A stretch of 64,000 nt of DNA. Source: Loxodes magnus. Taxonomy: Eukaryota > Ciliophora > Karyorelictea > Loxodida > Loxodidae. Below, one piece after another: positions 1 to 64,000 of this stretch. The DNA lies in contig CAMPDV010001949.1 of the NCBI GenBank assembly GCA_946699065.1, positions 1-64,000 of the forward strand, read 5' to 3'. The position numbers and the translations under genes were made by a program. Each line of letters opens with the position of its first letter. The stretch's first letter is position 1. The notes below the pieces were generated by a model. That model ran no database searches and was not told where the DNA came from. It saw only the letters and a program-made list of their open reading frames with translations.

Positions 1-3000
1 CAGAAAGGGCATTGACTTGTCATAACTAGGTGTCTTTCTTTTAAGCAATCCTAGCTTCCATTACATCTCGTTCTTATTCTAAATAGATAACATATTTCTT
101 CTTTTCTATTTTTATTATATCTCAGGTAGTTGGGTCCTACTAAATATTCATAAAATCATGTTTTTCTATATTGTAATATTGTTATCATTTACTCCGTTCT
201 TTCTCTATCTTCTACGTATACTCTATATTCTCATATTGCACGATTAATGTTTTTCTTTCCTTTTTAATTGTTATTATCATCATCTATAAATATTTCTTTG
301 TCTTCAATTTTTAATTCTACTTTTATTGCTGTGCAGTATTATTCAAATATAAAATTCTCTTCTTTACTTAGGTCGAGCAATAATCCGTCTACAATTTTTC
401 CTTTGTTTCCTATTAAAATGCCTCTTAATCTCAACGTTTTTTGTCATAGGTAATGTTTAAATTTCATAAATTGCAATTCGTGTTCTAACATCTCATTGTG
501 CACTTAAAAAGGGGCATCTATGATTGTTCGTAAAGATCTTCTCTACATTATTTCTAATTGCTCTATCATTTTTTTCCTACAAATTATTCGCAATATGGGA
601 TTACTTCTGTCCCATTACTGAAAAACTGAGCTTACGAAGGTTTTTATCCTTATTCCTGCATTATATGGTGTTAATCCCTTATTCATTGTTATTTTTCTCA
701 ATATTCATGTTTGCATCTTTTATGCTGCTTCTAGTATATTCTCTATGTGTTTTTAAAAACTGATGTTCTCTTCTATTATATGACCTAGGTACTAAAAGGT
801 TGTTACTCTTTCGATCCTTAAATTTCCCACCTCGATAGTATTTCCAATATTTTCCCAGTTACTATTTTCTGCTGATTTTCATATCATTCATTTTGTTTTG
901 TCTGCAATTTCCAATTTGTACTTTTCTATCCATTAAGTTAAATTTTTGATTACATCCTCTAATTATTCCCACTCGTTTATTAAGGCTAGGTCATCTGCAT
1001 ATGCAAAACATCCTGCATATATTTCTTATGTTCATCCCTCTTCATTTTTATAGTCTATTGTGATTCCTAGCTTTTAACTTCCAAGCTATGGAGAATTCTT
1101 GCTATTATTAAGTTAAATAGTCTTGGCGATGTTATTCTTCCCTGTTTTAGCCCATTATTTGTCGCGAATGACTTTGGTATTTAATCATTGATTTTCAGTT
1201 TAATTTCTTCTTCACAGTAGAAGTTTGTTAATAGTTTAATTATCTATTCCGGTTCTTTTAGATCGTTTAGGATTTATCGTATGTCCTTTCTTTGCACTGA
1301 GTCTTAAGCTTTCTTAATATCAACAAATATTACAAATAAATTTTTTTTATCCGCATTGACCATTACTATATTGTTCTTAGATTGAGGATTTATAGTGTGC
1401 ATGATTTTTCTTTTTTGAAACCATATTAGTATTCGCTTTCATAATTATGAAGATATCCTTACAATTGCTAGAAAACTCATGCATCTACAATTTTTAAAAC
1501 ATGATTCAATAAAGAAATTGGTCTATAGTTCATCAGGTTCATTTATCCTCCTTTTTTGTATATTAATATTATGTATTGTTGTTTCATCTCCTAAGGTATT
1601 ACTCCCTCTTAAATTATCTTAACTATCATTTTGCAAGTTACTTCTATTAATTTTTTCCCACCAGCTAAAATTGTTCCTACTTAAATTTAATCAGGTCCTG
1701 CTGCTTTTCATTTCTCCAATTAATTAATGCTTTCTCAAATTTCATATTCGTTTACCACTATTTATCTCCTGTTTAAGAATTTAGTTGGTATCGTATTATC
1801 GCCATCTTCATATAGTTGCTATCATTCGTTCCTGAAAGTCTTAACATCTTCTTTTAATAAGGGTACTCACTAATTATTTTTTCTATTAAGTAGGTTTTTT
1901 AGTTTCTTCCACATTTCTGTCAGGTTTCCTTTATTTACATTGTCCATAAATAGGTTAAGTTAGATTTATCTATTTTCCTTGATTAAATGTATTCTTGTCT
2001 TACTCTTTGGTATTCTCTATATTATACGTTTTTTTTATTTTCATTCATTTCTTTGTTATTCTTTATCCTTTGTTTTAATTGTTTGCTGCATTTTCTAAAT
2101 ATTTTATTACACTATTTTGCTGTTTCTGAGTATTTATGTATCTTAAAGTTTTATGTTTTAACTGTTCCACATACCATTTGAATTCCTTCTTATATCTTTT
2201 TCTTTCATCATTTATAATTCTACGTACCGTTTAGGCTATCAATTTCTTCTTCTTAGATATTTTATTGCATAAATCTTTAAAATTTTTCTTATATCTCTTT
2301 TTCTTAAATAGTAGATAATCTATTTTTGCTATCTTTTATGGTTTACTAACTTTTTTACCAATCTTTACCTATATAATAACAGGTATATGGCCCCCTATTA
2401 CCTATGAGTAATAAAAATCACTTTTTATCACCTTCTCTCATTATCTCTTCAATTAAAAAGTAATCTATTTTATATTCATTTTTTTAATAATCAAAAATAC
2501 CTATTTCAATTGTATCAAGGCATATTAAATTATTCTGTTCCATGAACTGTAGCATTCTCTTACCAGCTGAATTTGTTTTCTTAGGTTTTCATTACTCTAT
2601 GTGCGCATTTCAATTTCTTATGATCATTACATTAAGTCCTTTTTCTGTTGCTTAAAGTTTGAATTCGTTCACTAAGTTATAGAATGGCTCATATTATTAG
2701 TTGTCATTTGCCACAGGTGCATATATATTTATTACTGTCAGTTTTCTCCTTATTTATATGGCCATCACTCTCGCTCCTCCGAAGAGCGTCATTTGGTAGA
2801 CTTCATTCTATATTTCTTTGATCTCCTTACATATGTCGTTTCTTATATAGAATGCTACTCCTTTCCCTTTTTTTGGCCCGATATTTATTAAGTTTTTATA
2901 TCCTGCTATATTACACATATCTTTTTAGTCTTCAATCTAAATCTCTTATATTGCCATTATGTGGATACTTTTTTGAGTCATGAATTTGGCTAGTGCCTCT

Positions 3001-3320
3001 TTTGCGCTTCTAACTCCCCTAACATTTGCTGTCCCTATTTTTATGACTTATTCTTATTCTTCTTTTTCACCCATCTCCTCTGCTACCTCTTCATCCCTTT
3101 CTTCTTTTTATTCATCTTCCTACTCCATCTTTATTTTATCTTATCTATCATTCTCTGCTTCCCTATTCTCTTCATTATTAGTTATTTCCCCTTTTTTTAT
3201 ATTTTTCCACTTATTATCTATCTTTTCCTTCTTCTTATCTATTCTATTCTTCTTCTTTTGCCTTTTCCTATTAATTGTTGTTGGGTAATTGTTCATTTTT
3301 GTTTTTCGGTTTCTTAGCAT
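1..3320 (-). CDS. LINE-1 ORF2: APE endonuclease and reverse transcriptase (3' end outside window)
   Basis: ORF2 is in another frame and overlaps ORF1 by roughly 125 to 150 bases; possible starts are ATG at 3,318 to 3,320 or 3,294 to 3,296. After a charged leader the APE domain begins KIGTANVRGVRSAKEALAKF near 3,040. The catalytic Glu motif MAIQEI is near 2,950, and NIYAPV is followed by NWNAHIE near 2,610, the equivalent of GDFNAHIG. RT motifs follow in order: AGPDQI (about 1,690), FVDIKKAQDSV (about 1,310, family Tyr replaced by a TAA-coded Gln), GLKQGRITSPRLFN (about 1,135) and FAYADDLAL (about 995). Trp in the NWN motif is written TGA. The protein would cut target DNA and copy element RNA there. 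Intactness was not checked base by base. Confidence 0.82.
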
Positions 3321-4878
3321 AGTAAATTCTAATTGAGTCTTGTTTCATTTTGCTTCTTACTTCTCCCTTTTATTTTGCATTTTATTCTTTTTCTTCTTGA
3401 ACTTGTTCTATTTCTTTTTGTTATTTTTCTTAATTAACGCTTTTCCTTACATGCTACATTATGCCATTTTGTTTTCTTATTTCTTCTGTTAGATTTTAGC
3501 GTTTTTACCATCACTTATCCTATCCTTTTCTCTGATTTGTTTTATATTATATCTTAATGTATAATTGTTTTTTTTGTATTTTATTTAATTCTATAAACAT
3601 TTCTCTATCCCTCTGCCTTACATATGCCCAATTCCATTTTGATGAAAAATAATTCTTATTTATTCATTTAGTATAAAAGATTTTTTATTATTTAATTGTT
3701 TAGTTGTTTTTATTATTTTCCTATTATTCTCGTTTTATTTCCTTCTCTTCTTCCCTTGCTTCCTCTATAATCATTTAATCTCCTTCTTCAATTATCCTCT
3801 TATTTGCTTGATTTGTTTTTAATTCTGGTTTGTTTATTGCTAATTTAACTTTTCCTTCAAGCATCTCTATCTCTCTTGTATGTAGTTTTTTCCTTTTTGC
3901 TGCTTCCACCCTTCTGTATTGTTGATCTGTGTGCCCTTTCACTTTGTATAGACAGTAGATAAAGTTTACTGGGCGCTGTATTCTCATTTTGTTTCCGTTC
4001 AGGTCTATTACTTCTGGTATCCTCTTTGCTTCGTCTATATCCTTTAAATCTAAGTACACTACACTGCTACCTGTTAGCATCGTAGTGTTTGGGTATGTAT
4101 GCCATACCTCTCCTCTAGATTTTCCATAAGCTCTCATTACTTCCATTACTTCCTTCATGTTTGAGTATTCGTTTATTATGAAGTAAACTGGGTAGTTATG
4201 AATGTCAAAGTATTCTAATTAGTTTCTTGCTTGGATAGGAATTCTAAAGCCTTTGAATGTTCATTCCCTGAATTAAGCGAATTACTAGTATCTTTCTTCA
4301 TTGTTGAATATTAAATATACTATTCCGTTTTATTTGACGATGAATTTGGCCACTGCTTTTCCGTACTCGCTCCATATTTGATTTCTAAACACTTTTATTA
4401 CTTCTTAGTCTATTGCCTTTTTCTCTACTAAATCAGTATTTTCCAGATAGTGATTAAAATAAACTGCGACCACCATATCTGATAGATCATCATAGGCATT
4501 TTAGTAGACTCTTACCATTTATTCTTCAGGGACGTTGGCTGAGATTAGTTGTTCATTCTTTTATTAAATTATAACTTAGGTTGAGACTCTTTTTTACCAC
4601 TTCATTCCTTTCTTATTTTATATTCCCCCTTTTAGTGAGATCCGTCCAAACATAGATGTATTGGTATCCTTTTTCCGTTGAGTATATTATTATATCGTGT
4701 TTCTTTGATCAGTGAAAATGATTCCGTGTAGTCTGAGAGCTTGGATGTTAAGTCGGGTTTCCATTCATAGTAAAGAAGGTTGGACTAATTAAAGCGAAGA
4801 CATGGTAGAAGAAAGTGCTTCAGGTTTTCTCTCCTACATTGAGGAGGTGGTGTAAAAACCCTTCTTGAAGCTAACCAT
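3172..4878 (-). CDS. LINE-1 ORF1 protein: RRM-like, zinc knuckle
   Basis: With TAA/TAG as Gln and TGA as Trp, one frame runs from ATG (4,876 to 4,878) for 568 codons to a TGA at 3,172 to 3,174 that follows two TAA codons. The N-terminus contains FKKGFYTTS, a head shared with two ORF1-only units at 27.6 and 39.9 kb. The middle has two stretches with an RRM-like pattern, the second ending VYLDLKDIDEAKRIPEVI. A zinc-knuckle-like motif follows, here YCLYKVKGHTDQQY; the duplicate copy has CCLCKVKGH. Both have Tyr at the last Cys position. A Lys/Glu/Gln-rich tail ends the protein. RRM plus CCHC is the usual make-up of ORF1 in I- and Jockey-type LINEs, where it binds element RNA. The RRM assignment is by pattern only. 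Confidence 0.75.
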
Positions 4879-5260
4879 TTTTTAATATATCATAATAACT
4901 GAAGTGCTAAGCTCATCAGATATTCTTCCAAGTCTAAGCATATTATTTAGAAAATAATGAAGTATCATACCAAGATATTTTCCGGCATATTTCAACAACT
5001 CTCCCTTGATTCCATCTGGCCTGCCGCCTTATCATTTGGATTTCAATTAGATTTTCTTAAATTTCTTTTAAAGTGAAAGTTCGAAACCTTATAAGCATAA
5101 CAATGGTTAACTAATAAGTTCTTAATTAATTTTATAAATTTGATTTATTCTTTGGTTGCTAAAGTCAATCTATTGCTTTTTCAAGTTGGAATACTTATTT
5201 AACACTAAATTTTCTCGTGAATCAGCAGAATTTTCTTATTTGCCTGGTTAAAATAAATTA
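4879..5260 (-). mobile_element. LINE-2 RT fragment, upstream side of the LINE-1 insertion
   Basis: Reading the minus strand gives the N-terminal part of a LINE reverse transcriptase: a TLKEIQENLIEI-like helix, then the hallmark RPDGIKGELLKYAGKYL, and an end near STSVIMIYQK directly before the ORF1 start of LINE-1 copy A. The family normally continues ..IPIFKKG, and in the duplicate that continuation sits on the other side of LINE-1 (44,840 downward). At least one base is missing near the GPDGI motif, so the fragment is dead. It shows that LINE-1 jumped into an existing LINE-2. Confidence 0.72.
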
Positions 5261-5289
5261 AATTTATTTGTCTAGGGTTAAGAATTATT

Positions 5290-6082
5290 TTAGGTTATGA
5301 AAGCATATGTTTATTATTTTAATTGAGAAGTAGGAAGTTTTTGTTAGGTTTATTTTTCTTAATTATGAAATACCCTTAGGTATTAGCATTATTTTAAATA
5401 TATTAGATAATCTTTATTCAATAAGTTAATTTCCTTAATAAATTCCTTTATCTTTATTAAAGCAACAAGATCACTTTATGCCTACTAGATTCTATTGATA
5501 TTTTCTATTATTATGAAAATATAGCTACAAAGAATAAACATTTCCTTCTTAAACTTCTAGCAATTAATGAGACTTTACCTGCTACAATTGGATAATTAGA
5601 AGCTAGCAAAAGAAGTTTAATACTTTAAATAAGCAACTTAATCCCTCATACTAACCAATAATAATTTGATAAATTAATAGAACCCTAAGCAAGAAATTAA
5701 ATAATAGAATATTCCCTTAGAGATGGAAAGATAGATTTATCAAATCAAATGCAATTAAAATAAAATTTTTACCAGAGGATTAGCTAACTGGATTATACCA
5801 AGATCAATTAGCTATCAAATCAAGAATTAAAAGGAGAAGGAAATCTGAACTCAAGTTTATCCTATTAGAAAAGAAAAATTAGATGTGGATATTGCTATAA
5901 ATATGTACATAAGGTTAATTAGTGCTACAAACTTAAGAAGAAGCAATCTTGAGTAACAAAAAGAGAAATCTAAAACTTATTCAAGATCTATTGTTGCTAA
6001 GCAGAAAACTTTACAAGAAAAAAATATTTTGACCATCCTTATAAACTCCAAAAATCTAAGGTACATTAAGACAACACAAAAG
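5290..6082 (+). mobile_element. LINE-2 ORF1 remnant (coiled coil, zinc knuckle)
   Basis: The plus strand contains a degraded ORF related to the minus-strand sequence at 28,900 to 28,550 and 27,560 to 27,150. Shared marks include NKHFLLKLLAINET, ATIGQLEASKRSL and, at about 5,888 to 5,930, the knuckle CGYCYKYVHKVNQC (CX2CX4HX4C). In the 27-kb copy this ORF lies directly upstream of an APE/RT ORF2, which is why it is assigned to LINE-2. It runs opposite to the RT fragment to its left, so the two are not one insertion in their present arrangement. The frame shifts at least once. Confidence 0.6.
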
Positions 6083-6939
6083 ATGATAAATAGGGAAAAA
6101 ATATGGAACAGAACATTAGACTCTCAAAAAATACTGCTAGGAAGGCTAGAAAACAAGCAGTTAAATAATCACGTAAAACTGAAAAAAAACAAGAGAGGTC
6201 TAGTTCAGAATCAGAAGGTAAAATTATGACAGGCTTTGTGGAAACAGAATAAGATATTACAGAGTTTCCCATGGAAATCCAAAAATGATTGAGGACTTGA
6301 AAAGGGTATCTAAAAAACGAGAAGAATCTATTTTAAACTAAAGTTTTCAAATACGCGAAATAATCATCAACATTAATGAGAATAATAATGAAATTGATAT
6401 TCATAAAATATAACTAATCAAAAATAAGCTTGTGACCCATGAACAACTATGGCTTTAATCCCAATAGTATTCAAAAAGAAATTCAATGATGGAAAATGAA
6501 AAAACTTAAATTGAAGTTTAAAAAGAAAAGAAAGTAGAACCTTAAATTATTAATCCAAAATTCGAAGAAAGATTACAAAATTAGAAAAAAATTAATTGCA
6601 AATAGCCGTTTAACTACACCTATAGTAAAAAGATGTTGATATTGCAATAAGTGGTATCATCTTCTTCGAAACTGCTGAAAATGAAGAAAATTAAATGAAA
6701 GAGAACAACATAGAACTTAACGCCAACTAAATCAACTTTGGATAACAGAAAGCAGTATCTACAAGTAAAAGCTTCCAGTACGCTATAATGAAAATACAAA
6801 ATGGTAACCTCCCACAAAATAAAAAGGGCCATGAAATATAACTACGTAAAAAAACTTTTCTACAGGTACCTGGTTGAAAATCCAGGGATAGTAAACTTTT
6901 AAACATTTTAGTAAAATATATATATAAAATGACAAATAG
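6083..6939 (+). mobile_element. ORF1-only retroposon K4
   Basis: The unit is flanked by an imperfect 11-bp target-site duplication, ATGATAAATAG (6,083 to 6,093) and ATGACAAATAG (6,929 to 6,939), and interrupts the LINE-2 ORF1 remnant. Its ORF starts at ATG 6,103 only a few bases inside the element (MEQNIRLSKNTARKARKQAV), continues into a coiled-coil region after a frame change near 6,280, and reaches the knuckle CWYCNKWYHLLRNC at 6,634 to 6,675, where Trp is a TGA. A conserved tail LWITESSIYKQKL follows. Near the 3' end is a hairpin with stem CCTGG/CCAGG and loop TTGAAAAT (6,869 to 6,886). No RT is encoded, so it must be mobilised in trans. Same family as units at 29.1 and 32.5 kb. Confidence 0.7.
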
Positions 6940-7145
6940 AATTTGACTTACAAGCAATAGAAAAAAAACAAGCAAGTTATAAGGATTTAAGATCCTGAAA
7001 GCTCAGAAGAATACGAATTAGAGACTTATTAATTTATACAAAACTTATTAAACTATAATTCTTGGCAAACCAAACAAATGTGACACCACGTAAATATAAC
7101 AATATTATTATTATAAGTTCATTATTGCATATAAATTAACTATTA

Positions 7146-7227
7146 TAGACGATTATAAACGATTATAAACGCTTATAAACGATTATGAACGATTATAAGC
7201 ATATAAACGATTATAAACATATAAATA
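7146..7227 (+). repeat. 10-bp minisatellite ACGATTATAA
   Basis: About six to seven head-to-tail copies of a 10-base unit (ACGATTATAA with single variants) end roughly 145 bases before the start codon of the Cys-Pro-Cys repeat gene. The array is kept in the duplicate at 52,605 to 52,686. Whether it has a regulatory role cannot be told from the sequence. Confidence 0.8.
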
Positions 7228-7371
7228 AGAAAAATATAGTGCTTCTTATTATTTTCTTATATACTTCATTTAGTATGCTTATATCGCTTAAAACTATAAA
7301 TATAAAGGAAAACGAGTATAAACGAGTCCAAGATCTGTTTAAAAGGTAGGAATGCCTAAGTATAATATAAA

Positions 7372-7995
7372 ATGAAGGTATAGGTTGTTTTTGTTCTACT
7401 CTTAGTTACATTTGCATTTTCTCTTAAGGTTTAGAAAAAAGAATCTAGGTCTTTATTCCAAAATAAAGCAAAATTGACTTCTTAGTCTAATTCTAAAGAG
7501 AAGAATGAAGGTTATGCTCAAATGATACAAAAGGCTGTGACTTATAATACCAAAGTAAAAGACCAGAACATGGAAATATTTTTGTAGAAGAAAAATAGAA
7601 ATCAAAAGGTAGGAGAAAGCTTAGAATAGCATGACCTAAATAATAAAGCTTAGTTAATTAATGAAGCTAAAAAAACTCTTTTATTGCAAAAGAAGTAAAA
7701 GCCTCTCTCTCTGGTCTAGAATAAATTGAAAAAGTCAAGCAAAAAGTGTCTTTGTGATCCCAAAAATACTAACTTGTTATAAAGCAAAGTAGAATGCCCT
7801 TGCTAGTCACATGCAAAAGTAAATTGCCCATGCTAAAACTAAGCAAAAGTGAATTGTCCATGCTATAATGCTGCAAAAGTTGACTGTCCTTGCCTAAATT
7901 AAGCTAAAGTAGATTGTCCTTGTAGAGAAAAGAAGATTGAAGCTTAAGGAAAATAACTTTCTTATTTATAATTTGGATTTAATTTTAACTCTTGA
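7372..7995 (+). CDS. Secreted protein with tandem Cys-Pro-Cys repeats
   Basis: An uninterrupted 207-codon frame runs from ATG 7,372 to the first in-frame TGA (7,993 to 7,995), with no internal TGA. The N-terminus MKVQVVFVLLLVTFAFS is a clear signal peptide. A Lys/Gln/Ser-rich middle section follows, then from about residue 125 a KCLC motif and five 10-residue repeats of the form KV(E/N/D)CPCxxxA. The paired cysteines suggest metal binding or disulfide cross-linking, as in metallothionein-like or extracellular-matrix proteins; this is inference, and no known family is recognised. TAA and TAG occur as Gln inside the repeats (CPCQNQA), so the code matters here. The duplicate at 52,831 has the same length with a Gly for Asp change. 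The gene is convergent with the next one. Confidence 0.82.
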
Positions 7996-8551
7996 ATATT
8001 AGTTAAATAAATAAAGCAATATCTGTATAAGTAAAAGAATTATAAGAATATGGTTAAAAACTAGAAATGAAGGAGGATAGAAATGGTATGGTTTAAATAA
8101 AAGAATGAAATAAAATTAGATAAATCTATATAATTTAGATATAAGGAGAATTAATTTGGCATACTATCTTAAAAGTTGTGCTTATTAAGTAATTTTCTAA
8201 TGTTTTATAATTATTGTGTATATCATCTTAGTGGTTTTTCCTTTTTCTATGTGAATATTTATAATTTTGTAAATAAGTTGTATAGCAAAATTAACTTTAA
8301 AACTTATAGCGATAACTCTCATTTAAGAAAGCTTATATAAATAACAAGGAAAACTATTAGTATTAAGAAGAAATAACATTCAAATTAGGCCCAACAATAT
8401 CAGTTTAAGATACAAAGTTTACAGAAATTAAAGTAGAATGATAGAGTTGAGAGCAAGCTACAAACATTTACGAGTTTAAAGATAAAATATTTATAATGAT
8501 CAACACAACAGCAAATCATTAAATTATTTATTATGTTTTTTACTTAAATTC
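7996..8551. other. Convergent intergenic spacer
   Basis: This AT-rich spacer lies between two converging genes. I see no further ORF with protein-like composition and no RNA gene. It must hold the 3' UTRs and polyadenylation signals of both neighbours, but no distinct motif stands out against the background. Confidence 0.5.
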
Positions 8552-9292
8552 TCAAAAGGGAACATTCTTTTTAAACTTTTTTTTCTATTCTTTTTATTGT
8601 TTATCTAAATTATCACTAGAGTATTTTATGTTCACCTGCTTATTAGTTTAAGCCAGAAAACTTTATAAAGCTATTTTTTCTTTATTCTATTATTCTTTTA
8701 GTAACTTTTGCTATTATATTCCTTGCTGTTGCTAGTGGATTATATACTCATAGGGCATCTTTTCATAGCTGCATTCAGTTGTCTAATAATCGCTTAAATT
8801 ATGCTGATGTTTACATTTAGAACTCTAGTCATATATCACACTAATTTCCTCAGGAATAGAATATTCTTCACTTGTTTGTGACTCTGGAGTACGCTTAGTG
8901 CCAGTTGATTTTTACTCTTCATTTAAGGAGTTTGAAGACCTATTTTCTTAGTTGTAATTATTCTGTTCTTTTACTATTTTTTCAAAGTACATTCTGGAAA
9001 TTTGGTTATTAAAGCGTGGAATTTATGTGTTATGCGGTTAATTTAATTCTGATGGGTTACTTAAGCTTTGAAGTGAAGTTTAATTAGAGAGGTTTTTTGG
9101 TGTAGTTTCATAAGATTATTCTTATATAGTGAAAAGAGCATTTTCAAGTTATTATCCAGTTAAGTATAACATTCTTTCTTTCTTCTTAGACTTCATCTTA
9201 TTAGATCTTCGTGGTGATGGTTTTCCTCACCGGTCACCCGCATCAACTGTGTCTAAATTACAGCAACAGCATAAATTGAAAGCTTATTTCAT
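8552..9292 (-). CDS. Hypothetical Gln/Asn/Ser-rich protein with an N-terminal Cys cluster
   Basis: A minus-strand frame of 246 codons runs from ATG 9,290 to 9,292 to TGA 8,552 to 8,554, with one internal TGA at codon 22 (read as Trp). The N-terminus MKQAFNLCCCCN has four adjacent cysteines, which could be S-acylated and tether the protein to a membrane; that is inference. A basic patch (RRSNKMKSKKKER) follows, then a long polar region rich in Asn, Gln, Ser and Glu with short poly-Gln runs, and a Lys-rich C-terminus. It is probably largely disordered. No domain is recognised. The acidic/polar composition and the length between TGAs make it more convincing than the short opposite-strand ORF at 9,129. 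It is kept intact in the duplicate at 54,011. Confidence 0.6.
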
Positions 9293-11274
9293 ATTTAAAA
9301 AGAGTAAATAATTCTTATACTAGCACTAAATAGCTTAGCTAAAGAGATTTAGCTATAACTAATAAATATCTTATGCTAAATAGCATTTCATTTAAACACT
9401 CTTAAGAATCTTTTGAACAAGCATTAGAACTATTTTACATATAAACCTCCACTTTCTTAAAAGCAGTAGTTATAAAGCATTAACTTCAAATCAGCAACTG
9501 GCTAATTAATCATTCAGATTTACAAATACCCCATTACTTATTAGTTTATAAGCAACTAATTAAGATTTGCTCTTCATTCTCCTTATTCCATTACAAACAT
9601 ACTAGTTATTGCTCTTAACCTAATTCTATTATTTTAGGATCTACTAAACTTATAAATAAGCTGATAAAGGATATTTGTATCAAGGATAAGTGTTCTGCTT
9701 AGTTTATTTCTTAAAGTATAAGAATTTTATTTAGCATTATACTTTAGCACTCCTAAGTTCTCTTACTTCTTTTAATAATTAATAGAAACAAATAAATTCA
9801 TAAGCTAAACTAATTATAACTTCATTTAATTAAGCATTATAAACTCATCAGGATGCTATTCACTATTTTCCTCATTTTCAGTCTATTTATTCTAAAAAAT
9901 ACAAGAAGAATAAAAATTTAGTAAAGCCTAAATATAAAACTAGATAATTAAAATAATAATAAAAGAGAGAAAAACTATTTATACTTTCCTTAATGATACT
10001 CACAATCCTTTCTATTTTATTTAGTACAAATCAAAATACCTTCCAAACCCAAAAACAAATATAATACTTATAGAATGCTTCATTTGAGAAGCATTTATAT
10101 TTAAATACCTTCTAACTTTAATTAGTAGTTTGATTGTTTGCTTTATAGATTTAGAGGTTTAAAATATATCTAAGAATAAATTACTAAACTATTAAATTCT
10201 ATTTATATAGTTAATTATAAAGATGTTTAGTAGAACTAAATACAAATCTAATACTTTGCTAGTTGGACTATTTTTATACCAGTCATACCTTCTTAATCAA
10301 TATTAACCTTACTTCTATGCAGACTTCATACCAAATTATACTTTTAAATTTTATATAATAGCCAAAACAGTCCTACATACAATCGCTTAAGATGCTTTAA
10401 TATCCAATTGTTTATTATTTTTGTTAAGTATTTTCTAAGCTAAAACTACTTCCCTATATTAAACATCTACTTCCCTATATTTGTTCTAAGCTGGTTCATA
10501 TAAAGTTTTAAACAAAGTAAGTTTAAGAATTTAAGCTTGACTCTATATAGGTTTTTCTAAATGATTAAAGGTTCTATTTATATAAATCTAGTAAGTAAAT
10601 GATAAGAATAGTGTAAATAAATGAAGTTATTTGTTTAGTGCTATATACTTTGCTTAGCTTAGTTATTTAATCTATTAAATTTATTTCACTATGGTACTTT
10701 ATTCTTAGCTATCATTTCTTAGTTTAAACTTTAAATTATAAATCCTTTAATTAATGTCTATCCCTTTTGCTTGCTAAACTTAAGATTTAATAATTAAATC
10801 TTTAGAGGAATATATTTATAAGTCTAAATATAATTAAGCAAGTATTTAAGAAACAAGTATAGTTATTTCTTTTATTATCTCTTCCTTTATTACCAATCTT
10901 TATGCATATCAACTATTTAAACTTTAATATTGCTTTATTAGATCAAACAAATCCATAAGTTTATATAATAATACTAGCAATTCTAAAACAAGTCGTTTAG
11001 TATAAGCTGCATTACATTAAGCTTTAATGATACTAATAAAGAAACTTAAGCTTCCTGATTTAATTAAACAACTAGCACTGTGAAATAGCTTATAAAGAGT
11101 ATATTTAAGTAGATATTTTCATAATAACTAAACTAAATTTTAAATAGACAAATTGGATTTAACTAGCTTTTTTAATTTAACTCAATTCAACTCTTAGCTT
11201 TTAAACTTAAATTGCTTTGCAATCAATTAGCTTAATACCCTATTTAAGCAATCTAAGTTCTTAAATTCTTAAAA
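9293..11274. other. Divergent intergenic region, about 2 kb
   Basis: The region lies between the starts of the minus-strand Gln-rich gene and the plus-strand receptor gene, so it should hold both promoters. It is uniformly AT-rich with many short recurring words (such as CTTAAGC and TTTAAG), and I find no frame with protein-like composition, no LINE or SINE signature and no RNA gene. It is almost unchanged in copy 2 (54,752 to 56,733). Confidence 0.5.
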
Positions 11275-14200
11275 ATGCCTTTATTAAAAGTATTGCCTTT
11301 ATTTCTCTCTATTTAGCTCTTTTATGGCTATATTATTTTAACTCTGTACTCTGATAAATCTGATCTATAACTCCTAGCAACAATAAGGAACAATATAAAA
11401 AATCACTAAGAAATTGTTTATAAGGAAAGAAAACTAACAAATCAATTCTAGATTCACTTTGACTTTAACTAAACCAAAGCATAATTTGCCTTAGCTTTCA
11501 TTGACATTACTAACTCTTATGTTTTTTCCCAGTAAATAGAAATAGTATGCTAACAGCATAAGATTATACATATCATTACTGGTGTTTAAAGACTATATGA
11601 GTCTGATTACATTGGCCACGCTGTTTTTTCGAATCCTTCAGCGGAAGAAGAATCTAAAGCTGTAATAGCTTTTTTCGACTATTTTAACTGAGAAAATTTG
11701 GGACTTCTATCAGACAAAAACGTTCAGCTGGTTTTGAATTTGCTGCAAGAATCTAAACTAAATATTAGAATCAGATTATTACTTCCAGATGTAAGAACTA
11801 ACGAAGAAATTATTGAACAATCAGGAGGAATGCTAAAAGGAATAGGTGTGAGCATTTTCTTCTTTGACTCAGACTCTGAAATGGTAATAAATATACAAAT
11901 AATAGCTAAACTTCTAGCTATCTAAAAGACAGGCTATTAATGAATTTTTGGCACTAAATCCTCTTTCCAAATATTTTAAAATATAGGAAGCGATGATTTG
12001 CAAGAAGGTTTATTACTTCTATCACCAGAACTGTTCTCATCTTAATCTCAATTAGACTGATATTATTTAAAATCCTATTTAGTAGATCTTAGTAAGCTTA
12101 ACTTTTACTAAGAAAGTGCTAGAAAAATTTATGAAGCTTTCTAATAGACTTAAAGAAAAATAAAGTTAGAATATAAAATTTATAATCTGCTTAATAAGTA
12201 GTTAGTTCAAATTGGCTCTATTAACAATTATCAAGTTAATTTTACGCAGCTTCCAGTATTTTTAGGGCCTACTTTTGAAATTCCAAGAGACGACAAAGTG
12301 TAAATTTAAGTATCCTATTCTAATAACGAAACTAACCCTGATGGAAGCAAGGCTGAGTGGTAGATTACAGTGATATAAGGATTAGAATTTGCATTTAGAC
12401 AGATAAACTTAAGAGAAGATATTTTGGAGTGATTTATTTTGAAACCATTTGGATATTCTGTAGGGGGAAGTAAATGAGTATATGAATATGGAGATTCTTA
12501 ATATTAAAAAATGAAAAATGAAATGGGAGTAGCTCTATTTACAACTTATTCATCTGGCATCACCAAGTAATGACTAAATTATTTATATTCTTAAGGTTAA
12601 TTCTGCCCAGCAGTTGGAACCACTCCTACTAACGAAATATTTTCGAATCAGACTCAATTTCCTAATTTCGTAAGAGTTATTAATTCTGATTCTTATATGG
12701 CTATTTTGCAAGTTACTGTAATAAGGCTATATAACTGAGAGAAAATTGCTATTCTTTATGACAACGATATATGAGCTAAAACTTTAGGATTAGCTATTGA
12801 GTCAGAGACTTAAAGATGAGGAATCTCAATAAAAAACAACAAAAATTTGAGAATTTATCCATCGGCACTTGCTCTTAGGAATGAATCTGAATGATAACCT
12901 TAAGTAGAAGCTTTTCAAAAAAGTGGAGCTAGAATAGGAATTTGTGTGTGTTACCCCGAAGATGCTTATAATTTTATTTTTCCTTATTTATATAAACTAG
13001 GAGCACGAGCGGGTGATTGAGTCTGACTAGCTAATGAATGAGTGTAAGAAACCTATTTGCAAGGAGCTAAGGACAATGAAAATTATGCAAACGCTTTAGA
13101 AGTTATTAAAGGAACTTTACAATATAATCCTTCTTCTTGAAGTACAGAATATGGAGAGATAATGTATTAAAAATTCCAAGATGAATATGGAGCTGCTCCA
13201 GATTGGCTTGCTTCTTTTAGCTTTGATTCAGCTCTTATTTTAGCAGCTGCTCTTGATTTAACTATAAAATAAGGTTAAGATTATGCTGATTGAAATACTC
13301 TTAACAAAGCTTTGAGAAAAACAAAAATTTTAGGAACTACTGGAGTACTAGAAATCTAAACTGGAACTAATGATCCCGTAACAAAGCGATATGATATCAT
13401 AAATGTAAGAAAGGATAATAAGGAATGGAAAGCTGAAAAAATAGGCTTATTTTGTGCAAGTTGCTCCATAATATTGAATCTTAATAAAGAAATTATGTGA
13501 GGAGATGGAAGTTTAGAAATACCTAAAGATCAAATAGAAGACATTGATTGCCCTTTTAGAAGTAGAGAAATTGAAAATTTTTCAGATGGTGAAAAATTAT
13601 TTTTTGGAATATCAGCTCTTATTATCCTGATATCAGCAATCTTTACTTTTTGTGGATTCATGAGTTGACGCCAGAGTTTATATATAGAATTAAATTAATA
13701 AACTGAAATGACGGTATCTGATGGAATTTGATATCTTTCTTTTCTTATTGAGTAGTGCTAATGAATTTCTGTCGGACCTAACTTTAAAGCAATTCATAAA
13801 ATATTGGCAGATATTTTTAACACCTTCAAGTTAGATTTATACGATCTTCTAGATTGAGAAAATGATACCTTCTAGATAATATTCTGGATATCTTGCATCA
13901 TCGTATTTATTTGAATTATAATGATTGTTATTCTATGTCTTAGATTAGAAGAAAAATTTCCGAAAAATAATATTGCATCATATTTAACATCTCTTTCATT
14001 TTTTTTATTACCAATTATAGGACAAATTACATATCTTCCAGTACTGTATATACTAGCTGATGTTTTTGTTTGCATACACGCAGTCGATATTGACAGAAAC
14101 GAAAGTTTAGACTGGACTGAAAGCTACCTTGAAAGAGATTGCTATTTTTAATGTTGAAAAAGTGATCATGAAATATAAGTGGTAATTTCATCTATTTGCT

Positions 14201-15075
14201 TATTCATTTATATTCCTACAATAACTTTCTTACGTCCTTTTGTTTAAGAATTACAATATGATGCTCATATAAAGTCAACACCAAAGTTCATCTTATTGAA
14301 ATCTTTTGTTCAAACCCTCACAACTTTGGCTCAGAAATCATTATCCATAAAGAGTTAGAAATCATATGGTATCTTTTTTGTAATTACCTTCGTTGTGTTC
14401 ACTTTTTTTAGCTGTAAGATGAAAACTTACAATTATGGAAGAATTTACTTTTTACAGATTATATGACTAATTGCTGTAGTATGGATATCAGCTTTAGCAA
14501 CTATAAGCATGCTATCAGACACTGAAGGAAAAGATATGTGGTTCGCTATTCTGATAGTTGGATGGTTCCTCTTATTTTCAAGTGGATGGATATTCCTCAT
14601 AAAGAAGTATCCTAAATATCTCTTTAGGTAAAAATAAGATAATACTCATCTATTTCGCTTTGCATTTAAACCATGGGCAAACGTACATATATTGGAGTAG
14701 CATATCTAAATGTATAAAAGTAAAATTTTATCCATTTCACCAGAAAAGAAATAATCAATTTACTCCCTCTTTAGTAGGTAAATTACAAAAATACTAAAGA
14801 AAAGTAATTCTACATGAAAAAGTGAAATACTCTCTTCTTAAACTCTTGAAGTTGTAAAGGAATAGAAATAGTGTGAAGTAGAAAATTCATTCTAAAAGAA
14901 AATATTGCAAGAGCATAAATAGCAACCTATTTTTTTCAAAGAATAAAGATTTGACCAAGTATAGACTTTAGATGTCAAATAAGTAGATGAAAATTAAAAT
15001 AAGTTTAAAAGTAATAAGTAAGTATCTTAATCTTAGTAATTTAGGATAAACCATGAATAATACATTTCAAGATGA
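11275..15075 (+). CDS. Receptor-like protein: two PBP1-type ligand-binding domains and about seven TM helices
   Basis: One frame of 1,266 codons runs from ATG 11,275 to a tandem TGATGA (stop taken at 15,073 to 15,075), with no intron needed. It uses TAA/TAG for Gln and many TGA for Trp. A hydrophobic N-terminus (MPLLKVLPLFLSIQLF) acts as signal peptide. Residues of about 60 to 310 resemble a type-1 periplasmic-binding/ANF-receptor domain (SYVFSQQ, HAVFSNPSAEEESKA, FFDYFNWENLGLLSD). A second such domain spans about 320 to 760 (GLEFAFRQIN, LYNWEKIAILYDND, SFDSALILAAALDL). Membrane helices lie near 776-797, 868-891, 901-927, 969-985, 1032-1047, 1060-1082 and 1092-1113, followed by a polar cytoplasmic tail of about 150 residues. 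The layout recalls family C GPCRs such as GABA-B, but the helices show no diagnostic motif and the loop between helices 1 and 2 is unusually long. The ligand is unknown. Confidence 0.85.
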
Positions 15076-15470
15076 TGAATAGTTAGTCGTTCAGGATCTA
15101 GAGGAAAAAAATCCTAGTTGAGAAGATAAATCTTTAACTTGAATTTAATATAGTTAATGATGCTTATAAATATATGATCTACATAGAGTAAATAACTATT
15201 TAAAAAGGGTATAAAAATAAAGTTATATACTTATATAATAAATGAAATTAGGGATAATAAAAAGTTTAACTCAAACTTACTCTTATCATTTCAATTAACA
15301 TCTAAGATAGAAAAGTGAGATAAAAGATATTAATTACTACTTTGTTCAATGTTTTGTTTATCTTCATACAAGGATTTCTTCTACATATTATATCTTTAAT
15401 TTTAATATTTCCATTGCGAATTATTATTTCAGGTTGACCTAATAATATCTAAATTAAAACTGGCTATCAA
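15076..15470. other. Receptor gene 3' flank
   Basis: AT-rich sequence between the receptor stop and the SINE. The receptor frame stays open past the TGATGA for about 45 codons to a further TGA, so a slightly longer C-terminus cannot be excluded. The pairs of adjacent stop-capable codons and a drop in similarity between the two copies after 15,230 favour the earlier stop. Confidence 0.45.
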
Positions 15471-15957
15471 AAGCGAAATAATAAATAAATTTGATTATAG
15501 AGCGCGTAGCACTCTCGTTGGTGCGCAGCTCTTTAAAAATGTTTCATACTGACAAGAATGTTTGTTACTGATAAAATTATCAGATACTGATAAACTTTGT
15601 TCAATACTGGTATAATTATTCAATACTGATATAATTTAGAATACTCGTATCTTTAATACTTGTTGGAGGTCCAAGGACATGGCAGGATTGTGTCTCATTG
15701 CATCACCAAAGCAGAGGACGACATGTGTCAATTATGGGTACTTAAATTCCCCACCTCTGATGAAGCTCGCAATATTATTTCTTTTTCGTTCCAGAATTAA
15801 AAATTAAAATAAGTCAGTGCTGAAGGTCAAACTAGCAGATGTCTCGAGGCCAAGCCAAAGCAGAGGAAGACATAAAGTCGATTATGGGTACTTAACTTCC
15901 CCAACCTCTTATGAAGATGACCTTGTTGCTCACCTTCGAACAATGAGCAAAGCAATT
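15471..15957 (-). mobile_element. SINE S1 with LINE-1-type 3' hairpin and tail
   Basis: On the minus strand the element runs from about 15,957 to a 3' end at 15,471 made of the hairpin AGAGC..GCACC/GGTGC..GCTCT (15,499 to 15,533), ATAATCAAA and a TTTATTTATT tail. This 3' end is the one LINE-1 carries. The body contains several CAGTATTGAA-like units and a structured, less AT-rich part. That part is present twice in tandem here (both halves begin with a TTTAAGTACCCATAAT-like block near AAAGCAGAGGA), while the duplicate at 60.9 kb has only one, about 140 bases shorter. Possible pol III boxes are not clear. The same family occurs at 23,944. Confidence 0.75.
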
Positions 15958-16267
15958 TAATAAAAATATAATAAATAAATATATAATAAAATAAGGATAA
16001 AGCTGAAAAAATGGAATAAAGTTACAATAGTGGGTTGTATTTTGATTTAAAGAAGTATGAAAGGTAAATAAATAAATTAAAATAGATAAATAAATAATTT
16101 AACATATCTAACTAATAAATTTCTTTAAGCTGAAAGATTTAATTGCCCATTAGTTTATATGAATATATTCTATCTTACAAAGCATTCCTATATTATATAG
16201 ATTTATTTTATTTATAAAAGTAAATAATTACATTTATCTAGCATTTCTTTTAGAAGATATAAAGAAA

Positions 16268-19146
16268 TTTCAGTTTATAAATAAATAAATTTGATTATAG
16301 AGTGCGTAGCACCTCGTTGGTGCGCAGCTCTTTAATAAATGTTTCAATACATGTCTGTTTCTTCAAGTAAGCCTTCAGGTAATAAAAATTCTTCTCTTAT
16401 TAATTCCATATCTTCATCATTTTCTTCTTCAATATCTCTTGTTCTTCTGTCTTCTATCTATCTACGTTTTATTGATTCTTTGTTACAAGCGTCCATTATT
16501 TTTTTTTACATACTTTGCTAATTTTCGTTTCTAATTCTTTTCTTCTTAATCAAGCTTTTATAAACTCATAAAAACTATCCTTTTCCTGCTCTATAATCTT
16601 TTCCTATTTCTTTTTTTCATTCAATTTTCTTTTCTAAGTATCCTTTTTTTCTTTTTTCTAATATGTTTTTGATATAATCTTTTATTATCAAGTCAGTTTT
16701 AGCTCTTTTTTACTCTTCTTAGACTCTAATGAATTTTTCGAATTTTGCCGTACCTCATATTATATCAAATAGTTCCATTCCTTGTCTTTCTACTCCTATT
16801 ATTCTTAACTTTCTAATACATATTTATCTACTTTTTTTGTATTCTGAGCATTTTTCTATGATGTGCCTTTCGTTTTCTCTTGCATTGTTACAGAAAGGGC
16901 ATTGACTTGTCATAACTAGGTGTCTTTCTTTTAAGCAATCCTAGCTTCCATTACATCTCGTTCTTATTCTAAATAGATAACATATTTCTTCTTTTCTATT
17001 TTTATTGTATCTCAGGTAGTTGGGTGATCCTACTACATATTCATCAAATCATGTTTTTCTATATTGTAATGTTGCTATCATTTACTCCATCCTTTCTCTA
17101 TCTTCTATGTATACTCTATGTTCTCAAATTGCACGATTAATGTTTTTCTTCCCTTTTTGATTATTATTACCATCATCTATAAATATATTTTTGTCTTCAA
17201 TTTTAATTCTAATTTTATTGTCGTGCAGTATTGTTCAAAAATAAAGTTCTCTTCTTTACTTAGGTCGAACATTAATCAATCTACTGTTTTTCCTTAGTTA
17301 CCTATTAGTCTACCTCTTAATCTCAGCGTTTTCTGCCATAGGTAATGTTTAAATTTCATAAACTGTAACTCGTATTCTAGCATCTCATTTTACACTTAGA
17401 AAGGGGCATCTATGATTGCTCGTAAAGATCTTCTCTATATTATTTCTAATTGTTCCATCACTTATTTTCCTACAAATTATTCACAATATGGGATAACTTC
17501 TGTCCCATTACTGAAAACTGAGCTTACGAAGGTTTTTATCCTTATTTATGCATTATATGGTGTTAATCCCTTATTCATTGTTATTTTACCCAGTATTCAT
17601 GTTTACATCTTTTATGCTGCTTCTAGTCTGTTCTCCATGTGTTTTTCAAAGCTGATGGTTTCTTCTATTATATGCCCTAAGTACTAAAAGGACGTTACTC
17701 TTTCAATTCTTAAGTTTCCCACCTCAATAGTATTGCCTATATTTTCTCAGTTTCTATTTTCTGCTGCTTTTCATATCATTCATTTTGTTTTATCTGCAAT
17801 TTCCAGTTTGTACTTTTCTGCCCATTAAGTTAAATTTTTGATTACTTCCTCTAATTATTCCCATTCGCTTATTAAGGATAGGTCATCTGCATATGCAAAA
17901 CATCCTGCATATATTTCTTATGTTCATCCCTCTTCATTTTTATAGTCTATTGTGATTCCTAGCTTTTAACTTCCAAGCTATGGAGAATTCTTGCTATTAT
18001 TAAGTTAAATAGTCTTGGCGACGTTATGCTTCCCTGTTTTTGCCCATTATTTGTCGCGAATGACTTTGGTATTTAATCATTGATTTTCAGTTTAATTTCT
18101 TCTTCACAGTAGAAGTTTGTTAATAGTTTAATTATCTATTCCGGTACTTTTAGATCGTTTAGGATTTATCGTATGTCCTTTCTTAGCGCTGAGTCTTAAG
18201 CTTTCTTAATATCAACAAATATTACAAATAAATCTTTTTTGTTCCGTATTGATCATTCCTATACTGTTCTTAGGTTGAAAATTTATAGTGAGCATGATTT
18301 TCCTTTTTTAAAGCCATATTAATATTCGCTTTCATAATTATGCAGATATCCTTATAGTTGCTAGAAAATTCATGCATCTACTATTTTTAAAGCATGATTC
18401 AGTAAAGAGATTGGTCTATAATTCATCGGGTTCATCTGTCCTCCTTTTTTGTATATTAATATGATGTATTATTATTTCATCTCTTAAGGTATTACTCCCT
18501 CTTAAATCATCTTAACTATCATTTTACATGTTACTTCTGTTAGTTTTTTCCCACCTGCTAATATTGTGCCTACTTGTATTTCATCAGGTCCTGCTGCTTT
18601 TCATTTCGCCAATTAGTTGATGATTTCTCAAATTTCATATTCGTTTACCACTATTTATCTCTTGTTTAAGAATTTAGTTGGTAGCGTATTATCGCCATCT
18701 TCATACAGTTTCTACCATTCATCCCTGAAAGTATTAACATCTTCTTTTAATAAGGGTACTCATTAATTATTTTTTCTATTAAGTAAGTTTTTTAGTTTCT
18801 TCCACATTTCTGTTAGATTTCCTTTATTTACATTGTCCATAAATAGGTTAAGTTAGATTTATCTATTTTTCTTGATTAAATGTATTCTTATCTTACTCTT
18901 TGGTATTCTCTTTGATTCTCAATTAATTGATTTTCATTTATTTGTTCTCTGTTCTTTACCCTTTATTTTAATTGTTTGCTGCATTTTCTAAAGATTTTAT
19001 TACACAATTTTGTTGTTTCTGAATATTTATGTATCTTAGAGTTTTATGTTTTGAATTTTCCACATACTATTTAAACTCCTTCTTATATCTTTTTCTTTCA
19101 TCATTTATAAGTCTATGTGCCGTTTAGGTTATCAATTTCTTCTTCT
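16268..19146 (-). mobile_element. LINE-1 copy B, 5'-truncated
   Basis: The 3' end has the TTTA tail (16,281 to 16,290), the conserved hairpin (about 16,297 to 16,332) and an ORF2 stop TGA at 16,344 to 16,346, only about ten bases before the hairpin. Upstream on the minus strand the C-terminal zinc motif CPFCNNARENERHIIEKC (CX2CX8HX4C) lies near 16,890 and the YADD motif near 17,893. Similarity to copy A stops abruptly at 19,146, in the RT region, leaving about 2.9 kb. Such 5' truncation is typical of target-primed reverse transcription. Its counterpart in copy 2 is at 61,582. Confidence 0.88.
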
Positions 19147-21880
19147 TATAATAAAAGCGAAAGTTTAAATATATTTCTGTATATATTAATGAAGAATCTT
19201 AAAAAAGAAAGTTAAAGCAAATGGTTATATTAAAATATGATTAAGGTTGCTATAACTTTAGATAGTAAACTAGTTTTCTTTTTAGTTATAAATGATTCTA
19301 TTTATCTCGCTATGACCTTATATTCTTAAGACTTAGAAAATAATAAAAAAATGAGTAAAAAAAGATTTAGTATTATAGTAAACATTCTACTAATTAAAGA
19401 TTTCTAGTTGGTTTACGTTGTTCTAATTTCTGATTTTTAAGATAAATATCTTTTCTAAGAGCTTTAAGATGATTATTAAGAATTCTTTATTTATAAGATA
19501 AGCGTTTATATTATTTTCTTCTTCTTAAACATTATATTAGTAAAGTGCTTCTACGTTAGATAGTCAAAGTGCATCAGCTTTAAACAGATTATTAAGTTTA
19601 ACTTCTATTTTTAAGATTTAAATATTAGCTTTACTTAATACCTTTTAACAGCATATATAAAGAATTAACTATCTACATTCAATCTAAACTTACTTCATCA
19701 ATAAGAACTAGTTATTCTGATCTTATTTACAAATTAACAGACTATAAATAAAAGACAGACGATTAAGGAACTAAGAATAAAAGAGAATTAATTCCTAGAG
19801 ATAAAGTTTAATATAGTAAAATGGTAAGTTTCATTAAGCATCTATTGAATATCATGAAATAATCACTTTAAGCAGTAATTAATAAGAACAAAGATCAGAA
19901 TATTAATTTACTATTCTTCCTAATTTAGAAAAACTTAACCACTTAATTACTTTTGTCCTTAGATAATTTGTTAAGACTAATTAAGAACAATAAATAGCTT
20001 ATTTAAATTTTATAGTGGAAATAGAGATATAAGTGAAAGCAAGGAATTAAGAAAATTAGTGAAGCAATTATACAATTTCCTTTTATAATTATTACTAAAT
20101 TAAGCTTCATTAGTGACTTTATAATAATAACTTAAGTAATCAATTATAAATAATTTATTTGTCTATCTTAATACATTGAGCATTATAATTTAATAAAAGT
20201 TTGATTCATATAATTATATTATAAAGATGTATGATTATTGCAGGCATATGAGTGAGATAAGTATAACTATGAGTATTATCAATAATATATACAAAGTAAA
20301 ACTCTCTTTGGGAAATTAAAGTTTTAATAATTTTCCCTTCTATTTCTCTAAAGTATAGGAATTTTCTTATAATATAAAATTTATAAATACATATATTTGA
20401 ATTTAGCTGAATGTCTAGTATAATGATGTGAAAAATCTATAGTTGTAAATAACAATAAACTACTTTGTTTGTAGTAGAATAGTAGTTATATTAAAGTCTT
20501 AATAGTTAGTGTTTTTGATTAATAAACTGATAATTACATAATTAATTAAGATATTTTACTATTGCTATGCAAATCTTTTGATATAGTTATATTTTATTAT
20601 ATCTAGCTTCATTTTATTTAAATGGTGAACAATATAAAAGACAAAAGTTTAAAATTATTAGTTAAAATATTTTCCTTTTAATAAAAATTAATTGATTAAG
20701 AAATCAAAATTATCTAACTATTTCATTAAAGATTATTTATCTAATGTGACGCAAATGAGATCTAATATTGTAAGATATCACTTTATACTCTTTTAGTTAG
20801 AACTAAATTATATCCAATTAAATCGCATATAAGATAAAGAATGTACAACTGAAATTTATCAAATAGAACATTTCAGTACTAAGTAACTCTAAAATTTTAA
20901 TTAGTTTATTGGCACTAAAATTCTAGTCATTTATTTTTTTAATTTAGGCAAGTTTCTATTTTATTTTAACTTTATTATTAATAAAAATATAGCAAAGTTT
21001 GATTTTTATTAATCCCACATTTCATCTAATAAAGTCTCTTTATTTTTTATTATGAAAAATAATTAAAATATCTATCTAATAAATAATACTCTTTAATTTG
21101 TATCTACAATCAAATAATAAGTGAATCATATTCAATTTATCTTATAAGAGTTCATTCCTCATTATTTTGTTTTGATAAGACTTTAAAATTAAGAATGCTG
21201 ATCATTATTAAATTTAAAACTTCTGCTTTATTTATGATGGCTTTAGTGTTTTATTCTTGAATAAGAGAATAGATAATTAAATAACTATTTAAATTGATTT
21301 AATACTTAGGGAGATAATAGGCTTGCTTAAAATATTCTTCTTTTATTTCGCTATTATCTTTAATTATCCTAACTAAAGGGACTTAGTTTTATTTATTCTC
21401 ATAGAGTGATATTTTATAATTAATTTAAGCTTCAGATTTAATAAAGAAGCTACTATATAGATTATGTTCAAACTTAATATATTTTCAGATTAATAAATCT
21501 ATATCTTTTCCTATAATTCAAAGCTTAACCTATTCACTAAATTTTATAATTCTATCACCCTTCTTAAATCAACCTTTATCTTATGCGTGCTTTCTACGAG
21601 ATATTCTTAGTCTATTTCTAATTAACTTCAAAGGCTATAGTCAAATACTTAACTATTTATTTAGTTCAATTTTCCTATCTATTTAAAAGTGAATTACAGC
21701 CAGTATAGACAATAAGGAAAAAGAATACCTAAATTTAGCTATTTAACAAAACTGGACATTTCGAAAGATTCTGCTGGAACTTTTAAATAAGCAGAAGGCT
21801 GAAAATTAGAAACTCTTTAGAAAATAAGTAAGTTGCTTGCTACTCCTGAAGGTAATATTTATACATTTATTATATATAAA
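19147..21880. other. AT-rich region without recognised features
   Basis: About 2.7 kb of very AT-rich DNA. Allowing TAA/TAG/TGA as sense I find no stretch with motifs or balanced composition on either strand, and no repeat shared with the rest of the window. It may hold decayed insertions or non-coding germline DNA. Confidence 0.4.
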
Positions 21881-21884
21881 TAAA

Positions 21885-22187
21885 TAGGGAGGAGCAATCC
21901 TCAAACTGAAACTTACTTAAACTCTGGTACCACCAAGTACCCCATAGGGAAAAACCAGCCAAGAGAAGACAATATCGAAGAGGCATCAAGTAGCATTAAT
22001 GACGAAAGATGCCAGATACTAAGATCTCTTAGGGTAGAATTTCGATTGCGGCCCTATAGAAGACAAAACTCACAGGGAAATGCTAGCACTGTGGAAGACC
22101 TCAACAAGAATTTTTTAACTTTAAAAATCTTTATTAAAGAGCTGCTCACCATTGAGGTGCTACGCGCTCTATAATCTCATTTATTTA
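21885..22187 (+). mobile_element. SINE S2 (second SINE family) with LINE-1-type 3' end
   Basis: Less AT-rich body with the 3' hairpin AGAGCTGCTCACC..GGTGCTACGCGCTCT at 22,138 to 22,170, followed by ATAATCTCATTTATTTA. The body differs from SINE S1 but matches the element at 41.43 to 41.71 kb in reverse, sharing GAGGCATCAAGTAGCA and an AGGAGGA...TCCTCC-like 5' part. Two bodies with one shared 3' end point to a common mobilising LINE. Confidence 0.68.
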
Positions 22188-22334
22188 TACTGACTGGAAG
22201 ATATCTGCTTACTAAATTTGTAGAAATATAAAATCATCAGCATTAATAAATATTCGGCAATAATCTGAATTCCATTTAAATATTTAAAATCAAGACAGGC
22301 AAAAAGAGCTCAGGTATATACGCTATAATATAAA

Positions 22335-22660
22335 TAAATAAAAATGATAATAGAGCGCGTAGTACCTCATTGGCACGCAGCTCTTTCAATATTAATATTT
22401 AATATTAAGAAAAATATTCTCATGTTTCTTGTAAAATTCTAGAGGTCCAATGAATCATGTCAGCTTCTCCAAATGGGGATCTTCTTATTAAAAATTATTC
22501 TTAAATCTTGAGTCAAATGCTTCAGTCTTCTTGAATAAGGTCCCAAATAAGAATTAGTTATTAAGTCATTAATTAGAAGACCCGTCAGTCAAACTTTCAT
22601 ACTACTAGAGAGAACCCTCGGGGTAAGTTAGGTATGTCTCAACGGAGCTTATCTTTATAA
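22335..22660 (-). mobile_element. SINE S4 with LINE-1-type 3' end
   Basis: The minus-strand element ends with the hairpin at 22,352 to 22,384 (AGAGCGCGTAGTACC form, with matching change GGCACGCAGCTCT on the other arm) and a TTTATTTA tail at about 22,331 to 22,342. Its body has a GC-richer part (AGAGAACCCTCGGGGT) not obviously the same as S1 or S2. The 5' edge is uncertain. Confidence 0.6.
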
Positions 22661-23943
22661 TAATATAAATAAATATATTTATATTACACTTTCATTTAGG
22701 TAATAAAACTGTTTATTTACATTTCATTCATCAGTCCTAAATTTACTTATTGTTCATTCTTTTCTTTTTTTCTACTACTTCAATTTTATCTTGATAGATC
22801 TATTATTGTAATAGTTTATCCTTTCATTTGAGAATTTCATTTCTTCTTCTAATTAGATTTAATTGAAAGCTTTTAATTCTAAAATAGATTCTTTTAATTT
22901 CTATTGAATATAGAATTTAAGACTAAGATAGTTTTGGTTATATGCAAACATATTTAGTAAATAATAAGTTTTAAGTTGAAATTCTCAAATAAGATTTTGC
23001 AGGCTTCATATGATAAATATATACAAAGCTATCTAAATCTCCTTAGATGTAAAATTCAGTGTATTTATTCTTAAGTATCTTAATTATAAGTATAAATGTA
23101 TTTAATTTAGATATGTATAAATTGGAAATTGTATTGTTTCATTATCAATATCTTAAAAGTAAAAATGTGCAGATACATTAATTTAATCCTTTTTGTAGCA
23201 TCTTATAATAATATCTCTTTGATTTTATCATAAACTTAATTCAATAATATTTTACAGTCTTAAGTATTCTATACATCTATTTCAATATATTAGATTAATT
23301 TCTTCAAGTCTTAAAAATGTCTTAGATTAGCAATCTTACTTTTGTCTAATAGAAAATCAAGAGCCAGAGTTCAGATTTACTTACTTTTCTGATTATAATT
23401 ATAAATAAAACTTAAAATATCTCATAGTTATGTAGTCTCAGAAGATAGTCATTAAAATCTACGAATCATGATTCTTTAAACGTTAAATATGGACTTTAAT
23501 ATGTCCATCTTGCTACTTTTCTTTAACTATTATGCATATCTTTCTTCATTTTTCAAATACATGTAGAATTGTTTGTGGAGTAACTTAAACATCATACTCT
23601 GTTTTAGGAAGTAAAAATCTTGAAATATCTGAGTGACATTCTAATATTTTACAACTATAATTTGGATCCATTAGCACATTCCTTATATTTTTGCAATGTT
23701 TCTTATTAATAGACTTTATAATATTCTTTTTAAAAAGTATATTCCAAGTAAACATTAGAATCAATATAAAATAATTCCAAACTTTAGTAGCAAATAAACG
23801 CCCACATACTTTAAAGCCAAATCGTATTAATGAAATTAAAATACCTAATAATAATTTCACTGAAGATAATATCAAGGAACGGGCCATGTGAACTTCCTTA
23901 CAATACTCCATTGCTATATTATATATATATTATTAAATTGCCA

Positions 23944-24290
23944 TAGTTGTTCGAAGGTGAACAACAAGGGACGGCTTCATCAGAGGTTGGGGAATTTAAG
24001 TACCCATAATTGACACATGTCGTCCTCTGCTTTGGTGATGCAATGAGACACAATCCTGCCATGTCCTTGGATCTCCAACAAGTATTAAAGATACGAGTAT
24101 TCTAAATTATATCAGTATTGAACATTTTTATCAGTACTGAATAATTATATCAGTATTGAACAAGGTCTATCAGTATCTGATAATTTTATCAGTAACATAC
24201 ATTCTTGTCAGTATGAAACATTTATTAAAGAGCTGCGCACCAACGAGAGTGCTACGCGATCTATAATCAAATTTATTTATTTATAAGTTT
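23944..24290 (+). mobile_element. SINE S3 (same family as S1) inserted in LINE-2
   Basis: This plus-strand copy starts near TTGTTCGAAGGTGAACAAC and carries one body unit with GGTACTTAAATTCC-like complement, the CAGTATTGAA-type repeats, the hairpin at 24,229 to 24,262 and an AAATTTATTTATTTA tail. It sits immediately before LINE-2 RT motif B (minus strand, 23,925 downward), splitting the RT gene. The hairpin has one arm change (CGCGATCT for CGCGCTCT). Confidence 0.75.
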
Positions 24291-24330
24291 TCGTGAAAGT
24301 AGTACCCTCTAAAGCAAATCTAATATCTAG

Positions 24331-25060
24331 ATTATAGTAATAATAATAATGAATTGCTAGGTTTGTCACGAGTAATTTATGGTTTAAAAATAAGTCCTCA
24401 CTTCAAATTTGCTTGGAACTTCACTGTCATGCTTCTTTATAATTTTAAGATTATTTTTCTTTATTTTTTCCGATATGTCGAATCCCAATTCTTTTCTATT
24501 AAAATAATTTACTTTCTTTTAGATATATGGAGCTCCTTTGCTTAGTTATAGTATTTTTCCAATAGAGTAAACCATCACTTGTGCAGTTTGTTCTGGGTAT
24601 ATCTTACCATTTATTTTTATTAAAATTGGTAGCAATTTCTTTCTATATGTCTTAAATGCCTGCAATACTAGCATATCATTATTTCCGATAGGGGATATAC
24701 TTTGTTACAGGCTGTAATTCCATTTGCATTTAGTTCATTGTGTATTTAAGATTGTTCTGGTTTACATATTTTTGAGTTTTAAATTTCTCTTACTATTTGT
24801 TCTGTCTTTAAAATACTACCTTAAATTTGTTATAAGTACGGGTTTAGAGCTAATTCATATCGTAGTTTTGAATTTTCCGATTTATAATTTCCATAGTTTT
24901 TAATAATTAATTAGTTCGTTGATAAAGATCTTTAATAGCTTTTGTTAGTTCTTAATTCTCCATCTAAAGAAGGTAGAGATCATTGGCTACGTCCTGCTAA
25001 GTGTTATTAGGTTTTTGTTGGGGAAATCTGTTATTTCTTAGGTGTAATTTTTTATATATA
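24331..25060 (-). mobile_element. ORF1-only retroposon K1 inserted in LINE-2
   Basis: A minus-strand unit of about 0.73 kb lies between LINE-2 RT motifs A and B. It encodes a coiled-coil-like region (QMENQELTKAIKDLYQRTNQ) and, after a frame change, the knuckle CQYCRHLRHIERNC near 24,690 to 24,645. It ends in an ATT microsatellite tail (24,331 to 24,352). The TTGAAAAT-loop hairpin of the other K units was not found. No clear target-site duplication was found, so the 5' edge is approximate. Confidence 0.58.
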
Positions 25061-25153
25061 ATATAATAAAATGACTAAAAGCAGTTTATAAGGGCAAGAG
25101 GTAGTTTTATTCGATATAATGATTAAAAATCATTTATTAATAGCATCAAACAT

Positions 25154-25464
25154 ATAATTAAAAAGATGGTGGGAGCTGAGATTGACCTTCTGAATAATAC
25201 TTTCTGGTTTTATGGCTAGGAACAAGTTCCTTTCCTGTTGCTGAGAAAGTCCCCGGGCAAAGTCAACCTTTTGCAAGGGAACGCCTTCCTTTTGATTATC
25301 CACTCCTGGTAGGGGCTTGAAGCCTGGCTGCCCATACGATGGAGCTCCCTGGCAGCTGCTTTTCGAAAGCAACAGGATATCCCCGTTATCCCATGAAGGA
25401 AGTGTTGGGGTCGTTAAACTGCAAGAAGTTGCAGTCCAAAACTTTTTAAGTTAAAATTAATTAA
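25154..25464 (+). mobile_element. SINE T1, GC-richer retroposon in LINE-2 RT motif A
   Basis: About 311 bases, markedly less AT-rich than its surroundings, flanked by an imperfect 18-bp target-site duplication (ATTAATAGCATCAAACAT at 25,136, ATTAATAGTGCCAAACAT at 25,465). The duplicated bases encode part of LINE-2 RT motif A, so both flanks read MF(D/G)(A/T)IN on the minus strand. One end has a small hairpin CTGCAAGAAGTTGCAG. The second copy is at 37,817 in reverse. Small indels between the copies argue against a conserved protein. Orientation is set by analogy with the hairpin-ended 3' ends of the other elements. Confidence 0.72.
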
Positions 25465-27582
25465 ATTAATAGTGCCAAACATCTTTTCCACATCTATAAG
25501 GTTTAAATGAAGGTGATTCGATTTTTCCCTACATTCTATGCAATTAATAGTTTACCATAAAACTCAAACATAATGAATTGCTTGTCAACTCTTTAAAAAT
25601 CCTTATTATAAGGGATGTATAATTTTACGTTAATAAATATAAAAATGGAACCTTTAAGTTAGTATTTAAACATATATTTTTAAAATTTCATTTATGAGCG
25701 CAATTAGTCTTTAGTTCTTCCAATCACTTTTAGATCTTTTTTATAAATTGACAGAATTCTTACTTATTTGAGTCAATCTGGAATGGCTAATTTCTCAAGA
25801 AATTAATGAATCTTTATAATACAATATTAAGTTTTGCATTAGCCTATATAATTTTCTAAATTTCTTTAAAACTAATAAGATTTAATTCTTACAAATAAAT
25901 AGCTTAGTACTATTTACAAAGGTACATATTATGAAAATATAAATCCTTTAGTTTCTGTTTTTTAATTCTTCTTTATCAATATTCTTATGATTGTTGAAAA
26001 TATTACTTTTATTGGCAAATTAAGTAAATCCTTCTTGATCTATGTGCATACTATTTATTTTTCTAATTTAGAAGTTTCTTCTTTTTAAACATTTTTACGG
26101 AGTTAATTAATTGATTCTCTATATTTTAGCCTAATTTTACTTATATTACCAGTAATTACGTTAATACCAAATAAATCTATTGTTTTTCTTATGCTAGTTA
26201 GATTGCTTCCTAATTTGATCTTCCTTGCTATATAAGTGCATTCTAATAAGCTGATTATGCTTATTTTGAATCATTAAAACTATTTAATAGTATAATTTAC
26301 TTAATCTTCTAAGTGTCTTCTTCAAGGGCTTAAATCAGCTAAGCATCCATTAAATTTAGCCTAATATTCTTCCCTTATTATCATATTTTAAAGTTTATAG
26401 ATCTTAAAGTTAACTCTAGGAGCGAATATTTGTGGACTCTTTTGATATTTTAAGTATTTAAAAATAGTAGTTTTGGAAAATGATCTAAGTATAGTTTTAT
26501 TTTTTAAAAGCTAAATAATTAAATGATGTAATACGATAGATAGCTATTAATGTTGTAATAAGTTCTATATCTAAAACAATTCTAAAAGTATCAAAAATTT
26601 GGTTATTAATTATTTATAAATCTTGCTTTTCAATAAACTCTTGCACTCTTAGAGCTTTATCTTATCAATTTTAGCCATATAAGAGAGCATTAAATCTCCT
26701 AATAGTATTAGCCCTTTATCTTCTGTTGCTCTAAGTATAATTTCTAAATTTTAATATAATTAATCTTAAAAACCATAGGCTTTTCATCTGCTAAAATAAG
26801 TATTTTTCTATTTATATTTTGTTAATTTTAAAAAGAAGAAATTGCTTATCTTATTCTCTAAAATAAACTTAGCAGAGTCTAGCTCATCTTTAACGAGGAA
26901 ATGCACTTCATCAATTTTTTGTACTTTAATTACAATTTTTATATAATAGTAATATATCAAAGTTATTTCACCTTTATTAGGTTCGCCACAAATTAGATTC
27001 TGTAGAAAACTTTATTCATCAATAGGTTTCGAAGTCGTATTCCTCTGGTCTTTCTGGGTATTAAATCTTTATAAAATGACTGTTCTGTTCTCTTGCCAAC
27101 AATGGAAAATCAATACCATACTATCATTTCTCAAATCTTCTAAGTGCATTCAGTATTTTTGGAACTTCTCAATATGTCTAGAATCTTTTTTCTTGTAGCA
27201 TCTTCCTCTCAGAGAGTAATAAATTTTGAATATGCTTTAAATTACTCTTTCTGCTTCTTAAGTTTATTTCTCCTTAAATCTGTAGCACTAATTTACTTTA
27301 TGCTCATATTTTTTGGAATATCAGCATATAATTATTTTAATGGAAACATAGTAAAGACAGATTCTATTCTCCTCTTGACTCTAGATTCGATCATTAGTTG
27401 AGTTAGGTATGCTCCAGTTAACTATCTCTCTGTTATTTTAAATTAATTTGATTAGATTAGCTTCTTTTGCATCCCTTAAGAAATAGTAAATTAACTACTT
27501 TTTACTTAGAGTTCTATTAAATAATCAATTTGTTTATTGTTGGCATAAGAAACTAAATAATTTATTTTATATCTTAAACTCA

Positions 27583-28535
27583 AATAAAAAATGGAAAGCT
27601 TCAAAAAGGGCTTTTACAACATCTCCTAGAAGTAGGAGAGAAAACTGGAAGCCACTCTTGACTAGTCATCTTTCTCTCGACCTTAACCTTTTTCTCAACA
27701 ACCTGGAATATAAGCCAATCAGGAAAAACTAAAACAAACTAAGAAAATTTAACACGAGGTAATTCTAAGTTCGGAGGAATAGTCAAGGAAGCAGATGAAG
27801 TCTGCCTTCACTAGGAGATTTCATAGTTTAATCCTTCTGGCCAGATGAGCATGGAGTAGCTCATCAAAGTGGTCCTAAACCTCCAGGAAGAGGTCAAGAA
27901 GCTCAGGAAGGAGAATGAAAAGTTATCACAACAAATCCAGCACGGATTACAAGATACCTTGGACCTCAGGATGGCAAATCATGAAAGGGAACTGGATGCT
28001 CTTTGGAAATATTAATAAGAACAATTCAGCCAAACCAAATCTTAGGTGCAGATGATCCATAATCAGAATTCCTAGATCGAAAGCATATTACAGAGTCAGA
28101 AGAGCTTCTAAAGCTAACAGAATCAATTTGAACAGAACATAAAAATGGATATTGAGAAGAATCCTCAAGAAATAAAGAAAGAAGAGAAAATGATCAAACT
28201 TAGAAACTGTGCTATTGTTGTAAAAGCAAAAGCAAAAGCCATCTGTGGAAGAACTGTGCAGAATTCAGAAAATCAAGGAATTATCATGAAGAAAACAAAT
28301 TTAATAACAAATAAGAAGAAGAAAAAATCAAATCTGATGCAGAGAGAACGGAACGATCTATAGGCTGAAAGCGGAAAGGAACTCTGAACCAGAATTATTA
28401 GTAAATACAAGAAGAAAGACTTGGAAAACAAGATTCACAAGTACATGAGCTCTAAAAAACTAGATTCAAACAATTTTACTTTTTTTAAGTGGTGATCTGT
28501 TAGACCCCACAAACATTTATAATTCAATTTATTTA
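27583..28535 (+). mobile_element. ORF1-only retroposon U1 (FKKGFY head) inside LINE-2 ORF1
   Basis: The unit is flanked by an imperfect target-site duplication ending TATATCTTAAACT on both sides (about 27,565 and 28,545). The ORF begins MESFKKGFYNIS at 27,592, a head shared with LINE-1 ORF1. It then gives a coiled coil (EEVKKLRKENEKL, LDLRMANHEREL, QEQFSQTKSQV) and a knuckle CYCCKSKSKSHLWKNC near 28,209 to 28,256. The knuckle has two extra residues, produced by one extra AAAAGC repeat. The frame changes between modules. The 3' end ATAATTCAATTTATTTATTTA resembles the LINE-1 tail, though the conserved hairpin is absent. Confidence 0.62.
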
Positions 28536-29071
28536 TTTATATCTTAAACTTCTTTTGTTAGCTTCTGATTATCCAATTGTAGAATATAAAATTATTTAGA
28601 AAGTCTGATTAATTATTAGATGCTTTAAAAGGAAATACTTATTTCTTTGGACCATATTTTTTCATATTATAATAAGTTCTTCCTCCACAAATTTATATTG
28701 AAATAAAGCTTTAGTGCTGCCATGCTTCATTAATAGAAAATATATAAACTTTATGCTGCAGAGTGAACTATTAATACTTATTAATTTAGTGAAAATTTAA
28801 TTAATATAGCAATTAACTAATTGTAAAATACTTGCATTTGATTCTCCTTTAAGTCCTTATTCATAAATACAGAAAGCTTTTTAACTTTTTTAAATTAAAA
28901 AATGAAATAAGTTTGGAGCTTATAGCATTGTATTTCTATAGCATATTATATAGTGAATAAAGTAAAAGAATCATATTCTTATAATAATAATCTATCTATT
29001 TTAATAGCTATGAATTTCCATCATATTACATAATTTAATCTACAGGACAAAGTAATAAATCTATTTTCTAT

Positions 29072-29917
29072 AATAGTAATAATAGTAAACTAAATGTTAA
29101 AAAAATGTTTTGGCATATTCTGGACTTTCAACCAGTTCCTGCCGCCATTTTTTTGACTCGGATGGATACCGCGACCATTTTTTTTATGTGGATGGTTACC
29201 ACTGATTGCTTTCAAAAGAGCGCATAGACAGTTTTTATTTGTATATTCCTGTTGGAGTTATCCATAGAAAATTCAATGCTCTTCATGTTCTTTATTATAC
29301 CTTTTCATTTAATTTCTTTCATTCTCAGCATCTTCTTAATAAGTGGTAATTGGATTGACAATATCAACATTATTTTTTAATCTTCTTTTGACTAATATGT
29401 TTTTTAAATAGCTTATTTTCAATATTTTCTAGTCTTTTAATTAAGTTATTATCATATCTAATTTCTTTCTGTTCTTAAACACTTTATAATGGAGTGAAAG
29501 TTTTTTCAATTTCCATCTTTGATGTACGTTAAGGTTTTTATTGCGATTACATTCAAAGTTGTTCTTCCGTTATTACCTTGTTTTCTATTAGCTGATTCTT
29601 AAGGATTTCTATTTCATTATTTTGCACATCAATGTTTGTTGTAAGTTCCCGTATTAATAAGTCTTAATTATATATTGTTTCTTCGTATCGGGATATAATT
29701 TTTTACATTTGTTCGATCTTTTGTCGTAGTTCCTCTGAAATATCTGATTTAAATTCCTCAGCTTGCAAAGTTCCGATCATTATTTTACCTTATGAGTCGG
29801 AACTTGATTCTTCTTATTGTTTTTCTTTTTATCGAAGTACTTAAGCAGCCTTTTTCCGAGCATTACTTATTTGATTTTTATTTAGTCTAATGTTCTGCTC
29901 CATCTTTTTTTTTATAT
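29072..29917 (-). mobile_element. ORF1-only retroposon K2, with one open frame
   Basis: An 846-base unit with a perfect 16-bp target-site duplication TAAATCTATTTTCTAT (29,056 to 29,071 and 29,918 to 29,933). The ORF starts MEQNIRLNKNQISNARKKAA at 29,903, 15 bases inside the element, and stays open through a coiled coil (LLIRELTTNIDVQNNEIEIL) and the knuckle CWYCQSNYHLLRRC near 29,370 to 29,325. It goes on into FLWITPTGIYKQKL. Trp codons in and after the knuckle are TGA, so this is open only in the reassigned code. A hairpin with loop TTGAAAG, stem CTGG/CCAG, and an ATT tail form the 3' end. No obvious stop precedes the tail. Confidence 0.78.
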
Positions 29918-29933
29918 TAAATCTATTTTCTAT

Positions 29934-30876
29934 TATTGTGAGAAGATTCTTATTTACCATTGCTTTGATCTTAAGTATTTAGTAAACTTATCACTTCTAA
30001 ATTATAATAACTAATATCATATTTTACAGATAATAGTTATGCTAGCTGGACCCAAAAATCCTTAATTAAATTATGCTTATTTTTAATTTTCTTGCTATTT
30101 TGCTTTAGTACAATTTAATTTGTAAAAAGAGGTTGAACTTTAATAAAATCTGATGTGTCTCTATTTTGCTATGAATCATATAGTTCGCTTAATTAAATTA
30201 CTAACTAGCTTATTTTATTGTTCGCATTTTAAATTGATTTAGTTTTATCTTCTTTCTTTTGTTTCTAAAATTCAGATATCCTTGCATAAGCCTAAAGTTG
30301 ATTTTAAATTTCACACTCATAATCTTTAGTCAATTAAGTATATTAAATATTAAAATAATTATAAGCTTCTTACATTTAAATTCATTTTATCTTATATTTT
30401 ATAATTCTTAAAAAGAAAGATCAAGTTATTAGTTAGTAATTTCAGTTCCACTATTAATTTTATAAAACTTGTTTCAGTTTAGACTAGCTAGCTAAAAACT
30501 TAATTTGCTACAGATTGTACTGATACCTATCATTTTTACTTTTAATTTATCTTTCCTTTAATATTAATAACACATTTTATCCTCTATTTCCTAATCACAA
30601 GATTTATTTAATTCTTTTCAATTATTTAGTTAAAGCTTTGATATCACTCTAAAATACCATTTATTATATCTATTTAGCTTTCACTCTCCTTTTCGTCTTT
30701 TTTATTTAAGCTTACGCTTTTTTAGATGAAATTAGTTCTAATTCCTATTTTATTTTTAAAGAGCTTAACTCTTTATAGAATATAAAATTCATATTCATAA
30801 TGTCTTAAACATAAGTCATATTAATTAAACCTATTAGTTTTGGACCAAGATTTAGTTTTTATTTGTCAAATTCTTC
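29934..30876 (-). other. Possible coding remnant between two insertions
   Basis: On the minus strand about 130 codons without TGA upstream of K2 read as a polar, helix-prone protein (SQLVIQLSELYDSQQNRDTS and similar). K2 inserted in this frame, and LINE-2 copy 2 inserted at its other end at 30,877. Further upstream the frame meets several TGA codons close together, which weakens the coding claim. It could be a longer 5' part of LINE-2 ORF1 or a dead host gene. In such AT-rich DNA with a single stop codon, long open frames arise by chance, so confidence is low. Confidence 0.3.
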
Positions 30877-30893
30877 TTTGGCTCTTAAATAAT

Positions 30894-33275
30894 AATAATA
30901 ATATAAAAAAGTTTCAATACTTTGAGTATTGGGACATAACTGCACTACTTATAGTTTATTTCATGCGAATTATGTTAATTATAAGAGTTTATGTAAGTTT
31001 ATTATCAACCTCTAGTTAATTATTCCTACTCCTTTTCTTTTGTTTCTTCTATATTGGTTCTAAATTGTGTTCTCACATTTTCCTCTCTCTCTTCTTATTT
31101 TCAATTTTCTTCTGATTTGTTTTCACAACCACTATTTAAGTTTCTTTCTTAAATTATATTTTTTCTCCCATCTATTTTTCTTTTTGTTTCAATTGCTAAA
31201 TTTTTAAAATTTCTATCCATTTTTTAAGCAATTTTTGATGAAAATTTTTAATATATTTGTCAATCTTATGGGTTTTACTTTTTGTAAAGTTTGAATTAAT
31301 ATAATTTTAGTAGTACAGAATTAGTTTTTGATAATCTTTCCATTAAATATTTTTAGATTAGACAATTCCTAAAAGACATCTTTATACAAAGTACATTCAA
31401 ATATATGATCGAGTTCATCATGAGCTAAACCACATGCATAATCAATTCAATTTCATGTGCTTATGTGACGCAAACTAAGTTCGTATTAGAAATTATAGGC
31501 GAATGTCCTCAGTTTGAAAATAGAAATTATCTCTTATATTCTATGTCTGTTAAACTTAGTATAAGTTATTTCAGGAAATACACTTTTATTATTTTAAATT
31601 GATTACATGTATATTTAAGCTGTAGGCATCCGTGTATTCCTTTAAAAGCATTCTTATAAAATTGTTCTTTCACTCTTAGAATAATATGCATATTAAAATC
31701 TTTTATATTTATCATACTTTCAATATCAATTTTATATTATTCAAGGCTTTTATTTATGTATTTCATATATGGCAAATTGTATTGCTTGCATTTAGAAAAC
31801 TAGAATGCTATATCAGAGTTCAGGTTTTCTCTACTGGTTTGTTCTAGTTTAAAATAAAAACGCATGAATTTTAATAGCCATATGTGTAAACGGAAGCCAA
31901 TTAAGATCAATGAAGTAAGATTCATTGAATGCCGATTAAGGAGATTTAAATGCTTTCCTTGAAATGAGTCTTTGTAATTTAGTTATTTAAGCTTTCATTC
32001 ATTTAAGTCCTGACATGATACTTCAAGGAGTTATATCGCTTCCATATTCTATTTTAGTCAAAATAAACATTCTGGAAATTGTTTTAAAATTGAGTGGTGA
32101 TACTACTCCGTACTTAGAAAGAATTTCTGATACTTTCAAAACTGCTACTCTGAAGTCAGATACTTTGCTTTGTAGTTTATAATTTTATTTATTTCCCAAT
32201 CTGTATCCAAGATATGTAGTTTTGTCCTTTTAAACAATAGGAATTCCATTAATATTAGAAAATATTTTTTTAGTGGAGTAGAGTAATTTTTATGGATTTT
32301 ACTATGAATTACTCAATTAAGTCATCTGGAAAGCCACGAACCACAAAATTTGTGTAGCAGATATTATAGCCATATTGATGTTATTTTTCTTCTAAATATC
32401 TAATTACAATATCATAGTAAAGTATTGCAAGTACAGGTGCATGGCTGGTTGGTTATATAATAATAATAGTAAACTAAAAGTAATTAAAGTTTAGCATTCC
32501 CTGGATTTTCAACCAGGTTTTTGCTACCATTTTTTTAGCGTGGAAGGAACCACAGAGGATCTTCTGTCTTTTATGTGAATAGTTTTCTCTTGTAAATCCC
32601 TGTTTAGGTTATTCAGAGTCTGCTGAGTATGCTTAACGTTCTTTATTGTACTTTTATCTAAATTTATCTTCACTAATCGCAATTTTGTAATAAGTGTCAC
32701 TTTGATTTGCAATAATAGCATTGTTTGCCTTGTTTTTTCTTGAATCTCTTCAGAAATACTTTTTTTTCAAGTTAATCGATTCTTTTGATTAAATCTATAT
32801 TAATCTTTTAGTCATTCTATTTTTCTTAAACGTTTGCTTATGTAGAAACATTTTCGATAATCATATTTTGTTCTTGCTTAAAATTCGATTGAGATTATTC
32901 ATATAGTTACTATTCCGTGACTAGATTATTCTAAATCAATTATCGTCTAATTATTAGAAGCTCGTTATTTTAATCTTCAATAGTATTCATTAGTTCTCTT
33001 ATTTTTTCCCCTTGGTTGTAAATTGTTTCCTAATAATTTTGTATTATTGTTTTCATTTGGTCAAGCTATATTTATATTTCGGATTATTTTTATACCTTTA
33101 CTGGATTCGATTCTATTGTTCCGATTATGATTTTTCCTTCAGAGGAGGAACTTGATTTATCTTCTTCTTGTTGTTGCCTCTGCATTTGTTTCGCAGCTTT
33201 CCTTTTTGCGTTCTTAATTTGGTTTTTGGAAAGGCGAATAGATTATTCCATTTTTTTTATTGCTGGTTGGTTATA
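30894..33275 (-). mobile_element. LINE-2 copy 2, 5'-truncated, with full 3' end
   Basis: The copy is bounded by a perfect 17-bp target-site duplication TTTGGCTCTTAAATAAT (30,877 to 30,893 and 33,276 to 33,292). It starts in RT motif B (HAPVLAILYYDIVIRYLE near 32,420) and carries a decayed motif C (FPDDLI), the thumb (TTYLGYRLGNK near 32,200) and a C-terminal Cys/His motif (CGLAHDELDHIFEC near 31,420). The 3' end is a perfect 7-bp hairpin CAATACT-CAA-AGTATTG (30,920 to 30,936) followed by an ATT microsatellite. Unit K3 (32,459 to 33,261) is nested a few bases from its 5' end. It gives the best view of the LINE-2 3' end. Confidence 0.8.
32459..33261 (-). mobile_element. ORF1-only retroposon K3 nested in LINE-2 copy 2
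   Basis: 803 bases with a perfect 15-bp target-site duplication GCTGGTTGGTTATAT (32,444 to 32,458 and 33,262 to 33,276). The ORF starts MEQSIRLSKNQIKNAKRKAA near 33,250 and ends with the knuckle CYYCKSKWHLLQNC near 32,720 to 32,680 and LWITQTGIYKRKL. The 3' end has the hairpin CCTGG-TTGAAAAT-CCAGG (about 32,499 to 32,516) and an ATT tail. It is a close relative of K2 and K4, and younger than its LINE-2 host copy. Confidence 0.8.
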
Positions 33276-33678
33276 TTTGGCTCTTAAATAATTCTTAATA
33301 ATTCTTAAGATTTATTTTTGTTTTTGCTCTTATTTTTAATGCTTCTAATGTAATTAAATTTATTTATTGAAAGCATTACATCAGATTGAGAAAGTTTTAA
33401 TTTTGAAAGCTAATTTAGCAAAATTAATCCTTTTATTTCAATTTTATTGTCTTAGTTGTAGCATCTAAGCACTAAATTGAAGGTAAAATTTGCTTATCTA
33501 TACCTATAATTCCTATTTAATCTTATTCTTAAAAAGTAGTTTGAAGTAAAGGAAGGCTTTCTTGTCTATTGCTTAACTTCAGTAAGCAAATATATTAATT
33601 CTATTCTAGTAAACTCTAATTAATTAGTTATTTTATTATAACTATAATTATAAACTCTAATCAGAGTTCTGCTTACTA

Positions 33679-34278
33679 TCATATTCTTAGCTTAATTCTA
33701 GAGATTTATAAGTTCTAATACTATTAAGTCAACTACTAGAACTGTTATTATTGCAGTTGTTCCTAGTAATTGCTTTTTTACTGAAGTTTACTATTTACTC
33801 TTTAATCAGAAATGTGTTTAAGCTAAACTAAATACTATTTAAGGTAATTAATTACGAATCCAATAGCTATTTTTAAGTTAGTTCTATTTATTATTTGAAA
33901 ACGATTCTATAGCATTTTTAATATCTTCTTAGATATCTAGCTCTTTAGAAGATTCTATATCTTAATCATATAAACCTTTTAAACATATTTTTTAAAACTA
34001 AGATGGTGCCAAAGAGGCAAATTAATTTATCTATAAGGGAATTTTAGAGCTATACTTAGTTATTTAAAAGGAATATTCCCATTGGTTACTTGTTGCAGTT
34101 CCTTAATAAATTTCTTAGCAAGTTCATAATTTCTTTAGCTCTCTATAGTTAAATCTATTCTAATCTTATTCCTTTAGAGTACCTGCCTATGGTAATCCTT
34201 TTTGATACCAGCTTCTTCATTTTTAAATACAGAAGAGTCTATAAAATCAAATTCTTGCCATTTTATTTCTTCATCCAT
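33679..34278 (-). CDS. Hypothetical ORF, function unknown
   Basis: A TGA-free frame of 199 codons runs from ATG 34,276 to 34,278 to TGA 33,679. The first 100 residues look protein-like (MDEEIKWQEFDFIDSSVF, RNYELAKKFIKELQQV). The rest is poorer and Gln-rich, and a second frame (SSKELDIQEDIKNAIESFSN) looks better from about 33,960 onward, so there may be a frameshift or a short intron. No family is recognised. It could be a host gene or the 5' end of the ORF whose remnant continues at 30.9 kb beyond the LINE-2 insertion. Confidence 0.35.
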
Positions 34279-34699
34279 TTCGTTCTAATGAAACACTAAA
34301 CTGGGAATACTGTGAAGCTTATGTTAGGAAATAATGTTTAGAAGCTTTAAACATTGATAAAATAATGAACCTAATTGAAGGTAGTATCACTATAATTAAT
34401 GATGATTATTATTTATATAATATAGGCTATTACAGTTATATGGCAAGTATTGTTACTATTATTGTATTTGTTCTAAACATTTTGCTCATTTTAACAACAC
34501 AATTTTTATACTTTTTCAGCAACATTCTGCACAGATTCCCTTTATGGCCCTTTTACAATAACCTAATCATTTTATATTAAATTAGTCTATTTTTTAGTAA
34601 TCTGCAATAAAAATGGAAACTAATTATGCATTTAACAGTTGTCTCTCTTGATAAGCACTGATCCAATCATACAATTTAGAAACTATTACTTCTAAATTT

Positions 34700-34990
34700 T
34701 ATTTTCTGGAAAGGTTTCTAAGATTTGCTAGCTATTATATTTTGCTTATTAAAGAAATCTAGAAATTGAGTAACTTACATTTTATTAAGTCAGTTCTAAT
34801 TCTCTTTATTTCAATATTTATGAGTAATGTCTGGCCATATTAAGCTTCATTTCCTTTTAAGTAAAACCAATCATTTTCTCAACTCATGCCTAAATATGGA
34901 ATGCGAATAGAATCTTAAGAAATACTTACACCTTCACCATATATCCCTAGAAAAATCTAGAGTCTATATTTATTTCCTAACTGATTCCAA
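34700..34990 (-). mobile_element. Possible LINE RT thumb fragment
   Basis: The minus strand reads IRIPYLGMSWENDWFYLKG, followed by a helix-like stretch. The YLG motif with charged surroundings is typical of the region after the YADD motif in LINE reverse transcriptases. There are no flanking motifs to confirm it, and the family cannot be assigned. Confidence 0.35.
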
Positions 34991-35055
34991 CTAAATAATC
35001 CACTAGAGCTATAGCTTATGATAAACAAATTTATTTATATATGGTTATTTTAACA

Positions 35056-35560
35056 AAACACGGAAAAATGGAGAACAAAAAAACTCAAAAATTTAGTTAA
35101 GAAAGGCTAGAAGAGAAAAAATCACCGGAATCTTCTTCATTGAATCAAGACAAAAGACTCCAAGATAATTAGGACAACATCTCATTAATCGAATAAGAAA
35201 ATAGATCCGTATATATGTAATGTGACATAATGAAGAAAATTCTTATAAAGCAGGATGAGAATATTTACAATCTTTCGGAGAGAATAAGAGAATTAATGAC
35301 AGATATTGAGCAACTGAACTTATAAACTATTTATTTAAAGAAGCAACACGTTAAAAATAAAATTTATCAGTAGAAAAGTTTTGATGTTAATCTTAAGATA
35401 ATTAAATAAAGGAAATTCCAATGGTTACTGAAGTAACTAAGTTTGATATTTTGACTTAATTAATAGAATGCTTAAATCAAAAATTGGAGAACTGGACTAC
35501 CAAAATATTTAAAAAATTTGAGAAATTTATTCTTCTGAAAAAGAAACAAAAATAAAAAAT
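35056..35560 (+). mobile_element. Coiled-coil unit U4 (ORF1-like remnant)
   Basis: A plus-strand ORF starts MENKKTQKFSQERLEEKKS after an A-rich stretch, the same arrangement as the MEQN and FKKGFY units. It has a heptad-like middle (NLSERIRELMTDIEQLN) but no zinc knuckle that I can see. Flanks and 3' end are undefined. Confidence 0.4.
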
Positions 35561-36159
35561 AAAGAGATCCTGATATTATAATTCATTTCAACATTTAATA
35601 ATAAAATATGGTAATTTAGATAGAATTGCTTACATCTTCTCATTCTTTATTTATTTTAAGCTTTCTCTTTTTTAAATAATTAAAATCTTCTTGACATTAG
35701 ATTTTTGTGAAATATTTTATTTATAAATCTAAACACTTCATTTAAGACCTTGGAAATGAGTTTGTATGACTGTGGTTATATAATATAAGATACCTTAAAA
35801 CATAATTCCTAAAATTTTAACTAAATTTAACACTTGATAATAGAGTAGTATTACATTTTAAACCATGATCAAATATCTTATTACTCCACATACGTACTAA
35901 ACATTTTTAATAGGATAATTATTTTTTTGTAGATCCTTCTTTAAATTAATTTGATTGAAAAAATGTTTGCAGTGTCTGCCGGACTTCTGCTTAAGTAAAA
36001 GTTTATAAATTTGAGGAATCTAGTTTTTAATAAGCTCTAGAACTTGAGTATCTTCCCATCGAACCATCCTTCTCTTATCATAGTTTACTCTTGTTGTATC
36101 TAAAATTTCTTCTAGTTCTATATTCATTTTTAGTCCATAAACTGCTCCATTTTCCCTAT

Positions 36160-36731
36160 ATCATTTCTGATTCTTTCTTTTTCTTATCTTTCATTAAATT
36201 TATTTTCTTCAAAAATGTTCTTTGACTTTTCTGAACTCACAGCAATACTTCGATAAATGTAATTGACTCTTGCAGTAGTAGCATATTTTCTTTACTTTCT
36301 TTGTTTTTTATTTTTTCTTTATTGTTAAAGAGGTTTTTACTATTTCCATTTTTTCAATAATTTTCATTTACTCAGGTAAATTTTGCTGACTTTAGAAGTA
36401 CTTCTAGATCAGTATAGTGTTTTCAATCTGATAATTTTACTCTTGAATTTTCTTAACTTGGATGTTCGTCTGGCTAAATTATTCTCTTAAGTATTTCTAA
36501 AGGGCATCTAATTCTATCACTAGGTTTGCCATCCTGAGGTCTAAAGTATATTTCAGCCCATGCTAGATCTATTCAGCATTCTCTTTGGGGAATTTCATAA
36601 CCTCATCCTGGAGATTTAAGATCAATTTATGAACTGTATCATGCCATCTGGTCATAAGAGTTAAACTCAGAAGCCTCCTGGTATAGGGCAGACTTCAGAA
36701 CAGGCAATAAACTTTTTCTGAATTCGGACAT
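36160..36731 (-). mobile_element. Coiled-coil and zinc-knuckle unit U2, related to U1
   Basis: The minus-strand unit starts MSEFRKSLLPVLKSALYQEA at 36,731 and after a frame change matches U1 closely: LNLQDEVMK, IQHGLKYTLDLRMAN, ELDALQKYLREQFSQTN. The knuckle CYYCKSQLHLSKYC lies at 36,242 to 36,283. The FKKGFY head of U1 is absent. Conservation of the coiled coil between U1 and U2 at the protein level, with many base differences, suggests the ORF was under selection before it decayed. Confidence 0.58.
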
Positions 36732-37169
36732 TTTTCTCAAAATTATAAGATTGATTTTCACGCTTATATACCCTGATAATTTAACATCTATTTTATTAAT
36801 TCAAGTAAGTAATTTAGGAAATTGCTATAGATACCTAATTATTCATTGCATATTTTAGTTTTTTTCATTCTTCTAAATTTTTTAAGTAGTTGCATTACAG
36901 TAATAATGGTGTATTTATGCTTCTTTTCATATCTTTTAAATTTTTAGGTTGATTTGTTTTATAAATTACATGGATCGATATATAAAGATCAAATAAGTAA
37001 TTAAATTTAATCATAGTATTGAAGAACATTTTCAGTCACTAATGAGAAGAAAAAATATTGCTAAATGGGGAAAATTATAATATCTTTTATTTGCGATGTA
37101 GTAGAACTAAAAGAACTTCATAGCTATAATGAGCAGGAAAACCAAAAAAATCATATCTATATGAAATGC

Positions 37170-38350
37170 CCCGTTAAAATTTAAATGGCTATTTAAAATA
37201 CATTTTCAAAATTATTTTCATGCTTTATTCGTTTTTTTTTAATTCCAGTTATTCCTTTTTTATATTTCAACTGTTTTTCCTCCATATTCTGTTTTTGGAA
37301 ATGTAAAATGTATGCATATAGTTTTAAATTGTTGATGGGTCACATTTTTATACCTCAACAATTAAAAGGCAGCTTTTACATCATAGATATATACTTGAAA
37401 TAAATTTATTTTGTAATTGGGATTATTTTAATAGAATAAATAGTCCTAAATATGCATCTTTCTATTTTAGTAATTGGTTAATTATCTAATTTCAAATTTA
37501 AGTTTTCTAATTTTTAATGCTTCTTAAAAATTAGATGCATTCAATTATATTGTTCTTAATGTGCAACATACTAAAATCTAATTGTTTTAGTTATTAATTG
37601 CTACATTTAATAGGCAGATTTTTATAGAAGAATCTTATTATCTGCTCAAGCTAATATAACACTTGAATTATGTTTTTTGATTCCAATTAGGAGCTTTTAT
37701 CTCCAAAATCTAATTAAAATGACATAATACAAAAATACTAAAACTGGTTTATGCAAACTTCCTTGTAAAATTATTTTGTTGAACTAAAATGTTTTAATAT
37801 TAATTCTATCTTTAATTTAATTTTAAACTAAAAGAGTTTTTGAACTGCAACTTCTTGCAGTTTAACGACCCCAACACTTCCTTCATGGGATAACGGAGAT
37901 ATCCTGTTGCTTTCGAAAAGCAGCTGCCAGGGAGCTCCATCGCTATGGACAGCCAGGCTTCAAGCTCCTACCAGGAGTGGATAATCAAGAGGAAGACGTT
38001 CCCTTGCAAAGGTTGATTTTGACCAGGGACTTTCTCAGCGACAGGAAAGGAACTTGTTCCTAGCCATAAAGTCAGAAAGTATGATTCAGAAGGTCAATCT
38101 CAGCTCCCACCATCTTTTTAATTATTAATTCTATCTTTAATAAACGATATTTTTAAGCTTTTTAGATGACTCTAATTTTTTTATTAGTTCAAGTGAAAGT
38201 TCGACTCTCTTAAATTGAGTAAATTAGATTTCTTTTAATGGAGTCAATATTTTCAACTTCTATCTATCTTGCAATATTAATCTTTCTTTTAGCATTTATT
38301 AGATGTTTTTCAATGATTAACAGTCTCACCCAACTATATTAAGTAGTTTA
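37170..38350 (-). mobile_element. LINE-2 copy 3, fragment interrupted by SINE T2
   Basis: From 37,797 downward the minus strand reads RT motif B (QGSLHKPVLVFLYYVILIRF), a decayed motif C (ILAWADNKIL) and the thumb up to about 37,170. Beyond the SINE, at 38,142 to about 38,350, it resembles the N-terminal RT helix seen at 5.05 kb (VELSLELIKKLESSKKLK). Motif A is missing, so there was an internal deletion before or after the SINE came in. Confidence 0.6.
37817..38122 (-). mobile_element. SINE T2, with perfect target-site duplication
   Basis: 306 bases, reverse-oriented copy of SINE T1, flanked by a perfect 19-bp direct repeat TATTAATTCTATCTTTAAT (37,798 to 37,816 and 38,123 to 38,141). The hairpin CTGCAACTTCTTGCAG is at about 37,847 to 37,862. 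The perfect repeat implies a younger insertion than T1. The pair forms a 12.4-kb-spaced inverted repeat by chance of two insertions. Confidence 0.82.
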
Positions 38351-38544
38351 TCTATTTTGCATAAATCTCATATATTAAAGATGAATCAAAATTTTTCTAT
38401 AAATAAACTTTATAACTTTTAATTAACTCTTTATCATATAATTTTAGAATATAATTTATTAGATAAGTAAACTTTCTGTTTTTCCAATATTCTTTGTTCT
38501 TTCTTAAATATTATTTTTATCATCTAAAAATTTAAATAAAATTT

Positions 38545-38760
38545 GCTTCTTATGAGGTTTTCAACCAGATACAAATATTTTTTTATATATATTAGATTCC
38601 TTTATCATTTTTTTACATAAATAGTCACCATTCTTCGGCTATCTAACTAAGGCTTCTTCTATCTCATATCTTTTTTAGTATATTATATTTTTATTTAAAA
38701 TCTTAATAGTTTTCTTCAATTTCTTTAATTATCTTTTCATTTCGGCGCTTTGAAGTAAAA
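38545..38760 (-). mobile_element. 3' remnant of an ORF1-only unit (K5)
   Basis: The plus strand shows GAGG-TTTTCAA-CCAG at 38,554 to 38,569, the hairpin of the K units in reverse, followed by a CATTTTTTTACATAAATAGT-like block that matches the 3' coding part of K2. The upstream part on the minus strand is too decayed to trace. Confidence 0.42.
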
Positions 38761-39512
38761 ATACTTTTTATTAATTTATGGGAAGAAATAAAATATTGCA
38801 TCTCTATATCTTTAATTTCTATTTAATTTTGAGAGAATTAAGTCTAAAACTATATCAATCTTGTTGTTATTTCAGTTTTTTAAATTTCTATTTAATCATT
38901 TACTTAATTAGATACAATATCAGTCTTAATTACTTCATAATTCATTTAAACATCCTCAATTTAGTTGGATTAGGATATGCTATAACTGTTCTTCTGTTAA
39001 AACTTTATTTGAGCAAATTAATTTCTTTAACATATAATTTCTAAAATTAATTTGTTTAATATGCTTTATTAATTCTCTTATTCTATTTGAAATATTTTAG
39101 ATTAGCTCATTCTGCTTGCTTAGAACTTTCCTTGTTTGTCATATTACTTAGATATAAATTTATTTTCCTTTTTGATTATTGAAATGTTATCTTATTTTTA
39201 ATAATCGTTATCCTTGATAAGATTACCAAGATTTTGGTGACTTTTACTTTTTTACTTAAAGTCTGCCTTATTCTAGCTTTTATTTGCTAAATTTAAATCT
39301 TTATAATTCTCAATTTTCTAGATTGTGTTTCTTTTAAATATTGGAATACCCTTCAGTGTATTTAGTTCCTAAGAAATTATTCGAAAATTTAGCATATTAT
39401 TTAGAAAAGAGTGAAGAATTATATATAAAAATAAAATAGCTCCTAAGAAATAACAGAACTTTGAACAAAACACTTAAACAGGAAAATTCTCTAAAAAAGC
39501 TAAATAATTACA

Positions 39513-39690
39513 ATGAGTGAAAGTGAGAAATATGATTCATATGACGAACATTAACCACTTGGAAATCAAGAATTAATAAAACTTCTGACACAAACTCAAA
39601 TAGAAATATTATCTAAGTCATTATAAGAGTTTATGTTCAAAAATAGATACCTCACTGATATAAGTTGAAAAATTAATAACGTCTTTGCTT
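39513..39690 (+). other. Short ORF, possible coiled-coil remnant
   Basis: An ATG after an A-rich stretch opens a frame reading MSESEKYDSYDEHQPLG and a leucine-rich helix (ELIKLLTQTQIEILSKSL). It loses protein-like character after the first TGA (about 39,669). It may be the start of a damaged ORF1-like unit or a small gene. It lies 200 bases upstream of U3 on the same strand. Confidence 0.3.
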
Positions 39691-39888
39691 GAGAAACAAT
39701 ATTAATCATCATAAGAAATAGAAAACAAACTGGAACAAAGAATTCTTTAAATTTAATAATAAATTCAGGTAACGCTATTTTCGTTTTAACAGAATTAATC
39801 CGATCCTATGGAAATAGAAAATGAAGCCTCAAATTAAAATAAACAGTAAACATTAATTTAAAATAAGTAGTAAATTAAAAAAATAAAA

Positions 39889-40725
39889 ATGGTAGAAGAG
39901 TTCAAGAAAGGCTTTTATACCACCTCCTAAAAAGGGGAGAGAAAGTAAGAACCCTCATCTTTAACTCACGCATCTTCTTCCTAGAAATAATCTTCTTCTT
40001 AAAACCTTCAAGAATAATAGACTCAACTAGGAACTTCCAGATCAACCTAAAAGATGGGACAAAAGCGCCAAAAGGCTACCCCGATGACACCAACTGAAGA
40101 GGAAGGACCTAGAAAGGTGCTGGAGATGCAAGAAGCAGCAGCCGTGCGAGAGTTTGCGATGCCATAGTTCCAGGAAGAACAGGCATAAATTTTAGTCGCA
40201 TTCGCTGACCTGAAGGAGGAAGTAAAGAGGCTACGATTAGAGAATAGAGCTCTAAAAAATCAAGTTACTGAGCTTAAGGAATGGAAAGAAAGCTTCTGGG
40301 AAGTCTACGATCGAGAGCAAAACACTTTCTTCAGGGAAATGGGATTGCTGCAGCAAAGAACAACTGTGCTTGAAGAGAACAGCAAGTAGCAATAGTAGTA
40401 GGAATTCAAAGTTAGGACAATTCAAGATCCAAAGGACATAGAAAGAGCTACTAAGTTACCGAGGAGACTAGACAAGAAATGAATTAGGAATAAACCAAGA
40501 TGTTTTGTATGCAAACAAACTGGACATAAATATAGACAATGTTAGAAATTGAAATTAATTAAATAATAGTACTAATATTAGGATAAGATTAGACGAGAAT
40601 TCTGTGACTAATTTTATCCCTCAGGAGGTAAATCTACGAACCGAAGTGGTACACAATCCAAGGCGACTGAAGAAAGAGTTCTGAAGAGAGCTGGTTCCAG
40701 CCAGGTTATCAAACTGGTCCTGTGA
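39889..40725 (+). CDS. ORF1-like protein of retroposon U3, intact in the reassigned code
   Basis: One frame of 278 codons runs from ATG 39,889 to TGA 40,723 to 40,725. It starts MVEEFKKGFYTTS (head shared with LINE-1 ORF1), then a polar Ser/Gln/Thr region, a coiled coil (LKEEVKRLRLENRALKNQV) and the perfect zinc knuckle CFVCKQTGHKYRQC at 40,501 to 40,542. An in-frame TGA at 40,480 precedes the knuckle and must be Trp for the protein to be whole. Just after the stop comes the hairpin GAGG-TTGAAAAT-CCTC, which keeps the K-unit loop but has a changed, still paired stem. No RT follows. The protein probably binds its own RNA; this is inference from ORF1 proteins. Confidence 0.72.
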
Positions 40726-40799
40726 ACACGAGGTTGAAAATCCTCCAAGTTCACTAAACTCCAATTTAAACTTTTTAATTTAATTTAGTAATAACTAGT

Positions 40800-41420
40800 A
40801 AATTTAAATTAAATAAGTGTTACATGAATAAAAGAAGAATAAAATGCTACGCGTGGAATAAATAACACCAATGAAAATACTGTTATTAACTAAGCGAAAT
40901 TTAAAGAAAGAATAAATAAGATTCTTTAAAAAAACTATTTAGGATATATCCAACATAAAGCGGAAAAATCTATAAAAAAAAGATCTTTAATTCAAATCTT
41001 AATCCTTGCAGAAATAATAAGAAACGCTACATGCAAGACTAAAACTATTTAGAATTCTAAAGGATGGTGCACTAATGAAGTGCTATGCCGCCTAACTAAG
41101 CCTAGTAGGAATTAATGACAACTAATGGAGACAAGCTGATAGAATAGGTCAGATGGCTGACTACTAAGGCTTTAACAAAGCTTTTTAACTTTAACTTTAT
41201 GAGATAGTTTCCAGTCTATTTCAATAGTTCTATTTTTATCTATTTAGCCAGATACTTTTTTATTTGGAATTAATTATATAATTTCTTATTTTATTCTATA
41301 GTTAAATAAAACTTTTATAAATATGAGAGTGAATAATCTTTAATTTCTAAGATACTTTCTTTTTACTAATATATTGATAAAACTTCTTGATAGCAAAGTA
41401 TTAATTATTTTGCTTTTAGT
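40800..41420. other. AT-rich spacer with a decayed SINE-like block
   Basis: Mostly AT-rich. At about 41,060 to 41,180 a less AT-rich block contains GGTGCACTAATGAAGTGCTATGC, loosely like the LINE-1-type hairpin, so it may be an old SINE. No gene is seen. Confidence 0.3.
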
Positions 41421-41429
41421 TGATAAATA

Positions 41430-41710
41430 AATTGGATTATAGAGCACGTAACATCTCGTTGGTGCGCAATTCTTTAAACTAAATTTTAAAATTTTAAAAA
41501 TTTCTCATTGGAGGTTACCCCAGTATTATCACTCCCTTGAAAATCCTTCTTCTAATAGGGCAGGTTTGGAGCTATGCCCTAAGATACTTAATCGTCTGGG
41601 ATCTATAATCTAGTGCTACTTGATGCCTCAATTCTTTCTTCTTGACTCCTACAAGATTCTTACTCAGTTCTTGGCTCATGGATACAAGAGTTTAAATTAA
41701 TTTCAGTAGG
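41430..41710 (-). mobile_element. SINE S5 (S2 family) with LINE-1-type 3' end
   Basis: The minus-strand element has its 3' hairpin at 41,441 to 41,473 (AGAGCACGTAACATC.. form, less well paired) and a short AATAAATAAATTGG tail side. Its body shares TGCTACTTGATGCCTC and a 5' AGGAGAACTAGTCCTCC block with S2 in reverse complement. It is more diverged than S2. Confidence 0.65.
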
Positions 41711-41749
41711 AGAACTAGTCCTCCGTATTTAAATTAATAAAATAATATT

Positions 41750-42830
41750 TGATATTAGCATTTTGATTCCCTCAACTAATGCTATATATCTATAAATAAA
41801 TGAGGATTAAATTATATGATAAACGATATAGATGCTATTATCCTTGTAAGTAGATTATAAGGAGATTTTATTAGTATTCTTTTATAATTAAAAGTGTAAG
41901 TCTTTTTATTAAAATTTGATTAATACTCTGTTCTTTAATAAGCAAAACTAAAATACTAAAGCTTCATATAATTGCTATTTATTATAGTTAGATAATATTA
42001 CTTTCATCTTATATTTAATAGATTTATATTATAAGATTAACTTATGCATATAATATTAATTCTTAGATAATTATTTACCATTCTAAACTAAATTTAAATA
42101 AAAATCCTATAAGTTAAATCACTCTCAATAATCAAAAGATTGGCAGGAGCAAGATTTCTGTCTTATTTTACCTTTATTCTTAAAGAGCTTTTATGTAGAT
42201 TCAATATATTTAAGGCAACGCATCTAGTTGGTAGAGGCTTGAAATCTATGATCATGTGTATGCATTCATTACTCATGGTGGTCTCTGTTTGCAGAAACTA
42301 ATTTTCAGAAGATTCCATTTATGTCTTAATACGTTTAGCTAAAGTAACACAGCGAGAGCTTAGCTGTCTGAAGTGTTGAAAGTTTATAATTATAAATGAT
42401 AGTGTAAGTATATATAAATAAACATCTGTAAAATGTGTCTATCTTGCTAGCTTAAAGAACTAAACAAGCAAAGTCTAAATAGTTATTTAGATGCTTTCTT
42501 ATTATATATTGCTGATAATTTTAATTATATAAACTTAAAGAAACTTGAAGTGATAGCAAGGTAGAAGTTTATAGTTAAACATAAATAAAGAATGATTTTA
42601 TTACAGTTCATGAATTTAAAGATTTCTTAGAAATACAAATTTTATTAGTTCTAGTTTTCTTCAATTGAATCAAGTAATTCCTAATCTCAGTTTATCTAAA
42701 AAGATGAACATACTTAACTAGATTAAGCTTAATAAATAATTTGGTTTAATGCTTGCTTTGTATGCTAATTAGATAGTATTATTTAAATTTAACTAAAAGA
42801 GTTTTATGACATATTTTCATTGTTGGAATT
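41750..42830. other. AT-rich region with one structured block
   Basis: AT-rich with no protein-like frame. A GC-richer block at 42,200 to 42,370 begins GCATCTAGTTGGTAGAGG, which resembles a tRNA D-arm/A box, but no anticodon stem or T-arm can be drawn after it. It is perhaps a tRNA-derived SINE relic. Confidence 0.35.
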
Positions 42831-42839
42831 GTTTCCTTC

Positions 42840-44844
42840 ATTTAAAGATGCTATAATGTTATTTAAAAGTTTTGTAACTCAAATACTTTCGTTTTCATCC
42901 TCCAGCTAGATCATCTTAGTCCTTAGTTTATTCCTTCTAATCTTCCATTTGCTCATCTTGTTCTTCTAGTTCTTCTTTTCCTTCCTCATTTTCATTATCT
43001 TCATCATTTTCTTCATTCTTTTCTTGTTATTTCACTTCTTTACCCCTTAATCTTAGAACTTTCTTATCATAAATCTTTTTACAATTCGAACAATTCTAAT
43101 CTCCTTTTAAACAATTCTTATGAAAAATGTTAATTTTCAATCAATGTATTTTAACTTGTTTTTTGGAAATTAATTGATATAATTTAGGTTATAGATTATT
43201 AATCTTCTAATGTCACATTATCCAATCTTTGCTATTAACCATTCTCGCATATCTATATAATAATCGCAATCCAGTATATGCTCAAATTAATCAAATTTTC
43301 CACAAATTCAATGGGGATTCTCAATTAAATAATGTCTATCTTAAAGGTCCTTGCGAAAGCTGTAGCTTATGTTCTGAATTTGTTATAGTAATTATTTCTT
43401 TCGATACTATTTATTTAATTTTGGATAGGTAATTTAGGGAAATTATTATTATTATTCTAATTATTCTATAAATAACTTTGCAGGTGACATCTTTTTAATC
43501 TTTAATTAGTTCTTCATAAAATTTATGTTTAATCTTACTTTTACCATATTTCGTTAGAGTATTAATGCTACTATTGAATTCCTAATTATTAATATCTGTT
43601 TATAATATTCAGATAATCTTGCTACTTAATCTCTATATTAATATACTTCTTACCAGTTTTTCTTAAAAAGGGATCCTATTGTTTATTAGAGAAAACTTAT
43701 ATTTTCATATCATATTTTTAAAAAACTCAAAGCCATTATATGCTTAACTTCCATTCAGTCAAGATCTATATATCAAGACTTATTAAAAGTATTTCCAGGT
43801 GTTTAAAGGCTTTTCTTGCTATAAATTTCATGTTTTTATCAATTTTATTAATATTACAGTAATTCCATTTTAATAAATCAAGGCTCTAATTCACCACCTT
43901 ATTCTGCTTTAGGGAGCGTGAACATTCTAACAAAGTCTTAAAATGTCAAGGTGTCACATTTTTATACCTTGCTAATATAAATACTGCCTTTTTCATAGCA
44001 GACAGATAATTGATTGAAGCCTGTTTTCAGTGATTAATTAAGTTTTTTTAATGAAGAATTGCCCCTAAATATAAAATTTGCTATTTTTATGTATTTTCAT
44101 TATTTCTAATCTTCAAGTTTAAGTTTTCCTTCTTTCCTTTATGCTTTTTTAGAAACTGAATCGCCTCACACTTGGAGGCATTTATTTTAAGGTAGGTTCA
44201 ATATAAAACTTTATTTGTTTCATCTATTAATGTTTTCATGATCTTTTTAGATTTGAAAGGAGATTAAATCATCTGTTCATACTCTGCAAGTGAAACTGTT
44301 ATTGAAGTTATTCCATTTAAACTCAATTATATTTTTTTTACTTTCTAAATGTCTGATAGCAATATCATAATATAGCAACGCTAACACTGGCCCATGCGAA
44401 CTTATTTGCATTACTCCATTGTTGTATTTAAGCTTTTTAAAATAGCTTCTATTTATGAGAAATTAAGAACTTAGATTTTAATAGAAAGATTCAAATGCTA
44501 GATTTGGGTAATAAAATAAATTATAGACCTATTTTAAAAATAAGCAAAAGAAAAAGCTAAAATAATAGTAACTTTGATTGACGTAGAGAAAATGTACGAC
44601 TTGATAGAAAGAAGGTTATTTTTTTATAAGTTGAGAAGTGTTAAATTACCTTTAGGATTAATATTAATAAGTTGTTTGCCTATTTTTCATAAATTCCATT
44701 TGCTTTGGGTGAATTAAGTTTCTCTAGTAAATTATATTGTATAATCTTTTTGTTAGAGATTTATCATACAACTTCAGTATATAATTTATTAGTGAAATTG
44801 GATGTCAATTTTTTCATTCGTCTTTATTATCTTTTTAAAAAATT
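42840..44844 (-). mobile_element. LINE-2 copy 4, 3' part, with an internal inversion
   Basis: From 44,840 down the minus strand reads IPIFQKDNKDEWKNWHPISL, NYILKLYDKSL and ..HPKQMEF. Then about 44,660 to 44,480 is inverted: RT motif A (TLIDVEKMYDLIERR) appears on the plus strand near 44,575. From 44,437 the minus strand resumes with motif B (SSHGPVLALLYYDIAIRHLE), decayed motif C (VWTDDLI), thumb, a C-terminal CGKFDQFEHILDC motif near 43,300 and an acidic tail to about 42,900. Its upstream half lies on the far side of LINE-1 copy C, at 50,338 to 50,720. Confidence 0.68.
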
Positions 44845-44910
44845 GGAATAATAAATAAATTTGATTATAGAGCGCGTAGCACCTCGTTGGTGCGCAGCTC
44901 TTTACATATC

Positions 44911-47900
44911 TCAATATATGTCCGTTTCTTCAAGTAAACCTTCAGATAATAGAAATTCTTCTCTTATTAGTTACATATCTTCCTCACTTTCCTCAATGTT
45001 AACTCTTTTCTTCTGTCTTCTATCTATCTACGTTTTATTAGATCTTTATTTCAAATTTAATTTATTTTTCTTACATATCTTACTAATTTTCATTTCTAAT
45101 TATTTTCTTCTTGATCAAGCTTTTATACACTCATAAAAATTATCCTTTTCCTGCTCTATAATCTTTTCCTATTTCTTTTTTTCATTCAATTTTCTTTTCT
45201 AAGTATCCTTTTTTTCTTTTTTCTAATATGTTTTTGATATAATCTTTTATTATCAAGTCAGTTTTTGCTCTTTTTTACTCTTCTTAAGCTCTAATGAATT
45301 TCTCGAATTTTGCCGTACCTCATATTATATCAAATAGTTCCATTCCTTGTCTTTCTACTCCTATTGTTCTTAACTTTCTAATACATATTTATCTACTTTC
45401 TTTGTATTCTGAGCATTTTTCTATGATGTGCCTTTCGTTTTCTCTTGCATTGTTACAGAAAGGGCATTGACTTGTCATAACTAGGTGTCTTTCTTTTAAG
45501 CAATCCTAGCTCCCATTACATCTCGTTCTTATTCTAAATAGATAACATATTTCTTCTTTTCTATTTTTATTATATCTCAATTAGTTGGGTGATCCTACTA
45601 CATATTCATAAAATCATGTTTTTCTATATTGTAATGTTGCTATCATTTACTCCATCCTTTCTCTATCTTCTACGTATACTCTATATTCCCATATTGCACG
45701 ATTAATGTTTTTCTTTCCTTTTTAATTGTTATTATCATCATCTATAAATATTTCTTTGTCTTCAATTTTTAATTCTACTTTTATTGCTGTGCAGTATTAT
45801 TCAAATATAAAATTCTCTTCTTTACTTAGGTCGAGCAATAATCCGTCTACGGTTTTTCCTTTGTTTCCTATTAAATTGCCTCTTAATCTCAACGTTTTTT
45901 GTCATAGGTAATGTTTAAATTTCATAAATTGCAATTCGTGTTCTAACATCTAATTGTGCACTTAAAAAGGGTCATCTATGATTGTTCGTAAAGATCTTCT
46001 CTACATTATTTCTAATTGCTCCATCATTTTTTTCCTACAAATTATTCGCAATATGGGATTACTTCTGTCCCATAACTGAAAACTGAGCTTACGAAGGTTT
46101 TTATCCTTATTTCTGCATTATATGGTGTTAATCCCTTATTCATTGTTATTTTTCTCAATATTCATGTTTGCATTTTTTATGCTGCTTCTAGTCTATTCTC
46201 TATGTGTTTTTAAAAACTGATGTTCTCTTCTATTATATGACCTAGGTACTAAAAGGTCGTTACTCTTTCGATCCTTAAATTTCCCACCTCGATAGTATTT
46301 CCAATATTTTCCCAGTTACTATTTTCTTCTGATTTTCATATCGTTCATTTTGTTTTGTCTGCAATTTCCAATTTGTACTTTTCTGCCCATTAAGTTAAAT
46401 TTTTGATTACTTCCTCTAATTATTCCCATTCGCTTATTAAGGATAGGTCATCTGCATATGCAAAACATCCTGCATATATTTCTTATGTTCATCCCTCTTC
46501 ATTTTTATAGTCTATTGTGATTCCTAGCTTTTAACTTCCAAGCTATGGAGAATTCTTGCTATTATTAAGGTAAATAGTCTTGGCGACGTTATGCTTCCCT
46601 GTTTTTGCCCATTATTTGTCGCGAATGACTTTGCTATTTAATCATTGATTTTCAGTTTAATTTCTTCTTCACAGTAGAAGTTTGTTAATAGTTTAATTAT
46701 CTATTCCGGTACTTTTAGATCGTTTAGGATTTATCGTATGTCCTTTCTTTGCACTGAGTCTTAAGCTTTCTTAATATCAACAAATATTACAAATAAATCT
46801 TTTTTGTTCCGCATTGACCATTCCTATACTGTTCTTAGGTTGAAAATTTATAGTGAGCATGATTTTCCTTTTTTAAAGCCATATTAATATTCGCTTTCAT
46901 CATTATGCAGATATCCTTATAGTTGCTAGAAAATTCATGCATCTACTATTTTTAAAACATGATTCAATAAAGAAATTGGTCTATAGTTCATCAGGTTCAT
47001 TTATCCTCCTTTTTTGCATATTAATATTATGTATTGTTGTTTCATCTCCTAAGGTATTACTCCCTCTTAAATCATCTTAACTATCATTTTGCAAGTTACT
47101 TCTGATAGTTTTTTTCCAACAGCTAAAATTGTTCCTACTTAAATTTAATCAGGTCCTGCTGCTTTTCATTTCGCCAATTAATTAATGCTTTCTCAAATTT
47201 CATATTCGTTTACCACTATTTATCTCTAGTTTAAGAATTTAGTTGGTATCGTATTATCGCCATCTTCATATAGCTGCTATCATTCGTTCCTGAAAGTCTT
47301 AACATCTTCTTTTGATAAGGGTACTTACTAATTATTTTTTCTATTAAGTAGGTTTTTTAGTTTCTTCCACATTTCTGTCAGGTTTCCTTTATTTACATTG
47401 TCCATAAATAGGTTAAGTTAGATTTTTTTAATCTATTTTCCTTGATTAAATGTATTCTTGTCTTACTCTTTGGTATTCTATATTCTACGTTTTTTTTATT
47501 TTCATTCATTTCTTTGTTATTCTTTATCCTTTGTTTTAATTGTTTGCTGCATTTTCTAAATATTTTATTACACTATTTTGCTGTTTCTGAGTATTTATGT
47601 ATCTTAGAGTTTTATGTTTTGAATTTTCCACATACTATTTAAACTCCTTCTTATATCTTTTCCTTTCATCATTTATAATTCTACGTACTGTTTAGGCTAT
47701 CAATTTCTTCTTCTTAGATATTTTATTGCATAAATCTTTCAAATTTTTTTATATCTCTTTTTCTTAAATAGTAGGTAATTTATTTTTCCTATCTTTTATG
47801 GTTCCTAACTTTTTTACCAATCTTTACCTATATAATACCAGGTCTATGGCCCCCTGTTACCTATGAGTAATAAAAATCACTTTTTATCACCTTCTCTCAT

Positions 47901-48779
47901 TATCTCTTCAATTAAAAAGTAATCTATTTTATATTCATTTTTTTAATAATCAAAAATACCTATTTCAATTGTATCAAGGCATATTAAATTATTCTGTTCC
48001 ATGAACTGTAGCATTCTCTTACCAGCTGAATTTGTTTTCTTAGGTTTTCATTACTCTATGTGCGCATTTCAATTTCTTATGATCATTACATTAAGTCCTT
48101 TTTCTGTTGCTTAAAATTTGAATTCGTTCACTAAGTTATAGAATGGCTCATATTATTAGTTGTCATTTGCCACAGGTCCATATATATTTATTACTGCCAG
48201 TTTTCTCCTTATTTATATGGCCATCACTTTCGCTCCTCCGAAAAGCGTCATTTGGTTGACTTCATTCTATATTTCTCTGATCTCCTTACATATGTCGTTT
48301 CTTATATAGAATGCTACTCCTTTCCCTTTTTTTGACCCGACATTTATTAAGTTTTTATATCCTGCTATATTACATATATCTTTTTAGTCTTCAATCTAAA
48401 TCTCTTATATTGCCATTATGTGGATACTTTTTTGAGTCATGAATTTGGCTAGTGCCTCTTTTGCACTTCTTACTCCCCTAACATTTGCTGTCCCTATTTT
48501 TATGACTTATTCTTATTCTTCTTTTTCACCCATCTCCTCTGCTACCTCTTCATCCCTTTCTTCTTTTTATTCATCTTCCTACTCCATCTTTATTTTATCT
48601 TATCTATCATTCTCTGCTTCCCTATTCTCTTCATTATTAGTTATTTCCCCTTTTTTTATATTTTTCCACTTATTATCTATCTTTTCCTTCTTCTTATCTA
48701 TTCTATTCTTCTTCTTTTGCCTTTTCCTATTAATTGTTGTTGGGTAATTGTTCATTTTTGTTTTTCGGTTTCTTAGCAT
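44911..48779 (-). CDS. LINE-1 ORF2 (copy C)
   Basis: This is the same protein as in copy A, here with the C-terminus visible. YADD lies near 46,453 and the CPFCNNARENERHIIEKC zinc motif near 45,440. The C-terminus is a charged region ending ..LLSEGLLEETDIY before TGA. Expected length is about 1,290 residues. Because indels separate this copy from copy A, at least one of the two is frameshifted; which one was not settled by hand. Confidence 0.75.
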
Positions 48780-50335
48780 AGTAAATTCTAATTGAGTCTT
48801 GTTTCAGTTTGCTTCTTACTTCTCCCTTTTATCTTGCATTTTATTCTTTTTCTTCTTGAACTTGTTCTATTTCTTTTTGTTATTTTTCTTAATTAACGCT
48901 TTTCCTTACTGCTACATTATGCTATTTTGTTTTCTTATTTCTTCTGTTAGATTTTAGCGTTTTTACCATCACTTATCCTATCCTTTTCTCTGATTTGTTT
49001 TATATTATATCTTAATGTATAATTGTTTTTTTTGTATTTTATTTAATTCTATAAACATTTCTCTATCCCTCTGCCTTACATATGTCCAATTCCATTTTGA
49101 TGAAAAATAATTCTTATTTATTCATTTAGTATAAAAGATTTTTTATTATTTAATTGTTTAGTTCCTTTAATTATTTTCCTATTATTCTCGTTTTATTTCC
49201 TTCTCTTCTTCCCTTGCTTCCTCTATAATCATTTACTCTCCTTCTTCAATTATCCTCTTATTTGCTTGATTTGTTTTTAATTCTGGTTTGTTTATTGCTA
49301 ATTTAACTTTTCCTTCAAGCATCTCTATCTCTCTTGTATGTAGTTTTTTCCTTTTTGCTGCTTCCACTCTTCTGTATTGTTGATCTGTATGCCCTTTCAC
49401 TTTGCATAGACAGCAGATAAAGTTTACTGGGCGCTGTATTCTCATTTTGTTTCCGTTCAGGTCTATTACTTCTGGTATCCTCTTTGCTTCGTCTATATCC
49501 TTTAAATCTAAGTACACTACACTGCTACCTGTTAGCGTCGTAGTGTTTGGGTATGTATGCTATACCTCTCCTCTAGATTTTCCATTAGCTCTCATTACTT
49601 CCATTACTTCCTTCATGTTTGAGTATTCGTTTATTATGAAGTAAACTGGGTAGTTATGAATGTCAAAGTATTCTAATTAGTTTCTTGCTTGGATAGGAAT
49701 TCTAACGCCTTTGAATGTTCATTCCCTGAATTAAGCGAATTGCTAGTATCTTTCTTCATTGTTGAATATTAAATATACTATTCCGTTTTATTTGACGATG
49801 AATTTGGCCACTGCTTTTCCGTACTCGCTCCATATTTGATTTCTAAACACTTTTATTACTTCTTAGTCTATTGCCTTTTTCTCTACTAAATCAGTATTTT
49901 CCAGATAGTGATTAAAATAAACTGCGACCACCGTATCTGATAGATCATCATAGGAATTTTAGTAGACTCTTACCATTTATTCTGCAGGGACGTTGGCTGA
50001 GATTAGTTGTTCATTCTTTTATTAAATTGTAGCTTAGGTTGAGACTCTTTTTTACCACTTCATTCCTTTCTTATTTTATGCTCCCCTTTTAGTGAGATCC
50101 GCCCAAACATAGATATATTGGTATCCTTTTTCCGTTGAGTATATTATTATATCGTGTTTCTTTGATCAGTGAAAATGATTCCGTGTAGTCTGAGAGCTTG
50201 AATGTTAAGTCGGGTTTCCATTCATAGTAAAGAAGGTTGGACTAATTAAAGCGAAGACATGGTAGAAGAAAGTGCTTCAGGTTTTCTCTCCTACATTGAG
50301 GAGGTGGTGTAAAAACCCTTCTTGAAGCTAACTAT
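48631..50335 (-). CDS. LINE-1 ORF1 (copy C), start codon changed
   Basis: Same frame and stop (48,631) as copy A, but the start codon reads ATA (50,333 to 50,335). The next in-frame ATG is at 50,294 to 50,296, which would drop the first 13 residues, including the FKKGFY head. The zinc knuckle is better preserved here: CCLCKVKGHTDQQY has both leading Cys residues, still with Tyr in place of the last one. Confidence 0.7.
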
Positions 50336-50337
50336 TT

Positions 50338-50720
50338 TTTAATATATCATAATAACTGAAGTGCTAAGCTCATCAGATATTCTTCCAAGTCTAAGCATAT
50401 TATTTAGAAAATAATGAAGTATCATAGCAAGATATTTTCCGGCATATTTCAACAACTCTCCCTTGATTCCATCTGGCCTGCCGCCTCATCATTTGGATTT
50501 CAATTAGATTTTCTTAAATTTCTTTTAAAGTGAAAGTTCGAAACCTTATAAGCATAACAATGGTTAACTAATAAGTTCTTAATTAATTTTATAAATTTTA
50601 TTTATTCTTTGGTTGCTAAAGTCAATCTATTGCTTTTTCAAGTTGGAATACTTATTTAACACTAAATTTTCTCGTGAATCAGTAGAATTTTGTTATTTGT
50701 CTTGGTTAAAATAAATTAAA
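50338..50720 (-). mobile_element. LINE-2 copy 4, upstream RT fragment
   Basis: Duplicate of 4,879 to 5,260 with the PDGIKGELLKYAGKY motif. In this copy the matching downstream part of the RT is visible beyond LINE-1 copy C, at 44,840 and below. Confidence 0.7.
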
Positions 50721-50749
50721 TTTATTTGTCTAGGGTTAAGAATTATTTT

Positions 50750-51541
50750 AGGTTATGAAAGCATATGTTTATTATTTTAATTGAGAAGTAGGAAGTTTTT
50801 GTTAGGTTTATTTTTCTTAATTATGAAATACCCTTAGGTATTAGCATTATTTTAAATATATTAGATAATCTTTATTCAATAAGTTAATTTCCTTAATAAA
50901 TTCCTTTATCTTTATTAAAGCAACAAGATCACTTTATGCCTACTAGATTCTATTGATATTTTCTATTATTATGAAAATATAGCTACAAAGAATAAACATT
51001 TCCTTCTTAAACTTCTAGCAATTAATGAGACTTTACCTGCTACAATTGGATAATTAGAAGCTAGCAAAAGAAGTTTAATACTTTAAATAAGCAACTTAAT
51101 CCCTCATACTAACCAATAATAATTTGATAAATTAATAGAACCCTAAGCAAGAAATTAAATAATAGAATATTCCCTTAGAGATGGAAACATAGATTTATCA
51201 AATCAAATGCAATTAAAATAAAATTTTTACCAGAGCATTAGCTAACTGGATTATACCAAGATCAATTAGCTATCAAATCAAGAATTAAAAGGAGAAGGAA
51301 ATCTGAATTCAAGTTTATCCTATTAGAAAAGAAAAGTTAGATGTGGATATTACTATAAATATGTACATAAGGTTAATTAGTGCTACAAACTTAAGAAGAA
51401 GCAATCTTGAGTAACAAAAAGAGAAATCTAAAACTTATTTAAGATCTATTGTTGCTAAGCAGAAAACTTTACAAGAAAAAAATATTTTGACCATCCTTAT
51501 AAACTCCAAAAATCTAAGGTACATTAAGACAACACAAAAGA
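50750..51541 (+). mobile_element. LINE-2 ORF1 remnant (copy 2)
   Basis: Duplicate of 5,290 to 6,082 with only scattered substitutions. The knuckle near 51,347 to 51,390 is retained (one Cys-side change outside the ligands). Confidence 0.55.
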
Positions 51542-52398
51542 TGATAAATAGGGGAAAAAATATGGAACAGAACATTAGACTCTCAAAAAATACTGCTAAA
51601 AAGGCTAGAAGACAAGCAGTTAAATAATCACGTAAAACTGAAAAAAAACAAGAAAGGTCTAGTTCTGAATCAGAAGGTAAAATTATGACAGGCTTTGTGG
51701 AAACAGAACAATTTATTACAGAGTTTCCCATAGAAATCCAAAAATGATTGAGGACTTGAAAAAGGTATCTAAAAAACGAGAAGAATCTATTTTCAACTAA
51801 AGTTTTCAAATACGCGAAATAATCATCAACATTAATGAGAATAATAATGAAATTGATATTCATAAAATATAACTAATCAAAAATAAGCTTGTGACCCATG
51901 AACAACTATGGCTTTAATCCCAATGGTATTCAAAAAGAAATTCAATGATGGGAAATGAAAACACTTAAATTGAAATTTAGAAAGAAAAGAAAGTAGAACC
52001 TTGAATTATTAATCCAAAATTCGAAGAAAAATTACAAAATTAGAAAAAAATTATTTGCAAATAGCCGTTTAACTACACCTATAGTAAAAAGACGTTGATA
52101 TTGTAATAAGTGGTATCATCTTCTTCGAAACTGCTGAAAATGAAGAAAATTAAATGAAAGAGAACAACATAGAACTTAACGACAACTAAATCAACTTTGG
52201 ATAACAGAAAGCAGTATCTACAAGTAAAAGCTTCCAGTACGCTATAATGAAAATACAAAATGGTAACCTCCCACAAAATAAAAAGGGCCATGAAATATAA
52301 CTACGTAAAAAAACTTTTCTACAGGTACCTGGTTGAAAATCCAGGGATAGTAAATTTTTAAACATTTTAGTAAAATATATATATAAAATGACAAATAG
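51542..52398 (+). mobile_element. ORF1-only retroposon K4 (copy 2)
   Basis: Duplicate of 6,083 to 6,939, ATG at 51,562. The first knuckle ligand has changed from Cys (TGT) to Arg (CGT) near 52,093, so this copy could no longer form a normal CCHC knuckle. The 3' hairpin is retained at about 52,328 to 52,345. Confidence 0.68.
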
Positions 52399-52604
52399 AA
52401 TTTGACTTACAAGCAATAGAAAAAAAACAAGCAAGTTATAAGGATTTAAGATCCTGAAAGCTCAGAAAAATAAGAATTAGAGACTTATTAATTTATACAA
52501 AACTTATTAAACTATAATTCTTGGTAAACCAAACAAATGTGACACCACGTAAATATAACAATATTATTATTATAAGTTCATTATTGCATATAAATTAACT
52601 ATTA

Positions 52605-52686
52605 TAGACGATTATAAACGATTATAAACGCTTATAAACGATTATGAACGATTATAAGCATATAAACGATTATAAACATATAAATA
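52605..52686 (+). repeat. 10-bp minisatellite (copy 2)
   Basis: Same array and same unit variants as at 7,146 to 7,227, with no gain or loss of units since the duplication. It again sits about 145 bases before the Cys-Pro-Cys repeat gene. Confidence 0.8.
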
Positions 52687-52830
52687 AGAAAAATATAGTG
52701 CTTCTTATTATTTTCTTATATACTTCATATAGTATGCTTATATCGCTTAAAACTATAAATATAAAGGAAAACGAGTATAAACGAGTCCAAGATCTGTTTA
52801 AAAGGTAGGAATGCCTAAGTATAATATAAA

Positions 52831-53454
52831 ATGAAGGTATAGGTTGTTTTTGTTCTACTCTTAGTTACATTTGCATTTTCTCTTAAGGTTTAGAAAAAAG
52901 AATCTAGGTCTTTATTCCAAAATAAAGCAAAATTGACTTCTTAGTCTAATTCTAAAGAGAAGAATGAAGGTTATGCTCAAATGATACAAAAGGCTGTGAC
53001 TTATAATACCAAAGTAAAAGACCAGAACATGGAAATATTTTTGTAGAAGAAAAATAGAAATCAAAAGGTAGGAGAAAGCTTAGAATAGCATGGCCTAAAT
53101 AATAAAGCTTAGTTAATTAATGAAGCTAAAAAAACTCTTTTATTGCAAAAGAAGTAAAAGCCTCTCTCTCTGGTCTAGAATAAATTGAAAAAGTCAAGCA
53201 AAAAGTGTCTTTGTGATCCCAAAAATACTAACTTGTTATAAAGCAAAGTAGAATGCCCTTGCTAGTCACATGCAAAAGTAAATTGCCCATGCTAAAACTA
53301 AGCAAAAGTGAATTGTCCATGCTATAATGCTGCAAAAGTTGACTGTCCTTGCCTAAATTAAGCTAAAGTAGATTGTCCTTGTAGAGAAAAGAAGATTGAA
53401 GCTTAAGGAAAATAACTTTCTTATTTATAATTTGGATTTAATTTTAACTCTTGA
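52831..53454 (+). CDS. Secreted Cys-Pro-Cys repeat protein (copy 2)
   Basis: Same 207-codon frame as the copy at 7,372, ending at TGA 53,452 to 53,454. The signal peptide and all five KVxCPC repeats are preserved. A substitution near 53,093 changes Asp to Gly in the linker. Conservation of length and repeats in both copies supports this as a real gene. Confidence 0.82.
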
Positions 53455-54010
53455 ATATTAGTTAAATAAATAAAGCAATATCTGTATAAGTAAAAGAATT
53501 ATAAGAATATGGTTAAAAACTAGAAATGAAGGAGGATAGAAATGGTATGGTTTAAATAAAAGAATGAAATAAAATTAGATAAATCTATATAATTTAGATA
53601 TAAGGAGAATTAATTTGGCATACTATCTTAAAAGTTGTGCTTATTAAGTAATTTTCTAATGTTTTATAATTATTGTGTATATCATCTTAGTGGTTTTTCC
53701 TTTTTCTATGTGAATATTTATAATTTTGTAAATAAGTTGTATAGCAAAATTAACTTTAAAACTTATAGCGATAACTCTCATTTAAGAAAGCTTATATAAA
53801 TAACAAGGAAAACTATTAGTATTAAGAAGAAATAACATTCAAATTAGGCCCAACAATATCAGTTTAAGATACAAAGTTTACAGAAATTAAAGTAGAATGA
53901 TAGAGTTGAGAGCAAGCTACAAACATTTACGAGTTTAAAGATAAAATATTTATAATGATCAACACAACAGCAAATCATTAAATTATTTATTATGTTTTTT
54001 ACTTAAATTC

Positions 54011-54751
54011 TCAAAAGGGAACATTCTTTTTAAACTTTTTTTTCTATTCTTTTTATTGTTTATCTAAATTATCACTAGAGTATTTTATGTTCACCTGCTT
54101 ATTAGTTTAAGCCAGAAAACTTTATAAAGCTATTTTTTCTTTATTCTATTATTCTTTTAGTAACTTTTGCTATTATATTCCTTGCTGTTGCTAGTGGATT
54201 ATATACTCATAGGGCATCTTTTCATAGCTGCATTCAGTTGTCTAATAATCGCTTAAATTATGCTGATGTTTACATTTAGAACTCTAGTCATATATCACAC
54301 TAATTTCCTCAGGAATAGAATATTCTTCACTTGTTTGTGACTCTGGAGTACGCTTAGTGCCAGTTGATTTTTACTCTTCATTTAAGGAGTTTGAAGACCT
54401 ATTTTCTTAGTTGTAATTATTCTGTTCTTTTACTATTTTTTCAAAGTACATTCTGGAAATTTGGTTATTAAAGCGTGGAATTTATGTGTTATGCGGTTAA
54501 TTTAATTCTGATGGGTTACTTAAGCTTTGAAGTGAAGTTTAATTAGAGAGGTTTTTTGGTGTAGTTTCATAAGATTATTCTTATATAGTGAAAAGAGCAT
54601 TTTCAAGTTATTATCCAGTTAAGTATAACATTCTTTCTTTCTTCTTAGACTTCATCTTATTAGATCTTCGTGGTGATGGTTTTCCTCACCGGTCACCCGC
54701 ATCAACTGTGTCTAAATTACAGCAACAGCATAAATTGAAAGCTTATTTCAT
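54011..54751 (-). CDS. Gln/Asn/Ser-rich protein with Cys cluster (copy 2)
   Basis: Duplicate of 8,552 to 9,292, same start, same stop and the same internal TGA at codon 22. I saw no disabling difference. The near-absence of changes gives no help in testing for coding selection. Confidence 0.58.
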
Positions 54752-56733
54752 ATTTAAAAAGAGTAAATAATTCTTATACTAGCACTAAATAGCTTAGCTA
54801 AAGAGATTTAGCTATAACTAATAAATATCTTATGCTAAATAGCATTTCATTTAAACACTCTTAAGAATCTTTTGAACAAGCATTAGAACTATTTTACATA
54901 TAAACCTCCACTTTCTTAAAAGCAGTAGTTATAAAGCATTAACTTCAAATCAGCAACTGGCTAATTAATCATTCAGATTTACAAATACCCCATTACTTAT
55001 TAGTTTATAAGCAACTAATTAAGATTTGCTCTTCATTCTCCTTATTCCATTACAAACATACTAGTTATTGCTCTTAACCTAATTCTATTATTTTAGGATC
55101 TACTAAACTTATAAATAAGCTGATAAAGGATATTTGTATCAAGGATAAGTGTTCTGCTTAGTTTATTTCTTAAAGTATAAGAATTTTATTTAGCATTATA
55201 CTTTAGCACTCCTAAGTTCTCTTACTTCTTTTAATAATTAATAGAAACAAATAAATTCATAAGCTAAACTAATTATAACTTCATTTAATTAAGCATTATA
55301 AACTCATCAGGATGCTATTCACTATTTTCCTCATTTTCAGTCTATTTATTCTAAAAAATACAAGAAGAATAAAAATTTAGTAAAGCCTAAATATAAAACT
55401 AGATAATTAAAATAATAATAAAAGAGAGAAAAACTATTTATACTTTCCTTAATGATACTCACAATCCTTTCTATTTTATTTAGTACAAATCAAAATACCT
55501 TCCAAACCCAAAAACAAATATAATACTTATAGAATGCTTCATTTGAGAAGCATTTATATTTAAATACCTTCTAACTTTAATTAGTAGTTTGATTGTTTGC
55601 TTTATAGATTTAGAGGTTTAAAATATATCTAAGAATAAATTACTAAACTATTAAATTCTATTTATATAGTTAATTATAAAGATGTTTAGTAGAACTAAAT
55701 ACAAATCTAATACTTTGCTAGTTGGACTATTTTTATACCAGTCATACCTTCTTAATCAATATTAACCTTACTTCTATGCAGACTTCATACCAAATTATAC
55801 TTTTAAATTTTATATAATAGCCAAAACAGTCCTACATACAATCGCTTAAGATGCTTTAATATCCAATTGTTTATTATTTTTGTTAAGTATTTTCTAAGCT
55901 AAAACTACTTCCCTATATTAAACATCTACTTCCCTATATTTGTTCTAAGCTGGTTCATATAAAGTTTTAAACAAAGTAAGTTTAAGAATTTAAGCTTGAC
56001 TCTATATAGGTTTTTCTAAATGATTAAAGGTTCTATTTATATAAATCTAGTAAGTAAATGATAAGAATAGTGTAAATAAATGAAGTTATTTGTTTAGTGC
56101 TATATACTTTGCTTAGCTTAGTTATTTAATCTATTAAATTTATTTCACTATGGTACTTTATTCTTAGCTATCATTTCTTAGTTTAAACTTTAAATTATAA
56201 ATCCTTTAATTAATGTCTATCCCTTTTGCTTGCTAAACTTAAGATTTAATAATTAAATCTTTAGAGGAATATATTTATAAGTCTAAATATAATTAAGCAA
56301 GTATTTAAGAAACAAGTATAGTTATTTCTTTTATTATCTCTTCCTTTATTACCAATCTTTATGCATATCAACTATTTAAACTTTAATATTGCTTTATTAG
56401 ATCAAACAAATCCATAAGTTTATATAATAATACTAGCAATTCTAAAACAAGTCGTTTAGTATAAGCTGCATTACATTAAGCTTTAATGATACTAATAAAG
56501 AAACTTAAGCTTCCTGATTTAATTAAACAACTAGCACTGTGAAATAGCTTATAAAGAGTATATTTAAGTAGATATTTTCATAATAACTAAACTAAATTTT
56601 AAATAGACAAATTGGATTTAACTAGCTTTTTTAATTTAACTCAATTCAACTCTTAGCTTTTAAACTTAAATTGCTTTGCAATCAATTAGCTTAATACCCT
56701 ATTTAAGCAATCTAAGTTCTTAAATTCTTAAAA
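54752..56733. other. Divergent intergenic region (copy 2)
   Basis: Duplicate of 9,293 to 11,274, nearly identical. No additional feature is seen. Confidence 0.5.
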
Positions 56734-59700
56734 ATGCCTTTATTAAAAGTATTGCCTTTATTTCTCTCTATTTAGCTCTTTTATGGCTATATTATTTTAA
56801 CTCTGTACTCTGATAAATCTGATCTATAACTCCTAGCAACAATAAGGAACAATATAAAAAATCACTAAGAAATTGTTTATAAGGAAAGAAAACTAACAAA
56901 TCAATTCTAGATTCACTTTGACTTTAACTAAACCAAAGCATAATTTGCCTTAGCTTTCATTGACATTACTAACTCTTATGTTTTTTCCCAGTAAATAGAA
57001 ATAGTATGCTAACAGCATAAGATTATACATATCATTACTGGTGTTTAAAGACTATATGAGTCTGATTACATTGGCCACGCTGTTTTTTCGAATCCTTCAG
57101 CAGAAGAAGAATCTAAAGCTGTAATAGCTTTTTTCGACTATTTTAACTGAGAAAATTTGGGACTTCTATCAGACAAAAACGTTCAGCTAGTTTTGAATTT
57201 GCTGCAAGAATCTAAACTAAATATTAGAATCAGATTATTACTTTCAGATGTAAGAACTAACGAAGAAATTATTGAACAATCAGGAGGAATGCTAAAAGGA
57301 ATAGGTGTGAGCATTTTCTTCTTTGACTCAGACTCTGAAATGGTAATAAATATACAAATAATAGCTAAACTTCTAGCTATCTAAAAGACAGGCTATTAAT
57401 TAATTTTTGGCACTAAATCCTCTTTCCAAATATTTTAAAATATAGGAAGCGAAGATTTGTAAGAAGGTTTATTACTTCTATCACCAGAACTGTTCTCATC
57501 TTAATCTCAATTAGACTGATATTATTTACAATCCTATTTAGTAGATCTTAGTAAGCTTAACTTTTACTAAGAAAGTGCTAGAAAAATTTATGAAGCTTTC
57601 TAATAGACTTAAAGAAAAATAAAGTTAGAATATAAAATTTATAATCTGCTTAATAAGTAGTTAGTTCAAATTGGCTCTATTAACAATTATCAAGTTAATT
57701 TTACGCAGCTTCCAGTATTTTTAGGGCCTACTTTAAAAATTCCAAGAGATGACAAAGTGTAAATTTAAGTATCCTATTCTAATAACGAAACTAACCCTGA
57801 TGGAAGCAAGGCTGAGTGGTAGATTACAGTGATATAAGGATTAGAATTTGCATTTAGACAGATAAACTTAAGAGAAGATATTTTGGAGTGATTTATTTTG
57901 AAACCATTTGGATATTCTGTAGGGGGAAGTAAATGAGTATATGAATATGGAGATTCTTAATATTAAAAAATGAAAAATGAAATGGGAGTAGCTCTATTTA
58001 CAACTTATTCATCTGGCATCACCAAGTAATGACTAAATTATTTATATTCTTAAGGTTAATTCTGCCCAGCAGTTGGAACCACTCCTACTAACGAAATATT
58101 TTCGAATCAGACTCAATTTCCTAATTTCGTAAGAGTTATTAATTCTGATTCTTATATGGCTATTTTGCAAGTTACTGTAATAAGGCTATATAACTGAGAG
58201 AAAATTGCTATTCTTTATGACAACGATATATGAGCTAAAACTTTAGGATTAGCTATTGAGTCAGAGACTTAAAGATGAGGAATCTCAATAAAAAACAACA
58301 AAAATTTGAGAATTTATCCATCGGCACTTGCTCTTAGGAATGAATCTGAATGATAACCTTAAGTAGAAGCTTTTCAAAAAAGTGGAGCTAGAATAGGAAT
58401 TTGTGTGTGTTACCCCGAAGATGCTTATAATTTTATTTTTCCTTATTTATATAAACTAGGAGCACGAGCGGGTGATTGAGTCTGACTAGCTAATGAATGA
58501 GTGTAAGAAACCTATTTGCAAGGAGCTAAGGACAATGAAAATTATGCAAACGCTTTAGAAGTTATTAAAGGAACTTTACAATATAATCCTTCTTCTTGAA
58601 GTACAGAATATGGAGAGATAATGTATTAAAAATTCCAAGATGAATATGGAGCTGCTCCAGATTGGCTTGCTTCTTTTAGCTTTGATTCAGCTCTTATTTT
58701 AGCAGCTGCTCTTGATTTAACTATAAAATAAGGTTAAGATTATGCTGATTGAAATACTCTTAACAAAGCTTTGAGAAAAACAAAAATTTTAGGAACTACT
58801 GGAGTACTAGAAATCTAAACTGGAACTAATGATCCCGTAACAAAGCGATATGATATCATAAATGTAAGAAAGGATAATAAGGAATGGAAAGCTGAAAAAA
58901 TAGGCTTATTTTGTGCAAGTTGCTCCATAATATTGAATCTTAATAAAGAAATTATGTGAGGAGATGGAAGTTTAGAAATACCTAAAGATCAAATAGAAGA
59001 CATTGATTGCCCTTTTAGAAGTAGAGAAATTGAAAATTTTTCAGATGGTGAAAAATTACTTCTAGGAATTATGATCTTTATTATCTTAATTTCAGCAATC
59101 TTTGCTTTTTGTGGATTCATGAGTTGGCGCAAGAGTCCGTATCAAGAAATAAACTAATAAACTGAAATGACAGTATCTGATGGAATTTGATATCTTTCTT
59201 TTTTTATCGAGTAGTGCTAATGAATTTCTGTCGGACCTAACTTTAAAGCAATTCATAAAATATTGGCAGATATTTTTAACACCTTCAAGCTAGATTTGTA
59301 CGATTTTCTAGATTGGGGAAATAATACCTTCTAGATAATATTCTGGATATCTTGCATCATCGTACTGATTTGGATTATAATGATTATTATTCTATGTCTT
59401 AGATTAGAAGAAAAATTTCCGAAAAATAATATTGCATCATATTTAACATCTCTTTCGTTCTTTTTACTACCAATTATAGGACAAATTACATATCTTCCAG
59501 TATTGTATATACTAACTGATGTTTTTGCTTGCATACATGCAGTCGATATTGACAGAAACGGAAGTTTAGACTGGACTGAAAGCTACCTTGAAAGAGACTG
59601 TTATACTTAATGTTGAAAAAGCGACCATGAAATGTACGTGGTAGTTTCATCTATTTGCTTATTCATTTATATTCCTACAATAACTTTCTTACGTCCTTTT

Positions 59701-60534
59701 GTTTAAGAATTACAATATGATGCTCATATAAAGTCAACACCAAAGTTTATCTTATTGAAATCTTTTGTTCAAACCCTCACAACTTTGGTTCAGAAATCAT
59801 TATCCATAAAGAGTTAGAAATCATATGGTATCTTTTTTGTAATTACCTTCGTTGTGTTCACTTTTTTTAGCTGTAAGATGAAAACTTACAATTATGGAAG
59901 AATTTACTTTTTACAGATTATATGATTAATTGCTGTAGTATGGATATCAGCTTTAGCAACTATAAGTATGCTATCAGACACTGAAGGAAAAGATATGTGG
60001 TTCGCTATTCTGATAGTTGGATGGTTCCTCTTATTTTCAGGTGGATGAATATTCCTCATAAAGAAGTATCCTAAATATCTCTTTAGGTAAAAATAAGATA
60101 ATACTCATCTATTTCGCTTTGCATTTAAACCATGGGCAAACGTACATATATTGGAGTAGCATATCTAAATATATAAAAGTAAAACTTTATCCATTTCACC
60201 AGCAAAATAAGAATCCATTTACTCTATCTTTAGTAGGTAAATTACAAAATTACTAAAGAAAAGTAATTCTACATGAAAAAGTGAAATACTCTCTTCCTAA
60301 ACTCTTGAAGTTGTAAAGGAATAGAAATAGTATGAAGTAGAAAATTCATTCTAAAAGAAAATATTGCAAGAGCATAAATAGCAACCTATTTTTTTCAAAG
60401 AATAAAGATTTGACCAAGTATAGATTTTAGATGTCAAATAAGTAGATGAAAATTAAAATAAGTTTAAAAGTAATAAGTAAGTATCTTAATCTTAGTAATT
60501 TAGGATAAACCATGAATAATACATTTCAAGATGA
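56734..60534 (+). CDS. PBP1-type/seven-TM receptor-like protein (copy 2)
   Basis: Same 1,266-codon length as the copy at 11,275, with TGATGA at 60,532. Most of the gene is nearly identical to copy 1. The region from about 59,054 to 59,640 (end of the second binding domain, TM1 and the TM1-TM2 and TM3-TM4 loops) carries many substitutions and no net indel: for example LLGIMIFIILISAIFAF against LFFGISALIILISAIFTF, and SPYQEINQQ against SLYIELNQQ. Hydrophobicity and frame are preserved. TGA/TGG swaps at 59,125, 59,314, 59,371 and 60,046, and TAA for CAA at 57,460, confirm the code. Both copies are probably functional, and copy 2 may have taken sequence from a third relative. Confidence 0.85.
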
Positions 60535-60929
60535 TGAATAGTTAGTCGTTCAGGATCTAGAGGAAAAAAATCCGAGTTGAGAAGATAAATCTTTAACTTG
60601 AATTTAATATAGTTAATGATAATTATAAATATATGATCTACATAGAGTAAATAACTATTTAAAAAGGGTATAAAAATAAAGTTATATACTTATATAATAA
60701 ATAAATGAAACTAAGAATAATAAAAAGTTTAACTAAAACTTATTCTTATAATTTCAATTAGCATCTAAGATAGAAAAATATTAATTATTACTTTGTTCAA
60801 TGTTTTGTTTATCTTCATACAAGGATTTCTTCTACATATTATATCTTTAATTTTAATATTTCTATTGCGAATTATTATTTCAGGTTGACCTAATAATATC
60901 TAAATTAAAACTGGCTATCAAAAGCGAAA

Positions 60930-61275
60930 TAATAAATAAATTTGATTATAGAGCGCGTAGCACTCTCGTTGGTGCGCAGCTCTTTAAAAATGTTTCATAC
61001 TGACAAGAATGTTTGTTACTGATAAAATTATCAGATACTGATAAACTTTGTTCAATACTGGTATAATTATTCAATACTGATATAATTTCAGAATACTCGT
61101 ATCTTTAATACTTGTTGGAGGTCCAAGGACATGGCAGGATTGTGTCTCATTGCATCACCAAAGCAGAGGAAGACATAAAGTCGATTATGGGTACTTAACT
61201 TCCCCAACCTCTGATGAAGATAACCTTGTTGCTCACCTTCGAACAATGAGCAAAGCAATTTAATAAAAATATAAT
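60930..61275 (-). mobile_element. SINE S1 (copy 2, single body unit)
   Basis: Same insertion as 15,471 to 15,957, hairpin at 60,950 to 60,984, but with one body unit instead of two. The two units in copy 1 share the word AAAGCAGAGGA at their joints, so unequal recombination within the element explains the roughly 140-base difference. Confidence 0.75.
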
Positions 61276-61581
61276 AAATAAATATATAATAAAATAAGGA
61301 TAAAGCTGAAAAAATGGAATAAAGTTACAATAGTGGGTTGTATTTTGATTTAAAGAAGTATGAAAGGTAAATAAATAAATTAAAATAGATAAATAAATAA
61401 TTTAACATATTTAACTAATAAATTTCTTTAAGCTGAAAGATTTAATTACCCATTAGTTTATATGAATATATTCTATCTTACAAAGCATTCCTATATTATA
61501 TAGATTTATTTTATTTATAAAAGTAAATAATTACATTTATCTAGCATTTCTTTTAGAAGATATAAAGAAATTTAAGTTTAT

Positions 61582-64000
61582 AAATAAATAAATAAATAAA
61601 TAAATAAATTTGATTATAGAGCGCGTAGCACCTCGTTGGTGCGCAGCTCTTTAATAAATGTTTCAATACATGTCTATTTCTTCAAGTAAGCCTTCAGGTA
61701 ATAAAAATTCTTCTCTTATTAGTTCCATATCTTCATCATTTTCTTCTTCAATATCTCTTGTTCTTCTGTCTTCTATCTATCTACGTTTTATTGATTCTTT
61801 GTTACAAGCGTCCATTATTTTTTTTTACATACTTTGCTAATTTTCGTTTCTAATTCTTTTCTTCTTAATCAAGCTTTTATAAACTCATAAAAACTATCCT
61901 TTTCCTGCTCTATAATCTTTTCCTATTTCTTTTTTTCATTCAATTTTCTTTTCTAAGTATCCTTTTTTTCTTTTTTCTAATATGTTTTTGATATAATCTT
62001 TTATTATCAAGTCAGTTTTTGCTCTTTTTTACTCTTCTTAGGCTCTAATGAATTTCTCGAATTTGGCCGTTCCTCATATTATATCAAATAATTCCATTCC
62101 TTATCTCTCTATTCCTATTGCTCTAAGATTTCAGATACATTATTATCTTCCTTCTTTGTATTCTGAACATTTTTCTATGATATACCTTTCGTTTTCTCTT
62201 GCATTGTTACAGAAAGGGCATTGACTTGTCATAACTAGGTGTCTTTCTTTTAAGCAATCCTAGCTCCCATTACATCTCGTTCTTATTCTAAATAGATAAC
62301 ATATTTCTTCTTTTCTATTTTTATTATATCTCAATTAGTTGGGGGGATCCTACTACATATTCATAAAATCATGTTTTTCTATATTGTAATGTTGCTATCA
62401 TTTACTCCATCCTTTCTCTATCTTCTACGTATACTCTATATTCTCATATTGCACGATTAATGTTTTTCTTTCCTTTTTAATTGTTATTATCATCATCTAT
62501 AAATATTTCTTTGTCTTCAATTTTAATTCTAATTTTATTGTCGTGCAGTAATGTTCAAAAATAAAGTTCTCTTCTTTACTTAGGTCGAACATTAATCAAT
62601 CTACTGTTTTTCCTTAGTTACCTATTAGTCTACCTCTTAATCTCAGCGTTTTCTGCCATAGGTAATGTTTAAATTTCATAAACTGTAACTCGTATTCTAG
62701 CATCTCATTTTACACTTAGAAAGGGGCATCTATGATTGCTCGTAAAGATCTTCTCTATATTATTTCTAATTGTTCCATCACTTATTTTCCTACAAATTAT
62801 TCACAATATGGGATACCTTCTGTCCCATTACTGAAAACTGAGCTTACGAAGGTTTTTATCCTTATTTCTGCATTATATGGTGTTAATCCCTTATTCATTG
62901 TTATTTTACCCAGTATTCATGTTTACATCTTTTATGCTGCTTCTAGTCTGTTCTCCATGTGTTTTTCAAAGCTGATGTTCTCTTCTATTATATGCCCTAA
63001 GTACTAAAAGGACGTTACTCTTTCAATTCTTAAGTTTCCCACCTCAATAGTATTGCCTATATTTTCTCAGTTTCTATTTTCTGCTGCTTTTCATATCATT
63101 CATTTTGTTTTATCTGCAATTTCCAGTTTGTATTTTTCTGCCCATGAGGTTAAATTTTTGATTACTTCCTCTAATTATTCTCATTCACTTATTAAGGCTA
63201 GGTCATCTGCATATGCAAAACAACCTGCATATATTTCTTGTGTTCATCCCTCTTAGTTTTTAAAGTCTATCGTAATTCCTAGCTTTTAATCTTCCAAGCT
63301 ATGGAGAAGTCTTGCTATTATTAAGTTAAATAGTCTTGGCGACGTTATGCTTCCCTGTTTTAGTCCTTTATTTGTCGCGAATGATTTTGCTATTTATTCA
63401 TTGATTTTCAGTTTAATTTCTTCTTCACAGTAGAAGTTTGCTAGGAGTTTAATTATCTATTCCGGTACTTTTAGATCGTTTAGGATTTATCATATATCTT
63501 TTCTTTGCACCGAGTCGTACGCTTTCTTAATATCAACAAATATTACGAAAACATCTTTTTTGTTCCGTATTGATCATTCCTATACTGTTCTTAGGTTGAA
63601 AATTTATAGTGAGCATGATTTTCCTTTTTTAAAGCCATATTAATATTCGCTTTCATCATTATGCAGATATCCTTATAGTTGCTAGAAAATTCATGCATCT
63701 ACTATTTTTAAAGCATGATTCAGTAAAGAGATTGGTCTATAATTTATCAGGTTCATCTGTCCTCCTTTTTTGTATATTAATATTATGTATTATTATTTCA
63801 TCTCTTAAGGTATTACTCCCTCTTAAATCATCTTAACTATCATTTTACATGTTACTTCTGTTAGTTTTTTCCCACCTGCTAATATTGTGCCTACTTGTAT
63901 TTCTTCAGGTCCTGCTGCTTTTCATTTCGCCAATTAGTTGATGATTTCTCAAATTTCATATTCGTTTACCTCTATTTATCTCTTGTTTAAGAATTTAGTT
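61582..64000 (-). mobile_element. LINE-1 copy D, continues past the window
   Basis: Same insertion as copy B, with an expanded AAAT microsatellite (61,582 to 61,610, about seven units against three), hairpin at 61,618 to 61,650, ORF2 stop near 61,663, zinc motif near 62,215 and YADD near 63,208. A patch near 62,060 to 62,160 is clearly more diverged from the other LINE-1 copies than its surroundings. Confidence 0.85.

Follow-up and report, generated by a model that had tools for sequence, protein, structure and literature searches.

Non-autonomous retroposons usually lose all coding capacity. The closest known kinds of element to those described here are HAL1 and HeT-A, the latter being at least as close as the former. 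HAL1 (half-L1) is described as a mammalian non-autonomous non-LTR retroposon that encodes ORF1p only and has had several independent origins (PMC5753468). The Drosophila telomeric element HeT-A is described as encoding Gag without pol, with gag under selection and the reverse transcriptase (RT) presumably coming from TART or TAHRE (PMC5537684). NARTc and RIME are presented as short truncated versions of LINEs, with a 5' module, Pr77, common to L1Tc and NARTc (PMC4035085).

We analyzed a 64,000-nucleotide (nt) stretch of Loxodes magnus DNA (the window) and conclude that a series of units in it very probably represents families of ~0.9-kb non-autonomous non-LTR retroposons that keep just an ORF1 (gag-like) gene. 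Like HAL1, such units are non-autonomous non-LTR retroposons coding for an ORF1 protein alone, and the parallel to HAL1 drawn in the first-pass annotation is fair. HAL1 derives from L1, whereas no LINE was found here that matches the units in its ORF1 body or 3' end; in addition, the tails here differ from poly(A), and several families retaining ORF1 alone occur side by side. The likeness to HeT-A lies in the presence of a gag-like gene only, a conserved ORF, and the lack of an RT. HeT-A targets chromosome ends and has a long UTR, whereas the tested units are flanked by target-site duplications (TSDs) and have short 3' UTRs. NARTc and RIME are likewise short elements with a 5' module in common with a LINE; in contrast to them, the ORF is conserved between lineages here, and the 3' end is unlike that of LINEw, the LINE of the window.

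The window holds eight CCHC zinc-knuckle units and a few degraded relatives. Seven exact CX2CX4HX4C motifs were detected in a six-frame scan of the window, at 5884, 6634, 24673(-), 29369(-), 32720(-), 36283(-), and 40501, whereas 100 order-1 Markov sequences gave a mean of 0.02 and a maximum of 1. The knuckle of the eighth unit, K2, is expanded (CX2CX6HX4C). Six of the seven exact motifs lie inside units of the first-pass annotation, and the one at 5884 is inside an additional unit; by reading of the units, all seven places named earlier (7/7) hold a zinc-knuckle unit. The common layout is a short A-run before the ATG, with which the conserved sequence starts, then one ORF, a 3' hairpin, and a microsatellite-like tail.

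The U3 element (39883..40795, ends approximate, plus strand) has the A-run, an ORF from 39889 with a predicted helical middle and the CCHC motif CFVCKQTGHKYRQC at 40501, a 3' hairpin at 40722-40754, and a TTTAA-type tail. K2 (27566..28550, plus strand) is bracketed by a TSD at 27566-27580 and 28536-28550, and its ORF, starting at 27592, is followed by the hairpin GTGG..CCAC and an ATTT tail. An older minus-strand unit is split by K2 (27186..28674, in the pieces 27186-27580 and 28533-28674); its uninterrupted paralogue (5506..6023, plus strand) carries CGYCYKYVHKVNQC at 5884. A29, at 29.1 kb (29056..29933, minus strand; TSD 29918-29933 / 29056-29071), has an ORF at 29903-29094 with the CCHC motif CWYCQSNYHLLRRC, a two-tier 3' hairpin, and an (ATT)n tail. 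A32, at 32.5 kb (32444..33276, minus strand; TSD 33262-33276 / 32444-32458), has an ORF from 33251 with CYYCKSKWHLLQNC. It adjoins, and apparently sits inside, an old LINE reverse transcriptase, and LIN3-like DNA is found at 31202-32152. The A6 element at 6.1 kb (MEQNIRLSKN...; 6083..6925, ends approximate, plus strand) has a frameshifted ORF from 6103 and its CCHC motif at 6634; a second copy at 51562..52347 (plus strand) arrived through a duplication of 98.1% identity. The 24.3-kb unit (24340..25060, ends approximate, minus strand) carries CQYCRHLRHIERNC at 24673 and an (ATT)n tail, and a frameshifted K2 relative at 36.2 kb (36050..36750, ends approximate, minus strand) carries CYYCKSQLHLSKYC. 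Two degraded units, at 35069..35638 (plus strand) and 38761..39254 (minus strand, 68% to the former), are A-like as judged by eye only.

All three stop codons can be sense in this genetic code, as described in the genome paper (PMC11441545), and an open frame is therefore merely one that is not frameshifted. Both K2 and U3 had been said to keep a full frame. The K2 ORF in fact runs through three frames, with shifts near 27809 and 28195, and U3 is shifted near codon 248 relative to most of its listed relatives, which stop aligning with it at residue 247-250. TGA codon 272 is the last before the 3' end in nine of the ten unshifted U3-family copies examined; the last TGAs of U3 itself are codons 279 and 283. 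The cleanest unit in the window is A29, open over 270 codons. Its stop is unexplained because no in-frame TGA occurs from codon 207 to the 3' end near codon 269, and this counts against our explanation. With the two frames corrected, the earlier observation is partly confirmed and holds in substance.

The retained protein is a probable RNA-binding helper. Pfam gave no match above cut-off for the ORF1 proteins, the zf-CCHC match to U3 being sub-threshold (13.7 bits versus a cut-off of 20.8), and the only matches in a PDB search had E values of 0.19-0.58. The middle of ORF1 is probably helical and a coiled coil, based on inspection of the sequence and one low-confidence AlphaFold model; the weakness of this model (mean pLDDT 51.5) also counts against our explanation.

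Substitutions in the ORF were then compared. Between A29 and A32, dN was 0.48 and dS about 3. Ten K2-family pairs had a pN of 0.11-0.28 versus a pS of 0.68-0.99, figures that are biased toward conservation because the segments were picked by protein match. Constraint was weaker in pairs containing A6 (dN/dS about 0.33 and 0.45). Within the U3 family, dN/dS was 0.41 for non-independent pairs; L031 and L032 were excluded from these codon counts, and the duplicates L034/L036, L037/L047, and L039/U3 were retained. The A6 and U3 values and the bias in the K2 figures count against our explanation. Differences between lineages are mostly synonymous, and the ORF has therefore been maintained without an RT. 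Purifying selection on a gag-only gene is thus seen between A and K2 lineages, which does not fit a SINE or a non-coding deleted element, lacking selected coding capacity.

U3, A29, and A32 have in common a two-tier 3' hairpin with the loop UUGAAARU, the stems of which differ, suggesting one recognition system. The hairpin was not found in any LINE examined (LINEw, LIN2, and LIN3 fold otherwise at the 3' end), nor was an RT partner found for the short elements, which counts against our explanation. Comparison of the window to Rfam gave no family at the gathering threshold. Folding of the 5' ends gave a z of -3.2 for K2 and of -0.5 to -1.7 for four other units. LINEw (44850..50335, minus strand; further copies at 1-4878, 16280-19148, and 61599-64000) has an ORF1 with the N-terminus FKKGFYTTS, an ORF2 with a putative endonuclease-like region and RT, and a 3' end with the hairpin GAGC..GCTC and an ATTT tail. 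The N-terminus of U3 is common with LINEw ORF1 (E 1e-5), and K2 carries the same motif; the remaining ORF1 and the 3' end are not in common, and a parent LINE was not found. A C-terminal resemblance of U3 and LINEw ORF1 (E 0.022) lost strength when the majority of the family was considered and did not appear when profiles were compared, and we make no claim for it; homology of U3 and A29 past the knuckle was not supported by comparison.

A split system could be proposed, in which ORF1-only replicons (U3/K2 and A types) and one or more enzyme-only LINEs depend on each other in one nucleus, the short elements supply the RNP protein, and U3 and A types converged on or exchanged the UUGAAARU hairpin; we consider this unlikely. 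Quite unlikely, too, is a bipartite arrangement in which a LINE such as LIN2 is enzyme-only and depends on the ORF1 protein of the short elements, as separate, mutually dependent replicons. LIN2 is young (38 of 39 other places are 98-100% identical and one 96%), its 3' boundary lies at 590-602 in 37 of the 39, and its tail resembles that of U3 (TTTTTAATTTAATTTA). Consistent with such an arrangement, no U3 match (0/139) and no A29 match (0/142) was present within 6.5 kb upstream of the listed LIN2-type RTs; the RT listing, however, covers 130 of 7796 candidates. The tail likeness is low-complexity and the 3' fold of LIN2 lacks the UUGAAARU loop, and LIN2 is at most a candidate partner of U3. 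The arrangement is also weakened because just the 3' half of LIN2 was read, so that LIN2 may own an ORF1.

It is very unlikely that the units are LINE fragments, 3'-truncated or internally deleted, with no independent life. The N-terminal module of U3 and K2 also found in LINEw ORF1 speaks for this, and internal deletion is the likely historical origin. Against it, exact 20-mers are found in nearly even numbers along the elements: genome-wide, 407 (5'), 546 (middle), and 426 (3') places for U3 and 156 (middle) and 169 (3') for A29, counted as places, with duplicated contigs entering more than once. Among the U3 matches listed for contigs C1-C126 (76 of 407, 100 of 546, and 87 of 426 places), every pair of 20-mers had the spacing of a ~0.9-kb element and none that of a LINE. 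The U3 places fell into two spacing classes, 602-613 (21 places) and 619-627 (38 places), matching an 18-nt indel. Among the A29 matches listed for contigs to C776 (99 of 156 middle and 100 of 169 3' places), 84 of the 99 middle motifs had the 3' end 187-218 bp away and none had it at another spacing; 58 full-length places tied on an identical score. Judged from these copies, the U3 and A29 families have spread recently as complete units. The proposal that ORF1-only retroposons propagate as such therefore withstood, for U3 and A29, the search for full-length copies bearing APE/RT, and the LINE-fragment explanation is largely refuted for these two families. Absence of RT and endonuclease was established by spacing for U3 and A29 and by reading for the remaining units.

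Insertion sites were examined in the window for K2, A32, A29, U3, and A6. Three of these units have clear TSDs (15 nt in K2 and A32, 16 nt in A29). U3 has a TSD of 9 nt, a length also given by chance, and its duplicate L039 one of 19 nt; the candidate repeat of A6 (6 nt) is at chance level, and no TSD was found for this unit. In addition, we fetched 20 U3-family loci of our choice from 139 matches, ten per alignment class, corresponding to 16 independent insertions as judged by flanks. They have common 5' and 3' edges, except for L037, which lacks the 3' end and was excluded from the TSD tests. TSDs of at least 9 nt bracketed the short unit in 13 of the 16 independent insertions versus 16/240 mismatched flank pairs, and TSDs of at least 12 nt in 8/16 versus 0/240; with duplicates included, the result was 16/20 versus 9.7% of 380. 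Together with the TSDs of A29, A32, and K2, this argues against LINE fragments. At the level of signature, the U3 insertions appear to bear the marks of target-primed reverse transcription (TSDs and a defined 3' end), and they lie TSD-flanked at scattered places, not in telomere-targeted arrays.

Among the RT places listed, an RT followed 0/139 U3 and 0/142 A29 matches versus 23/111 control ORF1 matches. These listings are incomplete, because two of the 139 U3 matches, L038 and L042, have an RT of another family, LIN3, 0.5-0.6 kb downstream. When the 20 fetched U3 loci were scanned with three RT families over 4-8 kb downstream, 14 showed no RT match within the fetched distance and six had a same-strand LINE RT, which counts against our explanation: L038 at 0.5 kb, L042 at 0.6 kb, L046 at 5.2 kb, L029 at 6.2-6.6 kb, and L034 and L036, duplicates of each other, at 5.7 kb. 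The first two, with an RT less than 0.7 kb behind U3, favor LINE fragments. In all six, the RT is behind U3's own 3' end, which is complete in L038 and L042. In L038 the LINE start almost abuts the U3 tail; no TSD was found around U3, LIN3, or both, the arrangement is not repeated in the other loci, and L038 was rejected both as a parent joining U3 to ORF2 and as a chimera made by template jumping. L029, with an A-like ORF1 fragment followed by a LIN2 RT, was also rejected as a parent LINE: its A-like piece ends in a separate 3' tail and the RT begins mid-domain, and by eye we take the arrangement for an old, nested copy.

Processed retrocopies of host zinc-knuckle mRNAs, with selection acting on the host gene, would share the mRNA-like form of the units (a 5'-proximal start codon, one ORF, no RT, and TSDs) and likewise yield mainly synonymous divergence, but are highly improbable given tails of TTTAA, ATT, or ATTT repeats instead of poly(A), a structured 3' end common to U3 and A families, several distinct families, a U3 N-terminus in common with a LINE ORF1, and U3 places split into two indel-matched spacing classes.

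We therefore favor non-autonomous retroposons that keep ORF1. Direct support comes from U3 and A29, which are complete, TSD-flanked, RT-less units with exact motifs at some 400-550 and 160 places, respectively, and from A and K2 lineages, between which the ORF is conserved. The ORF1 protein would coat the mRNA that encodes it, and the endonuclease/RT of a LINE would recognize the 3' structure and insert the RNA by target-primed reverse transcription; the short elements presumably borrow the enzyme of larger jumping genes. Since the ORF is conserved, a copy should benefit from its own protein, that is, by preferential cis action.

Several ORF1-only families in one genome, whose copies are numerous and recent and whose protein is conserved, offer a direct test of why an RT-less element keeps ORF1; candidate reasons are assembly of an RNP in cis, capture of an RT foreign to the element, and mutual dependence. 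The somatic assembly of Loxodes magnus is described as containing largely unclassified repeats, with 757,000 copies and 366 Mbp (PMC11441545). ORF1-only families may explain part of these repeats in the Loxodes magnus genome.

A six-frame scan of the window yielded seven exact CX2CX4HX4C motifs, every one inside one of the units described here, versus a mean of 0.02 expected from 100 Markov sequences. This agrees with the first-pass annotation, which had described a swarm of zinc-knuckle ORF1 retroposons lacking a reverse transcriptase (RT). The units fall into types. U3 (39883..40795, + strand; the 39.9-kb unit) and K2 (27566..28550, + strand; the 27.6-kb unit) have the N-terminus M..FKKGFY, and a similar middle region relates the 36.2-kb unit to K2. 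The A-type units at 6.1 (A6), 29.1 (A29) and 32.5 kb (A32) begin with MEQ.IRL. A degraded pair, at 35.1 kb and at 38.8-39.25 kb, is 68% alike and resembles the A type by eye. The 24.3-kb unit stands apart. K2 is inserted into an older unit, an unsplit paralogue of which lies at 5.5-6.0 kb, and A32 is flanked by RT remnants. Target-site duplications (TSDs) in the window measured 15 nt for K2, a perfect 15 nt for A32 and 16 nt for A29; for A6, none was found.

The somatic (MAC) genome of Loxodes magnus is described as using NCBI table 27 (PMC11441545), and TGA, TAG and TAA are all present as sense codons within RT matches in the assembly. Because translation stops only at a TGA near the mRNA 3' end in this code, a "full frame" can mean no more than that frameshifts are absent. 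K2, which the annotation had keeping such a frame, is spread over three reading frames, with changes near 27809 and 28195. U3 has a shift near codon 248 relative to most listed relatives. A29 has a clean frame of 270 codons. Its ORF (29094-29903, - strand) has no in-frame TGA from codon 207 to the 3' end of the element (about codon 269), and neither does a copy elsewhere (L048) over this stretch, though termination in this code requires such a codon close to the end of the mRNA.

Protein searches of the assembly (705,730,643 bases) gave 139 scored matches for U3 (from 4801 loose candidates), 142 for A29 (from 13042) and 150 for the middle part of K2 (from 8825). For A29, 58 places tied at 495.7 bits across the full 270 residues, an indication that this unit has expanded very recently. 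Twenty of the 139 U3 rows were extended and represent 16 independent insertions, as judged by common flanks (duplicates: L030-L032; L034/L036; L037/L047; L039, which duplicates U3 itself). The 5' edge was an A-run ahead of the ATG in 20/20 loci, and the 3' edge was the same AT-rich terminus in all except L037. Copies were 93-98% identical (L030-L032, >99.5%). TSDs of at least 9 nt flanked 13 of the 16 independent insertions versus 16/240 mismatched flank pairs, and TSDs of at least 12 nt flanked 8/16 versus 0/240. Since only a few nucleotides separate TSD and ATG, the transcript leader would be very short.

Other repeats were also seen. Segments 1-15765 and 45456-61219 are 98.1% identical, and K2, A29 and U3 recur at 73036, 74317 and 84384 of the same contig (C1949, which runs to 89559); the contig is thus either duplicated in tandem, the period being about 45 kb, or wrongly assembled. 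A G+C-richer, interspersed 350-bp repeat (25115-25465 and 37811-38164; 90.8% identical) resembles, by eye, sequence in L029, L038 and L047.

We then asked whether the units derive from an RT-bearing parent. Exact 20-mers from the U3 5' end, knuckle and 3' UTR occurred at 407, 546 and 426 places in the assembly. Spacing was analyzed on contigs C1-C126, where listings are comparable (76, 100 and 87 places). Among the matches listed there, the knuckle motif followed the 5' motif at 602-627 bp in 59/76 cases, the 3' motif followed the knuckle at 181-214 bp in 64/100, and the 3' motif followed the 5' motif at 815-840 bp in 49/76; no pair within 8 kb was spaced differently. A29 20-mers (mid, 156 places; 3', 169) were 187-218 bp apart for 84 of the 99 mid motifs listed, and no different spacing occurred among the matches listed. 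Full-length LINEs with APE/RT after the same ORF, the alternative raised in the annotation, thus did not emerge for U3 or A29: only spacings of an approximately 0.9-kb element were present among the matches listed.

RT adjacency was scored against 150 of 3403 RVT_1 and 130 of 7796 LIN2-type RT candidates (LIN2 and LIN3 are LINE RT families). No listed RT lay within 6.5 kb of U3 (0/139) or A29 (0/142). As a positive control, an RVT_1 match lay 2977-3339 bp downstream of ORF1 of LINEw, the window LINE with an RT-bearing ORF2 (44850..50335, - strand), in 23/111 matches against the same RT candidates. The RT lists are demonstrably incomplete, as L038 and L042, both among the 139 U3 matches, adjoin a LIN3 RT; the spacing test therefore carries the weight. 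Some RVT_1 matches recur every 2501-2532 bp (nine on C5131:5395-26349, three on C20:2028-7877), a LINE RT fragment made into a tandem repeat.

Scanning the 20 U3 loci with three RT families detected a same-strand RT downstream in six, at 0.5 kb (L038), 0.6 kb (L042), 5.2 kb (L046), 5.7 kb (the mutual duplicates L034 and L036) and 6.2-6.6 kb (L029), and none in the other 14 over the 4-8 kb fetched. At L046, the downstream LINEw copy possesses its own 5' end. At L042, the LIN3 copy is 5'-truncated, with a TSD of about 16 nt by reading of the flanks (10 nt by scripted match). At L038 (oriented 1160-4750), a complete U3 copy is directly followed on the same strand by LIN3 ORF2 (RVT_1 E 8e-14), which begins nearly at the U3 tail; no TSD was found around U3, LIN3 or both together, and a template-jump chimera or a rearrangement is possible. 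Because U3's own 3' end separates ORF1 from the RT at each of the six loci, and downstream sequences vary among independent loci, we read these RTs as neighbours rather than parents. U3 and A29 are complete short elements without an RT, with TSDs and defined 3' ends.

Conservation of the ORF was evident between lineages of the A and K2 families. A29 and A32 (253 codons) differ at 107/79/143 sites by codon position, with dN 0.48 and dS about 3 (saturated). For the C-terminal part of A6, dN/dS was about 0.33 against A29 and about 0.45 against A32. Ten K2-family pairs (61-91 codons), picked by protein match and thus biased towards conservation, had pN 0.11-0.28 and pS 0.68-0.99. Within U3, dN/dS was 0.41 (1622/1182/1548 by position; 171 pairs, not independent of one another, from 19 rows that include duplicates), a value that includes neutral decay after insertion. 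A29 and its L048 copy differ at 3/2/6 sites. We conclude that the protein has been kept up between lineages.

Folding of the U3, A32 and A29 3' ends predicted an inner 4-5-bp stem with the 8-nt loop UUGAAARU, enclosed by an outer 4-6-bp stem (shuffle z-scores, -2.95, -2.25 and -2.29). The outer-stem sequences all differ, and paired changes distinguish the inner stems of U3 and the A units. Folds of A6 (z -0.23), K2 (-0.22) and LIN2 (-0.34) were unremarkable; LINEw (-3.0) and, on a longer stretch, LIN3 (-5.1) have shapes unlike this hairpin. Tails are ATTT in LINEw and K2, TTTAA in U3 and LIN2, and ATT in the A units; such tail matches are no more than suggestive. Short elements at 15480-15766, 23974-24281 and 60931-61276 terminate as LINEw does (hairpin, ATTT tail), have a body of TATCAGTATTGAAC-type repeats and are possibly a LINEw-mobilised SINE.

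We infer that the 3' structure would be recognised by a LINE enzyme provided in trans, and that the ORF1 protein may serve as an RNP/chaperone protein preferring its own mRNA. A low-confidence A29 model (mean pLDDT 51.5) has a long helix at residues 52-107, which, with the conserved CCHC, fits but does not prove such a role.

HAL1 (PMC5753468) and HeT-A (PMC5537684) are described as ORF1-only non-LTR elements, and short trypanosomatid elements as having a 5' module in common with a LINE (PMC4035085). In its main text, PMC11441545 on Loxodes uses none of the words ORF1, nonautonomous, SINE and zinc. Among the open-licence PMC papers listed, titles and abstract beginnings held no report of ciliate ORF1-only elements, leaving aside PMC9797194 (words Loxodes, LINE, ORF1). 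We call new that no parent was found, that several families of two ORF types coexist, and that U3, A29 and A32 have a predicted 3' recognition structure in common.
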